This document shows, in pieces, positions 1 through 48,869 of a DNA stretch of 48,869 bases; within the stretch, counting starts at the first letter, position 1; the number at the start of each line of letters is the position of its first letter. The DNA lies in the IMG/VR virus record IMGVR_UViG_3300009009_000018, positions 1 to 48,869 of that record, one strand, 5' to 3'. The notes under the pieces were generated by a model. That model did not search any database. It was not told the DNA's origin and worked only from the letters and a program-made list of their open reading frames with translations. The DNA comes from a virus. Position numbers and translations under genes: made by a program.

Positions 1-108
1 GTAGGTGTTGGAGTAGGTGTTGGAGTAGGTGTTGGAGTAGGTGTTGGAGTAGGTGTTGGAGTAGGTGTTGGAGTAGGTGTTGGAGTAGGTGTTGGAGTAG
101 GTGTTGGA
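1..108. repeat. 12-bp tandem repeat encoding a Thr-Pro linker
   Basis: Nine perfect copies of GTAGGTGTTGGA run from base 1, so the array continues past the window edge. Read on the minus strand it encodes alternating Thr and Pro, a flexible inter-domain linker. Perfect copies imply recent expansion or length variation by slippage. An assembly may have collapsed the array, so the copy number should not be trusted. Confidence 0.95.
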
Positions 109-617
109 GTAGAGCAATTACAGTTTATTAATTTAATATCATCAATATCTATTTTATGAGTGACAGTCGCTGCACCATTAGAAACAGAAAATACAATCGC
201 TTGTATATTTTTTAGATCGACTCCCGTGAATTTTGATACAGGGATAGTAATTACCTTATAGGTGGTAATTAAATCTATAACCACAGGCACACTTGTTTTC
301 TTAGCTGAATCATATAAGGAAATAGAGACCTTTTTAGAGGTAGGTGATTTTAATTCCAGCATCAACACTTCAGCTTTTGAAAAGTCTATTACTTGCCATG
401 CTTGCGGGATATAAGCAGCAGCCCCCCACCAATTCTTTTGGATTAAAGTAGCCCGTAAATGGTTTGGTTTTGAATATGGGGCAGCGGTAATTTGTTGTAT
501 TCTTGATCCATTATTATCCCATGCACTACTAGCAGAAAAAGTTTCATCGTAAAGAGTTACTTCACCAGCAAAAGACTTAAGAGAAAATAGAAAAATAGAG
601 AATAATAGATATTTCAT
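1..617 (-). CDS. Secreted beta-sandwich (carbohydrate-binding-like) protein, C-terminus cut by window edge
   Basis: The reading frame is open from an ATG at 617 to the window edge, so the C-terminus is missing. It starts with a Sec signal peptide (MKYLLFSIFLFSLKSFAG, probable cleavage near residue 18). A beta-rich domain of about 145 residues follows, with the look of a carbohydrate-binding module: aromatic patches such as NWWGAAAY, and a DFSKAEVLMLELKS strand. A short CNC motif then leads into a Thr-Pro repeat linker that runs off the edge. Such linkers normally join a binding domain to a catalytic or second binding domain, so a polysaccharide-active enzyme may lie beyond the boundary. The start is supported by an AGGAGA ribosome binding site. 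A TAAGATTAAT motif lies 50 bp upstream. The binding-module call rests on general appearance, not on a recognised family. Confidence 0.7.
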   Translation of the reverse strand, partial: MKYLLFSIFLFSLKSFAGEVTLYDETFSASSAWDNNGSRIQQITAAPYSKPNHLRATLIQKNWWGAAAYIPQAWQVIDFSKAEVLMLELKSPTSKKVSISLYDSAKKTSVPVVIDLITTYKVITIPVSKFTGVDLKNIQAIVFSVSNGAATVTHKIDIDDIKLINCNCSTPTPTPTPTPTPTPTPTPTPTPTPTPTPTPTPTPTP

Positions 618-666
618 CGTGGAATCTCCTAATATTTTTGAAATAGAATAATGATATTTCCAAATA

Positions 667-676
667 ATTAATCTTA
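667..676 (-). promoter_or_regulatory. Candidate promoter element (TAAGATTAAT)
   Basis: The minus strand reads TAAGATTAAT 50 bp before the start of the signal-peptide gene at 617. The same word recurs in the same orientation 40-100 bp before several other transcription units in this window (4665, 9395, 18577, 19778, 19814, 36170, 47555). The promoter role is inferred from this recurrence. Confidence 0.4.
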
Positions 677-703
677 GGCGGATCTTACTTTGGTAAAAAT
701 CTG

Positions 704-1231
704 TCATATTGGATTACCTTTATAATCGTAAAAGGCTAACGGAGTAACCGTGTCCTCAGAAAAGAAATCTCCTGGCTCTATTCCTATTGGGAAATCTCCT
801 TCGCTTGTCTCTGAACCCCATCCACCGCCGGAATTAATCTCGACTAGTTCATATCCAGTAAAAAGAAAAATGTTATTCTCTTTAGGATCTACTGTAATGA
901 TTATTGCATCTGTTTTATGCATACCAAGAATACCTGGAGCCACCACATCCGACAAATAAACCATAGGGGTGGCGGGATTGTTTTCGTCACCATGTGCAGA
1001 TCTGGTAATTGCACCAACTTTAGGGGTAAGACCTTTTTTCTTAATACTCGCTAGGTTTTTTTTGTTGGTTACATGATATAGGATTTTAGGTGGATGGTCA
1101 GGTAAGTCTATCCCATCATCACCGTCGTCAGGACTAAACTTACTTGGCTTGAAAGCAGAAGAATCTAGCTTTGCCGCAGAGATCTCGGAAATTATATAAG
1201 CTGCTTTTATTTTTTCTTTTAACTTAAACAT
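704..1231 (-). CDS. ADP-ribosyltransferase-like protein (H-Y-E type) with capsid-targeting-like leader
   Basis: The N-terminus (MFKLKEKIKAAYIISEI) resembles the leader shared by the 5-8 kb island proteins. An acidic spacer (about residues 34-46) separates it from a domain resembling the KptA/DarT (DUF4433) branch of the ADP-ribosyltransferase fold. LYHVTNKKNLASIKKKGL puts His53 in the NAD-binding His position, VYLSD supplies Tyr92, and SEDTVTP supplies a candidate catalytic Glu159. Members of this branch modify DNA, RNA 2'-phosphates or protein. The substrate cannot be told here. AAAGGTG lies 6 nt before the ATG. The gene follows the GT8 gene on the same strand. The leader implies packaging in the virion head and delivery into the host, which is inference. 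The fold call is moderately sure and the activity is unproven. Confidence 0.65.
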   Translation of the reverse strand: MFKLKEKIKAAYIISEISAAKLDSSAFKPSKFSPDDGDDGIDLPDHPPKILYHVTNKKNLASIKKKGLTPKVGAITRSAHGDENNPATPMVYLSDVVAPGILGMHKTDAIIITVDPKENNIFLFTGYELVEINSGGGWGSETSEGDFPIGIEPGDFFSEDTVTPLAFYDYKGNPI

Positions 1232-1267
1232 AGATCACCTTTCGTTTGACTCACCTGTCGATTAACT

Positions 1268-2113
1268 CTATGATTCGATAGTGTTAGGATTGCCGGTCAG
1301 GTTTTCAAAATAGTTCCACATAGCTGTATACGGCATTGTCGTATTCCACGGTTTTCTACTTCCCACAAAATGCAATATTCTTATATCCTTCACTAAAAGA
1401 TCTATATTAAACAAAGGATTGAAACTATTAACACGAGAGAAAGGATGAAATATTCTACGTTCTTTTGTACCAAAGTGGTTAAATTTAATATCAAGTGCTG
1501 TGTGCTTATTATCAGCATAAATATTTAAAACTATTTGATCGTTAAACCCATATTCTGACAGTTTATTGATCGTATCAATATAGTTGTTACTCCTTAATTT
1601 AAATAAATCTAGCACTAGTACGCCTGCGTTAAAGCCATTGGAATGGGGATATATGTTATCTTCTTGATAGAAGTCTTTTAGCCACATACGGACTACATTT
1701 TGTCCTAAACTATTTCTTGCTGCAATGCCAGTAACACCAGTGTCGATATCAGTAAATAATTGATCGATTTTTCCGACAACAAGGAGATCAATATCTAAAT
1801 ATAAGACCCTATTTATAGATGCATCTGTAATGTGATTCACAACATATAGCCGATCCATAGTGCTGACGCTAATGTGTTTTAAACCTTCTTTGTATATAAT
1901 ATTGCTTGTCATAAAGTATGGTTTAATCGCTAGATTAGGAAAATATTCTAGTGCACTCTCTATTGGCTCCAGATCGTCTGGGGAAATATCTCGAACAAAG
2001 GAATGAATAGTGAATAGGAGGTCAGGATTGGACACACTTAACGATTTTAACATTGTAGGGACTAGCGGTATAAAATTTTTATCAAAGCATATTAAAACGT
2101 GTACACTTTTCAT
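1268..2113 (-). CDS. Glycosyltransferase family 8 (LgtC-like)
   Basis: This is a retaining sugar transferase that uses a nucleotide-sugar donor. The GT8 signature is complete: YLDIDLLV with the metal-binding DxD at residues 107-109, the FNAGVLVLDL segment near residue 160, NDQIVLN, and HFVGSRKPW near the C-terminus (usual HxGxxKPW). At 281 residues it matches the length of bacterial LgtC-type lipopolysaccharide galactosyl- or glucosyltransferases. There is no membrane segment, so it is probably cytoplasmic or peripheral. Its start lies inside the 3' end of the pyruvyl-transferase gene (32-bp overlap), so the two are likely translationally coupled. Together they probably modify the host surface glycan after infection, perhaps to block superinfection. 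The acceptor is unknown. Confidence 0.88.
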   Translation of the reverse strand: MKSVHVLICFDKNFIPLVPTMLKSLSVSNPDLLFTIHSFVRDISPDDLEPIESALEYFPNLAIKPYFMTSNIIYKEGLKHISVSTMDRLYVVNHITDASINRVLYLDIDLLVVGKIDQLFTDIDTGVTGIAARNSLGQNVVRMWLKDFYQEDNIYPHSNGFNAGVLVLDLFKLRSNNYIDTINKLSEYGFNDQIVLNIYADNKHTALDIKFNHFGTKERRIFHPFSRVNSFNPLFNIDLLVKDIRILHFVGSRKPWNTTMPYTAMWNYFENLTGNPNTIES

Positions 2114-2969
2114 TAACCCCCCCAGATATATAATTAGTTATTTTACTGGTAAGCGCGTCAATCATAATATTCAGTTTACTTCTATCCGTATTTCCTAGTG
2201 CGATTAACTCTTCTAGAGTAGTCGCTTCCAAAATTTGGTTCCTATTGACCTTTCGCAGTATTGGCTCCCACCCTGTAAATCTTGGATCATCCTGCCGATA
2301 GGGAATGAATATGACTGGTGTGCCATAAGCAAGACATGGAAGGGCAACGTGGAATCTACTGGTTATCACAAGCCTTGAAGATTGATATAAAGATAAAAAG
2401 TCTTTAGCAAGTTCCCTTCTGGACGTGTCACTAAGGGTATTTGGAACACGATGCGTCAGATATTTTATATTAAACTTCTGTTTAAAAAATTCAGGAAGAC
2501 TAACATCTACTGCACAAACGAGATCTTGATTTCTGACAACATCGAGAGATATCTTTAATGTTGTAGTTAAACAGCCCGAAAAATAAGCAGGCACTCCATT
2601 GCTTAATAATAAATCTTGAGTACTAGTGTCTCGGCATCCAACTGGACCATGTTCAATTAACCAGCTTTTTAATCTCCCATCTTTAAATAATAAGTTATGA
2701 CCGTTTGTACCAAATGCAGACTTGTCTGCAAAGTGCATAGAGATAAGCAAAGGTTTTACGTCACTAGTAAGAGGATAAAAACCTTCGGGATTGTGAGTAA
2801 ACCAACCATTCAAAATCAGTTTTGAAATTTTATTATTTTCGTTTAATTCTTCTCGCAAAAAATCCCTATCCAAGTAGGTATCTATCTTTGGAAGCCAACT
2901 ACTCGCCGCCAAAGTCTGAATGTCATCCCCTAAATTTGTAGTATTTGTATATTTTAAAGCTGCTATCAT
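2082..2969 (-). CDS. Polysaccharide pyruvyl-transferase family protein
   Basis: The family (PF04230-like) adds pyruvate ketals, or related groups, to capsule, exopolysaccharide or cell-wall sugars. The N-terminal NLGDDIQTLAA (about residues 12-22) is the typical glycine-rich start. GPVGCRDTSTQDLL and YFSGCLTTTL mark the middle, and SRFHVALPCLAYGTPVI marks the C-terminal ligand-binding half. At 295 residues it is a single-domain member. It overlaps the downstream GT8 gene and is preceded by two strong hairpins (2985-3046) that separate it from the Kelch gene. Phages rarely carry this family. A role in changing host surface sugars, or in decorating a phage glycan, is inference. Confidence 0.8.
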   Translation of the reverse strand: MIAALKYTNTTNLGDDIQTLAASSWLPKIDTYLDRDFLREELNENNKISKLILNGWFTHNPEGFYPLTSDVKPLLISMHFADKSAFGTNGHNLLFKDGRLKSWLIEHGPVGCRDTSTQDLLLSNGVPAYFSGCLTTTLKISLDVVRNQDLVCAVDVSLPEFFKQKFNIKYLTHRVPNTLSDTSRRELAKDFLSLYQSSRLVITSRFHVALPCLAYGTPVIFIPYRQDDPRFTGWEPILRKVNRNQILEATTLEELIALGNTDRSKLNIMIDALTSKITNYISGGVNEKCTRFNML

Positions 2970-2984
2970 ACCGGCCTTTTATAC

Positions 2985-3046
2985 GTCTTTCGCTCAGACT
3001 GTAACGAAAGACAAGGTGGAGATAGGACATCCCCATTCCACCTTGT
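2985..3046 (-). terminator. Two adjacent strong hairpins after the Kelch gene
   Basis: Positions 3011-3020 and 3037-3046 form a perfect 10-bp stem (ACAAGGTGGA with its complement) around a 16-nt loop. Positions 2985-2992 and 3005-3012 form a second perfect 8-bp stem (GTCTTTCG/CGAAAGAC). The two stems share two bases, so they may compete. They sit 8 nt past the Kelch stop and just before the pyruvyl-transferase start. There is no long U-tract, so termination or mRNA end protection are both possible. Confidence 0.6.
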
Positions 3047-3053
3047 CCGCACC

Positions 3054-4625
3054 TTAAACCAACGGAATAGAGCGAAGCCTGTACTCAGTGCCTTCTTCTA
3101 CCGTTATCGGATCATCCCCACCAATCTGGAGTTGACCACCAGCCTTTACTGTGATGACATCACTAATATTTAGGCGATCTAGGTCAGCTACATTTAATGT
3201 CAATTTCCCGCCTGCCGCAACCACTAGGTTATCTGCAATGGTAATGACACCTGTGTTGTCAGGTTCCAAAGTTACATCTCCCGTGATTGGTTCATTTGGT
3301 GAAAGCGTAGTAGCTTGTGCTGCTGGAGTATAAAGAGCTTTGTTTCCAGCTTCATCCTTCACAAGAACTGCAAAGTAATAAGTAGTGCTTGAAGTAAGTC
3401 CAGTAACCGCGTTAGTAAGAGTGTTCGCAGTCCAATCCATAACTAGATCGTCACCTGAAATAGCATCCGCTTCTCCTACGGTATCGATAGCGGCAGAACT
3501 TGAAGCTTTTACTACCTTGTACTGAAGGTTGGCTTGTGTCGTAACGTTGTCGGTAGCTACTCCCCAATTTACGGTTAAAGACGTTCCAGCCACATTGGCG
3601 AAGCTGATAGCAGTACCAGCGATCGGAGCTATGCTATCTGGCGGCAACGTGAAAACATCTATCCACGCTACTTGTACGCCAAGACGTTCCCCACCAGCGA
3701 ATATTATTTTATTATTCGCCGCTGCTGCTCCCATATCGTGTCTGCCGTCTTTTAATAAAGTTGCCGTAGACCAAGAGTTAGTATAAGAATCATAAATGTC
3801 AGCTTTATTCGAATGACCACCAGAGCGAAGGCCACCTGCAAATACAACAGTAGCTCCCTTTGCTGCTGCTGAAAGATATGTTCTGCTTTCTGACAGAGTG
3901 GCTGTAGACCAACTTCCAGTGACGGTGTCATAAATATCAACAACGTTACTAAAGCTAGTATTATCTGCTAAAGTTCCACCACCAAATAGAATTTTGGTAC
4001 CAACTCCGGCTGCAGCTAATCCAGCCCGAGCTACTGATAGCGTCGCAGTAGACCAAGTATTCAGCACGGTGTCATAAATATCAACAACATTGCGAGTTCC
4101 ATTACCTAGTCCACCGCCAAATAGAATTTTATCGCCAGCTCCAGCCGCAGCGAAAGTAGTTCTAGGTACAGACAGAGATGCAGTAGACCATATGCCCGAT
4201 ACGACGTCATAGATATCAACAACGTTAGAATAACCGGAACTAGCTAAACCACCAGCAATTACGATTTTAGTACCAACACCAGCCGCTTCCGCATTAGATC
4301 TAGCTACGGATAATACTGCTGTTGTCCAGCTACTGGTGACTACGTCATAAATGTCCACTACATTGCTAGGCCCATTCATACCTTCACCGCCAGCAAATAC
4401 TATTTTCGTACCAACACCAGCCGCAGCTAAAAAAACTCGCCCTACGGATAGGTTGGCTGACGCTGATGGGGCAGAAAAACCAATGTCAGTATCGTATATA
4501 TCTACCGATTCATACATTCCGTATTCCCACATTCCTCCCGCAACAGCAATAAAATTTCCCGCAGCGGCAGCAGCAGCAGGACTTCTTTCTATTGATAGTA
4601 ATCCAGTACTTTGTGTTATAGTCAT
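3054..4625 (-). CDS. Kelch-repeat beta-propeller protein with fibronectin-III-like domain
   Basis: Residues 1 to about 330 hold six to seven Kelch-type repeats of about 48-50 residues, each with the pattern VGTKIxFAGG, NVVDIYD and SWSTATLSVAR. A fibronectin-III-like domain follows (about 335-440, with SLTVNWGVATDN and TTYYFAVLVKDEAGN). The last 80 residues are a small beta domain (NLVVAAGGKLTLNVADLDRL) that resembles the end of the second Kelch gene at 47661. There is no signal peptide. The two Kelch genes and the C-terminus of the tail fibre at 30467 share the propeller, so a virion-surface role such as receptor or glycan binding is likely but inferred. The repeats encode highly similar strands, so recombination within the gene is possible. 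A TAAGATTA motif lies 40 bp upstream of the start. Confidence 0.8.
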   Translation of the reverse strand: MTITQSTGLLSIERSPAAAAAAGNFIAVAGGMWEYGMYESVDIYDTDIGFSAPSASANLSVGRVFLAAAGVGTKIVFAGGEGMNGPSNVVDIYDVVTSSWTTAVLSVARSNAEAAGVGTKIVIAGGLASSGYSNVVDIYDVVSGIWSTASLSVPRTTFAAAGAGDKILFGGGLGNGTRNVVDIYDTVLNTWSTATLSVARAGLAAAGVGTKILFGGGTLADNTSFSNVVDIYDTVTGSWSTATLSESRTYLSAAAKGATVVFAGGLRSGGHSNKADIYDSYTNSWSTATLLKDGRHDMGAAAANNKIIFAGGERLGVQVAWIDVFTLPPDSIAPIAGTAISFANVAGTSLTVNWGVATDNVTTQANLQYKVVKASSSAAIDTVGEADAISGDDLVMDWTANTLTNAVTGLTSSTTYYFAVLVKDEAGNKALYTPAAQATTLSPNEPITGDVTLEPDNTGVITIADNLVVAAGGKLTLNVADLDRLNISDVITVKAGGQLQIGGDDPITVEEGTEYRLRSIPLV

Positions 4626-4664
4626 AAACTTACCTTTCGTTCTTGTTAGAATTATTTGTCCTCA

Positions 4665-4674
4665 GTTAATCTTA
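4665..4674 (-). promoter_or_regulatory. Candidate promoter element (TAAGATTAAC)
   Basis: The minus strand reads TAAGATTAAC 40 bp before the Kelch start at 4625 and directly after the hairpin at 4679-4715. The position and sequence match the recurrent motif described at 667. Confidence 0.4.
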
Positions 4675-4678
4675 AGCA

Positions 4679-4715
4679 GTGGTTTATTCTCAAATTATTT
4701 CAATAAATAAACCAC
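4679..4715 (-). terminator. Terminator-like hairpin at the end of the effector island
   Basis: GTGGTTTATT (4679-4688) pairs perfectly with AATAAACCAC (4706-4715) around a 17-nt loop. It lies between the decayed end of the effector island and the promoter-like motif of the Kelch gene, where an operon boundary is expected. It has no U-tract. Confidence 0.5.
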
Positions 4716-4718
4716 AAC

Positions 4719-4803
4719 CTACCGTTATATATATTCTTTTTTGGTAAAAATATTTCTTTGGTTATGGGGCGCGGGAGCGAAATGCTTATGCAGGGACGAA
4801 ACC
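4719..4803 (-). pseudogene. Remnant of a second copy of the R-S-E ADP-ribosyltransferase gene (3' end only)
   Basis: Positions 4719-4764 closely match the last 17 codons of the ADP-ribosyltransferase gene (6433 to about 6485). The segments for KEIF, the Y-Q-K stretch and the terminal I-T-V are recognisable, with small indels that break the frame. Positions 4789-4803 match the inner part of the island's 5' leader repeat (TGCAGGGACGAAACC). The simplest reading is that a full copy with its leader lost nearly all of its coding region by internal deletion. Confidence 0.6.
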
Positions 4804-4833
4804 ACTTGAAGTATTGTTTTCTTTAACAACACT

Positions 4834-5263
4834 CTACTTCCGAATTTTCTTCGCAGAATAATCCCGTACTTTGATGGCATCAAATTGTACATTCAATTCT
4901 TTACCTGTCTTTTTAATACTTTTTACTAGGATATCCTTGCCAACTACCTTAAGGACTAAGTAGCAGTCTTGAACGATTCCCATGCTGCCGTATTTCTTCC
5001 CAGCATGTACCGTCAGTAGAAATGCTGCACGATTTTGGATCTACATTCAGTTTTTTTTTCCTTGAAAATAGGGAAAAACTTATCGGCAATTTTTTGGATT
5101 TGCTCCGCAGTTACGGTGTCTGATAAAACACCTTTAGCAGTCTTGAACGATTCCCATGCTGCCGTATTTCTTCCCAGCATGTCGAATATTCCAACATCGA
5201 CTTGGTACTCGGTATGGCTTCGGCTGTAACATAATGAGCCTGAATTTTTTTCATAAGCGACAT
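4834..5263 (-). pseudogene. Frameshifted leader-bearing effector gene
   Basis: The start at 5263 gives a clear leader (MSLMKKIQAHYVTAEA), preceded by the standard leader repeat and a GGAGA ribosome binding site. The frame then breaks: the start frame stops at 5111 after 50 residues. The coding-like continuation (EYQVDVGIFDMLGRNTAAW, then TAKGVLSDTVTAEQ and IADKFFPIFKE) lies in another frame. A third segment (YLVLKVVGKDILVKSIKK ending at the TAG at 4834) is in frame with neither. A T9 homopolymer (5051-5059) and a 48-bp direct repeat mark likely break points. The original product is unrecognised. Sequencing error at the homopolymer could explain one break but not the repeat. Confidence 0.65.
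4961..5182. repeat. 48-bp direct repeat inside the pseudogene
   Basis: Positions 4961-5008 and 5135-5182 are identical (starting TAGCAGTCTTGAACGATTCC). They lie 174 bp apart inside the frameshifted gene and encode the LGRNTAAWESFKT segment. The duplication probably arose by slippage or unequal recombination and contributed to the loss of the reading frame. Recombination between the copies would delete 174 bp, exactly 58 codons. Confidence 0.9.
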
Positions 5264-5270
5264 AAATAAA

Positions 5271-5340
5271 TCTCCAAATAAGTTAATAATTTCAACAACT
5301 TAATAGCTGAGTGCGTATCATTGCAGAGGGACGAAACCTC
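5271..5340 (-). repeat. Effector-island 5' leader repeat, copy 1
   Basis: On the minus strand this block has GAGGTTTCGTCCCTC, then ACGCACTCAGCTATTAAG, an AT-rich run, and GGAGA shortly before the start at 5263. The same block precedes every gene of the island. GAGG and CCTC can pair around a 7-nt loop. It is the untranslated leader, and perhaps the promoter, of the pseudogene. Confidence 0.85.
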
Positions 5341-5345
5341 ATTTA

Positions 5346-5435
5346 CTATTTATTTCCCTTCAACAATATCCCACCGCGCTTCATCTTTAGGTAATTTGTC
5401 TTTTCAAGATCACCAACGAAACTTTGTAACCACTA
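5346..5435 (-). other. In-frame open stretch after the amber stop of the 5433 gene
   Basis: After the TAG of the next gene (5433-5435), the same frame stays open for 28 more codons. It reads WLQSFVGDLEKTNYL and so on, with coding-like composition, to another TAG at 5346. It could be a former C-terminus cut off by a nonsense mutation, or a rare read-through tail. It could also be chance. Confidence 0.35.
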
Positions 5436-6005
5436 TTCATCATCATCATCTTCGATTCCCATATATTCCTTTATTTTTTCGATTTCCGCAGCGGTTTTTT
5501 TACCCGCCTTCATATGGCGAGAGGCTTTGTCCAAAAAGTCCACAAAACGCTCACGGTCATTTTCATATTCCATTCTGGATGGCTCTTGGTCACTGGCCCA
5601 CATATGTACAATTTCGGCAACCTCTTCATCTGTCCAGTCCTTTACGTGGTCTAGAAGTCGTCCATAACTATGGTGATAATGAACGCCTGATATAGCCTCC
5701 TGTTTGGTTTTCTTGCAGGGGAAACCAATAACCATCGAGCAATAAATACTATCGCTCGTCTCAGCATTAAGGTTATATTTATAACTCTTGAGATATGGGA
5801 TTACTTGGTCTGTTATGAATTTTTCCGTGCAGTCGGGATGATTGATTATTGTCAGCAGGTTCTTCCCTATTATATCGGGATAATGCTCACTACATTTAAG
5901 AGAATCTTCTAAGTCCCATTTTTTCAAAACCCCACGCACGAATTGTGTATCATCAGCAGCTTCAACCTTGTAGTAATGAGCATGAATCTTACGTAAAAAC
6001 GACAT
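5433..6005 (-). CDS. Leader-bearing island protein of unknown function
   Basis: The first 16 residues (MSFLRKIHAHYYKVEA) are the clearest example of the island leader, ending in the VEA boundary where a prohead protease could cut. The remaining 174 residues match nothing I recognise. Visible features are a cysteine pair region (YCSMVIGFPCKK), a histidine cluster (GVHYHHSYG) and a very acidic C-terminus (EDDDDE). The body is mostly helical with no signal peptide or membrane segment. GGAGAATT lies before the ATG. It is one of five intact tandem genes, each with its own leader repeat. Packaging in the virion is inferred from the leader. Confidence 0.75.
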   Translation of the reverse strand: MSFLRKIHAHYYKVEAADDTQFVRGVLKKWDLEDSLKCSEHYPDIIGKNLLTIINHPDCTEKFITDQVIPYLKSYKYNLNAETSDSIYCSMVIGFPCKKTKQEAISGVHYHHSYGRLLDHVKDWTDEEVAEIVHMWASDQEPSRMEYENDRERFVDFLDKASRHMKAGKKTAAEIEKIKEYMGIEDDDDE

Positions 6006-6010
6006 TGTAA

Positions 6011-6081
6011 TTCTCCAAATAAATTAATAATTTCAACAACTTAATAGCTGAGTGCGTATCATTCTAGAGGGACGAAACCTC
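6011..6081 (-). repeat. Effector-island 5' leader repeat, copy 2
   Basis: This copy precedes the gene starting at 6005 and is nearly identical to copy 1 from CTCC to GAAACCTC on the plus strand. It keeps the GAGG/CCTC pairing and the ribosome binding site. Confidence 0.85.
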
Positions 6082-6100
6082 GTAACGTCTTGACTACATC

Positions 6101-6364
6101 TCACAGCCATTTTTTCGACTTAAATAATTTAAGTAGGTCGTTGCTAAACGCCTCTTTTTCGCCTTCTGACATGCGGTCTAGCGGTTTATGGGCATTACTC
6201 ATCTCTCTTAGAGCTACGTTTTTCATTTGATTTGCTTCAAATTCTGGAGCCGATTTTATCGCAGATTTGATCTTTGGTAACATATCGAGAGCCTTCTCAT
6301 TAAAATGTCCTTGCCATCCCGAAGTTACTTTGTAGTGGCTTTTGATCTTGGTTAAAAAATTCAT
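6101..6364 (-). CDS. Small leader-bearing island protein of unknown function
   Basis: I use the ATG at 6364 (MNFLTKIKSHYKVTSG) rather than the longer open frame, because GGAG lies 6 nt before it and the product then aligns with the shared leader. The 87-residue product is basic and helical (KALDMLPKIKSAIKSAP, and EKEAFSNDLLKLFKSKKWL at the end). The leader lacks the VEA ending and has VTSG instead. No family is recognised. Size and charge resemble T4 internal proteins, which are small basic proteins injected with the DNA. That comparison rests on general properties only. Confidence 0.7.
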   Translation of the reverse strand: MNFLTKIKSHYKVTSGWQGHFNEKALDMLPKIKSAIKSAPEFEANQMKNVALREMSNAHKPLDRMSEGEKEAFSNDLLKLFKSKKWL

Positions 6365-6369
6365 GTGCA

Positions 6370-6428
6370 TCTCCAAATAATTAATTTAAACAATTTTATA
6401 GCTGAGTGTGTTGCAGGGACGAAACCTC
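6370..6428 (-). repeat. Effector-island 5' leader repeat, copy 3 (short variant)
   Basis: This is a diverged, shorter copy before the gene starting at 6364. It keeps TAGCTGAGTG and GGGACGAAACCTC but has lost about ten bases between them. The remnant at 4789-4803 resembles this variant (TGCAGGGACG). Confidence 0.8.
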
Positions 6429-6432
6429 GCAC

Positions 6433-6906
6433 TTAATCTACCGTTATATAATGTACGCTCTTTTGGTAAAATATTTCTTTGACTATATATCTACCATCGC
6501 CTAGCACAAGGTATTCGGCTTCATCGTTAAATCTACCTTGGGTAATAGGTAGACCACGTCCGCTCAGTGTAATGACAGCTCCTGCTCTAAGCCTGTTGGC
6601 TTTATCAAGTGATTTTCCCTTTGCAAATTTATACGCAACATCTTCATCTTCTGTACAAGAAATAAACCCAGACATTGTGATCGTGTCACCAACTTTTAAA
6701 TGACTAAAGTCACCATTTAGTCCACGATATAACGTCTTATCTACACCATGCTGCTTGATACCGAGCTTTAATATCTCTTTTTCTTTTGGTGTTAACCCTT
6801 CATGATCTTCCGTATAGCTATAAATAGCTCTGAGCAAATCATCATCTGAGATGATCTGATTAGAAATTACTTTGTATTTCGCTTGAATGTCTTTGAGAAA
6901 CGACAT
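6433..6906 (-). CDS. ADP-ribosyltransferase (R-S-E class) with capsid-targeting-like leader
   Basis: The enzyme would transfer ADP-ribose from NAD to a host protein, by family usually to arginine. The signature is complete and in order: LYRGL with Arg61, MSGFISCTED as the Ser-x-Ser-type strand (Ser79/Ser83), and DEAEYLV with the ExE pair Glu129 and Glu131. The leader (MSFLKDIQAKYKVIS) occupies residues 1-15 and a short helical region links it to the catalytic core. At 157 residues it is much smaller than T4 Alt, which is also packed in the head and has the same R-S-E triad. I infer injection with the DNA and early modification of a host target. A decayed copy of its 3' end lies at 4719. Confidence 0.85.
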   Translation of the reverse strand: MSFLKDIQAKYKVISNQIISDDDLLRAIYSYTEDHEGLTPKEKEILKLGIKQHGVDKTLYRGLNGDFSHLKVGDTITMSGFISCTEDEDVAYKFAKGKSLDKANRLRAGAVITLSGRGLPITQGRFNDEAEYLVLGDGRYIVKEIFYQKSVHYITVD

Positions 6907-6910
6907 CTAA

Positions 6911-6972
6911 TTCTCCAATAATTTCAATAACTTAGTAGCTTAGTGTGTATCATTTCAGAGGGACGAAACCTC
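6911..6972 (-). repeat. Effector-island 5' leader repeat, copy 4
   Basis: This copy precedes the ADP-ribosyltransferase gene (start 6906). It is slightly shortened in the AT-rich part and keeps GAGGGACGAAACCTC. Confidence 0.85.
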
Positions 6973-6979
6973 ATTCCAC

Positions 6980-7765
6980 TTATGACCTACCTAATTTATC
7001 CAACAATGCTTTACTTTTCTGCACCGCAGTTTTCAAATCCGAATCCCTAGCACTGTCTATCCTCCCTTCAAAATGAGGATTAGGATTGGGCTGACCATCA
7101 GTAAGAAAATGATAACGATATTCCGGCTTAAACACATGTTCATCATCACTAATATAATAGGATAACCTTAGAGATTTTACCTGTTTTCCTAGTTTAATAG
7201 GCGCGAATTCAAAATATGTATTTTTAGAGTCTTTAGTTACTTTGATTATAGTAAAGCCCAAGTTAGCAAATTCAGACTTAATTTCATCCACACTACCACC
7301 GCCAGTATGCTTTTTTTCTGGATCTACAAATTTTTCAACATTTTTGATTTCGCTGTATTTTTTGTAAGTGATTGGTTTTGGGTAAAAGCGGAGCTGCTTA
7401 TGCCAATCCATAAAATAGTGTGTGAACTCTATAGAGCGAGATCTCCACGATGCTCCCCCTGAGCTTTTAGTTATACCACGATCCCAGATCATTTTTCCAT
7501 TATCCATATAGAAGACAAAAAATCGCTTTGGACCTGAAAAATAATCACCTAAACTGTAGACAAGCATTCCTTGTATTTCGGATGGATCTTTAGTTATGGT
7601 GCTAACATTGTTACTGCGCTCGTCATAGTCTATTTTAACATTATCTTTTCCTTGTTTTAGGATAGCCATCAGTGATGCTGGAATGGCGTCATCCCCAAAA
7701 TAATAAGATTTCTGTGTGGCCTCAATTTTGATATAACGAGCGTTAATTTGAGAAAGAAACGACAT
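6980..7765 (-). CDS. Leader-bearing island protein of unknown function (261 aa)
   Basis: It begins with the leader MSFLSQINARYIKIEA, with the IEA boundary. The mature part appears to have two beta-rich halves. One holds MLVYSLGDYFSGPKRFFVF, KMIWDRGITK and WRSRSIEF. The other runs from about residue 150 and includes GFTIIKVTKDSKNTYFEF and YRYHFLTDGQPNPNP. A Gly-rich hinge (HTGGGSVDEI) separates them. No catalytic motif is recognised. The final helix is basic (KSKALLDKLGRS). Ribosome binding site and leader repeat are present, as for its neighbours. It may be a virion-packaged effector. The function is unknown. Confidence 0.72.
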   Translation of the reverse strand: MSFLSQINARYIKIEATQKSYYFGDDAIPASLMAILKQGKDNVKIDYDERSNNVSTITKDPSEIQGMLVYSLGDYFSGPKRFFVFYMDNGKMIWDRGITKSSGGASWRSRSIEFTHYFMDWHKQLRFYPKPITYKKYSEIKNVEKFVDPEKKHTGGGSVDEIKSEFANLGFTIIKVTKDSKNTYFEFAPIKLGKQVKSLRLSYYISDDEHVFKPEYRYHFLTDGQPNPNPHFEGRIDSARDSDLKTAVQKSKALLDKLGRS

Positions 7766-7773
7766 AAATAAAT

Positions 7774-7842
7774 CTCCAAATAATTTAATAATTGTAACAA
7801 CTTAATAGCTGAGTGCGTATCCTTCTAGAGGAACGAAACCTC
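7774..7842 (-). repeat. Effector-island 5' leader repeat, copy 5
   Basis: This copy precedes the gene starting at 7765. It has GAGGAACGAAACCTC instead of GAGGGACGAAACCTC. The change falls in the loop and keeps the GAGG/CCTC pairing. Confidence 0.85.
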
Positions 7843-7857
7843 TTAAATGCTGTTTTG

Positions 7858-8325
7858 TTAATCATCCATCGAGCCTTCCATATTCGTTATGGCATCGTAA
7901 GGTAAGCTAATAATGAATACTTGAATGTCTTTTTTGTTCTGATCTTTTCGAGTGAGCAGCCGATGATTACCGTCTAGAACGACCATACTAGCACCGACTT
8001 TAGCCACGATAATCGGGTTATCGATTTGGTTTTTTTTAACTCGCCTACCGTGATCATAGTATGAATATTTTTTAGTTTCGTCCATAGGTACAGTGGTTAC
8101 TTTTCCCTTTTTAATCGCAGCATTCCAAGTACGAATAACTTCATCCAGAAACTCAGAATTGGGATCGCCATTCTCGTCTAAACCTACAGCAAATAAAACT
8201 ACATTCAATGCATCTTTAAGGTCGTCTTTAGCGAGGCTTGAATGAGACAGGACAGCGTCTTTTTCGGTAAGCAACTTCTTACTAACCGCTTGGTACTTGG
8301 CATATACTTTGCTAAGGAACGACAT
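7858..8325 (-). CDS. ParB/sulfiredoxin-like domain protein with capsid-targeting-like leader
   Basis: I chose the ATG at 8325 (MSFLSKVYAKYQAVS) over the one four codons upstream, because the GGAG ribosome binding site lies inside that extension. After the leader and a helical region comes NPIIVAKV, then VVLDGNHRLLTRK with the DGNHR motif at residues 118-122, then DIQVFIISLP. This is the arrangement of the ParB/sulfiredoxin fold, whose members bind nucleotides (CTP or ATP) and act in DNA partition, as nucleases, or in phosphotransfer. The 155-residue length fits one such domain. I infer a packaged effector that acts on DNA or nucleotides. No antidote gene is visible. Confidence 0.7.
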   Translation of the reverse strand: MSFLSKVYAKYQAVSKKLLTEKDAVLSHSSLAKDDLKDALNVVLFAVGLDENGDPNSEFLDEVIRTWNAAIKKGKVTTVPMDETKKYSYYDHGRRVKKNQIDNPIIVAKVGASMVVLDGNHRLLTRKDQNKKDIQVFIISLPYDAITNMEGSMDD

Positions 8326-8330
8326 CTTAT

Positions 8331-8382
8331 TCTCCAATAATTTAAACTACTTAGTAGCTGAGTGCGTACAGGAGTAAACCCC
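8331..8382 (-). repeat. Effector-island 5' leader repeat, copy 6 (diverged)
   Basis: This is the most distal and most diverged copy. It keeps TTAGTAGCTGAGTGCGTA and then GGAGTAAACCCC. Its upstream half overlaps the last codons of the actin-like gene. GGGG and CTCC can still pair if a G-U pair is allowed. Confidence 0.7.
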
Positions 8383-9352
8383 GTGCTACGGCACCTAAAG
8401 GATCTTTCGCCATTCGCACTTCTTTAATCTTAAACGGGAGCGGGTTCTTAGCTTGAAATCTCTTTAGCTCCTCTTCCCATAGCTCTTTAAAACCTTTGAG
8501 AGAGGCTGTTCCACCAGAAAGCACGATAGGAATAGGAGCAGGGAAATCTAACTGGCTCTTCATTTTAACCCACTCTTTCATGAGGGTTTGTAGCTCATAA
8601 CGGATGAGTGCTTTGTAGTGGTAATATAACGCCTGACCGATCTCATCATCTATGGCGGACGCATTTAATAGATCAAATTGCGAATCTTCTTTAACCTTAA
8701 GAACTTGAGCAATCGGAGCGCCGATGGCAGCAGAAGTCATGGCATCTACCCAATCTCCACTTCTAGAGATAGAAAAGTCAAGCGTCCCTACAAGCTTATA
8801 TGATGCACAGATATTGATCTGCCCCCCTCCGTGAGAGATAGCAATACCAGAGTGGTCGTCTTCAGCACACTCAGCGTATATTATAGCCAATGCTTCGTTT
8901 ACTGGTTCTGAATCATAACCAAAGGTGTCTAATAACTGTGAGAAGAAACCCGCGTGCCACACAGTATTAGCTTTTGGATTATCTACGGGAACAGCAGGAA
9001 CAGAAAAGCAGCACTTCTCTCCTTCCACTTCAGGCTCCCCTACAAGCGCTTTTACGAGAGCACTAATTACATCCCGCCCTTCTTTTTCTGCTGGGTTTAA
9101 AATACCTGACGCCATCGGACGTCGAACTTCACGGTTAAGGATGCGTGCAATTGAAATGGCATCATCACCAACTATATACGCACTATCTTTGATGTGAACG
9201 GCATTGAGAGATCCTGCAGCAAGGCGCTGCTTCTGTTCGTCGGTAATATCGATAAAGGCATTGCGTAGGCGTTTAACTTCCATTTGTCCGCTTTTTTTAT
9301 CCATTTTTGCAGCAACTAAATTACTAGTCCCCACATCAAGTGCTGTTGCCAT
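8351..9352 (-). CDS. Actin-like ATPase (ParM/MreB superfamily)
   Basis: The five-part actin/hexokinase nucleotide site is visible. Phosphate-1 is ALDVGTSNLV (Asp6), the connecting region is NEALAI (Glu153), phosphate-2 is ISHGGGQIN (172-180), and the adenosine motif is IVLSGGTASLKGF (277-288). At 333 residues it fits phage and plasmid actins that form filaments for DNA segregation or for positioning of replicating phage DNA. I chose the ATG at 9352 because AGGAAGG precedes it and the family begins right at the first strand. An in-frame start at 9415 would add 21 basic residues. A TAAGATTATA motif lies 43 bp upstream of 9352. The exact subfamily is not clear. The gene is immediately upstream of the effector island. 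Confidence 0.85.
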   Translation of the reverse strand: MATALDVGTSNLVAAKMDKKSGQMEVKRLRNAFIDITDEQKQRLAAGSLNAVHIKDSAYIVGDDAISIARILNREVRRPMASGILNPAEKEGRDVISALVKALVGEPEVEGEKCCFSVPAVPVDNPKANTVWHAGFFSQLLDTFGYDSEPVNEALAIIYAECAEDDHSGIAISHGGGQINICASYKLVGTLDFSISRSGDWVDAMTSAAIGAPIAQVLKVKEDSQFDLLNASAIDDEIGQALYYHYKALIRYELQTLMKEWVKMKSQLDFPAPIPIVLSGGTASLKGFKELWEEELKRFQAKNPLPFKIKEVRMAKDPLGAVARGLLLYALSY

Positions 9353-9394
9353 ATTTGATTTCCTTCCTAGCAGCTTATTTTTCCATTTGCGATA

Positions 9395-9404
9395 TATAAT
9401 CTTA
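9395..9404 (-). promoter_or_regulatory. Candidate promoter element (TAAGATTATA)
   Basis: The motif lies on the minus strand 43 bp before the preferred start of the actin-like gene, overlapping the stop of the gene before it. This placement supports the shorter start at 9352 and a separate transcript for the actin and effector genes. Confidence 0.4.
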
Positions 9405-9713
9405 GGCTTTATCATTTTTTCTTGTTTTTAACTTAGCAATTCCTTCTTCATCAAGAGACGACTTGGTCGTAGACACAGATAATAAACTAGCCTTACTACT
9501 TTTGATTCCAGTTGGCATAAAAGGCAAAGTATCAAAATTTGTGTCGATTTCTTCTACTGCAGGCACAGATAGAGAAGGCTGATACGAATAAGCATAAGGA
9601 GAATCTGATAGAATATCCTCTTTCTGTTTTGAAAGAAGTCTCTCTAATAGCGAGTTTTGTTCCTGCACCAACTCTTTATGCGATTTCCTAATAAAAAACT
9701 TTTTACTGGCCAT
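9402..9713 (-). CDS. Small KKFFI-type protein, coiled-coil N-terminus
   Basis: This 103-residue protein starts MASKKFFIRKSHKEL, closely like MAKKFFIKSSSD of the gene at 11309. A short coiled coil (QNSLLERLLSKQ) follows, then a low-complexity Ser/Pro/acidic tail. No family is recognised. The shared start suggests a second kind of localisation or assembly tag in this phage. AAGAAAGGA lies before the ATG. A perfect palindrome (9732-9749) sits 19 bp before the start and may control the gene. Confidence 0.65.
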   Translation of the reverse strand: MASKKFFIRKSHKELVQEQNSLLERLLSKQKEDILSDSPYAYSYQPSLSVPAVEEIDTNFDTLPFMPTGIKSSKASLLSVSTTKSSLDEEGIAKLKTRKNDKA

Positions 9714-9731
9714 TTCGATTTCCTTTCTTAC

Positions 9732-9749
9732 TATTCCCGATCGGGAATA
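9732..9749. promoter_or_regulatory. Perfect 18-bp palindrome, operator-like
   Basis: TATTCCCGATCGGGAATA is a gap-free inverted repeat directly upstream of the ribosome binding site of the 9713 gene. Its 14-bp core (TTCCCGATCGGGAA) recurs at 9784-9797, 50 bp away centre to centre. A two-site operator for a dimeric repressor fits. A hairpin is unlikely because there is no loop. Confidence 0.55.
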
Positions 9750-9777
9750 TATGCAGCATTTACCCTTTTTTCTTCCT

Positions 9778-10443
9778 TCATTTTTCCCGATCGGGAATAC
9801 ACTCGGCTAGAGGGATAATATTATATCCATGCCATTTTAATCCCATAATAAGATCAGGCAACATCTCTGCTGTTTTTTTCGTACTATGAAGAAGAAGGAT
9901 TATACTATCTTTTGTTGCATTTGTCTTTTTAAGCTGCGAGACAAACGATCCCCACATTCTTTTTTTACTTTTCTGTTCTTGCCAGTCCTTTAAGTCCATA
10001 TTCCAACCGATTACTCTATATTTCATCTCTTTGATTTTTGTTGTTTGTTGCGATGTCAAAGCGCCATAAGGAGGACGAAAAAGTTTGGTATGCGTAATTG
10101 AAGAGAGTACATTTTGTGTGTTTAATATTTCTAATTTAAATGTTTTATTTTTTATCTTCGGTAAGTAGGGGTGACTCCAAGAGTGGTTCCCTACTTCATG
10201 TTGCTCATTTTTTAGTCGATGTAACACGTTAACTCCGCGATCACTTTTCAAGGTCTCACCAATTAAGAAAAAAGTAGCCGGAGTTTTGTTTTCTTTTAGA
10301 GCATCTAGTACTTTATGTGTACTGTCATTTACGCCATCATCAATAGTTAATACCGCAACCCCAGACCGAACGCATTTTGCAAAAGTACCCCCATAGACGG
10401 GGGTACTAATAAATAAGCTAGAGAGAAATAAAAAGATTCCCAT
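9778..10443 (-). CDS. Secreted polysaccharide deacetylase (NodB/CE4 family)
   Basis: The enzyme would remove acetyl groups from N-acetyl sugars of peptidoglycan, chitin-like or exopolysaccharide chains. A signal peptide (about 18 residues) comes first. All five NodB motifs then appear: TIDDG (33-37, base and metal Asp), HSWSH (87-91, metal His pair), RPPYG (123-127), DLKDW (150-154) and ILLLHS (His186). At 221 residues it is a single catalytic domain. It lies 16 bp downstream of a secreted metalloprotease gene, so the pair probably acts together outside the inner membrane. Such enzymes are unusual in phages. Shielding peptidoglycan from lysozyme-like enzymes is a possible role, and it is inference. 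Confidence 0.9.
   Translation of the reverse strand: MGIFLFLSSLFISTPVYGGTFAKCVRSGVAVLTIDDGVNDSTHKVLDALKENKTPATFFLIGETLKSDRGVNVLHRLKNEQHEVGNHSWSHPYLPKIKNKTFKLEILNTQNVLSSITHTKLFRPPYGALTSQQTTKIKEMKYRVIGWNMDLKDWQEQKSKKRMWGSFVSQLKKTNATKDSIILLLHSTKKTAEMLPDLIMGLKWHGYNIIPLAECIPDREK
9784..9797. promoter_or_regulatory. Second copy of the palindrome core
   Basis: TTCCCGATCGGGAA lies inside the last codons of the deacetylase gene (coding for part of CIPDREK). The word is shared exactly with 9732-9749. Together they frame the short intergenic region before the KKFFI gene. Confidence 0.5.
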
Positions 10444-10459
10444 TTCGCAGTATAGCTCC

Positions 10460-11212
10460 TTAAGGTTTAAACCAGCACAGAGGTCGATCCAGTCCTAATG
10501 TACCGTTGTGATAACTGTCGAGACGACATTGTACAGTTTTTGGATAACTTGTATTTGTTCTTTTTACTACAGATCTATCTGGAGTTTCAAAGTCTGGTTT
10601 ACTCTCTCTGCGCATTGTGGCAAGGAGATTGCCTAAACTTTGACCACCGGACAATTGGCGCATACAGCTATTATCTTCGTTACACACTTTTTCCATATAG
10701 AAAGTAGATGGAAAAGAGCTGGAATCTTCTATCTTCTCTAGTACATTTTTTAAACACCAGCCAGCACCATAAAAGTCACTCTGCCCTTCTGCTGCCATCT
10801 TTAATCCAACATGAATATATGGTGCACCACCGTACAGATGACCTAATTCATGACATAAGACAAGAGCAAAACCACTTGGTAATACTTCTGGGCGACGAGC
10901 AAGTCCACCATACATATTAATTTCAGTAGCTCCGTACCCGTTTCTCCACACATTTGCGTTTACGGTCGGATCTTCCCACTTACGATTAATAACAAGCTTT
11001 TCTTTCCACTCTTCTGCAATAGGAGCATAGAGTTCCTCTGCCGCACTAATGATATTGTTGAAGGTTTCTTCTGATACATTACTCTCTGCAAAATTTAAGT
11101 TATCTTCTTTCCAAAGATCGTTGTCTTCTGCCCAAGAGTGAACTTTAGCCTCTGCGCTCCCACATCCGAAAAATACAGCCCATAAAGTAACCAAACTTAA
11201 AAATCGCAGCAT
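10460..11212 (-). CDS. Secreted HELGH zinc metalloprotease-like protein
   Basis: The signal peptide (MLRFLSLVTLWAVFFGCGSAEA) is followed by a 228-residue domain. CHELGHLYGG gives the HExxH zinc site (121-125). EGQSDFYGAGWCLKNV gives a downstream acidic ligand (Glu142 or Asp146), as in M48-like peptidases. The FFGC lipobox is imperfect, so lipidation is uncertain. Six cysteines in the mature part suggest disulfides and a periplasmic or extracellular location. HELGH followed by EGQxD recalls a family I associate with Bdellovibrionota, which is a weak clue to the host. AAAGGGG precedes the start. It probably forms an operon with the deacetylase. Confidence 0.75.
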   Translation of the reverse strand: MLRFLSLVTLWAVFFGCGSAEAKVHSWAEDNDLWKEDNLNFAESNVSEETFNNIISAAEELYAPIAEEWKEKLVINRKWEDPTVNANVWRNGYGATEINMYGGLARRPEVLPSGFALVLCHELGHLYGGAPYIHVGLKMAAEGQSDFYGAGWCLKNVLEKIEDSSSFPSTFYMEKVCNEDNSCMRQLSGGQSLGNLLATMRRESKPDFETPDRSVVKRTNTSYPKTVQCRLDSYHNGTLGLDRPLCWFKP

Positions 11213-11308
11213 GTGTAACCCCTTTCATGATGTCGTTTTATAAAGTCTCAGGCAACTGCCAGAGTTGTATACGCACGATGGGGGAGATCAGATGTAGCAG
11301 ATCAGCAA

Positions 11309-11530
11309 TTACTTAGTCGTGAACATCTCCTCGTCTTCTTCAAATTCAAATTCTACTCGTCTAGCTTCAACAGGAGTTGGAGGAGAATATACCGCAGTTC
11401 TTTTACTGCGTTTAGCTGCAGGCTTTATCTCAGATGCCGCAGCTTCTAAAAATGTAACTTTGTTTTGGAGTTTTTCTAATTCGCGCTTAATAATGTCGGA
11501 AGAACTTTTGATAAAAAACTTTTTAGCCAC
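11309..11530 (-). CDS. Small KKFFI-type protein
   Basis: This 73-residue protein uses a GTG start with GAGGTG upstream. The start MAKKFFIKSSSDIIKREL parallels that of the 9402 gene. A coiled-coil helix (LEKLQNKVTFLEAAAS) follows, then a basic Pro-rich stretch and an acidic end (FEFEEDEEMF). No family is recognised. The charge split and the shared N-terminus suggest a small assembly or adaptor protein. Preceding bases 11213-11308 hold no gene. They include a short GGCA/TGCC inverted repeat and a GTATACGCA word. Confidence 0.6.
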   Translation of the reverse strand: MAKKFFIKSSSDIIKRELEKLQNKVTFLEAAASEIKPAAKRSKRTAVYSPPTPVEARRVEFEFEEDEEMFTTK

Positions 11531-11546
11531 TACACACCTCTTAACG

Positions 11547-11924
11547 TTAGTCCTTAACTACTGTATACCTACTACCGCAATCTTTACAAATTACAATGAA
11601 ACGTTGTCCAGCATCGATAATATCACAGTCGCCTGTGTTCTGATAGTGACCACCTGCGGTGATACACTCTATGTTCTTACATCGATATACAGACCTTTTC
11701 TTCTCCTGTTTAATCTTATCTGACTCGACAAAAGAGGTATCCGTTTCTTCTATTACCTTTTTGCAATTTGCTTCTACCTGTAACGCGCGAGACGCTTGTT
11801 TTCTTAACTTACCTACTTGCTTCTTCTCTATCTTCAGTTCTCGCAGTTCCCTTTGGAGTGTTTTTAACTTCTGCTCCAATTCATTTATCCGCCTTTTTGC
11901 CAATCGATCATCTGCGTTTGCCAT
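11547..11924 (-). CDS. Coiled-coil protein with C-terminal zinc ribbon
   Basis: I use the ATG at 11924, 5 nt after GGGGA, rather than the GTG one codon upstream. The first 60 residues are a charged heptad coiled coil (INELEQKLKTLQRELRELK). The C-terminal 50 residues hold two cysteine pairs (YRCKNIECIT and VICKDCGSRY), as in a zinc ribbon. Such proteins often contact nucleic acid or RNA polymerase. Nothing more specific can be said. The gene starts at the divergent region 11925-12114 shared with the plus-strand PIN-like gene. Confidence 0.65.
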   Translation of the reverse strand: MANADDRLAKRRINELEQKLKTLQRELRELKIEKKQVGKLRKQASRALQVEANCKKVIEETDTSFVESDKIKQEKKRSVYRCKNIECITAGGHYQNTGDCDIIDAGQRFIVICKDCGSRYTVVKD

Positions 11925-12013
11925 CACGTCCCCTTAACTAAAGAGTTAAACGAAGGATAGGTCAGTTTAGTACCGCGCAACAGGGCTATATAATTTAATC
12001 TGTTTCTTGGTTT

Positions 12014-12029
12014 TTGGCCTGATGGCCAA
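12014..12029. promoter_or_regulatory. Short hairpin/operator in divergent intergenic region
   Basis: TTGGCC and GGCCAA (12014-12019 and 12024-12029) flank a TGAT tetraloop, in the 190-bp gap between the divergent zinc-ribbon and PIN-like genes. It could be an operator or a small structured leader. The rest of the gap shows only AT-rich promoter-like sequence. Confidence 0.4.
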
Positions 12030-12114
12030 TAAATGTATTTCTAAAGTTTTTGCGCTAATATGCCGATAATTACTTTGTTAGGTTGAGTATGATTTACTAA
12101 GTTGGGGGTTAAGT

Positions 12115-12498
12115 ATGGGATATCTTAAGAAAGTTACAGCAATGGCACGTGGCACACTCGTGATTGACGAGTGTTTAGAACCATTGGCTCCATACATAGA
12201 ACAAAAAAACATACATGTTATTGTGCCAGAGAAGAAAATGTCTGATGATAAAATAATTAAAACACTTCTCGCAAATCGAATCATTGTTACGCACAATGTA
12301 GATGATTTTAAAGACAAAGCATCTTCTTTCGACTATGGGATAATATCCACGAAAAATGTTAACATCCAACAATTAGACGTATTAGCAGACATGATCTCTA
12401 AAGCAATTATTGCTCATAAGTTGTGGTCTTATCGCCATGGTTTTTTGCTAACATTAAAACAAGACGGCAAGCACAAATTAGAAGACTTGACAGACTAA
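12115..12498 (+). CDS. PIN-like nuclease domain protein (DUF5615/Mut7-C-like)
   Basis: The 127-residue protein has the spacing of acidic residues seen in DUF5615 PIN-like ribonucleases: VIDECLE (Asp18, Glu19), SDDKIIKTLLANR (43-55) and IIVTHNVDDF (56-65, the ITxDxDF position). The C-terminus is basic and diverged. Family members are often toxin-like RNases paired with a DUF433 antitoxin, but no partner gene is adjacent. It is the only plus-strand gene between 1 and 19.8 kb and ends 4 bp from a convergent gene, so it looks like an inserted single gene. GGGGG precedes the start. The RNase activity is inferred. Confidence 0.65.
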   Translation: MGYLKKVTAMARGTLVIDECLEPLAPYIEQKNIHVIVPEKKMSDDKIIKTLLANRIIVTHNVDDFKDKASSFDYGIISTKNVNIQQLDVLADMISKAIIAHKLWSYRHGFLLTLKQDGKHKLEDLTD

Positions 12499-12502
12499 AA
12501 AA

Positions 12503-15445
12503 TTAGCCCAACCAATCCAAAAGACCCAATTCTTGTAGGCGGATGAACTGTTGTTGTCCGGGTCCGCTCGACACGGGGAACACCACGTTTGTTCGATATC
12601 GATATGGACGAGTAGCAATAGATCCCACGCCCGACGCCTGACGAACGAGCTGTTGTTTTACTTTCGAGACGCTCGTATCGAGTGTTTCTTTGAACGTAGA
12701 CATTATTCCTTCGATGTCTGCCCCCGGGTTATAGTCGAGCGATACGGTCTGTCCTGAGTTGTGTGTGACCAGCCCGTTTGTGATGAAGGCATGATCAAGC
12801 GGCCTACCCTGTTCCAGAAAGCTGGGGTCCACAACATCTCGTCGCCCTAATGTCTCTATCTCCGTAACTTTTTTCCATAGAAACTTAGATTCTAAGAGCA
12901 GATTAATGTGTTGCCAAATAGTCGCATCCAATTGCTGAAGATCATCGCCACGGTCTTTAAACCATCGTTCAATATGCTCCCACGTTACATATAGGCAATG
13001 ACCGTTCTTGTGTGGGCCTTTAGCATTATGTGCCCAATATACGGAGTAGCGTTTTCCGTCCTTCCATCCTCTTTTAATCCCTAACCTATTAGGAAGATCC
13101 ATTAAGGCATGGAGTACTTCGGGGTTGAGTGCTTCCCTTTGTGGGTAGTACCTGCTCTTGGGTTTAAATTCGTTTCCTTTAGTTAGAAAACCTATCTTAT
13201 CTGCGTAGCTAACAAGACTAGGACCACAAATGGTTACTCGCCCGCAGCCATCCGAACTTTTCTTAGGATTAAATTTTTTAGACACGATTCCAAATCTTAA
13301 CAGGAGCTGCTGTAGGTCGCTAAGAAGGTGGTGTGACGAGGAGCAGAAGATTACCATTCCTTCGGAATAGCAACCATCTCCTTCAAAGTAACCGCGAATA
13401 AAGTCACATGCGATACGTTTAGGGGATCTAAAAATGATGTCAGGGATTCTAAGTTCTGGAGATTTTTCATACCCAAAACCTAACGAGAAGAAGAAACGTC
13501 TAATCTCTACACCTGTCAAAGAGTAGATATAAATTGTTTTATTATTTTCGCCACCGTAAGTCCCCTGACTATTATCATGTGATCTTAAGAAATCAGCCTC
13601 TTTTCCAAATGCAGCTACGCAGCAGCGGTTAAAATCTTTAATTATTTCTAAGTCCGTATTTGAGAAAGTAATGCGATCATATTGAGAATGGCAGCCCTCC
13701 GCTATTAAATAACCACAAAGACGTGCCAGTTCTGATGTCATTTTGTTAGGTAATGAATACGGAGATTGGGTCTTTCCGGTGCTGACACTATAAACAGCAG
13801 CTAAGTTTTCTTCAAAAGAAACTTCCCAATCTTCGTTCTCGCTTGTCTCAGTCACCTGCTGCGCTATAAGATCACCTGCTACAAGGTTATCGACTGTTTT
13901 CCACTTCATCTCAAAGGTGGTAGTGTCCAAAGTGAGCACGGGGTGATTTCCTGTAGCGATAACTTCATAACCCAGCTCATTTTCTACTCTGTAGACTTCC
14001 TTTTGCTTTAAATACCAAGCAAGCACCGGCTTTTCGTAACCGTAAGGGGTTAGAAGATCAGGGAAATCTAGTTCATAACACCCCTCTTCTGGTTGATAGA
14101 ACATTCCGTAGTTGTCTTCTAGATGTTGACGGAACTTCGGTACATCCCACACTGGCTTGCCTAAACTGTCAAAATAGCGATATGAGTTTAGTGTAAACCG
14201 TGAGAATAACCCACCTAGTGCCACTGGAGTTGCCGGGTCTCTCGGATCTCGATTGTTAACAGAACACGATCCAAAAGCGTTAGAGTCAAGCCCTAATGCT
14301 TCTATAATCTCGATGCTACGAGTGCCGTCTTCAAAACATTGACAGATAATATCAAATAGTTTTTCTTCGTTGCCGTAAATTAGTTGTTTGCTAATATTTT
14401 TACGCATTAGAATAGAACGATCAAAGATAAGATCCTTTGCTCGGATCATACCCTGCTTGGTTGGAAGTAGTGTTTCGAGATCCACGCAGAAACTCAAATT
14501 TGTCTCTGCATAGAGAATCCTCTGCGCATTTAATCCCCACCACGCACCCGCCAGAATGATAAAGGCTTCGATAGCATTAGGAGGGGAGGCCACATTATAA
14601 TTGGTAGGCGGCCAGTAGGAGTTTACCATCTTAGTACCTTCTAGAAGGTACTCATATAGATCTTCATTTGCATAAGCAAACGATAGGCCCAGCTTCTTTT
14701 GTAGCTTGTCGATAAGCATTCGCAGCGAATTTATAAGATGTGCAGAGGCAGTAGAGATGACTTGCACTACTTGATGTTCAAAATCTAATTGAGATAACGT
14801 GGTGTCTCTTACTTGCCAAAGGGCACTATAAGATCCCGCTTTTGTTACCGCAGGAACATCTACGTAATACGTAAAACCGGTCCCATCCTCAATTTCAACA
14901 AGATCGTATGGTGTCGGAGTTGCGGTAGGAAGACTCGCTGCAAATAAAGGAGTTGTATCCTGCCCTTTAACAAATAGTTTGACGGATAGTTCGATGGGAC
15001 GCACGGTGTTTTTAAAAAAGAGGCGTATGGGCGTATTTACAAACGAGAGAAACTGCTGCAGCTCTGGTACCTGCGGAGTTACGGCAGATTCTACAACATC
15101 GAATTCTAATGCCAGTTCCCACTGCCGCATTTCCTTATCTACCATGACGGTAGAGAGCTGGTATCTGCGGTAGGGTTGCGTTAGTTGTGCCGTGCGTGGG
15201 ACAACCCAACCAACCTTCCACGTTCCAGGCGTTCCCGCCGGAACGGCTACCCCTTGTGCTAAAATAGTACCCGAAGGATCGAGAATTCTATATGACGGAT
15301 ATGCCTGCGGATCAAGCGGCTGAATTGGTTGCGTTTCAGCTTGGTCATAGAAAAACTTCCAAGTGAAGAATTCGAGATTCCCACGGGTAGCGATTCTTGA
15401 GGTTGCCTGTGATGCTTGTCGTCCCGCGTCTTGTGGTAATACCAT
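12503..15445 (-). CDS. Virion-type structural protein interrupted by a large intein
   Basis: The 980-residue precursor contains a 577-residue intein (residues 320-896). Splicing would join residues 319 and 897 (NLSF to SGQTV) to give a 403-residue protein. The extein begins with beta-sandwich sequence (LEFFTWKFF, SYRILDPSGTILAQG, GTWKVGWVVP) and ends with a helical region and a polar tail (SSGPGQQQFIRLQELGLLDW). This looks like a tail, baseplate or neck component, but I recognise no family. Inteins usually sit in nucleotide-binding enzymes, so a structural host protein is unusual. The extein has Ser at +1. AAGGAT precedes the ATG. The gene converges with the PIN-like gene, with only 4 bp between the stops. 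Confidence 0.8.
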   Translation of the reverse strand: MVLPQDAGRQASQATSRIATRGNLEFFTWKFFYDQAETQPIQPLDPQAYPSYRILDPSGTILAQGVAVPAGTPGTWKVGWVVPRTAQLTQPYRRYQLSTVMVDKEMRQWELALEFDVVESAVTPQVPELQQFLSFVNTPIRLFFKNTVRPIELSVKLFVKGQDTTPLFAASLPTATPTPYDLVEIEDGTGFTYYVDVPAVTKAGSYSALWQVRDTTLSQLDFEHQVVQVISTASAHLINSLRMLIDKLQKKLGLSFAYANEDLYEYLLEGTKMVNSYWPPTNYNVASPPNAIEAFIILAGAWWGLNAQRILYAETNLSFCVDLETLLPTKQGMIRAKDLIFDRSILMRKNISKQLIYGNEEKLFDIICQCFEDGTRSIEIIEALGLDSNAFGSCSVNNRDPRDPATPVALGGLFSRFTLNSYRYFDSLGKPVWDVPKFRQHLEDNYGMFYQPEEGCYELDFPDLLTPYGYEKPVLAWYLKQKEVYRVENELGYEVIATGNHPVLTLDTTTFEMKWKTVDNLVAGDLIAQQVTETSENEDWEVSFEENLAAVYSVSTGKTQSPYSLPNKMTSELARLCGYLIAEGCHSQYDRITFSNTDLEIIKDFNRCCVAAFGKEADFLRSHDNSQGTYGGENNKTIYIYSLTGVEIRRFFFSLGFGYEKSPELRIPDIIFRSPKRIACDFIRGYFEGDGCYSEGMVIFCSSSHHLLSDLQQLLLRFGIVSKKFNPKKSSDGCGRVTICGPSLVSYADKIGFLTKGNEFKPKSRYYPQREALNPEVLHALMDLPNRLGIKRGWKDGKRYSVYWAHNAKGPHKNGHCLYVTWEHIERWFKDRGDDLQQLDATIWQHINLLLESKFLWKKVTEIETLGRRDVVDPSFLEQGRPLDHAFITNGLVTHNSGQTVSLDYNPGADIEGIMSTFKETLDTSVSKVKQQLVRQASGVGSIATRPYRYRTNVVFPVSSGPGQQQFIRLQELGLLDWLG
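12758..14488 (-). mobile_element. Intein with LAGLIDADG homing endonuclease in the structural gene
   Basis: The intein starts at Cys1 (CVDLETLLPTKQG, block A). It contains VIATGNHPVLT, a block-B-like GNHPV. Two dodecapeptide endonuclease motifs follow (LARLCGYLIAEG and FIRGYFEGDG), both with acidic residues intact. It ends GLVTHN before Ser. All splicing residues are present: Cys1, the block B His, the penultimate His and Asn, and Ser+1. At 577 residues it is large for this type, with extra sequence between the endonuclease and the C-terminal splicing block. It should be active as a protein-splicing and possibly homing element. Confidence 0.9.
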
Positions 15446-15457
15446 GTTAAATCATCC

Positions 15458-16198
15458 TTAGAGTTTCTCTATTAACAATTGCAACTCTTTTTTTAACCCT
15501 TCTATGTAATTTCTTGCCTCCGGCCCAAATCCTGCTTCGGCTTGTGTGGCGAGTTCTTTATTTAAGTTATCCAAAATAATTTTAGCTTCTTCTTTAGTAT
15601 TTGCTGGGCTTAATCCATAGGTAATAAAATCTTCTGTAAGATCAGACACCCAAGTATTTTCGTTACTAGAATCGCTTGTCTTTAATGCTTGGAGTTCTTT
15701 CTCTTTTGTCTCTTGCCATCTGCAGGCTTCGGTAACATCTGCAATTACAGATGTGGGAGTAACTCTTTGAGAGGGGAGCATCCCTTTTGCTGACATCTTT
15801 TTTATTTCTTGATCTATTGCGTGTGAGGATAAAAGAGTATCCAACTCTTTTTCATTAAAGATGACCGCTGGTGTACTCTTCTTTACTTTAGCAGTCGCTT
15901 CGCTACTATAACATTTATCACAAAGACCACTCGCGTCTGTAATTTTCCCACAAGAGCGGCATTTAGACTTAGCAGGTGTTTCTTTTAAAACATCTTCCAC
16001 GATCTTTTTTGCCTCTTGTATATTTAGAACATGTCCGGCATCAATACTATTTCCTTCTAAATCTAATACTTCCCATTCGTAACCCCCACTAGAGGAGATA
16101 ACAGTGCCTATCATCCCTTCATACTGTACCGTGATGCTTTTATCGTGATCTGGTTTACTCCAGTCTAATGCAGATGCTTTTATAGGTAATTGGTGCAT
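15458..16198 (-). CDS. Zinc-finger protein of unknown function
   Basis: This 246-residue protein has a small N-terminal beta region (GYEWEVLDLEGNSID), as in short phage proteins that clamp DNA or protein. A compact four-cysteine zinc finger follows at about 79-96 (CRSCGKITDASGLCDKC), then a mostly helical C-terminal half ending in a coiled coil (GLKKELQLLIEKL). No family is recognised. It lies directly upstream of the intein-bearing structural gene, 12 bp away, and probably shares its transcript. A virion role is possible from position only. Confidence 0.6.
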   Translation of the reverse strand: MHQLPIKASALDWSKPDHDKSITVQYEGMIGTVISSSGGYEWEVLDLEGNSIDAGHVLNIQEAKKIVEDVLKETPAKSKCRSCGKITDASGLCDKCYSSEATAKVKKSTPAVIFNEKELDTLLSSHAIDQEIKKMSAKGMLPSQRVTPTSVIADVTEACRWQETKEKELQALKTSDSSNENTWVSDLTEDFITYGLSPANTKEEAKIILDNLNKELATQAEAGFGPEARNYIEGLKKELQLLIEKL

Positions 16199-16279
16199 AT
16201 CTATGTCCTTTAAAAAGTAAAGGGATGGGATAAATTATCCATCCCTTGGCCATGTAACGAATCACATGGGATTCACAAA

Positions 16280-16894
16280 TTAATCTTGTTCTTCTGCGCC
16301 CACAATAATTCTAGCTCTAGCGTCTGGAGATACGCCAAGGACGTTACCTAATTCTTCTGTGGATTTTCGGTAGTTTTCTTGGAACTTTTTACCTAAGTTT
16401 GTAGAAAAGGTTTTTAATTCCGCTTCAGGGCAATTAAGATTACCGACTTCCCCTAGCATGGATTTTATCATTTCACGACAAAAAGGCTGAAGAACTTTTG
16501 CGAGTATAGTACGAAATTGATCTTCTTTCGTCTTAAGTGTGTACGCTTGAGCTATAATGCTTCGTGCACTTTCGATAAATGCGGTTAGTGTATATGCGTA
16601 AGTAGCAGTAGATTTTTCTCTATATTGTGCTTCTGCAATAGGTATCAAAGATAGCACAGTTCTTAGACTTTCTTGCAGCACTTCTTCTGGGGATCCTACT
16701 TCCACAGACGCTTGTGTGAAGCTATTGATTACTTTTACGCTATATCCTAGAGCTTCTGCGATCTGCTCTGAGGTGAAACCATCCTTCATCATTTGTAATG
16801 CAGTCTGTTGTGCCTCTAGTGCACTAACATTTATATTCTTTAAGGATGTTAATTCTTGTCGGATGGAACTGTCTTCGAGGTCATAAGTAGCCAT
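16280..16894 (-). CDS. HTH-containing helical protein, candidate small terminase
   Basis: The 204-residue product has a helix-turn-helix near residues 35-60 (MKDGFTSEQIAEALGYSVKV). A long helical middle follows, then a charged tail. This layout (N-terminal HTH, helical oligomerisation core) matches phage small terminase subunits in size and order. It is not next to the large terminase gene, which lies 5.4 kb away on the other strand, so the call is weak. A transcription factor or head-assembly protein is an alternative. No known family signature was seen beyond the HTH. Confidence 0.4.
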   Translation of the reverse strand: MATYDLEDSSIRQELTSLKNINVSALEAQQTALQMMKDGFTSEQIAEALGYSVKVINSFTQASVEVGSPEEVLQESLRTVLSLIPIAEAQYREKSTATYAYTLTAFIESARSIIAQAYTLKTKEDQFRTILAKVLQPFCREMIKSMLGEVGNLNCPEAELKTFSTNLGKKFQENYRKSTEELGNVLGVSPDARARIIVGAEEQD

Positions 16895-16906
16895 ATGATT
16901 TCCATG

Positions 16907-17110
16907 TTATTTTTGCTTAGCTCGGTTAAGCATAGATTTAAGTGCCGCACGTGCTTCATCAATCGCCATAAGTTCATCAGAGCTACCAAGGAGTTCTAAT
17001 TCGTGCCCATACTTTTTGAACGAGTTAAAAAACTCAGTTATTTTAGTATGTGCTTCGAATACGCGTTTTGACATATCGCTTGCTGCTTCGATTTTGCTCA
17101 GAAAGGACAT
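16907..17110 (-). CDS. Small leader-bearing helical protein
   Basis: This is a 67-residue, entirely helical protein. It begins MSFLSKIEAASD, the island leader up to the Ala position, with AGGTAGG before the ATG. The rest (HTKITEFFNSFKKYG, DEARAALKSMLNRAKQK) resembles a short scaffold or core helix bundle. It sits far from the effector island, among virion-type genes, which suggests the leader serves head proteins generally and not only effectors. The function is unknown. Confidence 0.65.
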   Translation of the reverse strand: MSFLSKIEAASDMSKRVFEAHTKITEFFNSFKKYGHELELLGSSDELMAIDEARAALKSMLNRAKQK

Positions 17111-17114
17111 TTTC

Positions 17115-17657
17115 CTACCTTTTCTTCTTATGGGGGATAGCCGCTAGTTTGCTCGTATCGTCATGTGTTGGAATATTACTCTCAAATGTAATAGGTTTTT
17201 TACGTACCGCATTTGTTACAAGCTTTAATACCCACATAAGAGGAACAGCAGCAAGGATAGGCTTAAGAAGAGATTTTAACGTGAGTAGGAACGTTCTAAG
17301 ATCCCAAATTTTGCGGTACCCTTGCTGATTCGCTAAGTCTATAAAACGTTGGGAGTCCATTTTAATGAACTTCCCTCGTGTTTTGTAGGTAACTTCTTTT
17401 TCCGTGGGTCGGATTCTAACGATCTCTAGTTCGGAAGCACCCGTGCGGAGGCGAAGACCCGGCAGGAGTTCCTTAATCGTAAGCTTATTACCTGTGAACA
17501 TACCTGCAGACACTTCGTGTAACCCATTTGCTTTTACCACATCGAGTGGAGAAAGGTGGGGGAGTCCTAACGCTCGAATATGGACATCAGCAAATATGAG
17601 TGCTTGATTCGGCGTAGCCGGAGTAAAAATCCGGCTACCGTATTGGGCTATTACCAC
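17115..17657 (-). CDS. Conserved-looking phage protein with a hydrophobic segment
   Basis: The 180-residue product uses a GTG start after GAGGG. A beta-rich N-terminal half (LKVNG-like turns; KLTIKELLPGLRLRTG) precedes a helical part with one hydrophobic stretch (LLKPILAAVPLMWVLKLV, about residues 130-147). A basic tail (HKKKR) ends it. The stretch is long enough to span a membrane or to insert during DNA ejection. No family is recognised. It is 4 bp from the leader-bearing gene at 16907 and 18 bp from the gene at 17676, so the three are probably co-transcribed. Confidence 0.6.
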   Translation of the reverse strand: MVIAQYGSRIFTPATPNQALIFADVHIRALGLPHLSPLDVVKANGLHEVSAGMFTGNKLTIKELLPGLRLRTGASELEIVRIRPTEKEVTYKTRGKFIKMDSQRFIDLANQQGYRKIWDLRTFLLTLKSLLKPILAAVPLMWVLKLVTNAVRKKPITFESNIPTHDDTSKLAAIPHKKKR

Positions 17658-17675
17658 GCTACTACCCTCACTAAA

Positions 17676-18497
17676 TTAGTCGAGATACTGAACTAATTTT
17701 TCTAATTCTTCTTCACCGTAGCCATAAGCTTTACGGTAATAATCTTTGAGCGCTTCTTTGTTAAATGCCTTCATGTCTTCTGCTGCTTGAACTAAACCAA
17801 GAAGATTTGACGCATTAACTGTTACTTGGCTCCCGTCGGTGAAACGGAGGTGCGCCCCTGTTTCGCTAAGACCAAGAATTTCACCAGTTTTAATTTTTCC
17901 GCCATGAGAACATCTTACTCGGTCACCGTTAGCATAGATATCAGCACCTCGGTTTGTTTCTACGCGTGCTAATGTGACGTTAGATCTTCCGTAGTTCCTA
18001 AATGAGTTAGCTTTGCTGCGCTCTTTTAAGATTTTCTCAATATCGTCTTTTTCTACGCGCTCGATGTATACACTGTCGTTACTTTTAGCCACAGCCCATG
18101 TGTCGTTCATGTTTTCACCAAGAAAAACAGTGTTCGCAACGATCGGCTTCATTTTAAAACGAGTAACATCAGAAAGAGGACGACGGATAGATGGAATATT
18201 GACTACGCAACTGATCGCGCAAAGTTGTGAATGGGACTTCACAGTGTCTGCATCTACAACTAAACGTGGGCGACCATCGTCTTTCGTGCGATATAAATGA
18301 GTAATGGTAGCAATGACATCTTCTTTAGTTGGAGTGTCATAAGCGTCTTGATCGTACTGAATTAAAACTTTTGCAGATTTCCCGTCCTCATCAAGAACGC
18401 GATAGTCAGCAACCACGAAATCTCCACGATATGGAGTTTTCTTAGAAAGCTTGTGACCTAAGCGAGATGCCAGTCTTTCCGCTATACTAGTGTACAT
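17676..18497 (-). CDS. Protein with a KOW/SH3-like C-terminal segment
   Basis: This 273-residue protein has an alpha/beta N-terminal region (GDFVVADYRVLDEDG, KVLIQYDQDAYD, RPRLVVDADTV). Near residues 190-235 it has a small barrel-like segment (GDRVRCSHGGKIKTGEI, then HLRFTDGSQVTVNASNL) of the type seen in KOW or SH3 folds that bind RNA, DNA or protein. It ends in a charged helix (GYGEEELEKLVQYLD). The overall family is not recognised. A TAAGATTAAA motif lies 80 bp upstream, so it may open the transcript that runs to 15458. Confidence 0.6.
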   Translation of the reverse strand: MYTSIAERLASRLGHKLSKKTPYRGDFVVADYRVLDEDGKSAKVLIQYDQDAYDTPTKEDVIATITHLYRTKDDGRPRLVVDADTVKSHSQLCAISCVVNIPSIRRPLSDVTRFKMKPIVANTVFLGENMNDTWAVAKSNDSVYIERVEKDDIEKILKERSKANSFRNYGRSNVTLARVETNRGADIYANGDRVRCSHGGKIKTGEILGLSETGAHLRFTDGSQVTVNASNLLGLVQAAEDMKAFNKEALKDYYRKAYGYGEEELEKLVQYLD

Positions 18498-18576
18498 TTG
18501 GTTTCCCCCATAAATTCATAACAAAATTTATTTTATGCCGTTTTGGCATCTCTAGTCAACTAGGTGACTTCCAGTA

Positions 18577-18685
18577 TTTAATCTTATTGACCTTATTTTA
18601 ACAAATAACGCAGTGAAAAAGATTACTTCCATTAACGCCCACAAAAATCTCATAGATCTCGATTAAACACAATACCTAATCTTAT
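18577..18685 (-). promoter_or_regulatory. Two candidate promoter elements in a 191-bp gene-free gap
   Basis: ATAAGATTAAA (18577-18587) and ATAAGATTAGG (18675-18685) both read on the minus strand toward the gene starting at 18497. The gap 18498-18688 holds no gene. It also has a small ATGCC/GGCAT hairpin near 18536 and a CTAGT/ACTAG palindrome near 18552. Confidence 0.4.
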
Positions 18686-18688
18686 CAA

Positions 18689-19306
18689 TCACTTTATTGC
18701 ATTTTCCCCTAAAATCCACTTTGTTAAATGCGTAGTAAACATTAATTTTGATTTATGACCGTTTGGAAACGAGATGTTGTTTAGCATTTCACAAAAATCC
18801 ACTTCCAATGATTTAGCAAGCGCTAATAGAGGTGGTGGGTTTTCTTGCCAGCAAGGCCATGAGCAGTAACCATAACCTGAAGGGAGGCAGCCCCCTTTTG
18901 GAAACCAAAGTGAATCACTTTGTGTTCCACATACACAGCACTGACGGTAAAGAACAGGGGCATGTTGCTTTTTAGAAAGAGACACAATAGAGTCATGTAC
19001 CATGATAGAAAAAAGAGACGTGTAAAACATTCTTTTTGTGCTTGTTTCGTCCGTGTTTTTCATTCCTAAGAGGGATCTAGATATTTGTTCCCGTAGGTGT
19101 AAAGGCAAAGCACCAAATTCTACTTTCTCTAACGCTTCACGCCGATAGGGATTATGACTAGTTGCTTTTACGTAGTTTAAAAAACAGCGTTTATACGCAC
19201 GACTTATTGGAATATCAGATAAATTAAAAGAACAACTCTCCACTTCACATGGACGGTCTGCTGGGAGTGTTGTTTTTGCATACGGGCAAACAAATTCAGT
19301 AACCAA
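18689..19306 (-). CDS. Cysteine-rich (zinc-binding) protein of unknown function
   Basis: The 205-residue protein has an N-terminal cysteine set (FVCPYAKTTLPADRPC, then EVESCSF). A central CCVCGTQSDSLWFPKGGC followed by YCSWPCW looks like a treble-clef or MYND-like zinc site. Long helices lie between them. No family is recognised. The zinc sites suggest a host-interaction or nucleic-acid role. It is followed by the two promoter-like motifs at 18577-18685. Bases 19307-19396, upstream of it, hold no gene. Confidence 0.6.
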   Translation of the reverse strand: MVTEFVCPYAKTTLPADRPCEVESCSFNLSDIPISRAYKRCFLNYVKATSHNPYRREALEKVEFGALPLHLREQISRSLLGMKNTDETSTKRMFYTSLFSIMVHDSIVSLSKKQHAPVLYRQCCVCGTQSDSLWFPKGGCLPSGYGYCSWPCWQENPPPLLALAKSLEVDFCEMLNNISFPNGHKSKLMFTTHLTKWILGENAIK

Positions 19307-19396
19307 GATGGGACTCCAATGAAATAGAATCGTAATTTCTGTTTTTCCGGTGCTTTGTTTTTCTCTACCCTAGAGTGCTACACACAGAAAAAAATT

Positions 19397-19750
19397 TCAA
19401 GGGGTAAAACCTAATACCTGTTCTGGTGTTTGTACGACATCGTCTTTTGTGACAACAAGAAGCCCTTTGCGCATAAAATCTATAAGAAGAGAGAGTGTTC
19501 TACTAGCATGGTAAGGGTCTTGGCTTCCAAGAAGCGTAAAATCATCATTATCAAACACAAGGGGGAAAGATTTGGAGACGGTTAGTAGTTTATTATTTGT
19601 CCCAGCATCTCCTACACCAGCATACACATGTCTTTTAAAGTTGTAGAACATGGGAGGTTGACTTACAGCACCGATGACTATGTTTACATGTTTCATGTCC
19701 ATACCAGAGAATAAGGGACTAGCCTCATTTATTTTTATGACAACCGCCAT
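19397..19750 (-). CDS. Small protein of unknown function at the divergent promoter
   Basis: The 117-residue product has GAGGAG before its ATG. The sequence is beta-rich (VVIKINEASPLFSG, KHVNIVIGAVSQPPMFY) with a short helical end (TLSLLIDFMRKGLLVVTKDDV). It begins the left, minus-strand arm, back to back with the structural arm. The compact fold and alternating strands resemble phage tail or head completion proteins, but nothing specific is recognised. Confidence 0.6.
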   Translation of the reverse strand: MAVVIKINEASPLFSGMDMKHVNIVIGAVSQPPMFYNFKRHVYAGVGDAGTNNKLLTVSKSFPLVFDNDDFTLLGSQDPYHASRTLSLLIDFMRKGLLVVTKDDVVQTPEQVLGFTP

Positions 19751-19777
19751 TTACGTGTCTCCTCAAATCGGTGGTCG

Positions 19778-19824
19778 ATAAGATTAATAAAAGAAAGAAA
19801 CGCTCTTTCTTTATTTAATCTTAT
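19778..19824. promoter_or_regulatory. Divergent promoter-like inverted repeat
   Basis: ATAAGATTAATAAAAGAAAGA (19778-19798) is mirrored by its near-complement at 19804-19824, with two mismatches and a 5-nt centre (AACGC). Each arm carries the ATAAGATTAA word pointing at its own gene, 54 bp before the plus-strand start and 64 bp before the minus-strand start. This fits two back-to-back promoters rather than a terminator, since no gene ends here. Confidence 0.55.
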
Positions 19825-19841
19825 AGATCGAGATCATACGT

Positions 19842-20834
19842 ATGGCACTAAGAGATCCGAGGGCAAGAGCACTACATCATACGCAACCACGTTGGGGAGA
19901 TCCGACGAACAGTAGGTCGTATGGTGATCCCACAGATATGATTCGAGACGAGCACCACCGTCTTGCAAAGGAGCAGTTGGTACCACAGATTGCAGCACGA
20001 ACAAGAAATGCTATCGCTGTGGACAGAAGAGAAGTGTTTTTCTATCAAAGGCTTAGAGAAGGGCGTAGATGTGTGTGCTGGTCATCAGGAGAAGCTGCTC
20101 CTCATGCCCAATGTCCGGTTTGTCTCGCAACAGGGTTTGCAGGCGGATATTTAAAATGGGGAACAGATCTATATCATTTCGAACCTTCAAGACAGTGGTG
20201 GGGAGTTAACACTATCATCACACCACTTCTTGGGGTTCCCACTTGGTTTACATTAGAGGATCGAGCTACGTCAGGATACATTGAATGGGATCAAGAAATG
20301 CGAAGATCTCACTATTTTGGCGTAGATAGTTGGGGTATCGAGTATCGACACGGTAAAGGAAAAGCATCATTTCTATATAAACTAGAAGGGGTAGACACGT
20401 CATTTATTCCTTTTACCGAAGATGGATTTAAAGATCGGATATTATTAGCGGGGTCTGGGAGGTTTCGTTTTCGCGTGCATTTAACGCGTCCTACGATCCA
20501 TGATGCGTCCCCTATTTTCCTTCAATTTTGGTTTCGTCTTTTGACTGAGGATTCTACTCCACCTGTACTCTATGTTGACGTCCCCAGAAAAAATGAGAGT
20601 AATGTATTAGCAGAGTATGGTGTTCTTGAGACCTTCAATCAGATTCAATTTGCATTTCCTGTGGATAAAATACAGAGGATCAACCTCGAAGATCTTATTG
20701 TGAAGCTAGAGGATATGACACGGTGGAAAGTAATCGAACAATCTCCGAACGACCCTTTGGGGATATTAACTAGTTTCGATGTGCAAGCAAGAAAAGTTTT
20801 TCGGGACGAAGCAATGATGTATGTCCCTTTGTAG
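19842..20834 (+). CDS. Virion-type structural protein with a zinc knuckle
   Basis: The 330-residue product opens the plus-strand structural arm. After a polar N-terminus comes a Cys cluster (RRCVCWSSGEAAPHAQCPVC, then GFAGGY) like a zinc knuckle. A beta-rich region follows (RLRFRVHL-like strands; FIPFTEDGFKDRI; PPVLYVDVPRKNES). The Cys cluster next to a TGFAGGY loop is a pattern I associate with phage head, neck or baseplate proteins, but I cannot name the family. The start codon has only a weak GAGA before it. It lies 12 bp before the coiled-coil gene at 20847. Confidence 0.6.
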   Translation: MALRDPRARALHHTQPRWGDPTNSRSYGDPTDMIRDEHHRLAKEQLVPQIAARTRNAIAVDRREVFFYQRLREGRRCVCWSSGEAAPHAQCPVCLATGFAGGYLKWGTDLYHFEPSRQWWGVNTIITPLLGVPTWFTLEDRATSGYIEWDQEMRRSHYFGVDSWGIEYRHGKGKASFLYKLEGVDTSFIPFTEDGFKDRILLAGSGRFRFRVHLTRPTIHDASPIFLQFWFRLLTEDSTPPVLYVDVPRKNESNVLAEYGVLETFNQIQFAFPVDKIQRINLEDLIVKLEDMTRWKVIEQSPNDPLGILTSFDVQARKVFRDEAMMYVPL

Positions 20835-20846
20835 TGCAGGTGGTAT

Positions 20847-21140
20847 ATGTCAAAAAGTAACATAGAAGCAATGCATCGAATTTTTCGGGAACAGCATCGT
20901 CAGATGATCGAGGAACAGAAGAAACTGCTCGATGATTATAAGCATTACTTTGATGGGGTGTTAAAACAGATGGAAGAATACGAGTGTGTAAAGGATTCTT
21001 CAGTCACAGCAGAAGAGGATGTAGTAAAAGAAATTTCGGAAATTAGCACACTACTAAACGATGCGGTTCAAGTGTACGGTAAGGAACTCGCGGATATTCT
21101 TTTTCAGATTAAAGAAAAGAAAACAGCGAATAAAGATTAA
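20847..21140 (+). CDS. Small coiled-coil protein
   Basis: This 97-residue protein is almost wholly helical and highly charged. It has a long heptad pattern from residue 8 to 45 (FREQHRQMIEEQKKLLDDYK) and a second helix at the end. GGTGG precedes the ATG. It lies between virion-type genes, so it may be a small head or scaffold-type component. No family is recognised. Confidence 0.6.
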   Translation: MSKSNIEAMHRIFREQHRQMIEEQKKLLDDYKHYFDGVLKQMEEYECVKDSSVTAEEDVVKEISEISTLLNDAVQVYGKELADILFQIKEKKTANKD

Positions 21141-21187
21141 ATTAGTAAAGTGAGAGATTTAGAATATAACAGACAAAGGAACATGTA

Positions 21188-21493
21188 ATGACAAAGATTT
21201 TTAAGAATAAAGAACGCAATACTGGTTTTCAACACGATGTTATGGGAACAGGATCATTCTCCGTAACTTTATCGTTTCTTCCTGACTATCTAAAAGCAAA
21301 GTTCGCAACACAAGGAACACAAGGAAATCAGCATGACGGTAAGGCTTCTGCGACAGACGTACTCTATTGGGAATTAGCTTATGTGTCCGCATCTGAGTAC
21401 ACATTCACAGTTCACTATAAAACTACCTTTGTACGTGATATACAATGGGTAGCAGCAAAATTACCAAAAGATGCTGAAATTATTTCGCACTAA
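21188..21493 (+). CDS. Small beta protein, paralogue of the gene at 28244
   Basis: The 101-residue product shares a pattern with the protein at 28244: a Gly-led strand and F-x-PDYLK/IKVR (here VTLSFLPDYLKAKF), a middle strand pair, and a closing I-x-W/Y-V/I-A-A-K-L segment (IQWVAAKL). The tail fibre at 30467 may hold a related module near residue 1000. In both places the small gene stands directly before a leader-bearing gene. A beta-sandwich decoration or adaptor protein of the virion is likely. AAGGAACATGTA precedes the start. Confidence 0.6.
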   Translation: MTKIFKNKERNTGFQHDVMGTGSFSVTLSFLPDYLKAKFATQGTQGNQHDGKASATDVLYWELAYVSASEYTFTVHYKTTFVRDIQWVAAKLPKDAEIISH

Positions 21494-21516
21494 ATTATTT
21501 AGTTTCGGTGGTAGAT

Positions 21517-22260
21517 ATGACCTTTATTTCTAAGTTAAATTCTATTTTGACTGACCCTAAAAAGTCAGTCTACTACCGAAAAACAAATAATGAAGGTGGA
21601 CCATCCGCACCTTTAAATATACAGGATGCTCGTGATTGGGAAATATCGTGGGAAAAAGGACGTGCCGTCCTATTAAATACACCTCGCGTGAAAAAACCAC
21701 ATGGGGAACTTATGCCAGAAACACCAAAAGATAGAGGCGATATAACTTGGGATCGCGGTGGTTCAAATACAGGAACACTTCCGACAGATCCTAACGCTCC
21801 CTTAGATAAATTAATGTTTAAAAATAGGGATCGTAATTTAACTGAGGGAACGAGGTTGACCATGTCTTATGTAGCACGACTTGCTTCTGTACTTGCCGCA
21901 CCATTATCATTTAATGATGTACTTAAAATAATCAAAACTCTGTATCCAGATTTAAAGATGAAATTTCCAAAACCTCCCACTTTTGTGTGGAATCCTAAAA
22001 AAGAGGGTGCAGAAGTGGATGAGGGTGTAGATGATAGTATTAAGCTAAACCCACAAGAGATAAAAGATAAATTAAAGGTTAAACTTCCGCAGTTAAAATG
22101 GACATTAAGAATGTCCGATGGTGTAGAAGAGGCGGAATTAGGCTTCACGGATGACTCTACAGCTCTTTTTGAAATAGGAGCAAAAGCAAATCATCTAACT
22201 CTCACCTTTTATGAGACTAAGACACCACAGACTCTTACATATGACGATTCTGAGGCTTAA
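21517..22260 (+). CDS. Leader-bearing head-type protein, possibly a fusion of two leader modules
   Basis: I use the ATG at 21517 (MTFISKLNSILTDP), since GGTGG precedes it. The open frame also allows a GTG three codons earlier. The leader resembles that of the 28547 gene (MTISYLDRLTKILVDAP). At residue 116 a second leader-like segment appears, MSYVARLASVLAAPLS. Its ATG at 21862 has GAGG 7 nt before it, so translation may also start there. The rest is basic and Lys/Pro-rich (DLKMKFPKPPTFVW) and then ends in beta strands. No family is recognised. A packaged core protein or processed precursor is inferred. Confidence 0.6.
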   Translation: MTFISKLNSILTDPKKSVYYRKTNNEGGPSAPLNIQDARDWEISWEKGRAVLLNTPRVKKPHGELMPETPKDRGDITWDRGGSNTGTLPTDPNAPLDKLMFKNRDRNLTEGTRLTMSYVARLASVLAAPLSFNDVLKIIKTLYPDLKMKFPKPPTFVWNPKKEGAEVDEGVDDSIKLNPQEIKDKLKVKLPQLKWTLRMSDGVEEAELGFTDDSTALFEIGAKANHLTLTFYETKTPQTLTYDDSEA

Positions 22261-22284
22261 TCTCCGCTTTTTATGGATTGATAC

Positions 22285-25200
22285 ATGGCTACTAAAAAAC
22301 AATCAGAAGTTACAGCTCCCATCCCTAATTTTGATCCCTTAAAATTGATAGAAGATTCCATCAATGAGGGTTTTGATCCTGCGATGGCTACAGAAATCGA
22401 TGAGAGAGATCTTAATTGGTGTCCTAACGTTTGGCAATGGATAACAGATCCAGACTATTTAGGTATCAGTACAATTTACCCAATACAGATGCAGGTACTT
22501 CTAAAGCTGATGGGCGATGTGTGCCCTTGGTGTTCTGATTGGGAGTTTTACGTCAAAGACTTCGATGTACTTGCAGACATGGGAAACGTGCGGGATCGTT
22601 TACAACTTCTCGAATTTGGAAACTGCCCTAAATGCGGTAAAACAAGATATGATCAATATGCAGAAGGATTGTGGAATTTTCCTAATGAATTAGACCTGTT
22701 ATGGGGAATGCGGTGCTGCCATTTTGACGCACTTGTGTTCACTGATAAAGGATTAGTTAAATTAAAAGATGTAAATGTTGGTGATACCTTGACGCACGGT
22801 ATTGTGTCTGAAAAGTTCGATTCTGGGACATTACCATCCCTCCTACTTACAACGGATTTTAATTGGACACTAACAGGAGCTAAAGAATCCCATATTGTTC
22901 CAATATTAAATGCAGATTTGGAATTAGAGCATAAGTTAATTAAAGATTGCAAAGTAGGTGAGTACTTAGTGCTTCATTCCCCAGATCTATGGTCAAAAGC
23001 TAGATATCAACTGAATCCATTTATTAGGGAAAAGAACCACGGATTAGAGAAATCCTTTAATTTCCCGACTGAAGTTACTTCAGAGTTAGCCAGATTTATG
23101 GGTTACCTTGTATCTAATGGTAATTATACATCACTGAGTCATATAGAAATAGCATCAAGTGATCCAGAAACGGATGCTGATATACGAAGGTGTATTTTAT
23201 CAGTCTTTGGTGAAGAGCCAAGCCGCGTAGCCTATCAAAATACAGATAAATGCCGTAAATTAATGTTATGTGGGGTAGCTATTACTGAATGGTTATCTCA
23301 TATAGGGATGACGGATAAAACCGCTTACACTAAAGATAAATGTATCCCAGATTTCATCCTTCAGTCCCCCAAAGAGATTGTATGTGAATTTCTAGCTGGT
23401 TTGTTCGAAGGTGATGGCGGCCTTTATGTCGAAAAGGTAGGGGATCGAAGTAAGGTTCTGCTTTATTACACCTCTGCATCTAAAACGCTTATCGACCAAG
23501 TAAGACTACTTCTACTTAACTTAGGTATCGTAACCAACCTATCTAAATTTGTATCTAACGGCTTTAGTAAGGCAAATACTTATCTTGGAGATATTAACCA
23601 AGAAGAAGACGAAAATACTAAATACAGTTACCGTATAGCTACCAAATGTGCAAAATTTATTGAAATTTTCAAAGATAACGTGCGGCTTGTATCTCAAGAT
23701 AAATTGGATGCTCTCCAACAACTGAGTAAGAAAGGACGAGTCCGCTACCATACGCCTTTGGGTGATTTTCAACTAGGGACAAAAAGATGTCCAGATAAAG
23801 TAACGGAATTAGCCAAACAGGGGTATTTTTTCGTAAAAATAAAAGACATTAAAGACGGTCCTGACCTCCCGATGATGGACGTTCATATACCAATAACTAA
23901 CATATACACGGCTGATGGTTTTGTTCATCATAACTCTGGCAAGTCTGCTATCGTTGGTATCCTCTCCAGCTACCACCTTCATAGACTATTAAAGATACCC
24001 GATCCTGCATCCTACTATCGGCTTCTTAAGGGATCTCTTTTGGTAATGCGTTTTGTGGCCCTCACGGCAGGACAGGCCAATGAGTCGCTTTGGCATCAGT
24101 TTACTCGTTCTGTAGAAACATGCGCTTGGTTTGGTCAGTATCATGACTTTTTAAAACACCATGAGAAAAGATTGGGTGTTGAGCTTAATAAATGGCTTAC
24201 TCAATCTTTTGGGTATACACATAAGAAACTCTCTGGTTACTACCTTGGTGCATCTATCGATACCTCTAGAGGTAGAACAGCCGTAGGTTCGTTTTTCGAT
24301 GAAATTGGTTGGTGGTTAGGTGATGATCAAAGTAAACGGGCTAATCCTCATGAAACATACCAAGCCTACCAGAAAGCAAGTCGTACTGTAAGGAACGCAG
24401 CCGCATCTAGGTTTACCTCTGGTCAATATGATGTACCTACAGCCTTAATGGCTTGTGTATCGTCTACATCATCTAAAACCGATTATATTATGCACCTCAT
24501 TAAGATGGCAAAGACTGACACAAAACGAGTGTCGTCCCATAAGGCATCATGGGAGATTAACCCAGAATTTGCACTGAACCCTGATGAATTGCGTGCAGAA
24601 AGAGAAGCGAATTTTAAAACCTACCTTAGAGATTATGGGTCTATTCCTCCTTTTACGGAGTCCCCCTTCTTTGATAACGAGGATGCTGTTATTCGTTGTG
24701 CGAAGCTACCCATTCCAATTTGGAATGTAACTGTAGAACAGGGAGAGGTGGGTTATTATTTAAGTGCGATGAATGTAGAAAAGAATACAACAATCCCTTA
24801 CTGCCTTGCGATAGATCTAGGACACAGTGAATGCGGGTATGCAGCTTCATTGTTAAAATTAAAGGAAAGCGATTTTTCTACTATTCAGATAGCGGGGCTT
24901 TTTGCAGTCTACCCTAATAAGAAAAAGGGTGAGAGCGTAGATATGTCAAAATCATTCGTATTCTTTATTAAAAAGCTGTGCGAAGTGCTACCTATCAGAT
25001 TAATTGTGTATGATCAATGGCAGTCTAAGAGTCAAATACAAGAGCTACTTGGGTTAAAAATAACAGCGGAGCAGTACTCTTTAACGTATTCAGATTTTAC
25101 TTATTTTCGGAATCAAGTATTACAGGCAAAATTGGAATATCCTGAAACTGAAATTCCAATAGGCGACATTGATAAATCACCAGATAGCCACCAAGAGGTG

Positions 25201-25545
25201 CTAAAAGATAAGCCTTATTTGCATTTTTTGTGGCAGATGCTAAGTGTAGCTGAAATAGGTAGAAAGATCACAAAAGGTGCTGGGCATGATGACTTGTTTC
25301 GTGCCACAGTTCTAGGTTGTAAATATTTATGGGACGATGATTACAGGCGAGATTTTGAATACAGGCAAGGAATGCTTCTTGGTGGTGTGCGAGGAAGAAC
25401 AAGTAAAGGTAGACTCGTTATTGCTGGAAGTACTCGTGGTGGGCAGATGTTTACTACGGCATCTGGGGGTGGACATAATGCCACGGTGGCAAATCCCCAA
25501 GGCGGTAGAACATTAGGGGCGGTGATTACTAAATCCAAAGGTTAA
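22285..25545 (+). CDS. terL: Terminase large subunit (packaging ATPase/nuclease), intein-interrupted
   Basis: The motor pumps DNA into the prohead and cuts the concatemer. The 1086-residue precursor holds a 406-residue intein (residues 145-550), leaving a 680-residue enzyme. Splicing rebuilds the Walker A loop as GMRCSGKS. Walker B is FFDEI (Asp672, Glu673 in the precursor). The RuvC-like nuclease has Asp844 (AIDLGHS), Asp910 (VYDQWQ) and GHDD (1002-1003). Before Walker A, two CxxC pairs (CPWC, CPKC) form a probable zinc ribbon, which is unusual in this family. The activity depends on splicing. The gene lies 24 bp after the leader-bearing gene at 21517 and leads the packaging cluster. Confidence 0.95.
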   Translation: MATKKQSEVTAPIPNFDPLKLIEDSINEGFDPAMATEIDERDLNWCPNVWQWITDPDYLGISTIYPIQMQVLLKLMGDVCPWCSDWEFYVKDFDVLADMGNVRDRLQLLEFGNCPKCGKTRYDQYAEGLWNFPNELDLLWGMRCCHFDALVFTDKGLVKLKDVNVGDTLTHGIVSEKFDSGTLPSLLLTTDFNWTLTGAKESHIVPILNADLELEHKLIKDCKVGEYLVLHSPDLWSKARYQLNPFIREKNHGLEKSFNFPTEVTSELARFMGYLVSNGNYTSLSHIEIASSDPETDADIRRCILSVFGEEPSRVAYQNTDKCRKLMLCGVAITEWLSHIGMTDKTAYTKDKCIPDFILQSPKEIVCEFLAGLFEGDGGLYVEKVGDRSKVLLYYTSASKTLIDQVRLLLLNLGIVTNLSKFVSNGFSKANTYLGDINQEEDENTKYSYRIATKCAKFIEIFKDNVRLVSQDKLDALQQLSKKGRVRYHTPLGDFQLGTKRCPDKVTELAKQGYFFVKIKDIKDGPDLPMMDVHIPITNIYTADGFVHHNSGKSAIVGILSSYHLHRLLKIPDPASYYRLLKGSLLVMRFVALTAGQANESLWHQFTRSVETCAWFGQYHDFLKHHEKRLGVELNKWLTQSFGYTHKKLSGYYLGASIDTSRGRTAVGSFFDEIGWWLGDDQSKRANPHETYQAYQKASRTVRNAAASRFTSGQYDVPTALMACVSSTSSKTDYIMHLIKMAKTDTKRVSSHKASWEINPEFALNPDELRAEREANFKTYLRDYGSIPPFTESPFFDNEDAVIRCAKLPIPIWNVTVEQGEVGYYLSAMNVEKNTTIPYCLAIDLGHSECGYAASLLKLKESDFSTIQIAGLFAVYPNKKKGESVDMSKSFVFFIKKLCEVLPIRLIVYDQWQSKSQIQELLGLKITAEQYSLTYSDFTYFRNQVLQAKLEYPETEIPIGDIDKSPDSHQEVLKDKPYLHFLWQMLSVAEIGRKITKGAGHDDLFRATVLGCKYLWDDDYRRDFEYRQGMLLGGVRGRTSKGRLVIAGSTRGGQMFTTASGGGHNATVANPQGGRTLGAVITKSKG
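22717..23934 (+). mobile_element. Intein inside the terminase Walker A motif
   Basis: The element begins at the second Cys of RCCHFDALV (CHFDALVFTDKG fits block A) and ends VHHN before Ser. Splicing residues Cys1, the penultimate His, Asn and Ser+1 are present. Two dodecapeptide motifs mark a LAGLIDADG endonuclease. LAGLFEGDG has its acidic residue, but ARFMGYLVSNG has Asn where the first catalytic Asp/Glu should be. The endonuclease is therefore probably crippled while splicing should still work. The insertion point in the P-loop is the most conserved site of the gene, as is typical for inteins. Confidence 0.92.
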
Positions 25546-25562
25546 TTTTTAGGGAGTTCAAT

Positions 25563-25880
25563 ATGACGTTAGATACAATCTTGAGTGCAGTAGTTACAAA
25601 ACGGCCAGACCTCACGCAACAAGAAGCACGAGCAGTCGCCATAGATATTTTATATAGCGGCGAAGAAGCCTCTTTTGTGTTAGCATCTGAAACAACCGTG
25701 GATAAATTGATACAGAACTATAAAACGAGACAGGTATTAAGTCAAAAAGACGTTACGGCTAATGACCCTTCTACTTGTCCTGTATGTAAATTACCGTTGA
25801 AGCCGGTTAAACTTGCTGACGATAGAGATGCGGTATTTTGTTCGAAGCACTTTGTTGTTTATCCAGTTAGGAAAGGTTAG
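25563..25880 (+). CDS. Small zinc-binding protein after terminase
   Basis: This 105-residue protein has a helical N-terminus (PDLTQQEARAVAIDILYSG). Its C-terminus holds CPVCKLPLKPVKL and then VFCSKHF, a likely C2CH zinc site. AGGGAG precedes the ATG. It lies between terminase and a leader-bearing gene, so it probably acts in head assembly. No family is recognised. Confidence 0.6.
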   Translation: MTLDTILSAVVTKRPDLTQQEARAVAIDILYSGEEASFVLASETTVDKLIQNYKTRQVLSQKDVTANDPSTCPVCKLPLKPVKLADDRDAVFCSKHFVVYPVRKG

Positions 25881-25883
25881 TCG

Positions 25884-26258
25884 ATGCAGTTTTTAGAACG
25901 TGTGGAGAATTCTTATTTTGTGGTAGAGGCTGGAGTCACTCCGGCAAGGAAACCATCAAAATTGACTTCCCACAAAAGTAATAAAAAAGATGTGCTACCT
26001 AAAGCCTCTGAGGGAGCAGAAAAGGTATCGTTTTCTGAATTAACGAATACACGTAAACTGACTTCGTTCATTGAGAAAGAGTTACAGTTGACAGATCCTT
26101 TTAATTTTACAAATGAGACTTGGACAAGATTTACTAAGAAGGTTGCACCTAAATTGTTAACTGCACTTCTTATAGATATGAACATTGTTCCAAGAGCTAG
26201 AAAAGCAGAATTTGCTCGTTACTTAGAGCGGAGATTACGGACGTTGGCAAAAAATTAA
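25884..26258 (+). CDS. Leader-bearing small head protein, candidate scaffold or core component
   Basis: The leader is the clearest outside the island (MQFLERVENSYFVVEAG) and keeps the VEA boundary. The 124-residue product then has a basic, Ser-rich stretch and a helical basic end (RKAEFARYLERRLRTL). It starts 4 bp after the zinc gene and ends 20 bp before portal. Small core proteins removed by the prohead protease lie in this position in T4-like phages, so a scaffold or internal protein is likely. This is inference from position and leader. Confidence 0.65.
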   Translation: MQFLERVENSYFVVEAGVTPARKPSKLTSHKSNKKDVLPKASEGAEKVSFSELTNTRKLTSFIEKELQLTDPFNFTNETWTRFTKKVAPKLLTALLIDMNIVPRARKAEFARYLERRLRTLAKN

Positions 26259-26277
26259 CGGATAGGAAATATGCAGA

Positions 26278-28221
26278 ATGGGATACTTTAATTTTAAACG
26301 ACCAGCACTTGGCTCTTACTTAGATAGGAGAAACCCTCCGTATATGCACGATAAGAATAAAACCGTTGGTTCTTGGAAAGGGCACCGAGAAAGTATTACT
26401 GCCAGCGGATTTAATCACGATAGGTTTAATTCTCAAAAAGCGAGAATTGAAGAGGGATCTATCATTGAGGACTGGATTCCCCGTCAGCCCACGATGCTCC
26501 ATCTTCTTATGCGAAGAATATACCTGCGTGACAGCATTGCAGGTTCGGTCGTGGATATCTATAGCACAATGCCATGGGGAAAGTTATACGAACTTATAGG
26601 TATAGATGATCCAAAAATATCTCAAATGTATCAAGATATGATAGAGTCGTTAGGAATATGGGGGGAATTGCCTATTATCTCTCGCGAGTTTCTTATTATA
26701 GGTAGAATGATTGCTTCTCTCCCGTTTAATGAAACGACAGGACTGTGGGATGCCATGGTTCCTATCGATCCTGATCAAGCAAAAATACAGCCAGTTCCTT
26801 TTTCAGGAGTAAAGCCTCTTATTGATGTTCTTTCTTCTCCCGCTTGGCGGGAATTTGCTCGTAGCACAGATCCTCGGATAGTCGAGATGAAAGAAAACAT
26901 GAATAAAGATCTGTTAGCTACATTTCAAAATTCGTCTGGGTATTTTCCGCTGGAGCCAATGAATACGTTGTTTTTAGCTCGACGAGTTAACCAGTATGAT
27001 CATATCGGCACATCCTTTTTTACTCGGATTTTACCTGCGTGGGCTTATGAAACTGCACTGTGGGATGCCTCTTTGACTGGAGTAAGAAGAAGAAATCGTT
27101 CAATACTATTAGTGACTGCAGGATTAGACGAGACGTGGGAGCCGAACGATGCTGAGTTGGCTTCTTTGACGCAAATATTTATGCAGGCGGATGAAGATCC
27201 TACTGGAGCTGTTATCTCAGTTAGAAATGGTGTAGATGTTAGTGAAGTAAGAGATCCAACGTCTATCTGGGGCATTTCTCAAGAATTTGAATTTTTAAGT
27301 ACACTTAAAATGCGAGCATTGGGCGTATCTGAGGCTTATCTATCAGGTGATGCCAATGTATCAAACATGGAAACAGCAAGAACCTCGTTAGGTAAAGCGG
27401 TGGCCTCTTTTAGAGACAACATGCTTCATGAGATCTTTGCAAAACAGCTTTTTCCTGCTTTTGCTCGTATCCATAATTTTCAAAAAAGAACACAAGCAGA
27501 ACTTCGTAATAACATAAGAATCGAGTCTGGACGGGTAGCGCGTGAGCAAGAATATGACAACAGGATGTGGCAAAACGAAAGACGCACAAAATGGGGCTTT
27601 CCTATGATCACTGCCAAGCAGGCACTTGATATCCCAATCGGGTCTTTGATTATGCCTCGTCTTATTACAGAAGACACGCTCCGTCCCGAACAAGACACAG
27701 CCTATTTGGAGATGCTGGACAAGTTAAAAGAAAATGGTGTGCCAGTTCCGCTTCGCATATGGGCATCTGCGGCTGGTTATGATCTCGATAAAGCAATGGC
27801 TATGATGGAAGAAGATATCATTCTTAAAAAGCGACTAAACCAACTTTCTATGGGTGATTTAGCAGGTGGAGGTGGAGGTGAAGATTTACTTAGTGGTGGA
27901 GAAGAAGGCGGAAATAAGTCGGCAACGGACCTTTTTGAGGGTGGCGAAGAAGGTGCTTCGAGCAATCAACAAGGCAAGTCGGCTACGGTGCCGCCAAAAT
28001 GGGGATTTACCGGTGTGGGGGCAACAGTAGGAACAAGCTCTCCGCTACCGTACCAAAAGAAGCTAGGAGTATCGCACGATGTTAAAATGGTCGATGCTAC
28101 GTTAAATGCTTTTCAAGAGGGACAGGATCCTTACGTGAAAATGGTTTCTAAAATTGCACCTAATTTGCTCGCAGATTTACGTGTACCTAGAGGTAGGGAA
28201 TTGATGCCTTACACAGATTAA
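26278..28221 (+). CDS. Portal protein
   Basis: The portal forms the dodecameric ring through which DNA enters and leaves the head. The 647-residue length fits. Typical sequence includes the early LRDSIAGSVVDIYSTMPWG, a central SLTGVRRRNRSILLV stretch, and FEFLSTLKMRALGVSEAYLS with GDANVSNMETART, the tunnel-loop and stem region of many portals. A Gly/acidic-rich tail (about residues 530-575) follows. The gene order, terminase then two small head genes then portal, supports the call. I use the ATG at 26278, since an out-of-frame ATG at 26271 gives nothing sensible. Confidence 0.88.
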   Translation: MGYFNFKRPALGSYLDRRNPPYMHDKNKTVGSWKGHRESITASGFNHDRFNSQKARIEEGSIIEDWIPRQPTMLHLLMRRIYLRDSIAGSVVDIYSTMPWGKLYELIGIDDPKISQMYQDMIESLGIWGELPIISREFLIIGRMIASLPFNETTGLWDAMVPIDPDQAKIQPVPFSGVKPLIDVLSSPAWREFARSTDPRIVEMKENMNKDLLATFQNSSGYFPLEPMNTLFLARRVNQYDHIGTSFFTRILPAWAYETALWDASLTGVRRRNRSILLVTAGLDETWEPNDAELASLTQIFMQADEDPTGAVISVRNGVDVSEVRDPTSIWGISQEFEFLSTLKMRALGVSEAYLSGDANVSNMETARTSLGKAVASFRDNMLHEIFAKQLFPAFARIHNFQKRTQAELRNNIRIESGRVAREQEYDNRMWQNERRTKWGFPMITAKQALDIPIGSLIMPRLITEDTLRPEQDTAYLEMLDKLKENGVPVPLRIWASAAGYDLDKAMAMMEEDIILKKRLNQLSMGDLAGGGGGEDLLSGGEEGGNKSATDLFEGGEEGASSNQQGKSATVPPKWGFTGVGATVGTSSPLPYQKKLGVSHDVKMVDATLNAFQEGQDPYVKMVSKIAPNLLADLRVPRGRELMPYTD

Positions 28222-28243
28222 ACAAATAAGGGAGGGCTTCTAT

Positions 28244-28546
28244 ATGATGATGGAACCTAAGACTCTTTTTATAGAGAAACGTATTAGTGATGCCGTTTCG
28301 GTGATTCCTGGAGTGGGAATCCTCACGGTAGACGTACCGTTCGTCCCTGACTATATCAAGGTACGCTATCTCGATACATGTAGGAAAAGCACACTTGACG
28401 AACTTACTTACGATCTTCTTTTTACGGGAGATCCTTCTTCTCCATATCAGCTTGTTATGTCATGGTCGGTAGCAAGCGGAAGGCGACGCAGGTTTAAGTA
28501 CATTGTTGCAAAACTGTCTTCGTTTCACAATGGAGCACACAACTAA
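28244..28546 (+). CDS. Small beta protein, paralogue of the gene at 21188
   Basis: The 100-residue protein carries the same pattern as the gene at 21188: ILTVDVPFVPDYIKVRYL, a middle strand pair, then RRRRFKYIVAKLSS. GGAGGG precedes three consecutive ATG codons, any of which may serve. It ends one base from the leader-bearing gene at 28547, repeating the two-gene arrangement at 21188-22260. It is probably a virion surface or head-associated protein. Confidence 0.6.
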   Translation: MMMEPKTLFIEKRISDAVSVIPGVGILTVDVPFVPDYIKVRYLDTCRKSTLDELTYDLLFTGDPSSPYQLVMSWSVASGRRRRFKYIVAKLSSFHNGAHN

Positions 28547-30442
28547 ATGACTATTTCTTATCTTGATAGGCTTACTAAAATATTAGTGGACGCTCCTTCA
28601 CTAAGTAAAGAGGAGTGCTTCTTTTCTTTGAGTAGTGCCGATAAGACAAGAACATCCACCATAAAACATCGGACAGAAGCAAAGAAAAAGAAAAAAAAGA
28701 AACCTGTTCCTGATAAGAAGGACGTATTAGTTAAGATACGTGCGATCGAAGCTCCTACCCTTCTTTTAATAAACACGAATGTAACGTCTACAGATCAAAG
28801 TGACGCAGATATCGTTAAAGAGGCGGGCAGGGAAAATTACAAGAAATTTCGTAAGGATTCGGATGTCAGAGCCATTTTACCATCCTGCGTGAATTTATCG
28901 TCTTTGGACGGTATTCAATGCTGGCTATGTCCAAATAGTAAGTTAAGTGACTTAACCACAGCGGCTTTTCGCTTCGGGTTGGATCACTCTACTTCTTCTT
29001 TGCCCCAAGATCTTTTTTCCGTAGCTAACCCTTTTGCTGCTATTAAGATCGGGCTAAAAGGGATGGAAAAGGTAGGTAAAAGTAAGATAAAAGTTGGATT
29101 GTCTTCTGCTTGGGAGCCTTTTTATACTGCAGTAACAGAAGAGAAAAAGCAGCAAGAAGAGATACCAGAGGAAAAAGAATCTCCAAAGGAAGATACACCT
29201 GACGAGAAAAAAGAAGATGATATTGATCTTACCGATTTGACTACGGATGAGAAAGAGACGGACGAAGATATTCCACTGGAAGAAGAACCAGATGTAGAGG
29301 TAGAGGATGCTCCCGCGTTGAACGTAGGAAAGTATAGATCGTTAAAAGATCCTTACATATTTATATTAGATCCACGTAAAAAAAGACTGGATTATCTTTC
29401 GTTTCTTGGTCCGGATGAAGAAGGTACCAAACAGAAAAAAGCATCTAACGTGCTACCTAAAGCACTTAAGATGTACGTAGCAAGGCATCCTAAATTAAAA
29501 GCACCGGAAGGTGAGCCAGTCATTGTTTATTTTTTAAGTGCTAAAGAGGCGGCAGATATTCAAACCGAATTAAAAAGGGAAAGCCCACCTCAATATCTTC
29601 TAGCTCCTTTTGATAAGGTGCTTTTCGATAAAGACGAACCTTTTGATGGTCTTGTCGTTAATAATGTTCCTGTAGACGAAACTCTAGTAGCAGAACTTAA
29701 CAAACAGTGGATGGAAGCTACGTCACGAGGTTCTGGTACTCCTATTCCTGCGGTACAAGCAAGTGCAAGTATACCGTTGGATTATTTTAGACTTTTGAAT
29801 AAAAAACAGCGTCATATTCAACTCCATATAGGGAATCGTCCTGAAGGATCAGGAACTAAGAATACGATTTACATTCTTGCCTCGGAAGCCGAAGCAGAGG
29901 CATTCGTAAAAAGGATGCGCTCGTTTAAAATGCCCTCGTTGTTTTATGAACGATTCTCTGCCAATAGTGATATAGACGCTGGATTTAAAGCAACTGAGCC
30001 CCGTAAACTACTACCGTCTAATGTTCTTATCTTAAAAGCAGCCGAGCGCTTTGATCCAAAGGCCCCTGCTTTGATCACAGAACACAATGTAGATCTACTT
30101 CCGCAGCAGGATGCCGGAAATGCTTCTAAATTATTAAAGCAGCTCGCTCAGTTGCCTTCGGGTTCTGAGGAAAAAATAGAGGCGATTAAAACTGAACTAA
30201 CTAAATACGCAACACAGTTAGATCTCCTTCACTCATTTGCTCAAAAGATACTTGGAAATAAAACTAAAAAGACAGGTGCGTTTATCAAAAGCAGCACCAT
30301 TGGTACTCACGTAGCACAATTTAACGCAAACATGACGATTTGTTTTTTGTGGGGGTCTTTAACTACGCATGTGACCATAGATCCAAAAGAGGTGATGAGG
30401 AAGTTACCTTTTGTTAAACAAGTAATCACTGGTTACCTGTAA
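28547..30442 (+). CDS. Leader-bearing acidic head-type protein
   Basis: The 631-residue protein begins MTISYLDRLTKILVDAPSLS, a leader of the 21517 type. A Lys-rich run near residue 45-55 and a long Glu/Asp/Lys low-complexity region (about residues 195-260, with EEKESPKEDTPDEKKEDD) follow. Beta and helical segments then extend to a short hydrophobic end (MTICFLWGSLTTHVTI). Highly charged low-complexity regions are common in phage scaffolds and internal core proteins. No enzyme motif is seen. The start codon directly abuts the stop of the gene before it (TAAATG). Confidence 0.65.
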   Translation: MTISYLDRLTKILVDAPSLSKEECFFSLSSADKTRTSTIKHRTEAKKKKKKKPVPDKKDVLVKIRAIEAPTLLLINTNVTSTDQSDADIVKEAGRENYKKFRKDSDVRAILPSCVNLSSLDGIQCWLCPNSKLSDLTTAAFRFGLDHSTSSLPQDLFSVANPFAAIKIGLKGMEKVGKSKIKVGLSSAWEPFYTAVTEEKKQQEEIPEEKESPKEDTPDEKKEDDIDLTDLTTDEKETDEDIPLEEEPDVEVEDAPALNVGKYRSLKDPYIFILDPRKKRLDYLSFLGPDEEGTKQKKASNVLPKALKMYVARHPKLKAPEGEPVIVYFLSAKEAADIQTELKRESPPQYLLAPFDKVLFDKDEPFDGLVVNNVPVDETLVAELNKQWMEATSRGSGTPIPAVQASASIPLDYFRLLNKKQRHIQLHIGNRPEGSGTKNTIYILASEAEAEAFVKRMRSFKMPSLFYERFSANSDIDAGFKATEPRKLLPSNVLILKAAERFDPKAPALITEHNVDLLPQQDAGNASKLLKQLAQLPSGSEEKIEAIKTELTKYATQLDLLHSFAQKILGNKTKKTGAFIKSSTIGTHVAQFNANMTICFLWGSLTTHVTIDPKEVMRKLPFVKQVITGYL

Positions 30443-30466
30443 CAGCTAGTATAGGTATAAAACGAC

Positions 30467-33400
30467 ATGGCAAAGGTTTTAAATCAATTATTATATTCTT
30501 CCGTGGTGTTCGGTAGCGAAGTGCCAAACGGCGTCCTTCGTTTAGAATCTACGAGCAGCGGAACAAAAGGTGCCGTAGAACTAGTAGGTACGCATGTTGA
30601 TATTATTTCCGACACTCAGATAGGTAGAATTTCCCACACTAACTCCGCCACGAGAACATACACTTTACCGGATTATTCTGGGCAAGTTTTAGTATCTGGG
30701 ATATTCACTGCAGATAATCAATTAGTTTACTCGTCTTCTGGTGGGTATGCGATTCTTTCTAGTTCTCCTAGTGGTGTCCTCGTATCAGATACTCTTGGTG
30801 CACCTCAGTGGATCATAGGAAGTGAAGGTCAGGTTCTAAGTATCATAGGCGGAGTCCCTGTTTTTGCGACACTTCCTGATACTGGTTTTATTAATCCAGC
30901 AACGAGCGCAAACCAACTTGCTTATTATGCAGCGGCTGGAAATGATATAAGCCCACTTACTACAGTAAGCTCGCGTACACTTTTAAGTGGTCCCACAGGA
31001 GTACTTTCTTGGGGTTTACTTGATGCGACGTATTTAAAATCTATTGGTGGTTTACCTCTTCCTGCGGGTACTGCAACGCAGGTGTTAACTTCTGTAGGTG
31101 ATGGCTCCTTCGTATGGGCAGACCGTCCTAGTGCCGTGATTAATGTTGGTACACAATATAGACTTCCTTTTTACAGTCAGTCTCCTACTGGTACGAGCAT
31201 CTCTGAATCTAGTTTTCTTCAAACAGATGAGACTTATCGTGCCCTTCAATTGCAAAATAGAGGAAGTCTTCGTTTTTATGAAGCAACGGTAAATGGAACT
31301 TCGTTTCTAGAACTAAAAGCACCCGTTTCTCTTGGTCCATCGGTTTCGTGGACGCTTCCTGCAACAGATGGCATACCGACGTTAACACATCCTTCGTTCT
31401 TATCTACTGATGGTGCAGGTAACTTATCGTGGGTCGTATTTGACTCTGGTACAGTAAATACTGGCGTAGTAAATCAACTTGCTTATTATGCTACTTCTGG
31501 GAATGACGTTTCAGGTTTAGTAACCACGTCCTCAAGAGTATTAGGGTCTACATCCGGTGGTGTTCCTACTTGGATGCTAATTACAGAGTCGTATTTAGGA
31601 GGAGTAGGCGGAGTACCACTTACTGCTGGTGCTTATAATCAAGTTTTAGTATCAGATGGTGCAACGAACTTCCGCTGGGAAACTGCAGTTAATATCACAG
31701 GTGAGGTTCTTTCCGGTGCTGCGACTTATCTTGCTTATTATCCAGCAACGGGAACAAAAGTAGATGATACTGGGTTTCTTTCTGTTGATAATTCAGCAAA
31801 GATTTTTAATTTATTATCTGGTGCTAAACTACGTATTTTTCCTTCATCTGGTTCTCAGTATTTAGAATTCCAATCGCCTACGTTATCTTCGACTGTCTCA
31901 TGGACGTTACCTTCTGCTGATGGTCTTTCTGGGTACGCACTAACAACAAATGGTGCAGGAGCACTGTCATTTATTGAGGTTGGTCGTGGTGTTGTAAATA
32001 CCGGCACCCCGATGACGTTTGCTTATTATGCTGCAGCGGACGATGCAGTCTCTTCTTTTCCAAATACTCCAAGCCGAGTAGCCTTAACTACATCAGGCAA
32101 TGAAATTAACTGGGGCCTTCTTTCTACGGAATATTTACGAACAACCGGAGGAATCCCTCTTTCTGTTGGTATTCCTGATCAAGTATTAACGCCGGATGGA
32201 TTAGGCTCCTTTTTGTGGTCTGATGTTACTGCGATTACAGGTAAAGTTAATACTGCACAGGCGTCTCGACTTGCCTTTTATGCCATAAACGGAAATCAAG
32301 TTTCTGGGTCCACATGGTTAAATAACGATGATGGAGCCAAAACTCTTGAATTTTTAGATAGTGGAAGCCTTAAGTTTTATACAGGTGCTGTCTACGCACA
32401 ATTAGCTTCTTCTCCGTCTATGACTTCCAACGTTAGTTGGTATTTGCCTGCATCCGATGCCACATCTTCTGGTCAAGCACTGGTCAGTAATGGATCTGGC
32501 GTATTAAGTTTTGCTGAATTAGTAGATGCAGGTGTTCTAAATGCAGTGGCTACATACCAGTTTGGTACTGCAAAACGAGTATCGCCTTCTTCCAACTTTT
32601 TTAATGATGCGTCCGGTTTGGCTCTTTTTGGTGCCGCGTTTACAATAGCAGGACAAACAGACACTGTAGTTACTCTACGTAGTGGAAGCAGTTCCGCAGG
32701 CGCAGGAAAAGATCTTTATCTTCTTGGTGGAAATGGGATTACTTCCGGCGCTGTTGTGCTTGGAGCAGATGCAAATTATTTGGCGATAGAAGATGGTGGC
32801 TGGATATCTGCAATCAATAACTCTACTTTACGCTTTTTTGATGCTGGTGGAAGCTCTTTTGTTGGATTCAAAGCCCCCACATCTGTAACTACATCATGCA
32901 TCTGGTCACTACCTTCTGCAGATGGGCTTGCAGGTCAGTTTTTAGTCACAGATGGTGGCGGTAATTTATCGTGGGTAACAAGTAAGATCAATAGTGGGAC
33001 AACAAATGCTATTCCTTACTACAGTGCGCCAGAAGAGATCAGTGCAAGCAGTCTTTTAATTCCTGCTGGTCTTCCGCTAACACAAGGAAATACATTTCTT
33101 GTTGATGCAGTCACAGGCCAACTGTCCTATGCGATGCTTGTGGAACCTGCTGCAACAATAGGCCAGATTGCCGTATATACTGCAGATCAGACCGTCGGTC
33201 ATTTTTCATCTTTTACTTACGACAGCGCTACCAATTCTCTGCGCATTGGTAGTGGAGGAACATTAGAAGTATTTGATGCCTCAAATACTTATTCTACATC
33301 ATTGAAGGCATCATCCTCTCTAACGTCTTCAACCGCATTAACATTACCTCCTGATCTACCCGCAAGTGATGGATATATATTAACAGGTAATACAGATGGG

Positions 33401-34525
33401 ACGTTAGCCTTTAGAGCACCGTCTAGTGACACACGATGGGAGAAGCGTGGTGTTATAGTACTTCCGCCAAATGCCCGCCACGTAACGGTTCTGTATGACG
33501 AGCCGTTTGTAGGTGTACCAGAATGGGTTAATGTACAATGGGTAGTAGGAGAAGATAGTCCTTATTTACCAACTTATGCTGTTGAAAAATCAACGAGCGA
33601 TGGATTTATCGTCAGGTTTTCCGTCGCAGTTCCTACATTAGGAACATATAAACTTAACTGGCAGAGTTACTATACTGCAGCCACTGTTACTTCCCCTTCT
33701 GTATATGTAGCAGGAGGCGAAGATGGGAGTGGTTATTTATCGTCTGTCACAGCGTTTTCTTTTGATTCAATACTCTTTTCTACTGCGGCTACATTATCTT
33801 CTCCTCGTAGTTATACAACTGGGGGTGGTTCTCTCACGTCGGGGTATATATTTGGTGGATCTTCCCCTATCCCAGAGGCATTAAATATAATAACCTCATA
33901 TGTATATAGTACGGGAGTTCTTACTGATCTAAGTAATACGTTATCAACAGCTCGCAGCGGTGCTGCGGGGGTTGGTACAAGGAGTAAATCGTATGTGGTT
34001 GGAGGTGAGGCGCCAGGTGGAACTAATTATCTCACAATTGAGGCTTTTAATACGTCTCTTGAAACAGTGTCTAGCCTTGGAGTTAATTTAGCCCACCCTA
34101 GTGTATCTATGGGCGCTGCTACTTTTCAAAGTAGCGGTGTATTTGTACACACGGGACTGGCATCTTTAGAAAAATTGGTTTATGCCACAGAGTCTTTATT
34201 CGCATCTGCTGCCACTTTTGGGGCTACGGATATTTCTGTGGGAGCTAACGACATATCAACGGCTAGAGGATTTTTTGGAAGAGATGCGGGATATATATCT
34301 AGCTATGGTTTTTACACGGACACACTTACGGTTCTTGCAAACACACTTAACTCTACTGCAGGACTATCATCTGCTAGCAATTCACTTGATACAGCATATT
34401 TTGCTGGTGAAAGTCTGTTGGATGCATTAGATTTTAGTACGAACACTATTACAACCGTAGCTAATTTTGGTTCTGGTCATAAATCAGCATCTAGTTCGAC
34501 CTTTCAATCAAAAGGACTTCTATAA
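30467..34525 (+). CDS. Modular tail fibre with Kelch-like C-terminal domain
   Basis: This is the largest gene in the window by final product (1352 residues). It has at least five imperfect repeats of about 170 residues. Each contains LAYYA or a similar strand, a GGLPLPAGxxxQVL turn, a LRFYE/LRIF strand, and SWTLPSADGxxGxxLxTNGAGxLSF. The SWTLP...DG pattern is typical of phage fibre shafts. After a beta module (about 990-1075), residues from about 1078 form Kelch-like repeats (VYVAGGEDGSG, YIFGGSSP, YVVGGEAPGG), probably the receptor-binding tip. GC and codon use look like those of its neighbours. Confidence 0.85.
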   Translation: MAKVLNQLLYSSVVFGSEVPNGVLRLESTSSGTKGAVELVGTHVDIISDTQIGRISHTNSATRTYTLPDYSGQVLVSGIFTADNQLVYSSSGGYAILSSSPSGVLVSDTLGAPQWIIGSEGQVLSIIGGVPVFATLPDTGFINPATSANQLAYYAAAGNDISPLTTVSSRTLLSGPTGVLSWGLLDATYLKSIGGLPLPAGTATQVLTSVGDGSFVWADRPSAVINVGTQYRLPFYSQSPTGTSISESSFLQTDETYRALQLQNRGSLRFYEATVNGTSFLELKAPVSLGPSVSWTLPATDGIPTLTHPSFLSTDGAGNLSWVVFDSGTVNTGVVNQLAYYATSGNDVSGLVTTSSRVLGSTSGGVPTWMLITESYLGGVGGVPLTAGAYNQVLVSDGATNFRWETAVNITGEVLSGAATYLAYYPATGTKVDDTGFLSVDNSAKIFNLLSGAKLRIFPSSGSQYLEFQSPTLSSTVSWTLPSADGLSGYALTTNGAGALSFIEVGRGVVNTGTPMTFAYYAAADDAVSSFPNTPSRVALTTSGNEINWGLLSTEYLRTTGGIPLSVGIPDQVLTPDGLGSFLWSDVTAITGKVNTAQASRLAFYAINGNQVSGSTWLNNDDGAKTLEFLDSGSLKFYTGAVYAQLASSPSMTSNVSWYLPASDATSSGQALVSNGSGVLSFAELVDAGVLNAVATYQFGTAKRVSPSSNFFNDASGLALFGAAFTIAGQTDTVVTLRSGSSSAGAGKDLYLLGGNGITSGAVVLGADANYLAIEDGGWISAINNSTLRFFDAGGSSFVGFKAPTSVTTSCIWSLPSADGLAGQFLVTDGGGNLSWVTSKINSGTTNAIPYYSAPEEISASSLLIPAGLPLTQGNTFLVDAVTGQLSYAMLVEPAATIGQIAVYTADQTVGHFSSFTYDSATNSLRIGSGGTLEVFDASNTYSTSLKASSSLTSSTALTLPPDLPASDGYILTGNTDGTLAFRAPSSDTRWEKRGVIVLPPNARHVTVLYDEPFVGVPEWVNVQWVVGEDSPYLPTYAVEKSTSDGFIVRFSVAVPTLGTYKLNWQSYYTAATVTSPSVYVAGGEDGSGYLSSVTAFSFDSILFSTAATLSSPRSYTTGGGSLTSGYIFGGSSPIPEALNIITSYVYSTGVLTDLSNTLSTARSGAAGVGTRSKSYVVGGEAPGGTNYLTIEAFNTSLETVSSLGVNLAHPSVSMGAATFQSSGVFVHTGLASLEKLVYATESLFASAATFGATDISVGANDISTARGFFGRDAGYISSYGFYTDTLTVLANTLNSTAGLSSASNSLDTAYFAGESLLDALDFSTNTITTVANFGSGHKSASSSTFQSKGLL

Positions 34526-34527
34526 GA

Positions 34528-35136
34528 ATGCAGGAAGCAATAGACATTATAACTAGGTTAGAACAAACCGTTCCTATAGACGAGTTTAAGTTTGGGCACA
34601 CACCTCTTCAGATTGAATATTTCCAGACTACGAATCAACAGGGAAATGAAAAGTGGGAATATTGGCAGCATGTATTACAGCTAAGATCCCTACATACTAC
34701 TCTCTGCGAACTTAACGTGTCTTATGACGAAGTTTCATACGAAATAGAAGAAGTGTTAAGTTTTTGGCCCTTTTGGACTAGAAAAAAAAGACAGCAACGC
34801 TATCCTCGCTTACGTCTCAAATTAAAGACGTTAGAAAGATCTATTGCAGAAAAAACGAATGAGGCGAATCGGCATTTAGAGGTCATATCTCGTAAGTACA
34901 GCCATCTAGAAAATATTACGGAAGATGAGATTCTAAAAGAGGAAACCTCGTATTGGGCACTCAGACTTGGAAGACAGCTCGGCGCATCTCATTTAAGTAG
35001 GGTACTTGGAGTTTCCGAAGGAGAGCTGCTTGCGGTTCTTTCTTTGCCACAAGAGCAGCAGCGCCAAATATTTGACGGCATGAAGCAGGTGCTATCTGCA
35101 GTACCAGCGTCTTTGCCACAGAAAGTAGGACAATAA
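34528..35136 (+). CDS. Helical coiled-coil protein after the tail fibre
   Basis: The 202-residue product starts 2 bp after the fibre stop, so the two genes are tightly coupled. It is mostly helical, with LKLKTLERSIAEKTNEANRH as a clear heptad segment and a basic RKKRQQRYPR patch. It could be a fibre chaperone or attachment protein, given the position. No family is recognised. Confidence 0.6.
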   Translation: MQEAIDIITRLEQTVPIDEFKFGHTPLQIEYFQTTNQQGNEKWEYWQHVLQLRSLHTTLCELNVSYDEVSYEIEEVLSFWPFWTRKKRQQRYPRLRLKLKTLERSIAEKTNEANRHLEVISRKYSHLENITEDEILKEETSYWALRLGRQLGASHLSRVLGVSEGELLAVLSLPQEQQRQIFDGMKQVLSAVPASLPQKVGQ

Positions 35137-35137
35137 C

Positions 35138-36163
35138 GTGTCTAATCAGCCTCCATTGGGTTATACGCTTACTCCACCTCCTGATACGTTGAAAGAAACG
35201 TATGTAGAATATCGGATGGTGGATAAGGCAGTTACCATTGTGAAGTCTGCGATACAGCGTTACATTGACTCTTTTCTCAACCCAAACGGTAGTAACAGAA
35301 AGTTTTTTACTTCTGCGCTATCTCCTGTGGGCCTTCAGTTTGTTACTGATTTGACGTATGACGAGCAAATGAAGGTTAGTCCCAATCTTAGAAAAACTTA
35401 CTTAGCTCGATTTTTCGCAGAAAATGTAGGAAGGCTTCCTTCTATACTAATAATAGATACTGGAATAGAGATCTTAGATCCTGGTCTGAATGAACTTGTG
35501 GGTGCTACAATGGGAGCAGACGGATCTTGGGAAGGATACTTATGCTCGTTAATGAAAGTCTCGTTATCTGTGACAGTGGCGACACTATCGGAAGAGGACA
35601 CAAGCACTCTTTCAACTATGATTGCTACTATGATAAGTCCACTGGCCACAGTTATTAATAATTGTTCTATTCATGATCATGATTCCCCTTGGGAAGTACG
35701 ACTTCCTATGACTGGGATTAATGTAGGGCAAGGATCTAGTGTTACAATTGAGGGAGATTCAAAAACCACTGTGTGGACGCGGGCCATAGATTTGGTCTGC
35801 GAGTTTGAGGCTATCATTGGTCTTAAGCAATCTCCTTACACATTTGTTCCTCCGCCTATTGCTACGGTTGGTAACGATGGTGTTCCACTTCCAAGGTTTC
35901 TTAACCTAAGTCCTAATCAAGAAATACCTTTAGGTGCATCATATCAGATTATGGTGGAAGGAATGCTTAATACTTATTACTTGGGTGTTTCAGATCCCTC
36001 GGTTGCATTAGTTACTTCTGAGCCTCCTTACCTTCTTCAACCAAAAAGCCAAGGTAAGGCGTTGTTACTTGTTATTGACAGGTCCGCCAACGCAGAGAAC
36101 GCAACTACTAAAATTAAGAGTGCTGGTTATGTTGCCGATCTTCCCTTTATTGTGGTGCGTTAA
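35138..36163 (+). CDS. Tail- or neck-associated protein of unknown family
   Basis: The 341-residue product uses a GTG start after GTAGGA. The N-terminal half is helical (MVDKAVTIVKSAIQRYID). A beta-rich C-terminal half follows (SPNQEIPLGASYQIMVEG, then NTYYLGVSDPSVALVTSEP) with an Ig-like look. It lies directly before the tail sheath gene, where tail terminator or sheath-stabiliser proteins occur in other myoviruses. The position is the main evidence. Confidence 0.55.
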   Translation: MSNQPPLGYTLTPPPDTLKETYVEYRMVDKAVTIVKSAIQRYIDSFLNPNGSNRKFFTSALSPVGLQFVTDLTYDEQMKVSPNLRKTYLARFFAENVGRLPSILIIDTGIEILDPGLNELVGATMGADGSWEGYLCSLMKVSLSVTVATLSEEDTSTLSTMIATMISPLATVINNCSIHDHDSPWEVRLPMTGINVGQGSSVTIEGDSKTTVWTRAIDLVCEFEAIIGLKQSPYTFVPPPIATVGNDGVPLPRFLNLSPNQEIPLGASYQIMVEGMLNTYYLGVSDPSVALVTSEPPYLLQPKSQGKALLLVIDRSANAENATTKIKSAGYVADLPFIVVR

Positions 36164-36169
36164 ACGACC

Positions 36170-36212
36170 AATAAGATTTAGTAGAGGAGAGTTTTTCATT
36201 ATCAACTCCTCT
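36170..36212 (+). promoter_or_regulatory. Promoter-like motif and hairpin before the sheath gene
   Basis: AATAAGATTTA (36170-36180) reads on the plus strand about 100 bp before the sheath start. It is followed at once by a 7-bp stem (AGAGGAG 36183-36189 with CTCCTCT 36206-36212), which an AGTT/AACT pairing can extend. If the motif is a promoter, the hairpin would lie at the mRNA 5' end and may stabilise an abundant transcript. Confidence 0.45.
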
Positions 36213-36282
36213 CATTGATTGTTAAAGATTATTTATTTAACTGGGGGTTACCCTTTAAAAACGCAGAGAGAGAGGATTCATC

Positions 36283-39200
36283 ATGGCAATTGCAACTCTA
36301 GCAACTACTCGATACGTCGAGGTGGGTACGTACATCGGTCAGTTCTACTTGCCCGGAGCAGGGGCACTACCAAACGAAGCCCGAGTCGTATGTCTTGTCG
36401 GTCGTGGCGATCGAAACATCATGATTCGGAATAGTCAAATACGAAGAGCATTCGTATATGAAGAGCAGCTTACGTTTTCTACTTTGGCACCTTTTGTAGC
36501 ATCACTTAATTTCCCTGCAGATGGAAATCAAAGTAGTCCAACAAGTTTACGCACCGGTGATGGTGTGGAGATTAGTGCAAACAAATGGTCTTATGTACTA
36601 GATGGTGGTGAGTATAAAAAAATCCAACTAGTAGATTCTGCTTACGATCCGATGGCACAATTCTATTTATCCTACCAATCGACTTCTCGTGACGTGATTG
36701 ATCCAATCCCTGCGATAACTGTACAGTCGTTGTCGGCTGTTGCAGAAGTAAGAGAGATTACTGCACTTGGTGTTTTACAAGATCAACAAGAATTTGAAGA
36801 GTTTAAAGATTTTGTTGGTACTTATGAGATTGATACTTTAGTGGGAGAGGCATCAAACTCTAACCCATCGTCTGGTTTTTCTAGCATTACAAGCGCGGCG
36901 ACAGGCTCAGGACTGTTAACCTTAAATGCATCTTCTCTTTTCTCTCATGCATATAACAGGGTTTATTCATTAGAGTGCGTTACATCTTCTGGTATTACAC
37001 CAACAAGAGCAGCCGAATTTAAATGGACATCAGCTCCTGTAAGTTTTGGTAACCATGCACTTCCTTCCGTTCCACTTAACCCAGCAGAAGATGCACCTAC
37101 ATTTACAATCGATGAGTCTAATCCTAGCTCCTACACTCAGCTTTTAGAGCTTGGCGTTATGGTTGATTTGGATTTTGGTGCTACGAACTTTGCTGCTGGT
37201 GACCTATTTTATTTTCAAGGAAACGGTCCTTCGTTAATAGAGATAGACCCTAAACTGTTAAACGCAAATCAGTTTACAGAATTCTCATCTGTCGTACCAA
37301 GTATTGACGCACTCAGCACTGGTAGTGTAGCGTTCTCTTCTTTGGCTGCAGACTATGTGTATACTGAACACAACATGTCTTTTCGTTTAAAAGTTATCTC
37401 CGTCGCCAATACAACGCCGACTAGAACTGCGGTTTTTGCTTGGGCAGGTTATGGCACCATGATGGCTTCTGGATCTTTCACAATCGACGAAGCATCTGCG
37501 ACTAGTTTAGTGCAGCCTTTAGGTGCATCAGGCATTAAGATGGAATTTAGCTTCGGTGCGTCACATTTTGTAGTTGGAGATGTATTCAGCTTTACCGTTT
37601 CTGCTCCTCGCTTATTCTACAAAGGAAAAGAGGCCGTAAGAAATACTAAATTCACCGTAGGCGCTGTTTCTTATCCAGCAGTTAATCGTGCCGCAATCGC
37701 CGGTGCGTTTGTTACGGACACGGCAGAAGGGCGTTTTGGCAACTGGCAAGCAGATACGGCAACAAATCAAGGCCGGTTTGAGATTCCAGACGGTTTACGG
37801 TTTTATATCCGAAACGCATACTTAAGTGATCTTGTAAACCCAACTCCAAGTGGCTCTCGATTGGCTTCTGGTGATGTGTTTAATATGCAAGTGCGTTTTA
37901 CAGGTGGTTTGGATTTTAGTCTTCTCCGCGATGAGACACAGACCTTCAGCAACCCGTCGGAGATTGCAACGGATACGGCAGGGGCTATCACAGGAACTGT
38001 GGGGGCTCGATATATTACGCTTAGTAACATGCCTGTGACAATAATGAGTGTTACAGAAATCGCCACTGGTGATGCAGTATCGTTTATTCAGGTAACAGGA
38101 ACTCCTTACCTTGTTATCACGCAATTAGGTTTTAGTACATCCAACGGCGACTTGATGGTAAATTATCGCTGGAGAGGTGGAGAGCCTTCCCCAGGTCAGA
38201 TATATTACATGTCGGCTAAGTATTTGCGTCCAAACGCTTTTTACAATCGTCCCTTCTTATTTTTAAGTAAGTCGGACTTAGAGAGTTTCTTAGCACCATC
38301 AACAGTGAGAAACGATCTTTATATAGGATCACAGGTTTGTTGGGACTATAACATTCCGGCACTATTTGTTATCCAAGTTAAAGATGCGGATGATGATGGT
38401 ATGTATTCAAGAGAAGACTTCAAAGTTGCTATTGAGGCTTTCCGCCAAGACCGTAGGGCAACTGATTTAGTTGTACTTAACTATTTCAATGCGTTACCGG
38501 ATCAATTGCAAATCGTTAACATGTGTAATGATCCTTTCGAATTGCACGAGTGTATGACCTACATCGGAACACCGATTGGGACTACGATCGGAAGTGAAGT
38601 CGAAGTTGGTTCTTTAATCTTCTTATCAAGAAAGACTCTTGCTGTATATGGACAGTCTCCAGCACACGGAACACGTGTTCTTGTAAGTGCGACTCGTGCA
38701 ACAAGAACGATTCAATTAGAAGATAAGACAAGCACCTCGGTAACATTAGACGGATCTTTTGTTGCTGCTGCTCTTGCTGCGTTAAACTCTTCTTTTGTTG
38801 ATCCAAAAGAGACGCTTCTCTTTAAACAGGTCACAAGTTTTGACACGGTTCAGACTTACACTAATCCAGAAAATATGATGTTAGGTGGTAACAACATTAT
38901 TTTCTTTGGTGATGAAGGTAATGGTATTTATAGGATTAAAGAAGACGTTACTACAGATCCTTTCTCTCCAGACACTTTGAATATAAACCAGATGGTTCAA
39001 AAGCAATTTGTTACGCGAGATATTCGTAGGGTTATTAACGGCTCTCTTATTTCTATGGTATTCCCGTCTGCGGAGACTGGGGTTATCACTCTTCAGTCCA
39101 TTTTGTCATCACGCCTTTCTACGCTTGTTGGTAATAACCTAATTGGTAAATACCAAGATGCTTCCGGTGCGATTAGAGATTTAGATCCTGCTGCAGATGC

Positions 39201-39327
39201 GCTTGTGTTCCGAGATCCTGCAGATCCAACTCTTTTCCACATCGGATACAATTACTTCTTGGCAACAACGGCAAAACGAGTGTTCGGTCTTTATACCGTA
39301 AATTTAGCTGGTGGTTTTCCTAAATAA
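36283..39327 (+). CDS. Contractile tail sheath protein (very large)
   Basis: The sheath surrounds the tail tube and contracts to drive it through the host envelope. The N-terminus (TTRYVEVGTYIGQFYLPG) and the C-terminal half (LNYFNALPDQLQIVN, ENMMLGGNNIIFFGDEGNG, NINQMVQKQFVTRDIRRV) fit the sheath core. At 1014 residues it is far longer than T4 gp18 (659). Two tandem beta domains (about 210-335 and 345-460) share TPTRxA, FTIDE and GAxxFxxGDxFxF patterns, and are probably surface decorations. GAGAGAGAGG precedes the ATG. The tube gene follows 101 bp later, separated by a strong hairpin. Confidence 0.9.
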   Translation: MAIATLATTRYVEVGTYIGQFYLPGAGALPNEARVVCLVGRGDRNIMIRNSQIRRAFVYEEQLTFSTLAPFVASLNFPADGNQSSPTSLRTGDGVEISANKWSYVLDGGEYKKIQLVDSAYDPMAQFYLSYQSTSRDVIDPIPAITVQSLSAVAEVREITALGVLQDQQEFEEFKDFVGTYEIDTLVGEASNSNPSSGFSSITSAATGSGLLTLNASSLFSHAYNRVYSLECVTSSGITPTRAAEFKWTSAPVSFGNHALPSVPLNPAEDAPTFTIDESNPSSYTQLLELGVMVDLDFGATNFAAGDLFYFQGNGPSLIEIDPKLLNANQFTEFSSVVPSIDALSTGSVAFSSLAADYVYTEHNMSFRLKVISVANTTPTRTAVFAWAGYGTMMASGSFTIDEASATSLVQPLGASGIKMEFSFGASHFVVGDVFSFTVSAPRLFYKGKEAVRNTKFTVGAVSYPAVNRAAIAGAFVTDTAEGRFGNWQADTATNQGRFEIPDGLRFYIRNAYLSDLVNPTPSGSRLASGDVFNMQVRFTGGLDFSLLRDETQTFSNPSEIATDTAGAITGTVGARYITLSNMPVTIMSVTEIATGDAVSFIQVTGTPYLVITQLGFSTSNGDLMVNYRWRGGEPSPGQIYYMSAKYLRPNAFYNRPFLFLSKSDLESFLAPSTVRNDLYIGSQVCWDYNIPALFVIQVKDADDDGMYSREDFKVAIEAFRQDRRATDLVVLNYFNALPDQLQIVNMCNDPFELHECMTYIGTPIGTTIGSEVEVGSLIFLSRKTLAVYGQSPAHGTRVLVSATRATRTIQLEDKTSTSVTLDGSFVAAALAALNSSFVDPKETLLFKQVTSFDTVQTYTNPENMMLGGNNIIFFGDEGNGIYRIKEDVTTDPFSPDTLNINQMVQKQFVTRDIRRVINGSLISMVFPSAETGVITLQSILSSRLSTLVGNNLIGKYQDASGAIRDLDPAADALVFRDPADPTLFHIGYNYFLATTAKRVFGLYTVNLAGGFPK

Positions 39328-39336
39328 GTAAGATTT

Positions 39337-39384
39337 TGTTGCTGAAGTATCTTTTCTCTAACAAAGAAAAGATACTTCGCAACA
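39337..39384 (+). terminator. Long hairpin between sheath and tube genes
   Basis: GAAGTATCTTTTC (39344-39356) pairs perfectly with GAAAAGATACTTC (39366-39378) around a 9-nt loop. TGTTGC/GCAACA extend the stem past a single bulged T. There is no U-tract. It could attenuate read-through or protect mRNA ends, so that tube and sheath are made in different amounts. Confidence 0.7.
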
Positions 39385-39428
39385 TAGATTAAACTACAGG
39401 GACTTTTTTATAAAAGTGAGGCAAAAAG

Positions 39429-39977
39429 ATGAGTAACTTTACACGCGCAGCAAACAAGGGATCTCAAAATAGTTATGGGGTGAAAGATGTTTCCCCTCTC
39501 GACTATAAATCAACACAAGGTGCATTGACTACAAAAGTGTATCACGGTGTAAGTATCACAACTGGTGACAGTAATATAATTGGTAGAATTCAATCTTGGC
39601 AACCAGACTCCTACACAAGAGAAGGCATTCACTTATATGAATTAGCCGATCTTTCTTTTGGTAGACCAGTCGAGTACGTCCCAGGAAAAGCGACGGGTTT
39701 CACTATCGCAGTTACCCGTGCTGAAGTATGGGAATCCGAAATGGAAATCGCGTTTGGATTTGGTACTACCTTTGATGATCTAATTGATCAAACACGTCCA
39801 TTCTCTGTAAAAGAGTTTTGGATTAAAGGCAATGCAGGATACTCTCAGGTGTGGGATTATAAAGGTTGTTGGTTCACAGGCAAGAACATAGATGCAATCA
39901 CTAGTGATGGTGATGGTGTTACTAAAATTTCTGCGACCTTGGCATATGTATCGAGACAGAAATCGGTTAGTAAGTAA
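39429..39977 (+). CDS. Tail tube protein (T4 gp19-like)
   Basis: The 182-residue length and position directly after sheath match the tube protein of contractile tails. The visible beta pattern fits the tube fold: FGRPVEYVPGKATGFTIAVT, WESEMEIAFGFGTTFDDL, FWIKGNAGYSQVWDYKG and ITSDGDGVTKISATLAYVS. GAGG precedes the ATG by 9 nt. A TAGATTAAAC word upstream is a weak version of the TAAGATTA motif. Confidence 0.85.
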   Translation: MSNFTRAANKGSQNSYGVKDVSPLDYKSTQGALTTKVYHGVSITTGDSNIIGRIQSWQPDSYTREGIHLYELADLSFGRPVEYVPGKATGFTIAVTRAEVWESEMEIAFGFGTTFDDLIDQTRPFSVKEFWIKGNAGYSQVWDYKGCWFTGKNIDAITSDGDGVTKISATLAYVSRQKSVSK

Positions 39978-40013
39978 ATACTAAAGGTGTATACGCAGAA
40001 GAGGGAATAAAAG

Positions 40014-41669
40014 ATGCTTTTATTTAGAGAAGTATATGGGTGGTTACGCTATCTAGTGACCAAAGATCCACTATGCAATAGCCATGGGGTAATAGTTGAG
40101 GAGATATACTCAACATTTGCTCCATTATCAGATGCGAATGACGGAGTTAGAACGCTGGTCATTCACAGAGTGCAAGATGGCCTGACACCGAGAATTGAGT
40201 TCCGTGCTATCGGTATTCATCCACAAATATACTGGTATCCAGAAGGAGCATCCGAAGGAACTCTCGTTGGTGTAACTAACCAGTTTGGTTTTACGGGTGA
40301 CTATAAAAGTTGGGACTGTAGTGATCTTTGTCAGTATCTCCTTCTTCTGGCAAAAGATAAATTTTGTGCCGAGGCCGATAAGGTTGAAGACGAAAAAGTA
40401 GTAGCGAATACCGTAATTGACTATCCAGTCGTAAAACGGATTTTGGATGCTGTAGAACGCGCATCGCAAAAAGGAACTAGACTTACTGGTGACATGGTTA
40501 ACAAATGGTTAAAAGAGAATAAACAAGGCGATCTTATGGATTTTGCCTTAAGTGTCATGCACTGGTTTGACAAGGGTAAGATCCAATGGAAAGAGATTGA
40601 CTACTTAGAAGATGAATACGCACCGGGCAAGGACATCATTGATTGGTCGTGGCTTAAAAGGCAGTTGAATACAGGAGACCGCATCGATAAGCTACCTCCT
40701 CCAATAGCAGACCGTGTAGTATCTTCTGTAGAAAAGATGTCGGATACAGCGGTACAATCTCGATTTGATAACATTCTACGTGACTTTTCCCGTGGAAAAC
40801 AGATATCAGCATCGTTGACTACAAATGCAGTTAGGCTCGGTATTTCCGCTATTTCTCACTTTAAAGACGGAAATATTCCATTTCATTATCTGCAGCAGTT
40901 AGAAATTTGCGATCCTTATGAAACAGTGCTTCCTTGGTCTTTCGTACGTAGGAACGTATTAAGTTATTCTCAGGGAATACATGCTGTCACTACAGATACA
41001 CTGCCAACGCTAATTCTATCTTGGTTAAAAGACAGTCATCTTCTTATTTTGTTATATAAAGGTGAGACAGACCAAGAAGACGCACTAAGCAAAGCATTAG
41101 AAGCACAGTTAACTCATCATATCGGGCTTACACTCACAAATGACGCATGGATGAAATCCATGCTTAGTTCGTTGGCGTTAAATAGCGTAGCTGACATGAA
41201 ACGTTCCCTTCAAGTGGAATTTGATCTTTGGCTTTTAGATGCGTTATCTCCTGCAATCAAGCAGTGGAAATTACCACTTAGCCCCCACGCTTTCTCTATC
41301 GAACAAAAAGATCAGGAAGCATATGGGAAAATGTATAAGACGTGGGAAAAGATCGTTAAAGACTATTTAATTACGTACAGAGAAGAATCGGGTAAAAGGC
41401 TACTAGATGCTTTAACTCAATTTTACTCTCAGCTTATGAGCATGTGGAAAACAGAGGAGTTAAAAGACTATAAAGCGAAAATACCATCTGCTACTAAGAT
41501 ATTAGACGCAGTAGAGAAGGGTAATTTAACTGGTCTTTTAGATTTACTTTGTGAGGATTTCGAAAATGAAGTAGGCAGTAAAATACCACAAGAGATCAAA
41601 ACTAAGTTGTTAGCAAGTCCATACTTTAATGCAATTAGCCGTGAGGTTAAAGTACAAGGCATGTTATAA
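40014..41669 (+). CDS. Large helical protein of unknown function after tail tube
   Basis: The 551-residue product has an N-terminal beta region (IEFRAIGIHPQIYWYPEG). The rest is almost wholly helical, with Trp- and Lys-rich helices (LPWSFVRRNVLSYSQG, KMYKTWEKIVKDYL, MSMWKTEELKDYK). No motif is recognised. In many myoviruses a tape-measure chaperone or tail assembly gene follows tube, so a tail role is possible. GAGGGA precedes the ATG. Confidence 0.6.
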   Translation: MLLFREVYGWLRYLVTKDPLCNSHGVIVEEIYSTFAPLSDANDGVRTLVIHRVQDGLTPRIEFRAIGIHPQIYWYPEGASEGTLVGVTNQFGFTGDYKSWDCSDLCQYLLLLAKDKFCAEADKVEDEKVVANTVIDYPVVKRILDAVERASQKGTRLTGDMVNKWLKENKQGDLMDFALSVMHWFDKGKIQWKEIDYLEDEYAPGKDIIDWSWLKRQLNTGDRIDKLPPPIADRVVSSVEKMSDTAVQSRFDNILRDFSRGKQISASLTTNAVRLGISAISHFKDGNIPFHYLQQLEICDPYETVLPWSFVRRNVLSYSQGIHAVTTDTLPTLILSWLKDSHLLILLYKGETDQEDALSKALEAQLTHHIGLTLTNDAWMKSMLSSLALNSVADMKRSLQVEFDLWLLDALSPAIKQWKLPLSPHAFSIEQKDQEAYGKMYKTWEKIVKDYLITYREESGKRLLDALTQFYSQLMSMWKTEELKDYKAKIPSATKILDAVEKGNLTGLLDLLCEDFENEVGSKIPQEIKTKLLASPYFNAISREVKVQGML

Positions 41670-41678
41670 GGGGTTAAT

Positions 41679-41897
41679 ATGAGCGAGGAGACTTTAGAGT
41701 ATTTAGAACAAGTTCTCTCAGGTCTACGCGCTAGATTTGCTGCGGGTGATAAAAGTGTGGAAGCTAAACTTAGAGCAGTATCCGCAAAAGTGGATCAAAT
41801 AAGACTACAAAATGAGTTAGCAAAACCATTACCCACACCCATAAGCATAGGCCAGCAGCTAGCAAAGATAGTTAAACGTCGAAGTTGCTGCCGTTAA
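41679..41897 (+). CDS. Small helical protein
   Basis: This 72-residue protein is a single charged helix region (LEYLEQVLSGLRARFAAG, EAKLRAVSAKVDQIRL) with a basic Cys-ending tail (KRRSCCR). AGGGG precedes the ATG at 10 bp from the stop of the previous gene. The open frame of the next gene overlaps it only if that gene's longer start is used. No family is recognised. Confidence 0.55.
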   Translation: MSEETLEYLEQVLSGLRARFAAGDKSVEAKLRAVSAKVDQIRLQNELAKPLPTPISIGQQLAKIVKRRSCCR

Positions 41898-41911
41898 TAA
41901 AGGGGGTGAGT

Positions 41912-42391
41912 ATGAAATTGATAGTAGAGGGAGAAATTAGTGCAACAAGTTATAAAAAACTTGTGACCCGTTTGCGCCATTTAAATAAAAAACAGCTTTG
42001 GGAGATATTAGATCATTATCTCTTCCACCTTATGTCGGATAAAGATGTAACGGAGCTGATGAACATATTAAATGAGCGTGCGCTAACAGATCAGCAAAAC
42101 ACAACTAATGAAGTAGCGGCTTCTGCCTTAGATGACGACTTATTTTATGTAGTCGATCCTCAAGATCGATTTAATCCTCCCGTCATAGCCACTGTCCCAT
42201 CAGATGAAGGCTTAGAAAAATTTAAAGGGCAACTTGATCTTTTGTACGATCAAACCTGCTTTTCTTACTATATCGAGCCAGAAATACGTACAGAGGTTGC
42301 GAAGAAGCTTATATCGTTTGCTACTGCATCCAACCTTCCAATTTTAGATCATTGGAAAGTATATAGTGAAGAAGAAGGGGAAGTCTCTTGA
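41912..42391 (+). CDS. Head-type protein with second leader class (MKLIVE)
   Basis: I use the ATG at 41912, with GGGGG 5 nt upstream, giving 159 residues. The product begins MKLIVEGEISATS. I-V-E followed by G fits the T4-type prohead protease cleavage rule (I or L, any residue, E, then a small residue). The rest is helical with an acidic patch and no known motif. It overlaps the next gene by 4 bp (TTGA), and that gene begins with the same kind of leader. Packaging into the head is inferred. Confidence 0.55.
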   Translation: MKLIVEGEISATSYKKLVTRLRHLNKKQLWEILDHYLFHLMSDKDVTELMNILNERALTDQQNTTNEVAASALDDDLFYVVDPQDRFNPPVIATVPSDEGLEKFKGQLDLLYDQTCFSYYIEPEIRTEVAKKLISFATASNLPILDHWKVYSEEEGEVS

Positions 42392-45300
42392 ACCTCATCG
42401 TAGAATCAGCGGTAAATAAAAATAGTGATATGATCGTCTCCATTCCTAAAGGCGGTTTTATTATTCGTAGTACTGAGAACGAACTTAAAAAATTAAAGAT
42501 CGGAAATCGCTTCTATCTATACGTTGATGACGTGGGGGAAATTAGTCATCTAGGGGGTTTATTTAAACATGAACCCACACGCAATGATGTTATTAGCCAA
42601 AGCGCATTTAAAGATGCAGCAACAGCTTCTTTTTCCTTAGAACCAAAAAGGACTTCCTTTGGCACACAAGAGCAACAAGACTTACATAAAGAGTCTATGG
42701 GATTATTTGGCTCTCGTCTCTCTCCATCCTTTATACAAATAGATAAAATTAAATTAGGTGAAACAAAAATAGGGGAGCGTACTTTTCCGTATGCCTTTAT
42801 CACAGGAAAAGTAAATAACGTAAAAGACGCAAGATTAGACTACCTAAGTGATCACGAAGAAACTACTTTTGGTAAAGGTCAATTTGACATCGATGATGTT
42901 AGAGCATTACCAAATGGAAAATTTTTATATCTTTCCTTAACTCCTTACGCAGAACAGATTGAGCGTCTAGTTGAAGAGCAAGTGGAAGCGTTTAATCATT
43001 ACTCCTCATTGTATGGATCGGAATCAGAAGAAAAAGCAGATTGGGTGTCTAAGTACGAACACACACGAAAATTACTAAAGCCCCACGCTGGAGAAATCTA
43101 TAAGTATAAAGATGGCTTTATCTATTACATAAATTCTGGTGGCAATTGGCAAGTAGAGTGCGTCTATGGCATGAGAAAATTAGACATTGTTGATAGGGAG
43201 CGTATTTATCAACATCTAGTCCAAACGGGAGAGGTAACGTCAGATCTTAAAGAAAAAAGACAGTTATTATCTTCAAAACCGTTTCTTGAACAACGAAAAT
43301 TAGACCATATAGCACATGCTCTTCAGCCTCACGTGACGGCAGAGAGAAAAAAAGATAGTTCTGAAATCGACCGATTGCAGAAGAAGTTGGCGACGTTAAA
43401 ACCTACGGATGGTCCTTTGGGAGTAAATGACCTTTCTGGCTTACGAAAGGGAGTAGATCTTTTTCCGCACCAATCTATGGTCCTCGCCTCTTTAAAAGAA
43501 CGAGATCGCATGTTGGTGGATGCAGATCCAGGAGCAGGGAAAGCCCTCACCATCATATGCGACGTACTCCAACAGATGCGAGCAGGTAAACTGCAACGCC
43601 CCCTTGTCGTCATGCCAGAATCTCTAATGACGCAGTTTGCGCAAGAAGTTAAACGATTCTCTGAGTTAAACCCATGGATAATATCTACAGACAGTATTAA
43701 AAAATGGGGTAAGACAAGAGAGCTACCTGAGTTTATAGAAGACGCAAAACGAGCACCAAGAAATACGATATATCTTACTTCGTATACGTGGCTATCGTTA
43801 GATCCTGAGCTAGTAGATAACGGAGAAATAACCGAAGGCTTGGGTAAGATAGGATACCGCAAAATAAAAGTATTTAATCGTCCTAGTATTCTATTAAAGC
43901 GTCTTGGGGTAGATGCTGTTTATATGGATGAGTGCCATCTTTTGCGTGGCAACAGCAATAAAGCACGTGCTGCATCCGCTCTTTCCGAAGCGCCAATTGT
44001 TCGTGGATTAACAGGAACCGTGATGGCTGGTAACCCCTATGACGCAGTAGCGCCCATGTCCTATATACATTCATCTGTGTTTGGAACGCAGGATGATTTT
44101 ATTAACGAGTACACTGCGAGTGGTAGCATTCACGACTATAAAAAAGAAGCTCCAAAAAAAATTCGTAGTCGGCTAAAAGGTTTCGGTGTTGTTCCTGTGC
44201 GTAAAAGTGCTTGGATGCACCTTCTTCCTACAGTCCACAGACAAGTTCACTATGCGGAGTTTTCACCAGACCAGAAAAAAGCATATGCTGCTCTCCTAGC
44301 CAATATTATGGACGAAATCCGTAATGACCCTAGACTATCCGCGCTTTTAAAAAGAGTGGAAGAATCTTTGAAAAACGGCGAAGAGATTGACGCTGGTCCT
44401 CTTTTGGCTCGATTCACTCCTCTTGACGTGTTTTTAAATTCTCCTTCGGAAGCTAAAGACTGGCTAAAAGGGATTATGCTTGGAGAAAATGCAGTTAGCC
44501 CAAAAGCTAAAATCATATCTTCTATTATCCATAAACACCTAGCCATGCCAAACGCAGGAAAAATTCTTGTCTTTGTTCAATATAAAGAAGCAGCAAAAAA
44601 TCTACTTGAACATTTAGACGAAAGTTTAAAAGCACAGGCAGACTACTACGAAGGTGGAATGACTGGGATTCTTACTAGATTTAAGTCACCACAAGATCCC
44701 CTTAAAATACTCTTTGCTGTAGATAAATCTTTAGTCATGGGACATAACCTACAGGTGGCTAATTGCATCATCCATGCTGACGTAAAATGGATGTTTGGAG
44801 ACATGTTCCAAAGAGAAGCAAGAGCCGCACGTAACGGGCAGACAAGAGATGTTTACATCCATACCGTACTTATGCGAGGATCGGCTGAAGTCCTTAAAAT
44901 GGCACGCGTTATCTCTGCAGAACATCTCATAGCAAAAGCAAATAGCGATTTTACTGACGACACGGTTTTGCAGCCAGTAAGAATGACGCTTTCTAATATG
45001 CAAGCCTTTACAGAAGAGCACCAACTTTCTCCTTATATCGAACGAAAACAAGCAATTGAATCAGGAGCAAAGACGCAATCAGAAAAAGAAAAAGATGTCT
45101 ATGGTCCTACTATGGTACGCCCACACGGGTACACTCCGATTACAAAGACATTTGCAGAAGCAAAAGAGCTTAAAAAAGTTCCATCTTCTCACGATTTTAG
45201 TGGAGACGAAAGAGACCTAGAAGAACTCACAGAACAAGATATAGAAGATCTTCCAGAAGATCCTAAACATCCAAAATTGCTTAATTTGGGTTTAATGCAG

Positions 45301-45921
45301 TGGGATAACGATTGGTATATTTACTCCTACAAATCCGCAGATCCCGACGGATTTCTCCGTAAGTTAGGGTTTTCTCTTATGCGTGGTTACTACTATGTGG
45401 AGATACCATCTAAAAGCAGTGTTGATAATTTAATTAATCGACTTGAAAAGACATTAAAGATTACGAATAAATTGGAATTCGAACGTCAAGTAAGAGAAAC
45501 TCGCGTCATTACGCAAGGAGTAAAAGAAGGGCTTAAAAAAGCAGCCCAAAAAGCACGACAAAACGTAGCAGCAAAAGCCGAAGTAAGTCCCGATTATATC
45601 GATAAGTCAAAAGCAGGAGAGATTGAACTTCAGTTCGGGGTTGTCGATGGTACTCCGGTTGTATGGACGCACGCAGTATTAGACACCAATGATCCAGAAC
45701 TACCAGCAATTAAACGTGCTGGCTTTACTCTTGAACCTCCACTTTGGCGAAGATTAGTAACAAGATCTCTTCTTAAGTTAATACTTAAAAAGCTTCAGGA
45801 TAATTATCCTCAAGCCCGCATTGCAAATTGGGATCAATTTAAAGACATATCCCATATGACATTTAAGGGTTTGGATCTTACCGAATTCGATTCTTTAGCC
45901 CTCGCTGGAAAGAAATCATGA
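42388..45921 (+). CDS. SNF2-type helicase, candidate virion-packaged protein
   Basis: The 1177-residue protein starts at a TTG overlapping the previous stop. MNLIVESAVNKN is a leader like the one before it (I-V-E, then S). After about 360 residues of unknown sequence the helicase core begins: VDLFPHQSMVLASL, Walker A as DADPGAGKA (Lys385, with Ala386 in place of Ser/Thr), DECH at 514-517, GLTGT, and a second lobe with ILVFVQYKEA and REARAARNGQ (about 808-818). The C-terminal 300 residues are mixed and unrecognised. SNF2 proteins translocate on duplex DNA. A packaged one could protect incoming DNA, as proposed for P1 DarB. The Ala substitution may lower ATPase activity. Confidence 0.85.
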   Translation: MNLIVESAVNKNSDMIVSIPKGGFIIRSTENELKKLKIGNRFYLYVDDVGEISHLGGLFKHEPTRNDVISQSAFKDAATASFSLEPKRTSFGTQEQQDLHKESMGLFGSRLSPSFIQIDKIKLGETKIGERTFPYAFITGKVNNVKDARLDYLSDHEETTFGKGQFDIDDVRALPNGKFLYLSLTPYAEQIERLVEEQVEAFNHYSSLYGSESEEKADWVSKYEHTRKLLKPHAGEIYKYKDGFIYYINSGGNWQVECVYGMRKLDIVDRERIYQHLVQTGEVTSDLKEKRQLLSSKPFLEQRKLDHIAHALQPHVTAERKKDSSEIDRLQKKLATLKPTDGPLGVNDLSGLRKGVDLFPHQSMVLASLKERDRMLVDADPGAGKALTIICDVLQQMRAGKLQRPLVVMPESLMTQFAQEVKRFSELNPWIISTDSIKKWGKTRELPEFIEDAKRAPRNTIYLTSYTWLSLDPELVDNGEITEGLGKIGYRKIKVFNRPSILLKRLGVDAVYMDECHLLRGNSNKARAASALSEAPIVRGLTGTVMAGNPYDAVAPMSYIHSSVFGTQDDFINEYTASGSIHDYKKEAPKKIRSRLKGFGVVPVRKSAWMHLLPTVHRQVHYAEFSPDQKKAYAALLANIMDEIRNDPRLSALLKRVEESLKNGEEIDAGPLLARFTPLDVFLNSPSEAKDWLKGIMLGENAVSPKAKIISSIIHKHLAMPNAGKILVFVQYKEAAKNLLEHLDESLKAQADYYEGGMTGILTRFKSPQDPLKILFAVDKSLVMGHNLQVANCIIHADVKWMFGDMFQREARAARNGQTRDVYIHTVLMRGSAEVLKMARVISAEHLIAKANSDFTDDTVLQPVRMTLSNMQAFTEEHQLSPYIERKQAIESGAKTQSEKEKDVYGPTMVRPHGYTPITKTFAEAKELKKVPSSHDFSGDERDLEELTEQDIEDLPEDPKHPKLLNLGLMQWDNDWYIYSYKSADPDGFLRKLGFSLMRGYYYVEIPSKSSVDNLINRLEKTLKITNKLEFERQVRETRVITQGVKEGLKKAAQKARQNVAAKAEVSPDYIDKSKAGEIELQFGVVDGTPVVWTHAVLDTNDPELPAIKRAGFTLEPPLWRRLVTRSLLKLILKKLQDNYPQARIANWDQFKDISHMTFKGLDLTEFDSLALAGKKS

Positions 45922-46304
45922 CAGATATAAAATACCCAAAGGCTAGAAAAGCAAAAAATCCCAATACAGATGTCGTCTTTATATATGAATCAGGCGGAAG
46001 AGATGTGGTGGATCCTTTCAGCAAAGATTCGTTAGAAATGCTCGCGGATGAGACAGAGGGAAGTTGGGAGATAGACTTACGAAATACATCTAGGCGAGAA
46101 AACGGAGGGTATCCAATAGAAGAAGATGAGTGGGGATATCAAAAAGACGTACAGGTGTACCCGTTCTATTACTCAAAAAAAGGAGCGCCAAGAGGACAAG
46201 GATACCCAATTGAAAAACTGTGGTGGCAGAAAGCACTTAGTAGCTTTAAAACCGAAGTTGAGTGTAAGTATCAGATTTTGGTAAGTAAACGTGACAGACT
46301 GTAA
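45918..46304 (+). CDS. Small protein after the helicase, unknown function
   Basis: The 128-residue product overlaps the helicase stop (ATGA), so it is translationally coupled. It has DVVFIYESGGRDVVDP, a Trp/Tyr-rich centre (WEIDLRNTSRRENGGYP, VQVYPFYYSKKG), and a basic C-terminus. No family is recognised. It may work with the helicase. There is no leader. Confidence 0.55.
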   Translation: MTDIKYPKARKAKNPNTDVVFIYESGGRDVVDPFSKDSLEMLADETEGSWEIDLRNTSRRENGGYPIEEDEWGYQKDVQVYPFYYSKKGAPRGQGYPIEKLWWQKALSSFKTEVECKYQILVSKRDRL

Positions 46305-46387
46305 TCGGAGCGTTTCACACCTGTAATAAAGTGTGGTATTCAGGTTTTTACTCCGATATAAAACGGGTAACGAAGATTTACTCGTTA
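46304..46387 (+). promoter_or_regulatory. Structured intergenic region (nested stems, possible pseudoknot)
   Basis: ATCGGAG (46304-46310) pairs with CTCCGAT (46351-46357). Inside it, CACAC pairs with GTGTG, and CCTG with CAGG competes or crosses, so a pseudoknot is possible. A second hairpin (TAACGA 46368-46373, TCGTTA 46382-46387) follows. The region ends before the 46452 gene, which has AAGGTGGTG upstream. It could be a terminator pair or a 5' regulatory leader. Confidence 0.4.
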
Positions 46388-46451
46388 TGAAATTGAAAGG
46401 TGGGAATAACGCTTAATTGTGTATTCCGCGTAAATAAGGTGGTGTGTACAT

Positions 46452-47498
46452 ATGTCTACTTTTTTAACAACAGGCGCATTACAGCAAGACATTGTAGATA
46501 TTGTAGCGTCTTCTCTCCCCTTACAGATAACACCGCTATCTCCAACGATCATGAGGATCACGGGGGACACAAGTCAAAGTATCGTTTTTCCAAATGCCAC
46601 AAGTTTACAAGAAGGTATCCACTATATAATCATCAACGATAGTAACGCTACTGTTACGGTAGATGATTTTTCCTCCTCGCTTTTAGGAAAAGTAGAACGT
46701 GGTGCTTCCACCACTTTTTATTTGATTTCAAACAATACTCCTGCCGGTATCTGGGGAAAGATTTCCACTGGCAGCATTGCTGGTATAACTTCAGTACGAG
46801 CAGCGGATTTTACTACTACAGTACTTCCTACTGGCACGACCCTTGAAGTAGACGGTGTTACGATTAACAACGGTGATTTAGTTCTTTTTGGGAACGCAGC
46901 CCTTAATCGTGTATATCGCGTAACAGGTATTTCTCTTAGTCTCGTCCTTGAGGAAGCTGGCGTTTTTACAGACGGAAGTCCCATTCCCTCCGTGCACGAT
47001 GCGGTGCTTATCCGAGAGGGAAAAGAAGAGAATTGCACTATTTGGTTGTATGATAGTGGTCGTACACCGCCGTGGCATAGGATATATGGTGACCTTGCTG
47101 GAATCTCGGTTGAATCTTCAACATCAATCGCAAGAGGTTACCCAGTTGCCATAAATTCTTCGGGGACATTGTCCTTGGTTGATATTTCTGATGAAGATTC
47201 TTCCTATGCATTTTGTGGTATTGCTGCACGTGATAGTTTATCTGGAGATGTGGCAAATGTGCTAGGTGCGGGGAGTCTTTTTATAGATATACCAAGCGCG
47301 TTTGGTCTTACAGGACAGTGGGGTAAGCCTGTATTTGTTTCTCACGCTGGCTATTTAACTACAATCAAACCTGACGTTGGGGTCGGGGATTTTGTCTCCC
47401 AAGATTTTATATTACACGTTGGTGTCACTACGAAAAATCCGTTAACTGGAACTACCGATCTAATCCTTAACCCTAGAATTGTAGGGCGATTAGCTTAA
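46452..47498 (+). CDS. Beta-rich virion surface or fibre-type protein
   Basis: The 348-residue product has repeated short beta strands (TIMRITGDTSQSIVFPNATS, HYIIINDSNATVTVDD, TTLEVDGVTINNGDLVLFG). This pattern is common in phage fibre or adhesin proteins, and the middle part resembles the gp-type beta modules that hold VLFGNAALNRVYRV. No catalytic motif is seen. It precedes the second Kelch gene, so the pair may form an appendage. Confidence 0.6.
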   Translation: MSTFLTTGALQQDIVDIVASSLPLQITPLSPTIMRITGDTSQSIVFPNATSLQEGIHYIIINDSNATVTVDDFSSSLLGKVERGASTTFYLISNNTPAGIWGKISTGSIAGITSVRAADFTTTVLPTGTTLEVDGVTINNGDLVLFGNAALNRVYRVTGISLSLVLEEAGVFTDGSPIPSVHDAVLIREGKEENCTIWLYDSGRTPPWHRIYGDLAGISVESSTSIARGYPVAINSSGTLSLVDISDEDSSYAFCGIAARDSLSGDVANVLGAGSLFIDIPSAFGLTGQWGKPVFVSHAGYLTTIKPDVGVGDFVSQDFILHVGVTTKNPLTGTTDLILNPRIVGRLA

Positions 47499-47554
47499 AT
47501 TCTTTTACTTCCTGATGCGTCAACAAGAGCACATCCTGTTCTTCTTTTCCGAGG

Positions 47555-47600
47555 AATAAGATTCTATAGTATAGGATCAGTGCAAATCAAAATATAGAAT
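47555..47600 (+). promoter_or_regulatory. Promoter-like motif and inverted repeat before the second Kelch gene
   Basis: AATAAGATTC (47555-47564) lies about 97 bp before the start at 47661. ATTCTATA (47561-47568) and TATAGAAT (47593-47600) form an 8-bp inverted repeat overlapping it. The rest of the 162-bp gap has no gene. An AGGAGG ribosome binding site is at its end. Confidence 0.4.
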
Positions 47601-47660
47601 TTCCTTCTCTTATGTCACTAAGTCGGTACTCGCTTATTTTTAAATTTTAAGGAGGCATTT

Positions 47661-48869
47661 ATGGCTTGGTCATCGTCTTTATTAGGTTCTCTTATCCCGC
47701 GTTCGTTCAACTTAGGTAAACAAGTTTCTGCAATTGGAGTAGGAAACAAAATTTTATTCGTTGGTGGTTGGGATTGGTCGTCTTATGACACTATTGACAT
47801 CTTTGATACGCAAGCTTCTACTTGGAGTACACAGCAATTAGTATCTGCATACAAAAATCTTTCCTGTACAGTACGTGACGGTAAAGCTCTCATGTATGAT
47901 AGCTTTAACGGCTATCTGTACATCTATAATCCAGCAACAGACTCGTTAGTAAAACGAGATGTGCGCAATCTGGAGGAAAATTTAGTAGAGGGATTAGATA
48001 TTGCACTTGCTGCTACTTCGGCAGGCGGTGTACTCATGCCTGATAAATATGGGGGGGTTTATTATATCGATCCTTCTTTCCTTTCGGAAGGTGACAACAG
48101 CCAAATATACGCAGTGCCTGCAGGCTCCGGAGCAATTGTTGGTTGGTGTTTTGGTCTTAGTGTAGGTACAAATAGGGTTGTTTTTGCTGGAGGAATAAAT
48201 TTAAATGATGATCCTTCATCTGTAGTTGAAGTTTGGGAAGATTCTGGACAAGGAGCAAGTCTCGTCCAATCAAGCACCCTTCCCAACCCAAGACGTTACA
48301 TGTCTTCGATCGTAGTAGGAAATAAAGTATTTTTTGCTGGTGGTTATTTAGATGGCCCGGCATCTTACACTAATATTGTTGACATCTATGATGTAGTAGG
48401 TAATAGCTGGTCGTCTGCCACACTACCTGTTGCACGAGGGAAGATGGGCGTTGCAAAAACAGGTAATAAAATACATTTTGCTGGCGGATTTACTGACGGG
48501 GAAATCCCATCTAGTGTTGTAGATGTCTATGATGCAGATGCCAATAGCTGGTCGACTTCTTCTATTTCGGAAGCGAGAGGAGAACTCGCTGGTGCTTTTA
48601 CTAGCGATGGTAGTAATTATTTTGCGGTATTTGCTGGTGGATATGATGGCCTGTCTTCTTACTCTATGACTGCAGATATTTATTCACAAGCTGCCGCTCC
48701 TTCTTTCCCTACTGACGTTACAGGTGCAACAACACTTAATCCTACTAGTGGTTCTGACATTGTTTTTCCTAATGATGTATCTGTAGACGCGGGCGGCGAT
48801 CTAACTCTTAATGTTACAAAAGTAGGAAACCTTAAAGGAGATAAGATAATAGCAGTTGCAGCAGGAGGA
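47661..48869 (+). CDS. Second Kelch-repeat protein, C-terminus cut by window edge
   Basis: The frame is open for 403 codons to the window end without a stop. Kelch-type repeats begin near residue 22 (VGNKILFVGGWDW, NIVDIYDVVGNSWSSATL, VVDVYDADANSWSTSS). A diverged middle (about 85-190) lacks clear repeats. The visible end (DVSVDAGGDLTLNVTKVGNL) matches the C-terminal domain of the Kelch protein at 3054 (NLVVAAGGKLTLNVADLDRL), without the fibronectin-like part between. AAGGAGGC lies 6 nt before the ATG. A virion-surface binding role is likely. Confidence 0.8.
   Translation, partial: MAWSSSLLGSLIPRSFNLGKQVSAIGVGNKILFVGGWDWSSYDTIDIFDTQASTWSTQQLVSAYKNLSCTVRDGKALMYDSFNGYLYIYNPATDSLVKRDVRNLEENLVEGLDIALAATSAGGVLMPDKYGGVYYIDPSFLSEGDNSQIYAVPAGSGAIVGWCFGLSVGTNRVVFAGGINLNDDPSSVVEVWEDSGQGASLVQSSTLPNPRRYMSSIVVGNKVFFAGGYLDGPASYTNIVDIYDVVGNSWSSATLPVARGKMGVAKTGNKIHFAGGFTDGEIPSSVVDVYDADANSWSTSSISEARGELAGAFTSDGSNYFAVFAGGYDGLSSYSMTADIYSQAAAPSFPTDVTGATTLNPTSGSDIVFPNDVSVDAGGDLTLNVTKVGNLKGDKIIAVAAGG

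Follow-up and report, generated by a model that had tools for sequence, protein, structure and literature searches.

A short leader shared by unrelated phage proteins, with phage-specific counterparts in related phages, as a candidate packaging tag

Leader-bearing genes of the window

The window, i.e. the whole 48,869-nt stretch of IMGVR_UViG_3300009009_000018, is a phage genome fragment in which otherwise unrelated proteins begin with one short leader (Table 1). An earlier note on this DNA placed the leader on at least ten proteins. All eleven starts that it named are present where it put them and the leader is real, although it is carried by fewer of them. A leader profile was built from six leaders that lie in a repeated DNA cassette (the 5263 remnant, 6005, 6364, 6906, 7765 and 8325) and compared with 2359 N-terminal sequences taken from eight further phage genomes. 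None of these controls (0/2359) matches as well as any of the six, each scored leave-one-out, nor as well as 17110 scored with the same six-leader profile. With that profile 1231 is equalled by three of the 2359 controls and probably carries the leader. The scores of 21517 (28/2359) and 25884 (31/2359) are about what chance would give among roughly 50 ORFs, and both are possible leaders, not significant alone. Start 12115 (MGYLKKVTA), absent from the earlier list, scores as weakly (31/2359); chosen in two unsupervised motif runs and left unchosen in a third, it is a possible addition. Start 28547 was rejected, with 379 of 2359 controls matching. On these scores the leader is secure on seven starts, including that of a broken gene, with one probable and a few possible. 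Unsupervised motif search in the window confirms the leader, giving a log-likelihood ratio (LLR) of 132.9 against 113.8 +/- 2.6 in 20 residue shuffles, and of 90.1 against 75.6 +/- 2.5 in 12 column-preserving shuffles. Inside proteins and at C-termini no copies of the leader are conspicuous in the window (overall 11 sites, shuffled mean 6.5, maximum 11).

Table 1. Leaders, 5' element copies and the neighbouring actin-like gene in the window. Controls are N-termini matching the six-leader profile (leave-one-out for the cassette leaders) as well as the start in question.
Feature	Position	Strand	Basis
Leader gene 1 (MSFLSKVYAKY), ParB-like body of about 135 aa	7858..8325	-	0/2359 controls
Leader gene 2 (MSFLSQINARYIKIEA), body fold without assignment	6980..7765	-	0/2359 controls
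Leader gene 3 (MSFLKDIQAKYKVIS), body with weak resemblance to the Alt ART domain	6433..6906	-	0/2359 controls
Leader gene 4 (MNFLTKIKSHYKVTS)	6101..6364	-	0/2359 controls
Leader gene 5 (MSFLRKIHAHYYKVEA)	5433..6005	-	0/2359 controls
Leader gene remnant (MSLMKKIQAHYVTAEA), body broken	5110..5263 (low end approximate)	-	0/2359 controls
67-aa protein with leader MSFLSKIEAAS, without DNA cassette	16907..17110	-	0/2359 controls
Probable leader (MFKLKEKIKAAY) on KptA/ART-like body	704..1231	-	3/2359 controls
Possible leader (MGYLKKVTA) on DUF5615-like domain	12115..12498	+	31/2359 controls
Possible leader (MTFISKLNS, ATG at 21517)	21508..22260	+	28/2359 controls
Possible leader (MQFLERVENSYFVVEA) on 124-aa protein between terminase and portal	25884..26258	+	31/2359 controls
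Named in the earlier note, leader rejected	28547..30442	+	379/2359 controls
Non-coding 5' element before 5263	5294..5340	-	GAGGTTTCGTCCCTC ... CGCACTCAGCTATTAAGTTGTT
Non-coding 5' element before 6005	6035..6081	-	Repeat comparison
Non-coding 5' element before 6364	6389..6428	-	Repeat comparison
Non-coding 5' element before 6906	6931..6972	-	Repeat comparison
Non-coding 5' element before 7765	7796..7842	-	Repeat comparison
5' element copy before 8325	8345..8366	-	Block overlaps 3' end of upstream gene (..RGLLLYALSY*)
Decayed extra copy of first block (GTGGTTTCGTCCCTG)	4791..4805	-	Downstream of 5263 remnant; repeats D9, D18
Actin-like (volactin family) gene	8351..9415	-	Pfam PF25216 Volactin, 6.1e-67

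The secure proteins range from 67 to 261 aa in length, and none matches more than one kind of domain, as a polyvalent protein would. The 8325 body matches phrog_17560 (1.8e-7) and, weakly, ParB (0.011 and 0.016); from about residue 20 it shares 40% identity with residues 645-778 of a 1645-aa protein in the nearest relative, G001, which has no tag at its ends. Only in G001 is the ParB-like domain part of a multidomain protein. The 7765 body has one weak family match (phrog_17781, 0.016) and the 6906 body weakly resembles phrog_832, RNA polymerase ADP-ribosylase (E 0.003); tblastn gave no match in phages for either, and their structure models are too poor to use (pLDDT 38 and 45, respectively). 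Family profile searches gave no match for the 6364 body and a single weak one for 6005 (phrog_12713, residues 2-40, 0.027), which has no relative in viral_contigs. The 5263 remnant, in cassette D3/D4, adjoins a 48-nt perfect direct repeat (D10). The matches of the 1231 body, phrog_5470 (9e-4) and PF01885 (0.0035), are both weak. The 12115 protein has no Pfam match itself; its G001 homologue (3.8e-7) matches DUF5615 under its cut-off and carries NYPALNQVLA at residue 61, with the shared domain beginning at residue 78. The 12115 leader may be the equivalent of this G001 tag, an interpretation with which the aligner disagrees, pairing MGYLKKV with the G001 N-terminus MSYSKKL instead.

A repeated cassette with a non-coding 5' element

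The cassette around six of the leaders, unnoticed in the earlier note, is old and includes a conserved non-coding block. Among the six copies identity is 0.89 in this block, 0.55/0.82/0.34 at codon positions 1/2/3 of the leader, and 0.29 after the leader. Since third positions are scrambled while second positions and the non-coding block are conserved, the leader peptide and the 5' element both appear to be under selection. The second block of the element has no match in 100 shuffles; the first was not found before 8325 within 3 mismatches. Alignment shows that the cassettes repeat the 3' end of the volactin gene, which is the probable source of their 5' block. Cassette 8325 is possibly the nearest to the ancestral one, because there the repeat upstream of the leader coincides with the 3' end of this neighbouring gene. 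Upstream DNA is most alike among 5263, 6005 and 7765 (0.90-0.97 identity), and 17110 is absent among the listed best upstream-DNA pairs. In the window, then, six copies of the tag have spread as a DNA cassette of conserved non-coding 5' block plus tag, and selection on the peptide keeps the tag.

Phage-specific tags in relatives

G001 has a tag of its own, KYPTLxKVLA, which may be placed N-terminally, C-terminally or internally. Of its 284 ORFs, nine have the strict motif within the first 20 residues (shuffle mean 0.01, maximum 1 in 300 shuffles) and three have it within the last 20 (mean 0.00, maximum 1). At score 12 the G001 profile finds 27 sites, 16 of which had trained it, against a shuffled mean of 1.05 (maximum 4 of 20 shuffles).

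The tags of HRDY3 (MEMMLALA) and G003 (MKLxVSLA) differ again. In each phage a Met-starting pattern fits nine ORFs, and it fits none in 8 other genomes tested (shuffle means 0.005 and 0.01, 200 shuffles). In both phages it lies at the called start in 6/9 ORFs; in the other three it begins no more than 24 (HRDY3) or 47 (G003) residues away. Start-anchored unsupervised search gave z 10.5 for HRDY3 and z 5.4 for G003, and under residue shuffles G003 is weak or not above chance (z 0.6 in one run). In the start-anchored search PaBG (z 2.8) and G013 (z 2.1) beat shuffles only narrowly; G002, G004, G005, G006, G008, RHEph12 and T4 do not. A profile made solely from G003 finds 6 matches in HRDY3 (mean 1.05, maximum 3), four of them HRDY3 tag genes, 7 in G002 (0.61, maximum 3) and 4 in G004 (0.48, maximum 3), with 100 shuffles. 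The HRDY3 profile does not pick out G003, and in none of the other genomes tested does the window leader profile beat every shuffle. A literature search on HRDY3 found no paper.

A phage-specific motif of 8-10 residues thus recurs on unrelated proteins in the window phage and at least three relatives (G001, HRDY3 and G003); as one short N-terminal motif, the mark of a T4-type capsid-targeting sequence (CTS), it is found in the window, HRDY3 and G003. In the relatives the tag recurs without shared upstream DNA, the best upstream identity between tagged genes being 0.57 in G001, 0.53 in HRDY3 and 0.60 in G003 versus 0.97 in the window.

Tagged proteins

Tagged proteins of G003 include Acb1 anti-CBASS (8.9e-18), PcfJ (1.1e-13) and NAD ligase (4.6e-19), and those of G001 a SAM lyase with a C-terminal tag (3.5e-9) and PcfJ proteins (3e-15 and 1.4e-12). 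DarA_C (1.4e-8) is found in G004, NUDIX (2.5e-11) and topoisomerase IB (1.9e-16) in G002. PcfJ we take to be a polyvalent-type domain. By these matches most recognised tagged bodies appear to be of counter-defence or polyvalent type (Acb1, SAM lyase, DarA_C, PcfJ, NUDIX, and weakly GNAT and ART). Between G001 and G003 the PcfJ proteins can be aligned downstream of their N-terminal tags, and each fits its own phage's motif. Topoisomerase IB has an SLSA- or SxAxA-like start in PaBG, G010, G008, G006, G002, G004, G003 and HRDY3 and no such start in G005 and RHEph12; among eight further records it is like in five, missing in two and differing in one. In PaBG, G008 and G010 the homologues of NUDIX and ligase are untagged, as is the HRDY3 ligase. 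None of the 14 listed virion bands of PaBG (PMC7412058, Table 1) is one of three tag-like PaBG proteins, Acb1-like gp228, topoisomerase gp84 and gp86, although low-copy cargo could be missed among these bands.

Interpretation

The leader may best be read, with rather better than even confidence, as a lineage-specific packaging tag working like the capsid-targeting sequences of T4 and P1. It would be a short address read by a single partner that the phage encodes, most likely the core or scaffold of the head during assembly, with which all tags of one phage would co-evolve. The tag would bring small accessory enzymes into the particle, and this cargo would reach the next cell together with the DNA and there counter first-line host defences. 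Cleavage of the tag by the head maturation protease would be optional, not general.

The main rival, which we consider unlikely, is that the tag is an address elsewhere in the infected cell, e.g. the replication site, the injected DNA or a phage polymerase. Tags on DNA ligase (G003) and topoisomerase IB (G002; HRDY3 homologue) also fit an address at DNA or a replication site, and N-terminal, C-terminal or internal placement, as in G001, is frequent in docking motifs. Against it stand the counter-defence or polyvalent-type nature of most recognised tagged bodies and the DarA of P1, which a table of PMC9024508 lists as a virion head protein. Some tagged genes also adjoin the head maturation protease: in G001 those at 188969-190868 and 193541 surround the protease gene at 192702, and in HRDY3 tagged gene 226324 lies between protease and major capsid protein (MCP).

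The earlier note saw a T4-type propeptide, i.e. a leader that targets the prohead core and is cut by the head protease after the Glu of V/I-E-A under a phage-specific rule. Its core, that diverse cargo carries a CTS-like tag, explains the data best and is strengthened by the relatives, whereas a protease cut as a rule is not supported, and the propeptide in full is improbable. EA lies within residues 5-20 in 6/48 window ORFs versus 219/3170 (6.9%) elsewhere. The V/I-E-A ending ascribed to several leaders is borne out by EA in 5263, 6005 and 7765 and missing in 6364, 6906 and 8325, and the three with EA are not independent because their upstream DNA is the most alike. Head maturation proteases (phrog_18299) are encoded by G001 (3.3e-42) and HRDY3 (1.9e-95), KVEA precedes the conserved part of the G001 MCP, and processing is described for some virion proteins of PaBG (PMC7412058, section 3.2). 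In the window, a fragment, no ORF is a homologue of the HRDY3 protease and no capsid gene was recognised. Of the 18 HRDY3 and G003 tags, one has xE[AGS] within the following 12 residues, and G001 sites are also C-terminal and internal. Removal at a constant xE site is not supported as a general trait of these tags, and in the window phage cleavage may still occur.

That the leader is a mere by-product of a mobile 5' regulatory cassette reaching into the coding region, for which the promoter-stem-loop cassettes of T4-type phages are a parallel, agrees with the non-coding block shared by six copies and its identity at 8325 with the 3' end of the volactin gene, but is very improbable given the scrambled third and kept second codon positions, the leader without cassette at 17110, the tags without cassettes in relatives, and the 5' element itself, of which none of five folded copies beats shuffles and whose promoter scan is at chance level.

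More tentatively, at a little under even confidence, the packaging-tag reading could be extended to a jumbo-phage clade with a lineage-specific, co-evolving address code: an N-terminal, C-terminal or linker motif, not a propeptide, that loads at least a dozen different counter-defence enzymes into the particle. A protein would become new cargo simply by gaining the tag, which in the window would come as a ready-made DNA cassette together with the 5' element. Should the tag prove to be a packaging address, each tagged ORF without assigned function would be a candidate virion-delivered effector. G001 has 27 motif sites (about 1 expected by chance), and HRDY3 and G003 have nine tagged ORFs each. 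Capsid targeting would then extend beyond T4 and P1 with no cleaved N-terminal propeptide required, and short portable signals would be at hand for loading proteins into jumbo phage heads. If the address-code reading holds, a search for tags would reveal new anti-defence genes by address, not homology.

Comparison with known systems

In T4 internal proteins, as described in part of PMC9391042, a motif drives packaging and IPIII likely counters a defence. The CTS of Alt and IPI-IPIII is, as here, a short N-terminal sequence common to small, otherwise different proteins, and the early action of its cargo in the new cell is a likeness to the putative cargo here. The best T4 motif in the start-anchored search, KTYQEFIA/KTFKEFIK (z 2.2), falls just below the best shuffle, a weaker signal than in the window, G001, HRDY3 and G003. 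Here, unlike in T4, the sequence is another one, carriers are more numerous, no cleavage site is constant, and placement in G001 may be C-terminal or internal. No likeness to T4 MKTYQEFIAEA was seen; none of the patterns or profiles applied recovers the T4 leaders.

For P1, a section of PMC9024508 reports that residues 1-30 of DarB, an injected antirestriction protein, are enough to direct a reporter to the capsid, an N-terminal signal like the one proposed here; a further link is the DarA_C domain of the tagged G004 protein. In that account the signal is shown for one 250-kDa protein, whereas here many small proteins share one motif. Gp53 and gp54 of SPN3US, diverged giant-phage head proteins with identical 15-residue N-termini that passages of PMC5694885 compare to T4 CTSs, likewise have a shared N-terminus on different proteins, but are two paralogues only, and the same passages infer cleavage within the shared N-terminus.

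The polyvalent proteins of Iyer et al. 2017 are described in portions of PMC5512222 as having ART, ParB, NUDIX, GNAT and SNF2 helicase domains and as likely packaged. Domain kinds are similar here, and the 8325 body occurs inside the 1645-aa G001 protein. In polyvalent proteins such domains are fused in one long chain, whereas here they are separate short proteins, each with its own tag.

Leader-bearing proteins of the window

The ten starts and one broken gene to which an earlier note had assigned a shared MSFL-type leader (M-S/T-F-L-x-K-I-x-A-x-Y) are all present in the window, a 48,869-base myophage fragment. Leaders were scored with a profile from six alike leaders, left out singly, and compared with 2359 control N-termini from eight other phages. 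None of the controls matches any of the six cassette leaders (5263, 6005, 6364, 6906, 7765 and 8325) or that of 17110, and the leader at 1231 is matched by three. Matches rise to 28 for 21517, 31 for 25884 and 379 for 28547. Equal standing of all ten starts is ruled out by the failure of 28547 in this comparison; the shared leader is secure for seven starts and probable for 1231, 28547 was wrongly included, and 21517 and 25884 are undecided. The start at 12115 (MGYLKKVTA; 31 of 2359 controls), chosen in two unsupervised runs and passed over in a third, is a possible addition to the list.

The recognisable bodies, i.e. the proteins after the leader, are of kinds known from phage polyvalent proteins. 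The body of 8325 has a ParB-like domain (phrog_17560, 1.8e-7). Its counterpart in the nearest relative, G001, from just past the leader on, is residues 645-778 (40% identity) of a protein of 1645 aa that bears no tag at either end. Weak matches to ART (phrog_832, 0.003) and KptA/ART were found for 6906 and 1231, respectively, and very weak ones at most (0.016, 0.027) for the remaining bodies. Searches with leader-protein bodies in phages, the 28547 product in G001, the 6005 product in viral contigs and the 8325 product in genome contigs gave no useful match. PADLOC gave no useful result for six proteins, and the structures predicted for two window proteins had pLDDT values of 45 and 38, too low to be usable. 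Other window genes are listed in the table; the assembly probably broke at the tandem repeat at the contig start.

Coordinates of features in the window and in compared genomes
Genome	Position	Strand	Feature
Window	1-120		12-base tandem repeat encoding a Thr-Pro tail, contig start
Window	1268-2969	-	Glycosyltransferase 8
Window	3054-4625	-	Polysaccharide deacetylase
Window	4740-4765		Resembles 3' end of 6906 gene
Window	4791-4805		Solitary first block
Window	4961-5008, 5135-5182		48-nt perfect direct repeat, among decayed cassette copies
Window	8351-9415	-	Volactin-family actin (PF25216, 6.1e-67), phage gene directly upstream of tagged gene array
Window	9402-9713	-	Small protein, another common start (MASKKFFIRKS)
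Window	9778-10443	-	Pyruvyl transferase
Window	11309-11530	-	Small protein, same common start (MAKKFFIKSS)
Window	12503-15445	-	980-aa protein, intein-like insert with LAGLIDADG_3 (PF14528, 1.6e-18) and Intein_splicing (4.2e-9)
Window	22285-25545	+	Terminase large subunit, intein-like insert with LAGLIDADG_3 (PF14528, 1.2e-11)
Window	47661-48869	+	Kelch-repeat protein
Window	contig end		Second, putative kelch-like ORF
G001	16323-21260	-	1645 aa, GNAT and exonuclease (domain search without the N-terminal quarter)
G001	23504-30859	-	2451 aa, NUDIX; GNAT and Acb1 below cut-offs; one internal motif site, no end tags
PaBG	54998-55960		gp83, starts MLIKINLLEAVAAK; among listed virion proteins
PaBG	176296-176721		gp219, starts MAAIKINLAEAANRD
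PaBG			gp220, small protein, start like IxIxADxSFEAVAA
G008	173490, 174183		Small proteins, start as gp220
G010	130377-132619		Small proteins, start as gp220

The repeated upstream block

A non-coding block (GAGGTTTCGTCCCTC...CGCACTCAGCTATTAAGTTGTT) is repeated upstream of 5263, 6005, 6364, 6906, 7765 and 8325, six of the seven secure starts. At 8325 the first half is absent within 3 mismatches, and the volactin gene upstream (...RGLLLYALSY, stop) runs with its 3' end into the second half; because of this overlap, the other copies are probably duplications begun inside that gene. Pairwise identity of the leaders is 0.55, 0.82 and 0.34 at codon positions 1, 2 and 3; it is 0.89 in an 18-nt part of the block and 0.29 over codons 17-31. 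The scrambled silent positions indicate that the cassette duplications are old, and, on the codon-position identities, the cassette alone was rejected as the explanation of the leader. Selection appears, from these sequence comparisons, to maintain both the leader peptide and the 5' block. Decayed cassette copies at 4740-5263 point to repeated duplication and loss within the array.

RNA folding of the cassette beat shuffles in none of five copies and a promoter scan of it stayed at chance level, nothing exceeding shuffles. A terminator scan gave 6 candidates vs 3.5 +/- 1.8 in shuffles, none at the repeated block. The cassette as a DNA pattern had no useful match in viral contigs.

The tag of the nearest relative

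G001 (IMGVR_UViG_3300043449_002710, 223,260 bases) was the sole close relative found, its portal, sheath and tube matching those of the window at 38%, 38% and 48%. The portal as lone query in viral contigs gave no useful match, and sheath alignment found G001 only. Phages of Pseudomonas putida KT2440 belong to the same portal group. A search for PF03420 in G001 gave no useful result, with no control matching either.

The recurrent motif of G001 is K-Y-P-T-L-x-K-V-L-A. Among 284 ORFs, 9 have its strict form within 20 residues of the N-terminus (shuffle mean 0.01) and 3 within 20 of the C-terminus (mean 0.00). At score 12 the profile gives 27 N-terminal, C-terminal and internal sites vs 1.05 in shuffles; 16 of the 27 had served to train it. 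The tagged genes have no shared upstream DNA, thus the motif is one of the peptide. A SAM lyase (PF23780, 3.5e-9) carries it at the C-terminus; its homologue in an Alishewanella phage lacks it at the aligned end. For a tagged 149-aa protein, the body matches phage proteins and the tag does not in all 15 records listed out of 32.

In 12115 MGYLKKVTA stands just ahead of a domain, starting at residue 14, shared with a G001 homologue that has NYPALNQVLA at residue 61 and the domain from residue 78. The aligner pairs MGYLKKV with the G001 N-terminus MSYSKKL, not with NYPALNQVLA; contrary to that pairing, the authors' reading is that MGYLKKVTA and NYPALNQVLA may hold equivalent positions. If true, the window and G001 tags would be linked.

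Tags in the wider group

Nine ORFs each fit the Met-starting patterns M-E-M-M-L-A-L-A in phage HRDY3 and M-K-L-x-V-S-L-A in G003, six of the nine at the called start in both phages and the remainder slightly downstream. Shuffles give 0.005 and 0.01, respectively, and eight other genomes tested have none. Both patterns were composed after the motif was seen, and a cross-genome profile test is the less biased check. In that test, with output limited to genomes more than 2 above the shuffled mean, a G003-only profile found excess tags in HRDY3, G002 and G004; the HRDY3 profile gave no excess in G003 and a small one in PaBG (3 vs 0.37, max 2).

An unsupervised start-anchored search gave z 10.5 for HRDY3 and 5.4 for G003, and 4.6 and 0.6 with residue shuffles. 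Across 14 genomes, with column-preserving shuffles, z was at least 4.5 in the window, G001, HRDY3, G003 and G010, 2.8 in PaBG, 2.2 in T4, 2.1 in G013 and at most 1.0 in the other six. The top motif that this search gives for T4 is the known capsid-targeting sequence (CTS), so the method targets the right kind of signal. The G010 motif, IRIYLDGT (z 5.8), comes from three adjacent genes, possibly paralogues. ORFs came from two versions of simple scripts; in genomes rich in GC the first failed to call the capsid gene, and the second, checked on capsid genes, found that of PaBG and returned an empty check for HRDY3. Similar-bodied proteins were removed before motif finding, which left, e.g., 49 of 50 proteins for the window and 264 of 284 for G001.

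G013 was rejected as a carrier of the window tag, as only 2 ORFs reach score 6, where shuffles average 1.27 and give 6 at most; its near genes 117989 and 120860 start MSYLNTINKKY (11.8) and MNFIQRVKETY (a topoisomerase, 5.2), not above genome chance. The starts of gp83 and gp219 are possibly a PaBG tag. The start common to gp220 and the small G008 and G010 proteins exceeds all shuffles only in G010, where the profile was trained; its F-E-A would look like a cleavable leader.

Tagged proteins are diverse. Those of G003 include an Acb1 anti-CBASS protein (8.9e-18), PcfJ (1.1e-13), an NAD ligase (4.6e-19) and KMPT-N below cut-off; those of G001, the SAM lyase and two PcfJ proteins (3e-15 and 1.4e-12); those of G002, NUDIX (2.5e-11), topoisomerase IB (1.9e-16) and a weak GNAT; and those of G004, DarA_C (1.4e-8) and DUF5754. 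HRDY3 tags a tyrosine-recombinase/topoisomerase-type protein (PF00589, 2e-7), a weak GNAT and a relative (2e-14) of G001 21257, which matches no Pfam family and looks ART-like by eye. Several tagged proteins had no match. One phage may fuse in a single chain, as in the 2451-aa G001 protein with its NUDIX, GNAT and Acb1 matches, what another tags separately. A tag-like start on topoisomerase IB occurs in 8 of 10 genomes compared and 5 of 8 further records.

Possible function of the tags

The PcfJ proteins of G001 and G003 are homologous past the tag, and each bears the tag of its own phage. As tags are alike within a phage and differ between phages even on such homologues, the simplest account is that each phage has a single receptor and that all its tags co-evolve with this receptor. 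The receptor site would be the prohead, to which the tag would bring its cargo. On position and composition, the predicted partner of the tag is a highly charged protein encoded beside the capsid genes (G001 138631-140703); PaBG gp82 occupies a similar place, with no BLAST similarity. The kinds of cargo, the head maturation protease of the group, processing in PaBG and the location of tagged genes near the protease in G001 and HRDY3 point to the prohead as destination and to packaging of the putative cargo. Section 3.2 of PMC7412058 describes some PaBG virion proteins as processed.

An address to a DNA site instead of the particle would also fit, and the tagged ligase and topoisomerase are compatible with it. 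Some homologues of tagged proteins are without a tag, and the published 14 PaBG virion bands, detected by Coomassie, do not include the Acb1-like protein of PaBG, its topoisomerase or gp86.

Cleavage of the leader by the prohead protease at V/I-E-A, as earlier proposed, is the weak part of the idea: EA occurs in only three of the six cassette leaders, which are close copies, and a nearby xE[AGS] in one of the 18 HRDY3 and G003 tags. A search of open-licence papers found no description of multi-protein tags in this phage group. For a tag addressed to the prohead, the working models are the CTS of T4 (PMC5694885, PMC9391042) and that of P1 DarB (PMC9024508).

Follow-up and report, generated by a model that had tools for sequence, protein, structure and literature searches.

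A SNF2 helicase of a jumbo-phage family and its small upstream neighbour: plausible virion cargo, probably without cleaved leaders

In the genome of an uncultured large myophage two adjacent genes encode proteins with very similar first residues, MKLIVE in a small protein and MNLIVE in a large helicase. An earlier note on this DNA had read both hexapeptides as one class of leader that is cleaved by a T4-type prohead protease, and had compared the helicase with DarB of phage P1. This raises two questions, namely whether the shared start is a leader at all, and whether the helicase is carried in the virion. The window, i.e., the whole stretch of DNA that was analysed, comprises 48,869 bases and contains the complete IMG/VR record, which is a piece of the phage genome. 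Its portal and its helicase match those of the jumbo phages PaBG, Motura, BcepSaruman, PhiXhv and the P. putida PpuM group. The sole close relative found was a contig of 109 kb (IMGVR_UViG_3300045125_000169, hereafter G001), which was reached via a 67% identical homologue of the putative tail tube gene.

The starts of both genes were verified at the level of the open reading frames, and it was confirmed that the adjacent products begin with MKLIVE-G and MNLIVE-S. The small-protein gene (41912..42391, plus strand) starts with the ATG at 41912, which is preceded by AAAGGGGGTGAGT; its product of 159 amino acids begins with MKLIVEGEISATSYKK (N-terminus MKLIVEGEIS) and has no Pfam match. The helicase gene (42388..45921, plus strand) starts with the TTG at 42388, which is preceded by GAAGGGGAAGTCTC; its product of 1177 amino acids begins with MNLIVESAVNKNSDM (N-terminus MNLIVESAVN). 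The two genes overlap by 4 bp, and a purine-rich site lies upstream of each of them. The TTG start is supported by the G001 orthologue, which opens with ATG at the corresponding position (MRLILAK); the next in-frame start of the helicase is the ATG at 42430. A start of the small protein at TTG 41885 was rejected owing to a weaker upstream site, although the resulting length would match the G001 protein. The supposed leaders thus occupy 41912..41929 and 42388..42405 (both plus strand). A recent duplication of one leader was also rejected, since the codons for L, I and E differ between the two hexapeptides.

Pfam, the family profile and fold matches all identify the product of the larger gene as a SNF2 helicase, and place it in the known jumbo-phage family phrog_62. 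The Pfam matches are SNF2-rel_dom (PF00176, 5.8e-12, residues 374-645, 43507..44322, plus strand) and Helicase_C (PF00271, 1.3e-7, residues 717-817, 44536..44838, plus strand), and phrog_62 covers the SNF2 core (3.9e-52, residues 288-921). The helicase has tblastn matches in 92 phage records, and it matches SNF2 enzymes in the PDB both by sequence and by fold (Foldseek), including RapA, CSB and Rad26. It is 56% identical to its G001 orthologue over residues 329-883; indels disrupt the reading frame of the latter beyond residue 10. Motif II reads DECH (43927..43938, plus strand). In the Walker A motif (43531..43545, plus strand), where GK should be followed by T or S, the helicase reads GAGKA, whereas G001 has GAGKT. 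The residue after the lysine is alanine (GCC, 43543-43545) instead of threonine (ACC), a difference of one base. From the sequence, GAGKA may mean a reduced helicase activity, or it may stem from an error of the assembly at this base. The structure models give no reliable information on the N-termini, as the pLDDT is below 50 for residues 1-323 of the helicase and for residues 1-6 of the small protein.

The gene pair closes a tightly packed run that opens with the tail sheath gene (36283..39327, plus strand; phrog_279, 6.6e-7) and has small gaps or overlaps throughout. The sheath gene lies upstream of the pair on the same strand and provides a late-gene context. It is followed by the putative tail tube gene (39429..39977, plus strand), assigned from its position and the G001 homologue, and by two more tightly spaced genes (40014..41897, plus strand). 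Downstream, a gene for a protein of 128 amino acids without a family match in Pfam or PHROG (45918..46304, plus strand) overlaps the helicase stop by 4 bp. In G001 the order of the pair is retained (43% identity for the small protein), and the pair lies on the strand opposite to the tail genes. The helicase gene of Motura and BcepSaruman precedes the gene annotated as head maturation protease by three genes, and the major head protein is encoded further on, while the helicase gene is near DNA polymerase genes in PhiXhv-15 and PaBG and adjoins gyrase genes in RHEph12. A blastn search with 39429-46301 against phages yielded no match. Scans of viral_contigs with the helicase as single sequence and with window plus G001 alignments of both proteins revealed no additional close relative, nor did a scan of genome_contigs with the helicase reveal a close relative.

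Several further features of the window were observed. The gene at 8351-9415 (minus strand) encodes a protein with a strong match (6.1e-67) to the Pfam family Volactin, which is actin-like. Several proteins (5433-8337, minus strand; 25884-26258, plus strand) start with MSFL or MQFL followed by an amphipathic-looking stretch, and similar starts are present in G001 (L008, L070). By eye, apparent intein-like insertions ending with HHNSG or THNSG were seen at 22285-25545 (plus strand) and 12503-15445 (minus strand), and Kelch-like repeat motifs near both record ends (3054-4625, minus strand; 47660-48869, plus strand). Weak matches to RNA 2'-phosphotransferases were obtained for 704-1231 (minus strand), and 6433-6906 (minus strand) looks ADP-ribosyltransferase-like by eye and has no Pfam match. 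Genes for related proteins with weak PARP-fold matches immediately adjoin the helicase gene in G001 and in a second relative, G002 (L062:2-670, minus strand; L009:8083-9063, plus strand).

Published data on Pseudomonas phage PaBG bear on the location of the helicase. Gene product 202 of PaBG was found as band 1, a Coomassie-visible band of 221 kDa, in CsCl-purified particles (PMC7412058). Of all PaBG proteins it alone matches the family profile, and it is homologous to the window helicase (BLASTP 3e-14; phrog_62 7.6e-33). Both proteins share the SNF2 core and the helicase C domain, and each gene is immediately preceded by a small one. The virion protein gp202 is an example of the phrog_62/phrog_21391 jumbo-phage DNA helicases; it differs from the window helicase in length (1969 versus 1177 amino acids) and in its N-terminus, the identity over the core is about 25%, and the GKA of the Walker A motif in the window is a further difference. 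The N-terminus of gp202 is devoid of a MNLIVE-type hexapeptide. The presence of gp202 in virions supports a virion location for the family and shows that in PaBG this particular leader is dispensable for it. By analogy, it is plausible that the helicase is carried in the virion of the window phage, and both the late-gene setting and the head genes nearby in Motura and BcepSaruman agree with this location. In the literature, virion proteomics of this helicase family was found for PaBG only. A crude-lysate table for Erwinia Agrican357-type phages lists no helicase in the portion covered, and the virions of phiKZ carry a predicted helicase, too (review PMC13282480).

In G001 the gene immediately before that of the helicase encodes a homologue of the small protein with 43% identity, and in many jumbo phages a small gene likewise precedes the helicase gene. 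A profile of seven such upstream proteins gave a weak hhalign match with the window plus G001 profile (E 2e-4, C-terminal 47 columns), and this one match suggests that the small protein is homologous to them. As a single sequence, PaBG_00201 remained below significance against the small protein (E 0.038), the upstream proteins of Motura and BcepSaruman look different from it, and tblastn with the small protein against named phages yielded no match. The gene order makes it a probable partner of the helicase.

Taken together, the preferred explanation, which is given about an even chance of being correct, is a SNF2 translocase that is encoded in a late operon next to a small partner, is probably present in the virion and acts on the entering DNA. 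The helicase would be made late, from the operon with the tail genes, would be carried in the virion and would be delivered on infection. It would then translocate along the double-stranded DNA of the incoming genome and could, for example, strip off host proteins or interfere with restriction, and the small protein would be its loader or regulator. We infer the late expression, the packaging in the window phage, the delivery, the action on DNA and the role of the small protein. The proteins with weak PARP-fold matches that adjoin the helicase in two relatives also speak for this explanation. Against it speak the low identity and the far greater length of gp202, the GAGKA motif, the roles proposed elsewhere for such enzymes, the single weak match behind the family of the small protein, and the low confidence of the structure models at the N-termini.

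The rival that survives best holds that the helicase stays out of the virion and, as part of the late or the replication programme, serves recombination-dependent replication, the preparation of packaging or transcription in the infected cell. A comparative review has proposed that the Snf2/Swi2 helicases of group 1 and group 3 jumbo phages replace UvsW, and that an enzyme of group 1 acts together with RNA polymerase (PMC7824862). The proximity to DNA polymerase genes in PhiXhv-15 and PaBG and to gyrase genes in RHEph12 fits such recombination or RNA-polymerase-linked roles, as do RapA, CSB and Rad26 among the fold matches. However, gp202 forms a Coomassie-visible band of PaBG virions, the window gene follows tail genes, and the gene is near head genes in Motura and BcepSaruman. 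A purely intracellular enzyme is less probable than the preferred explanation but retains an appreciable chance.

A leader interpretation would explain the packaging by the N-termini themselves. According to it, MKLIVE and MNLIVE are capsid-targeting propeptides of the T4 Alt type, which a prohead protease severs behind Glu-6 and which bring both proteins into the head. T4 Alt starts with MELITE followed by LFDED, and it is cleaved at ITE-6 with the loss of six residues (PMC5694885); the common N-terminal form of the Alt propeptide and the window proteins is M-x-L-I-x-E. Both window N-termini indeed satisfy the T4-type rule, [IL]xE followed by [AGS], as had been claimed, but the rule itself is not enriched in the window (3 of 42 N-termini versus 1.4 expected). 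A looser pattern, [VI]E[AGS] within the first 20 residues, is over-represented there (six of 42 proteins, 1.2 expected). It had been picked after inspection of the data, and G001 then served as held-out data; no enrichment was observed in G001 (3/84 versus 2.9 expected), and the pattern was not over-represented among 628 proteins from other relatives either. The start M.[LIV][LIV].E was found in a single one of 564 proteins called in relatives, so that two neighbouring starts of this kind are improbable by frequency alone, though this pattern was also chosen post hoc. M-x-L-I-x-E is absent from all other helicase N-termini among those listed.

When the supposed sites were compared with G001, the putative cleavage-site glutamate was missing in both of its proteins. 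In the small protein, KLIVEG of the window is aligned to an internal KIQVTG, nine residues from the start, with threonine in place of glutamate. In the helicase, MNLIVES is replaced by MRLILAK (MRLILA at the hexapeptide), with alanine in place of glutamate; an ADE-S further downstream is uncertain owing to the broken frame and was left out of the comparison. In a control pair, which consisted of the protein encoded at 25884 (MQFLERVENSYFVVEAG) and the homologue of that protein in G001 (MSFLQSLEKRYAECQAG), the overall shape was retained while glutamate was changed to glutamine. With the Motura head maturation protease as query no match was obtained in the 109 kb of G001, and matches were obtained in five more distant contigs. 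The G001 pair resembles that of the window in gene order and in the equivalent helicase start, with 43% and 56% identity, and differs in the lack of both glutamates, in its GAGKT Walker A motif and in the strand relative to the tail genes.

The claim of a leader class is therefore unsupported. Probably MKLIVE belongs to the fold of the small protein and MNLIVE is simply the N-terminus of the helicase, and neither is a cleaved leader. The leader reading is called unlikely and nothing stronger, because glutamate conservation was compared in a single relative, whose sequence contains indels. The putative leader cleavage in the window differs from that of T4 Alt also in that the site is not conserved in the nearest relative and the cargo is unrelated, and the PaBG virion helicase starts with MGSLFTLNSLSAAIDAA; Alt-type propeptides are thus left with a small probability. 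A slim chance, smaller still, is given to a recent gain in this lineage of Alt-like hexapeptide leaders on the helicase and its partner, both cut after Glu-6, by which a two-part DNA-remodelling machine would be delivered with the genome and targeted unlike its PaBG counterpart.

The parallel with DarB holds in one respect and fails in another. DarB is borne in the virion, and its first 30 residues suffice as targeting signal (PMC9024508); like the window protein it is a large SF2 helicase, and hhalign aligned the two over the SF2 core alone (1.3e-9). A weak match to the DarB-like phrog_10089 was also obtained. In contrast to DarB, the helicase has no methyltransferase, as the earlier note had stated: Pfam at E below 0.01 yielded helicase domains only. 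P1 Ulx did not match the small protein (hhalign E 0.26), and its gene is downstream of darB whereas the small gene is upstream of the helicase. By analogy the helicase may work like DarB in its role, but not in its domain content. A DarB-type antirestriction protein in the full sense, delivered with the DNA to block type I restriction and with the small protein as counterpart of Ulx, is the least probable explanation, in view of the missing methyltransferase and the missing Ulx match, despite the aligned core, the phrog_10089 match and the virion-borne DarB.

The preferred explanation, a late SNF2 translocase with a small partner, ties an unexplained jumbo-phage helicase family, whose neighbour gene is conserved in the nearest relative, to the virion data for PaBG gp202. 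The analysis also advises caution, as short N-terminal matches need to be checked in orthologues before they are taken as protease sites. For the family, a question is thereby made testable, namely whether a SNF2 translocase enters the cell along with the phage genome, and how it would act on the DNA.
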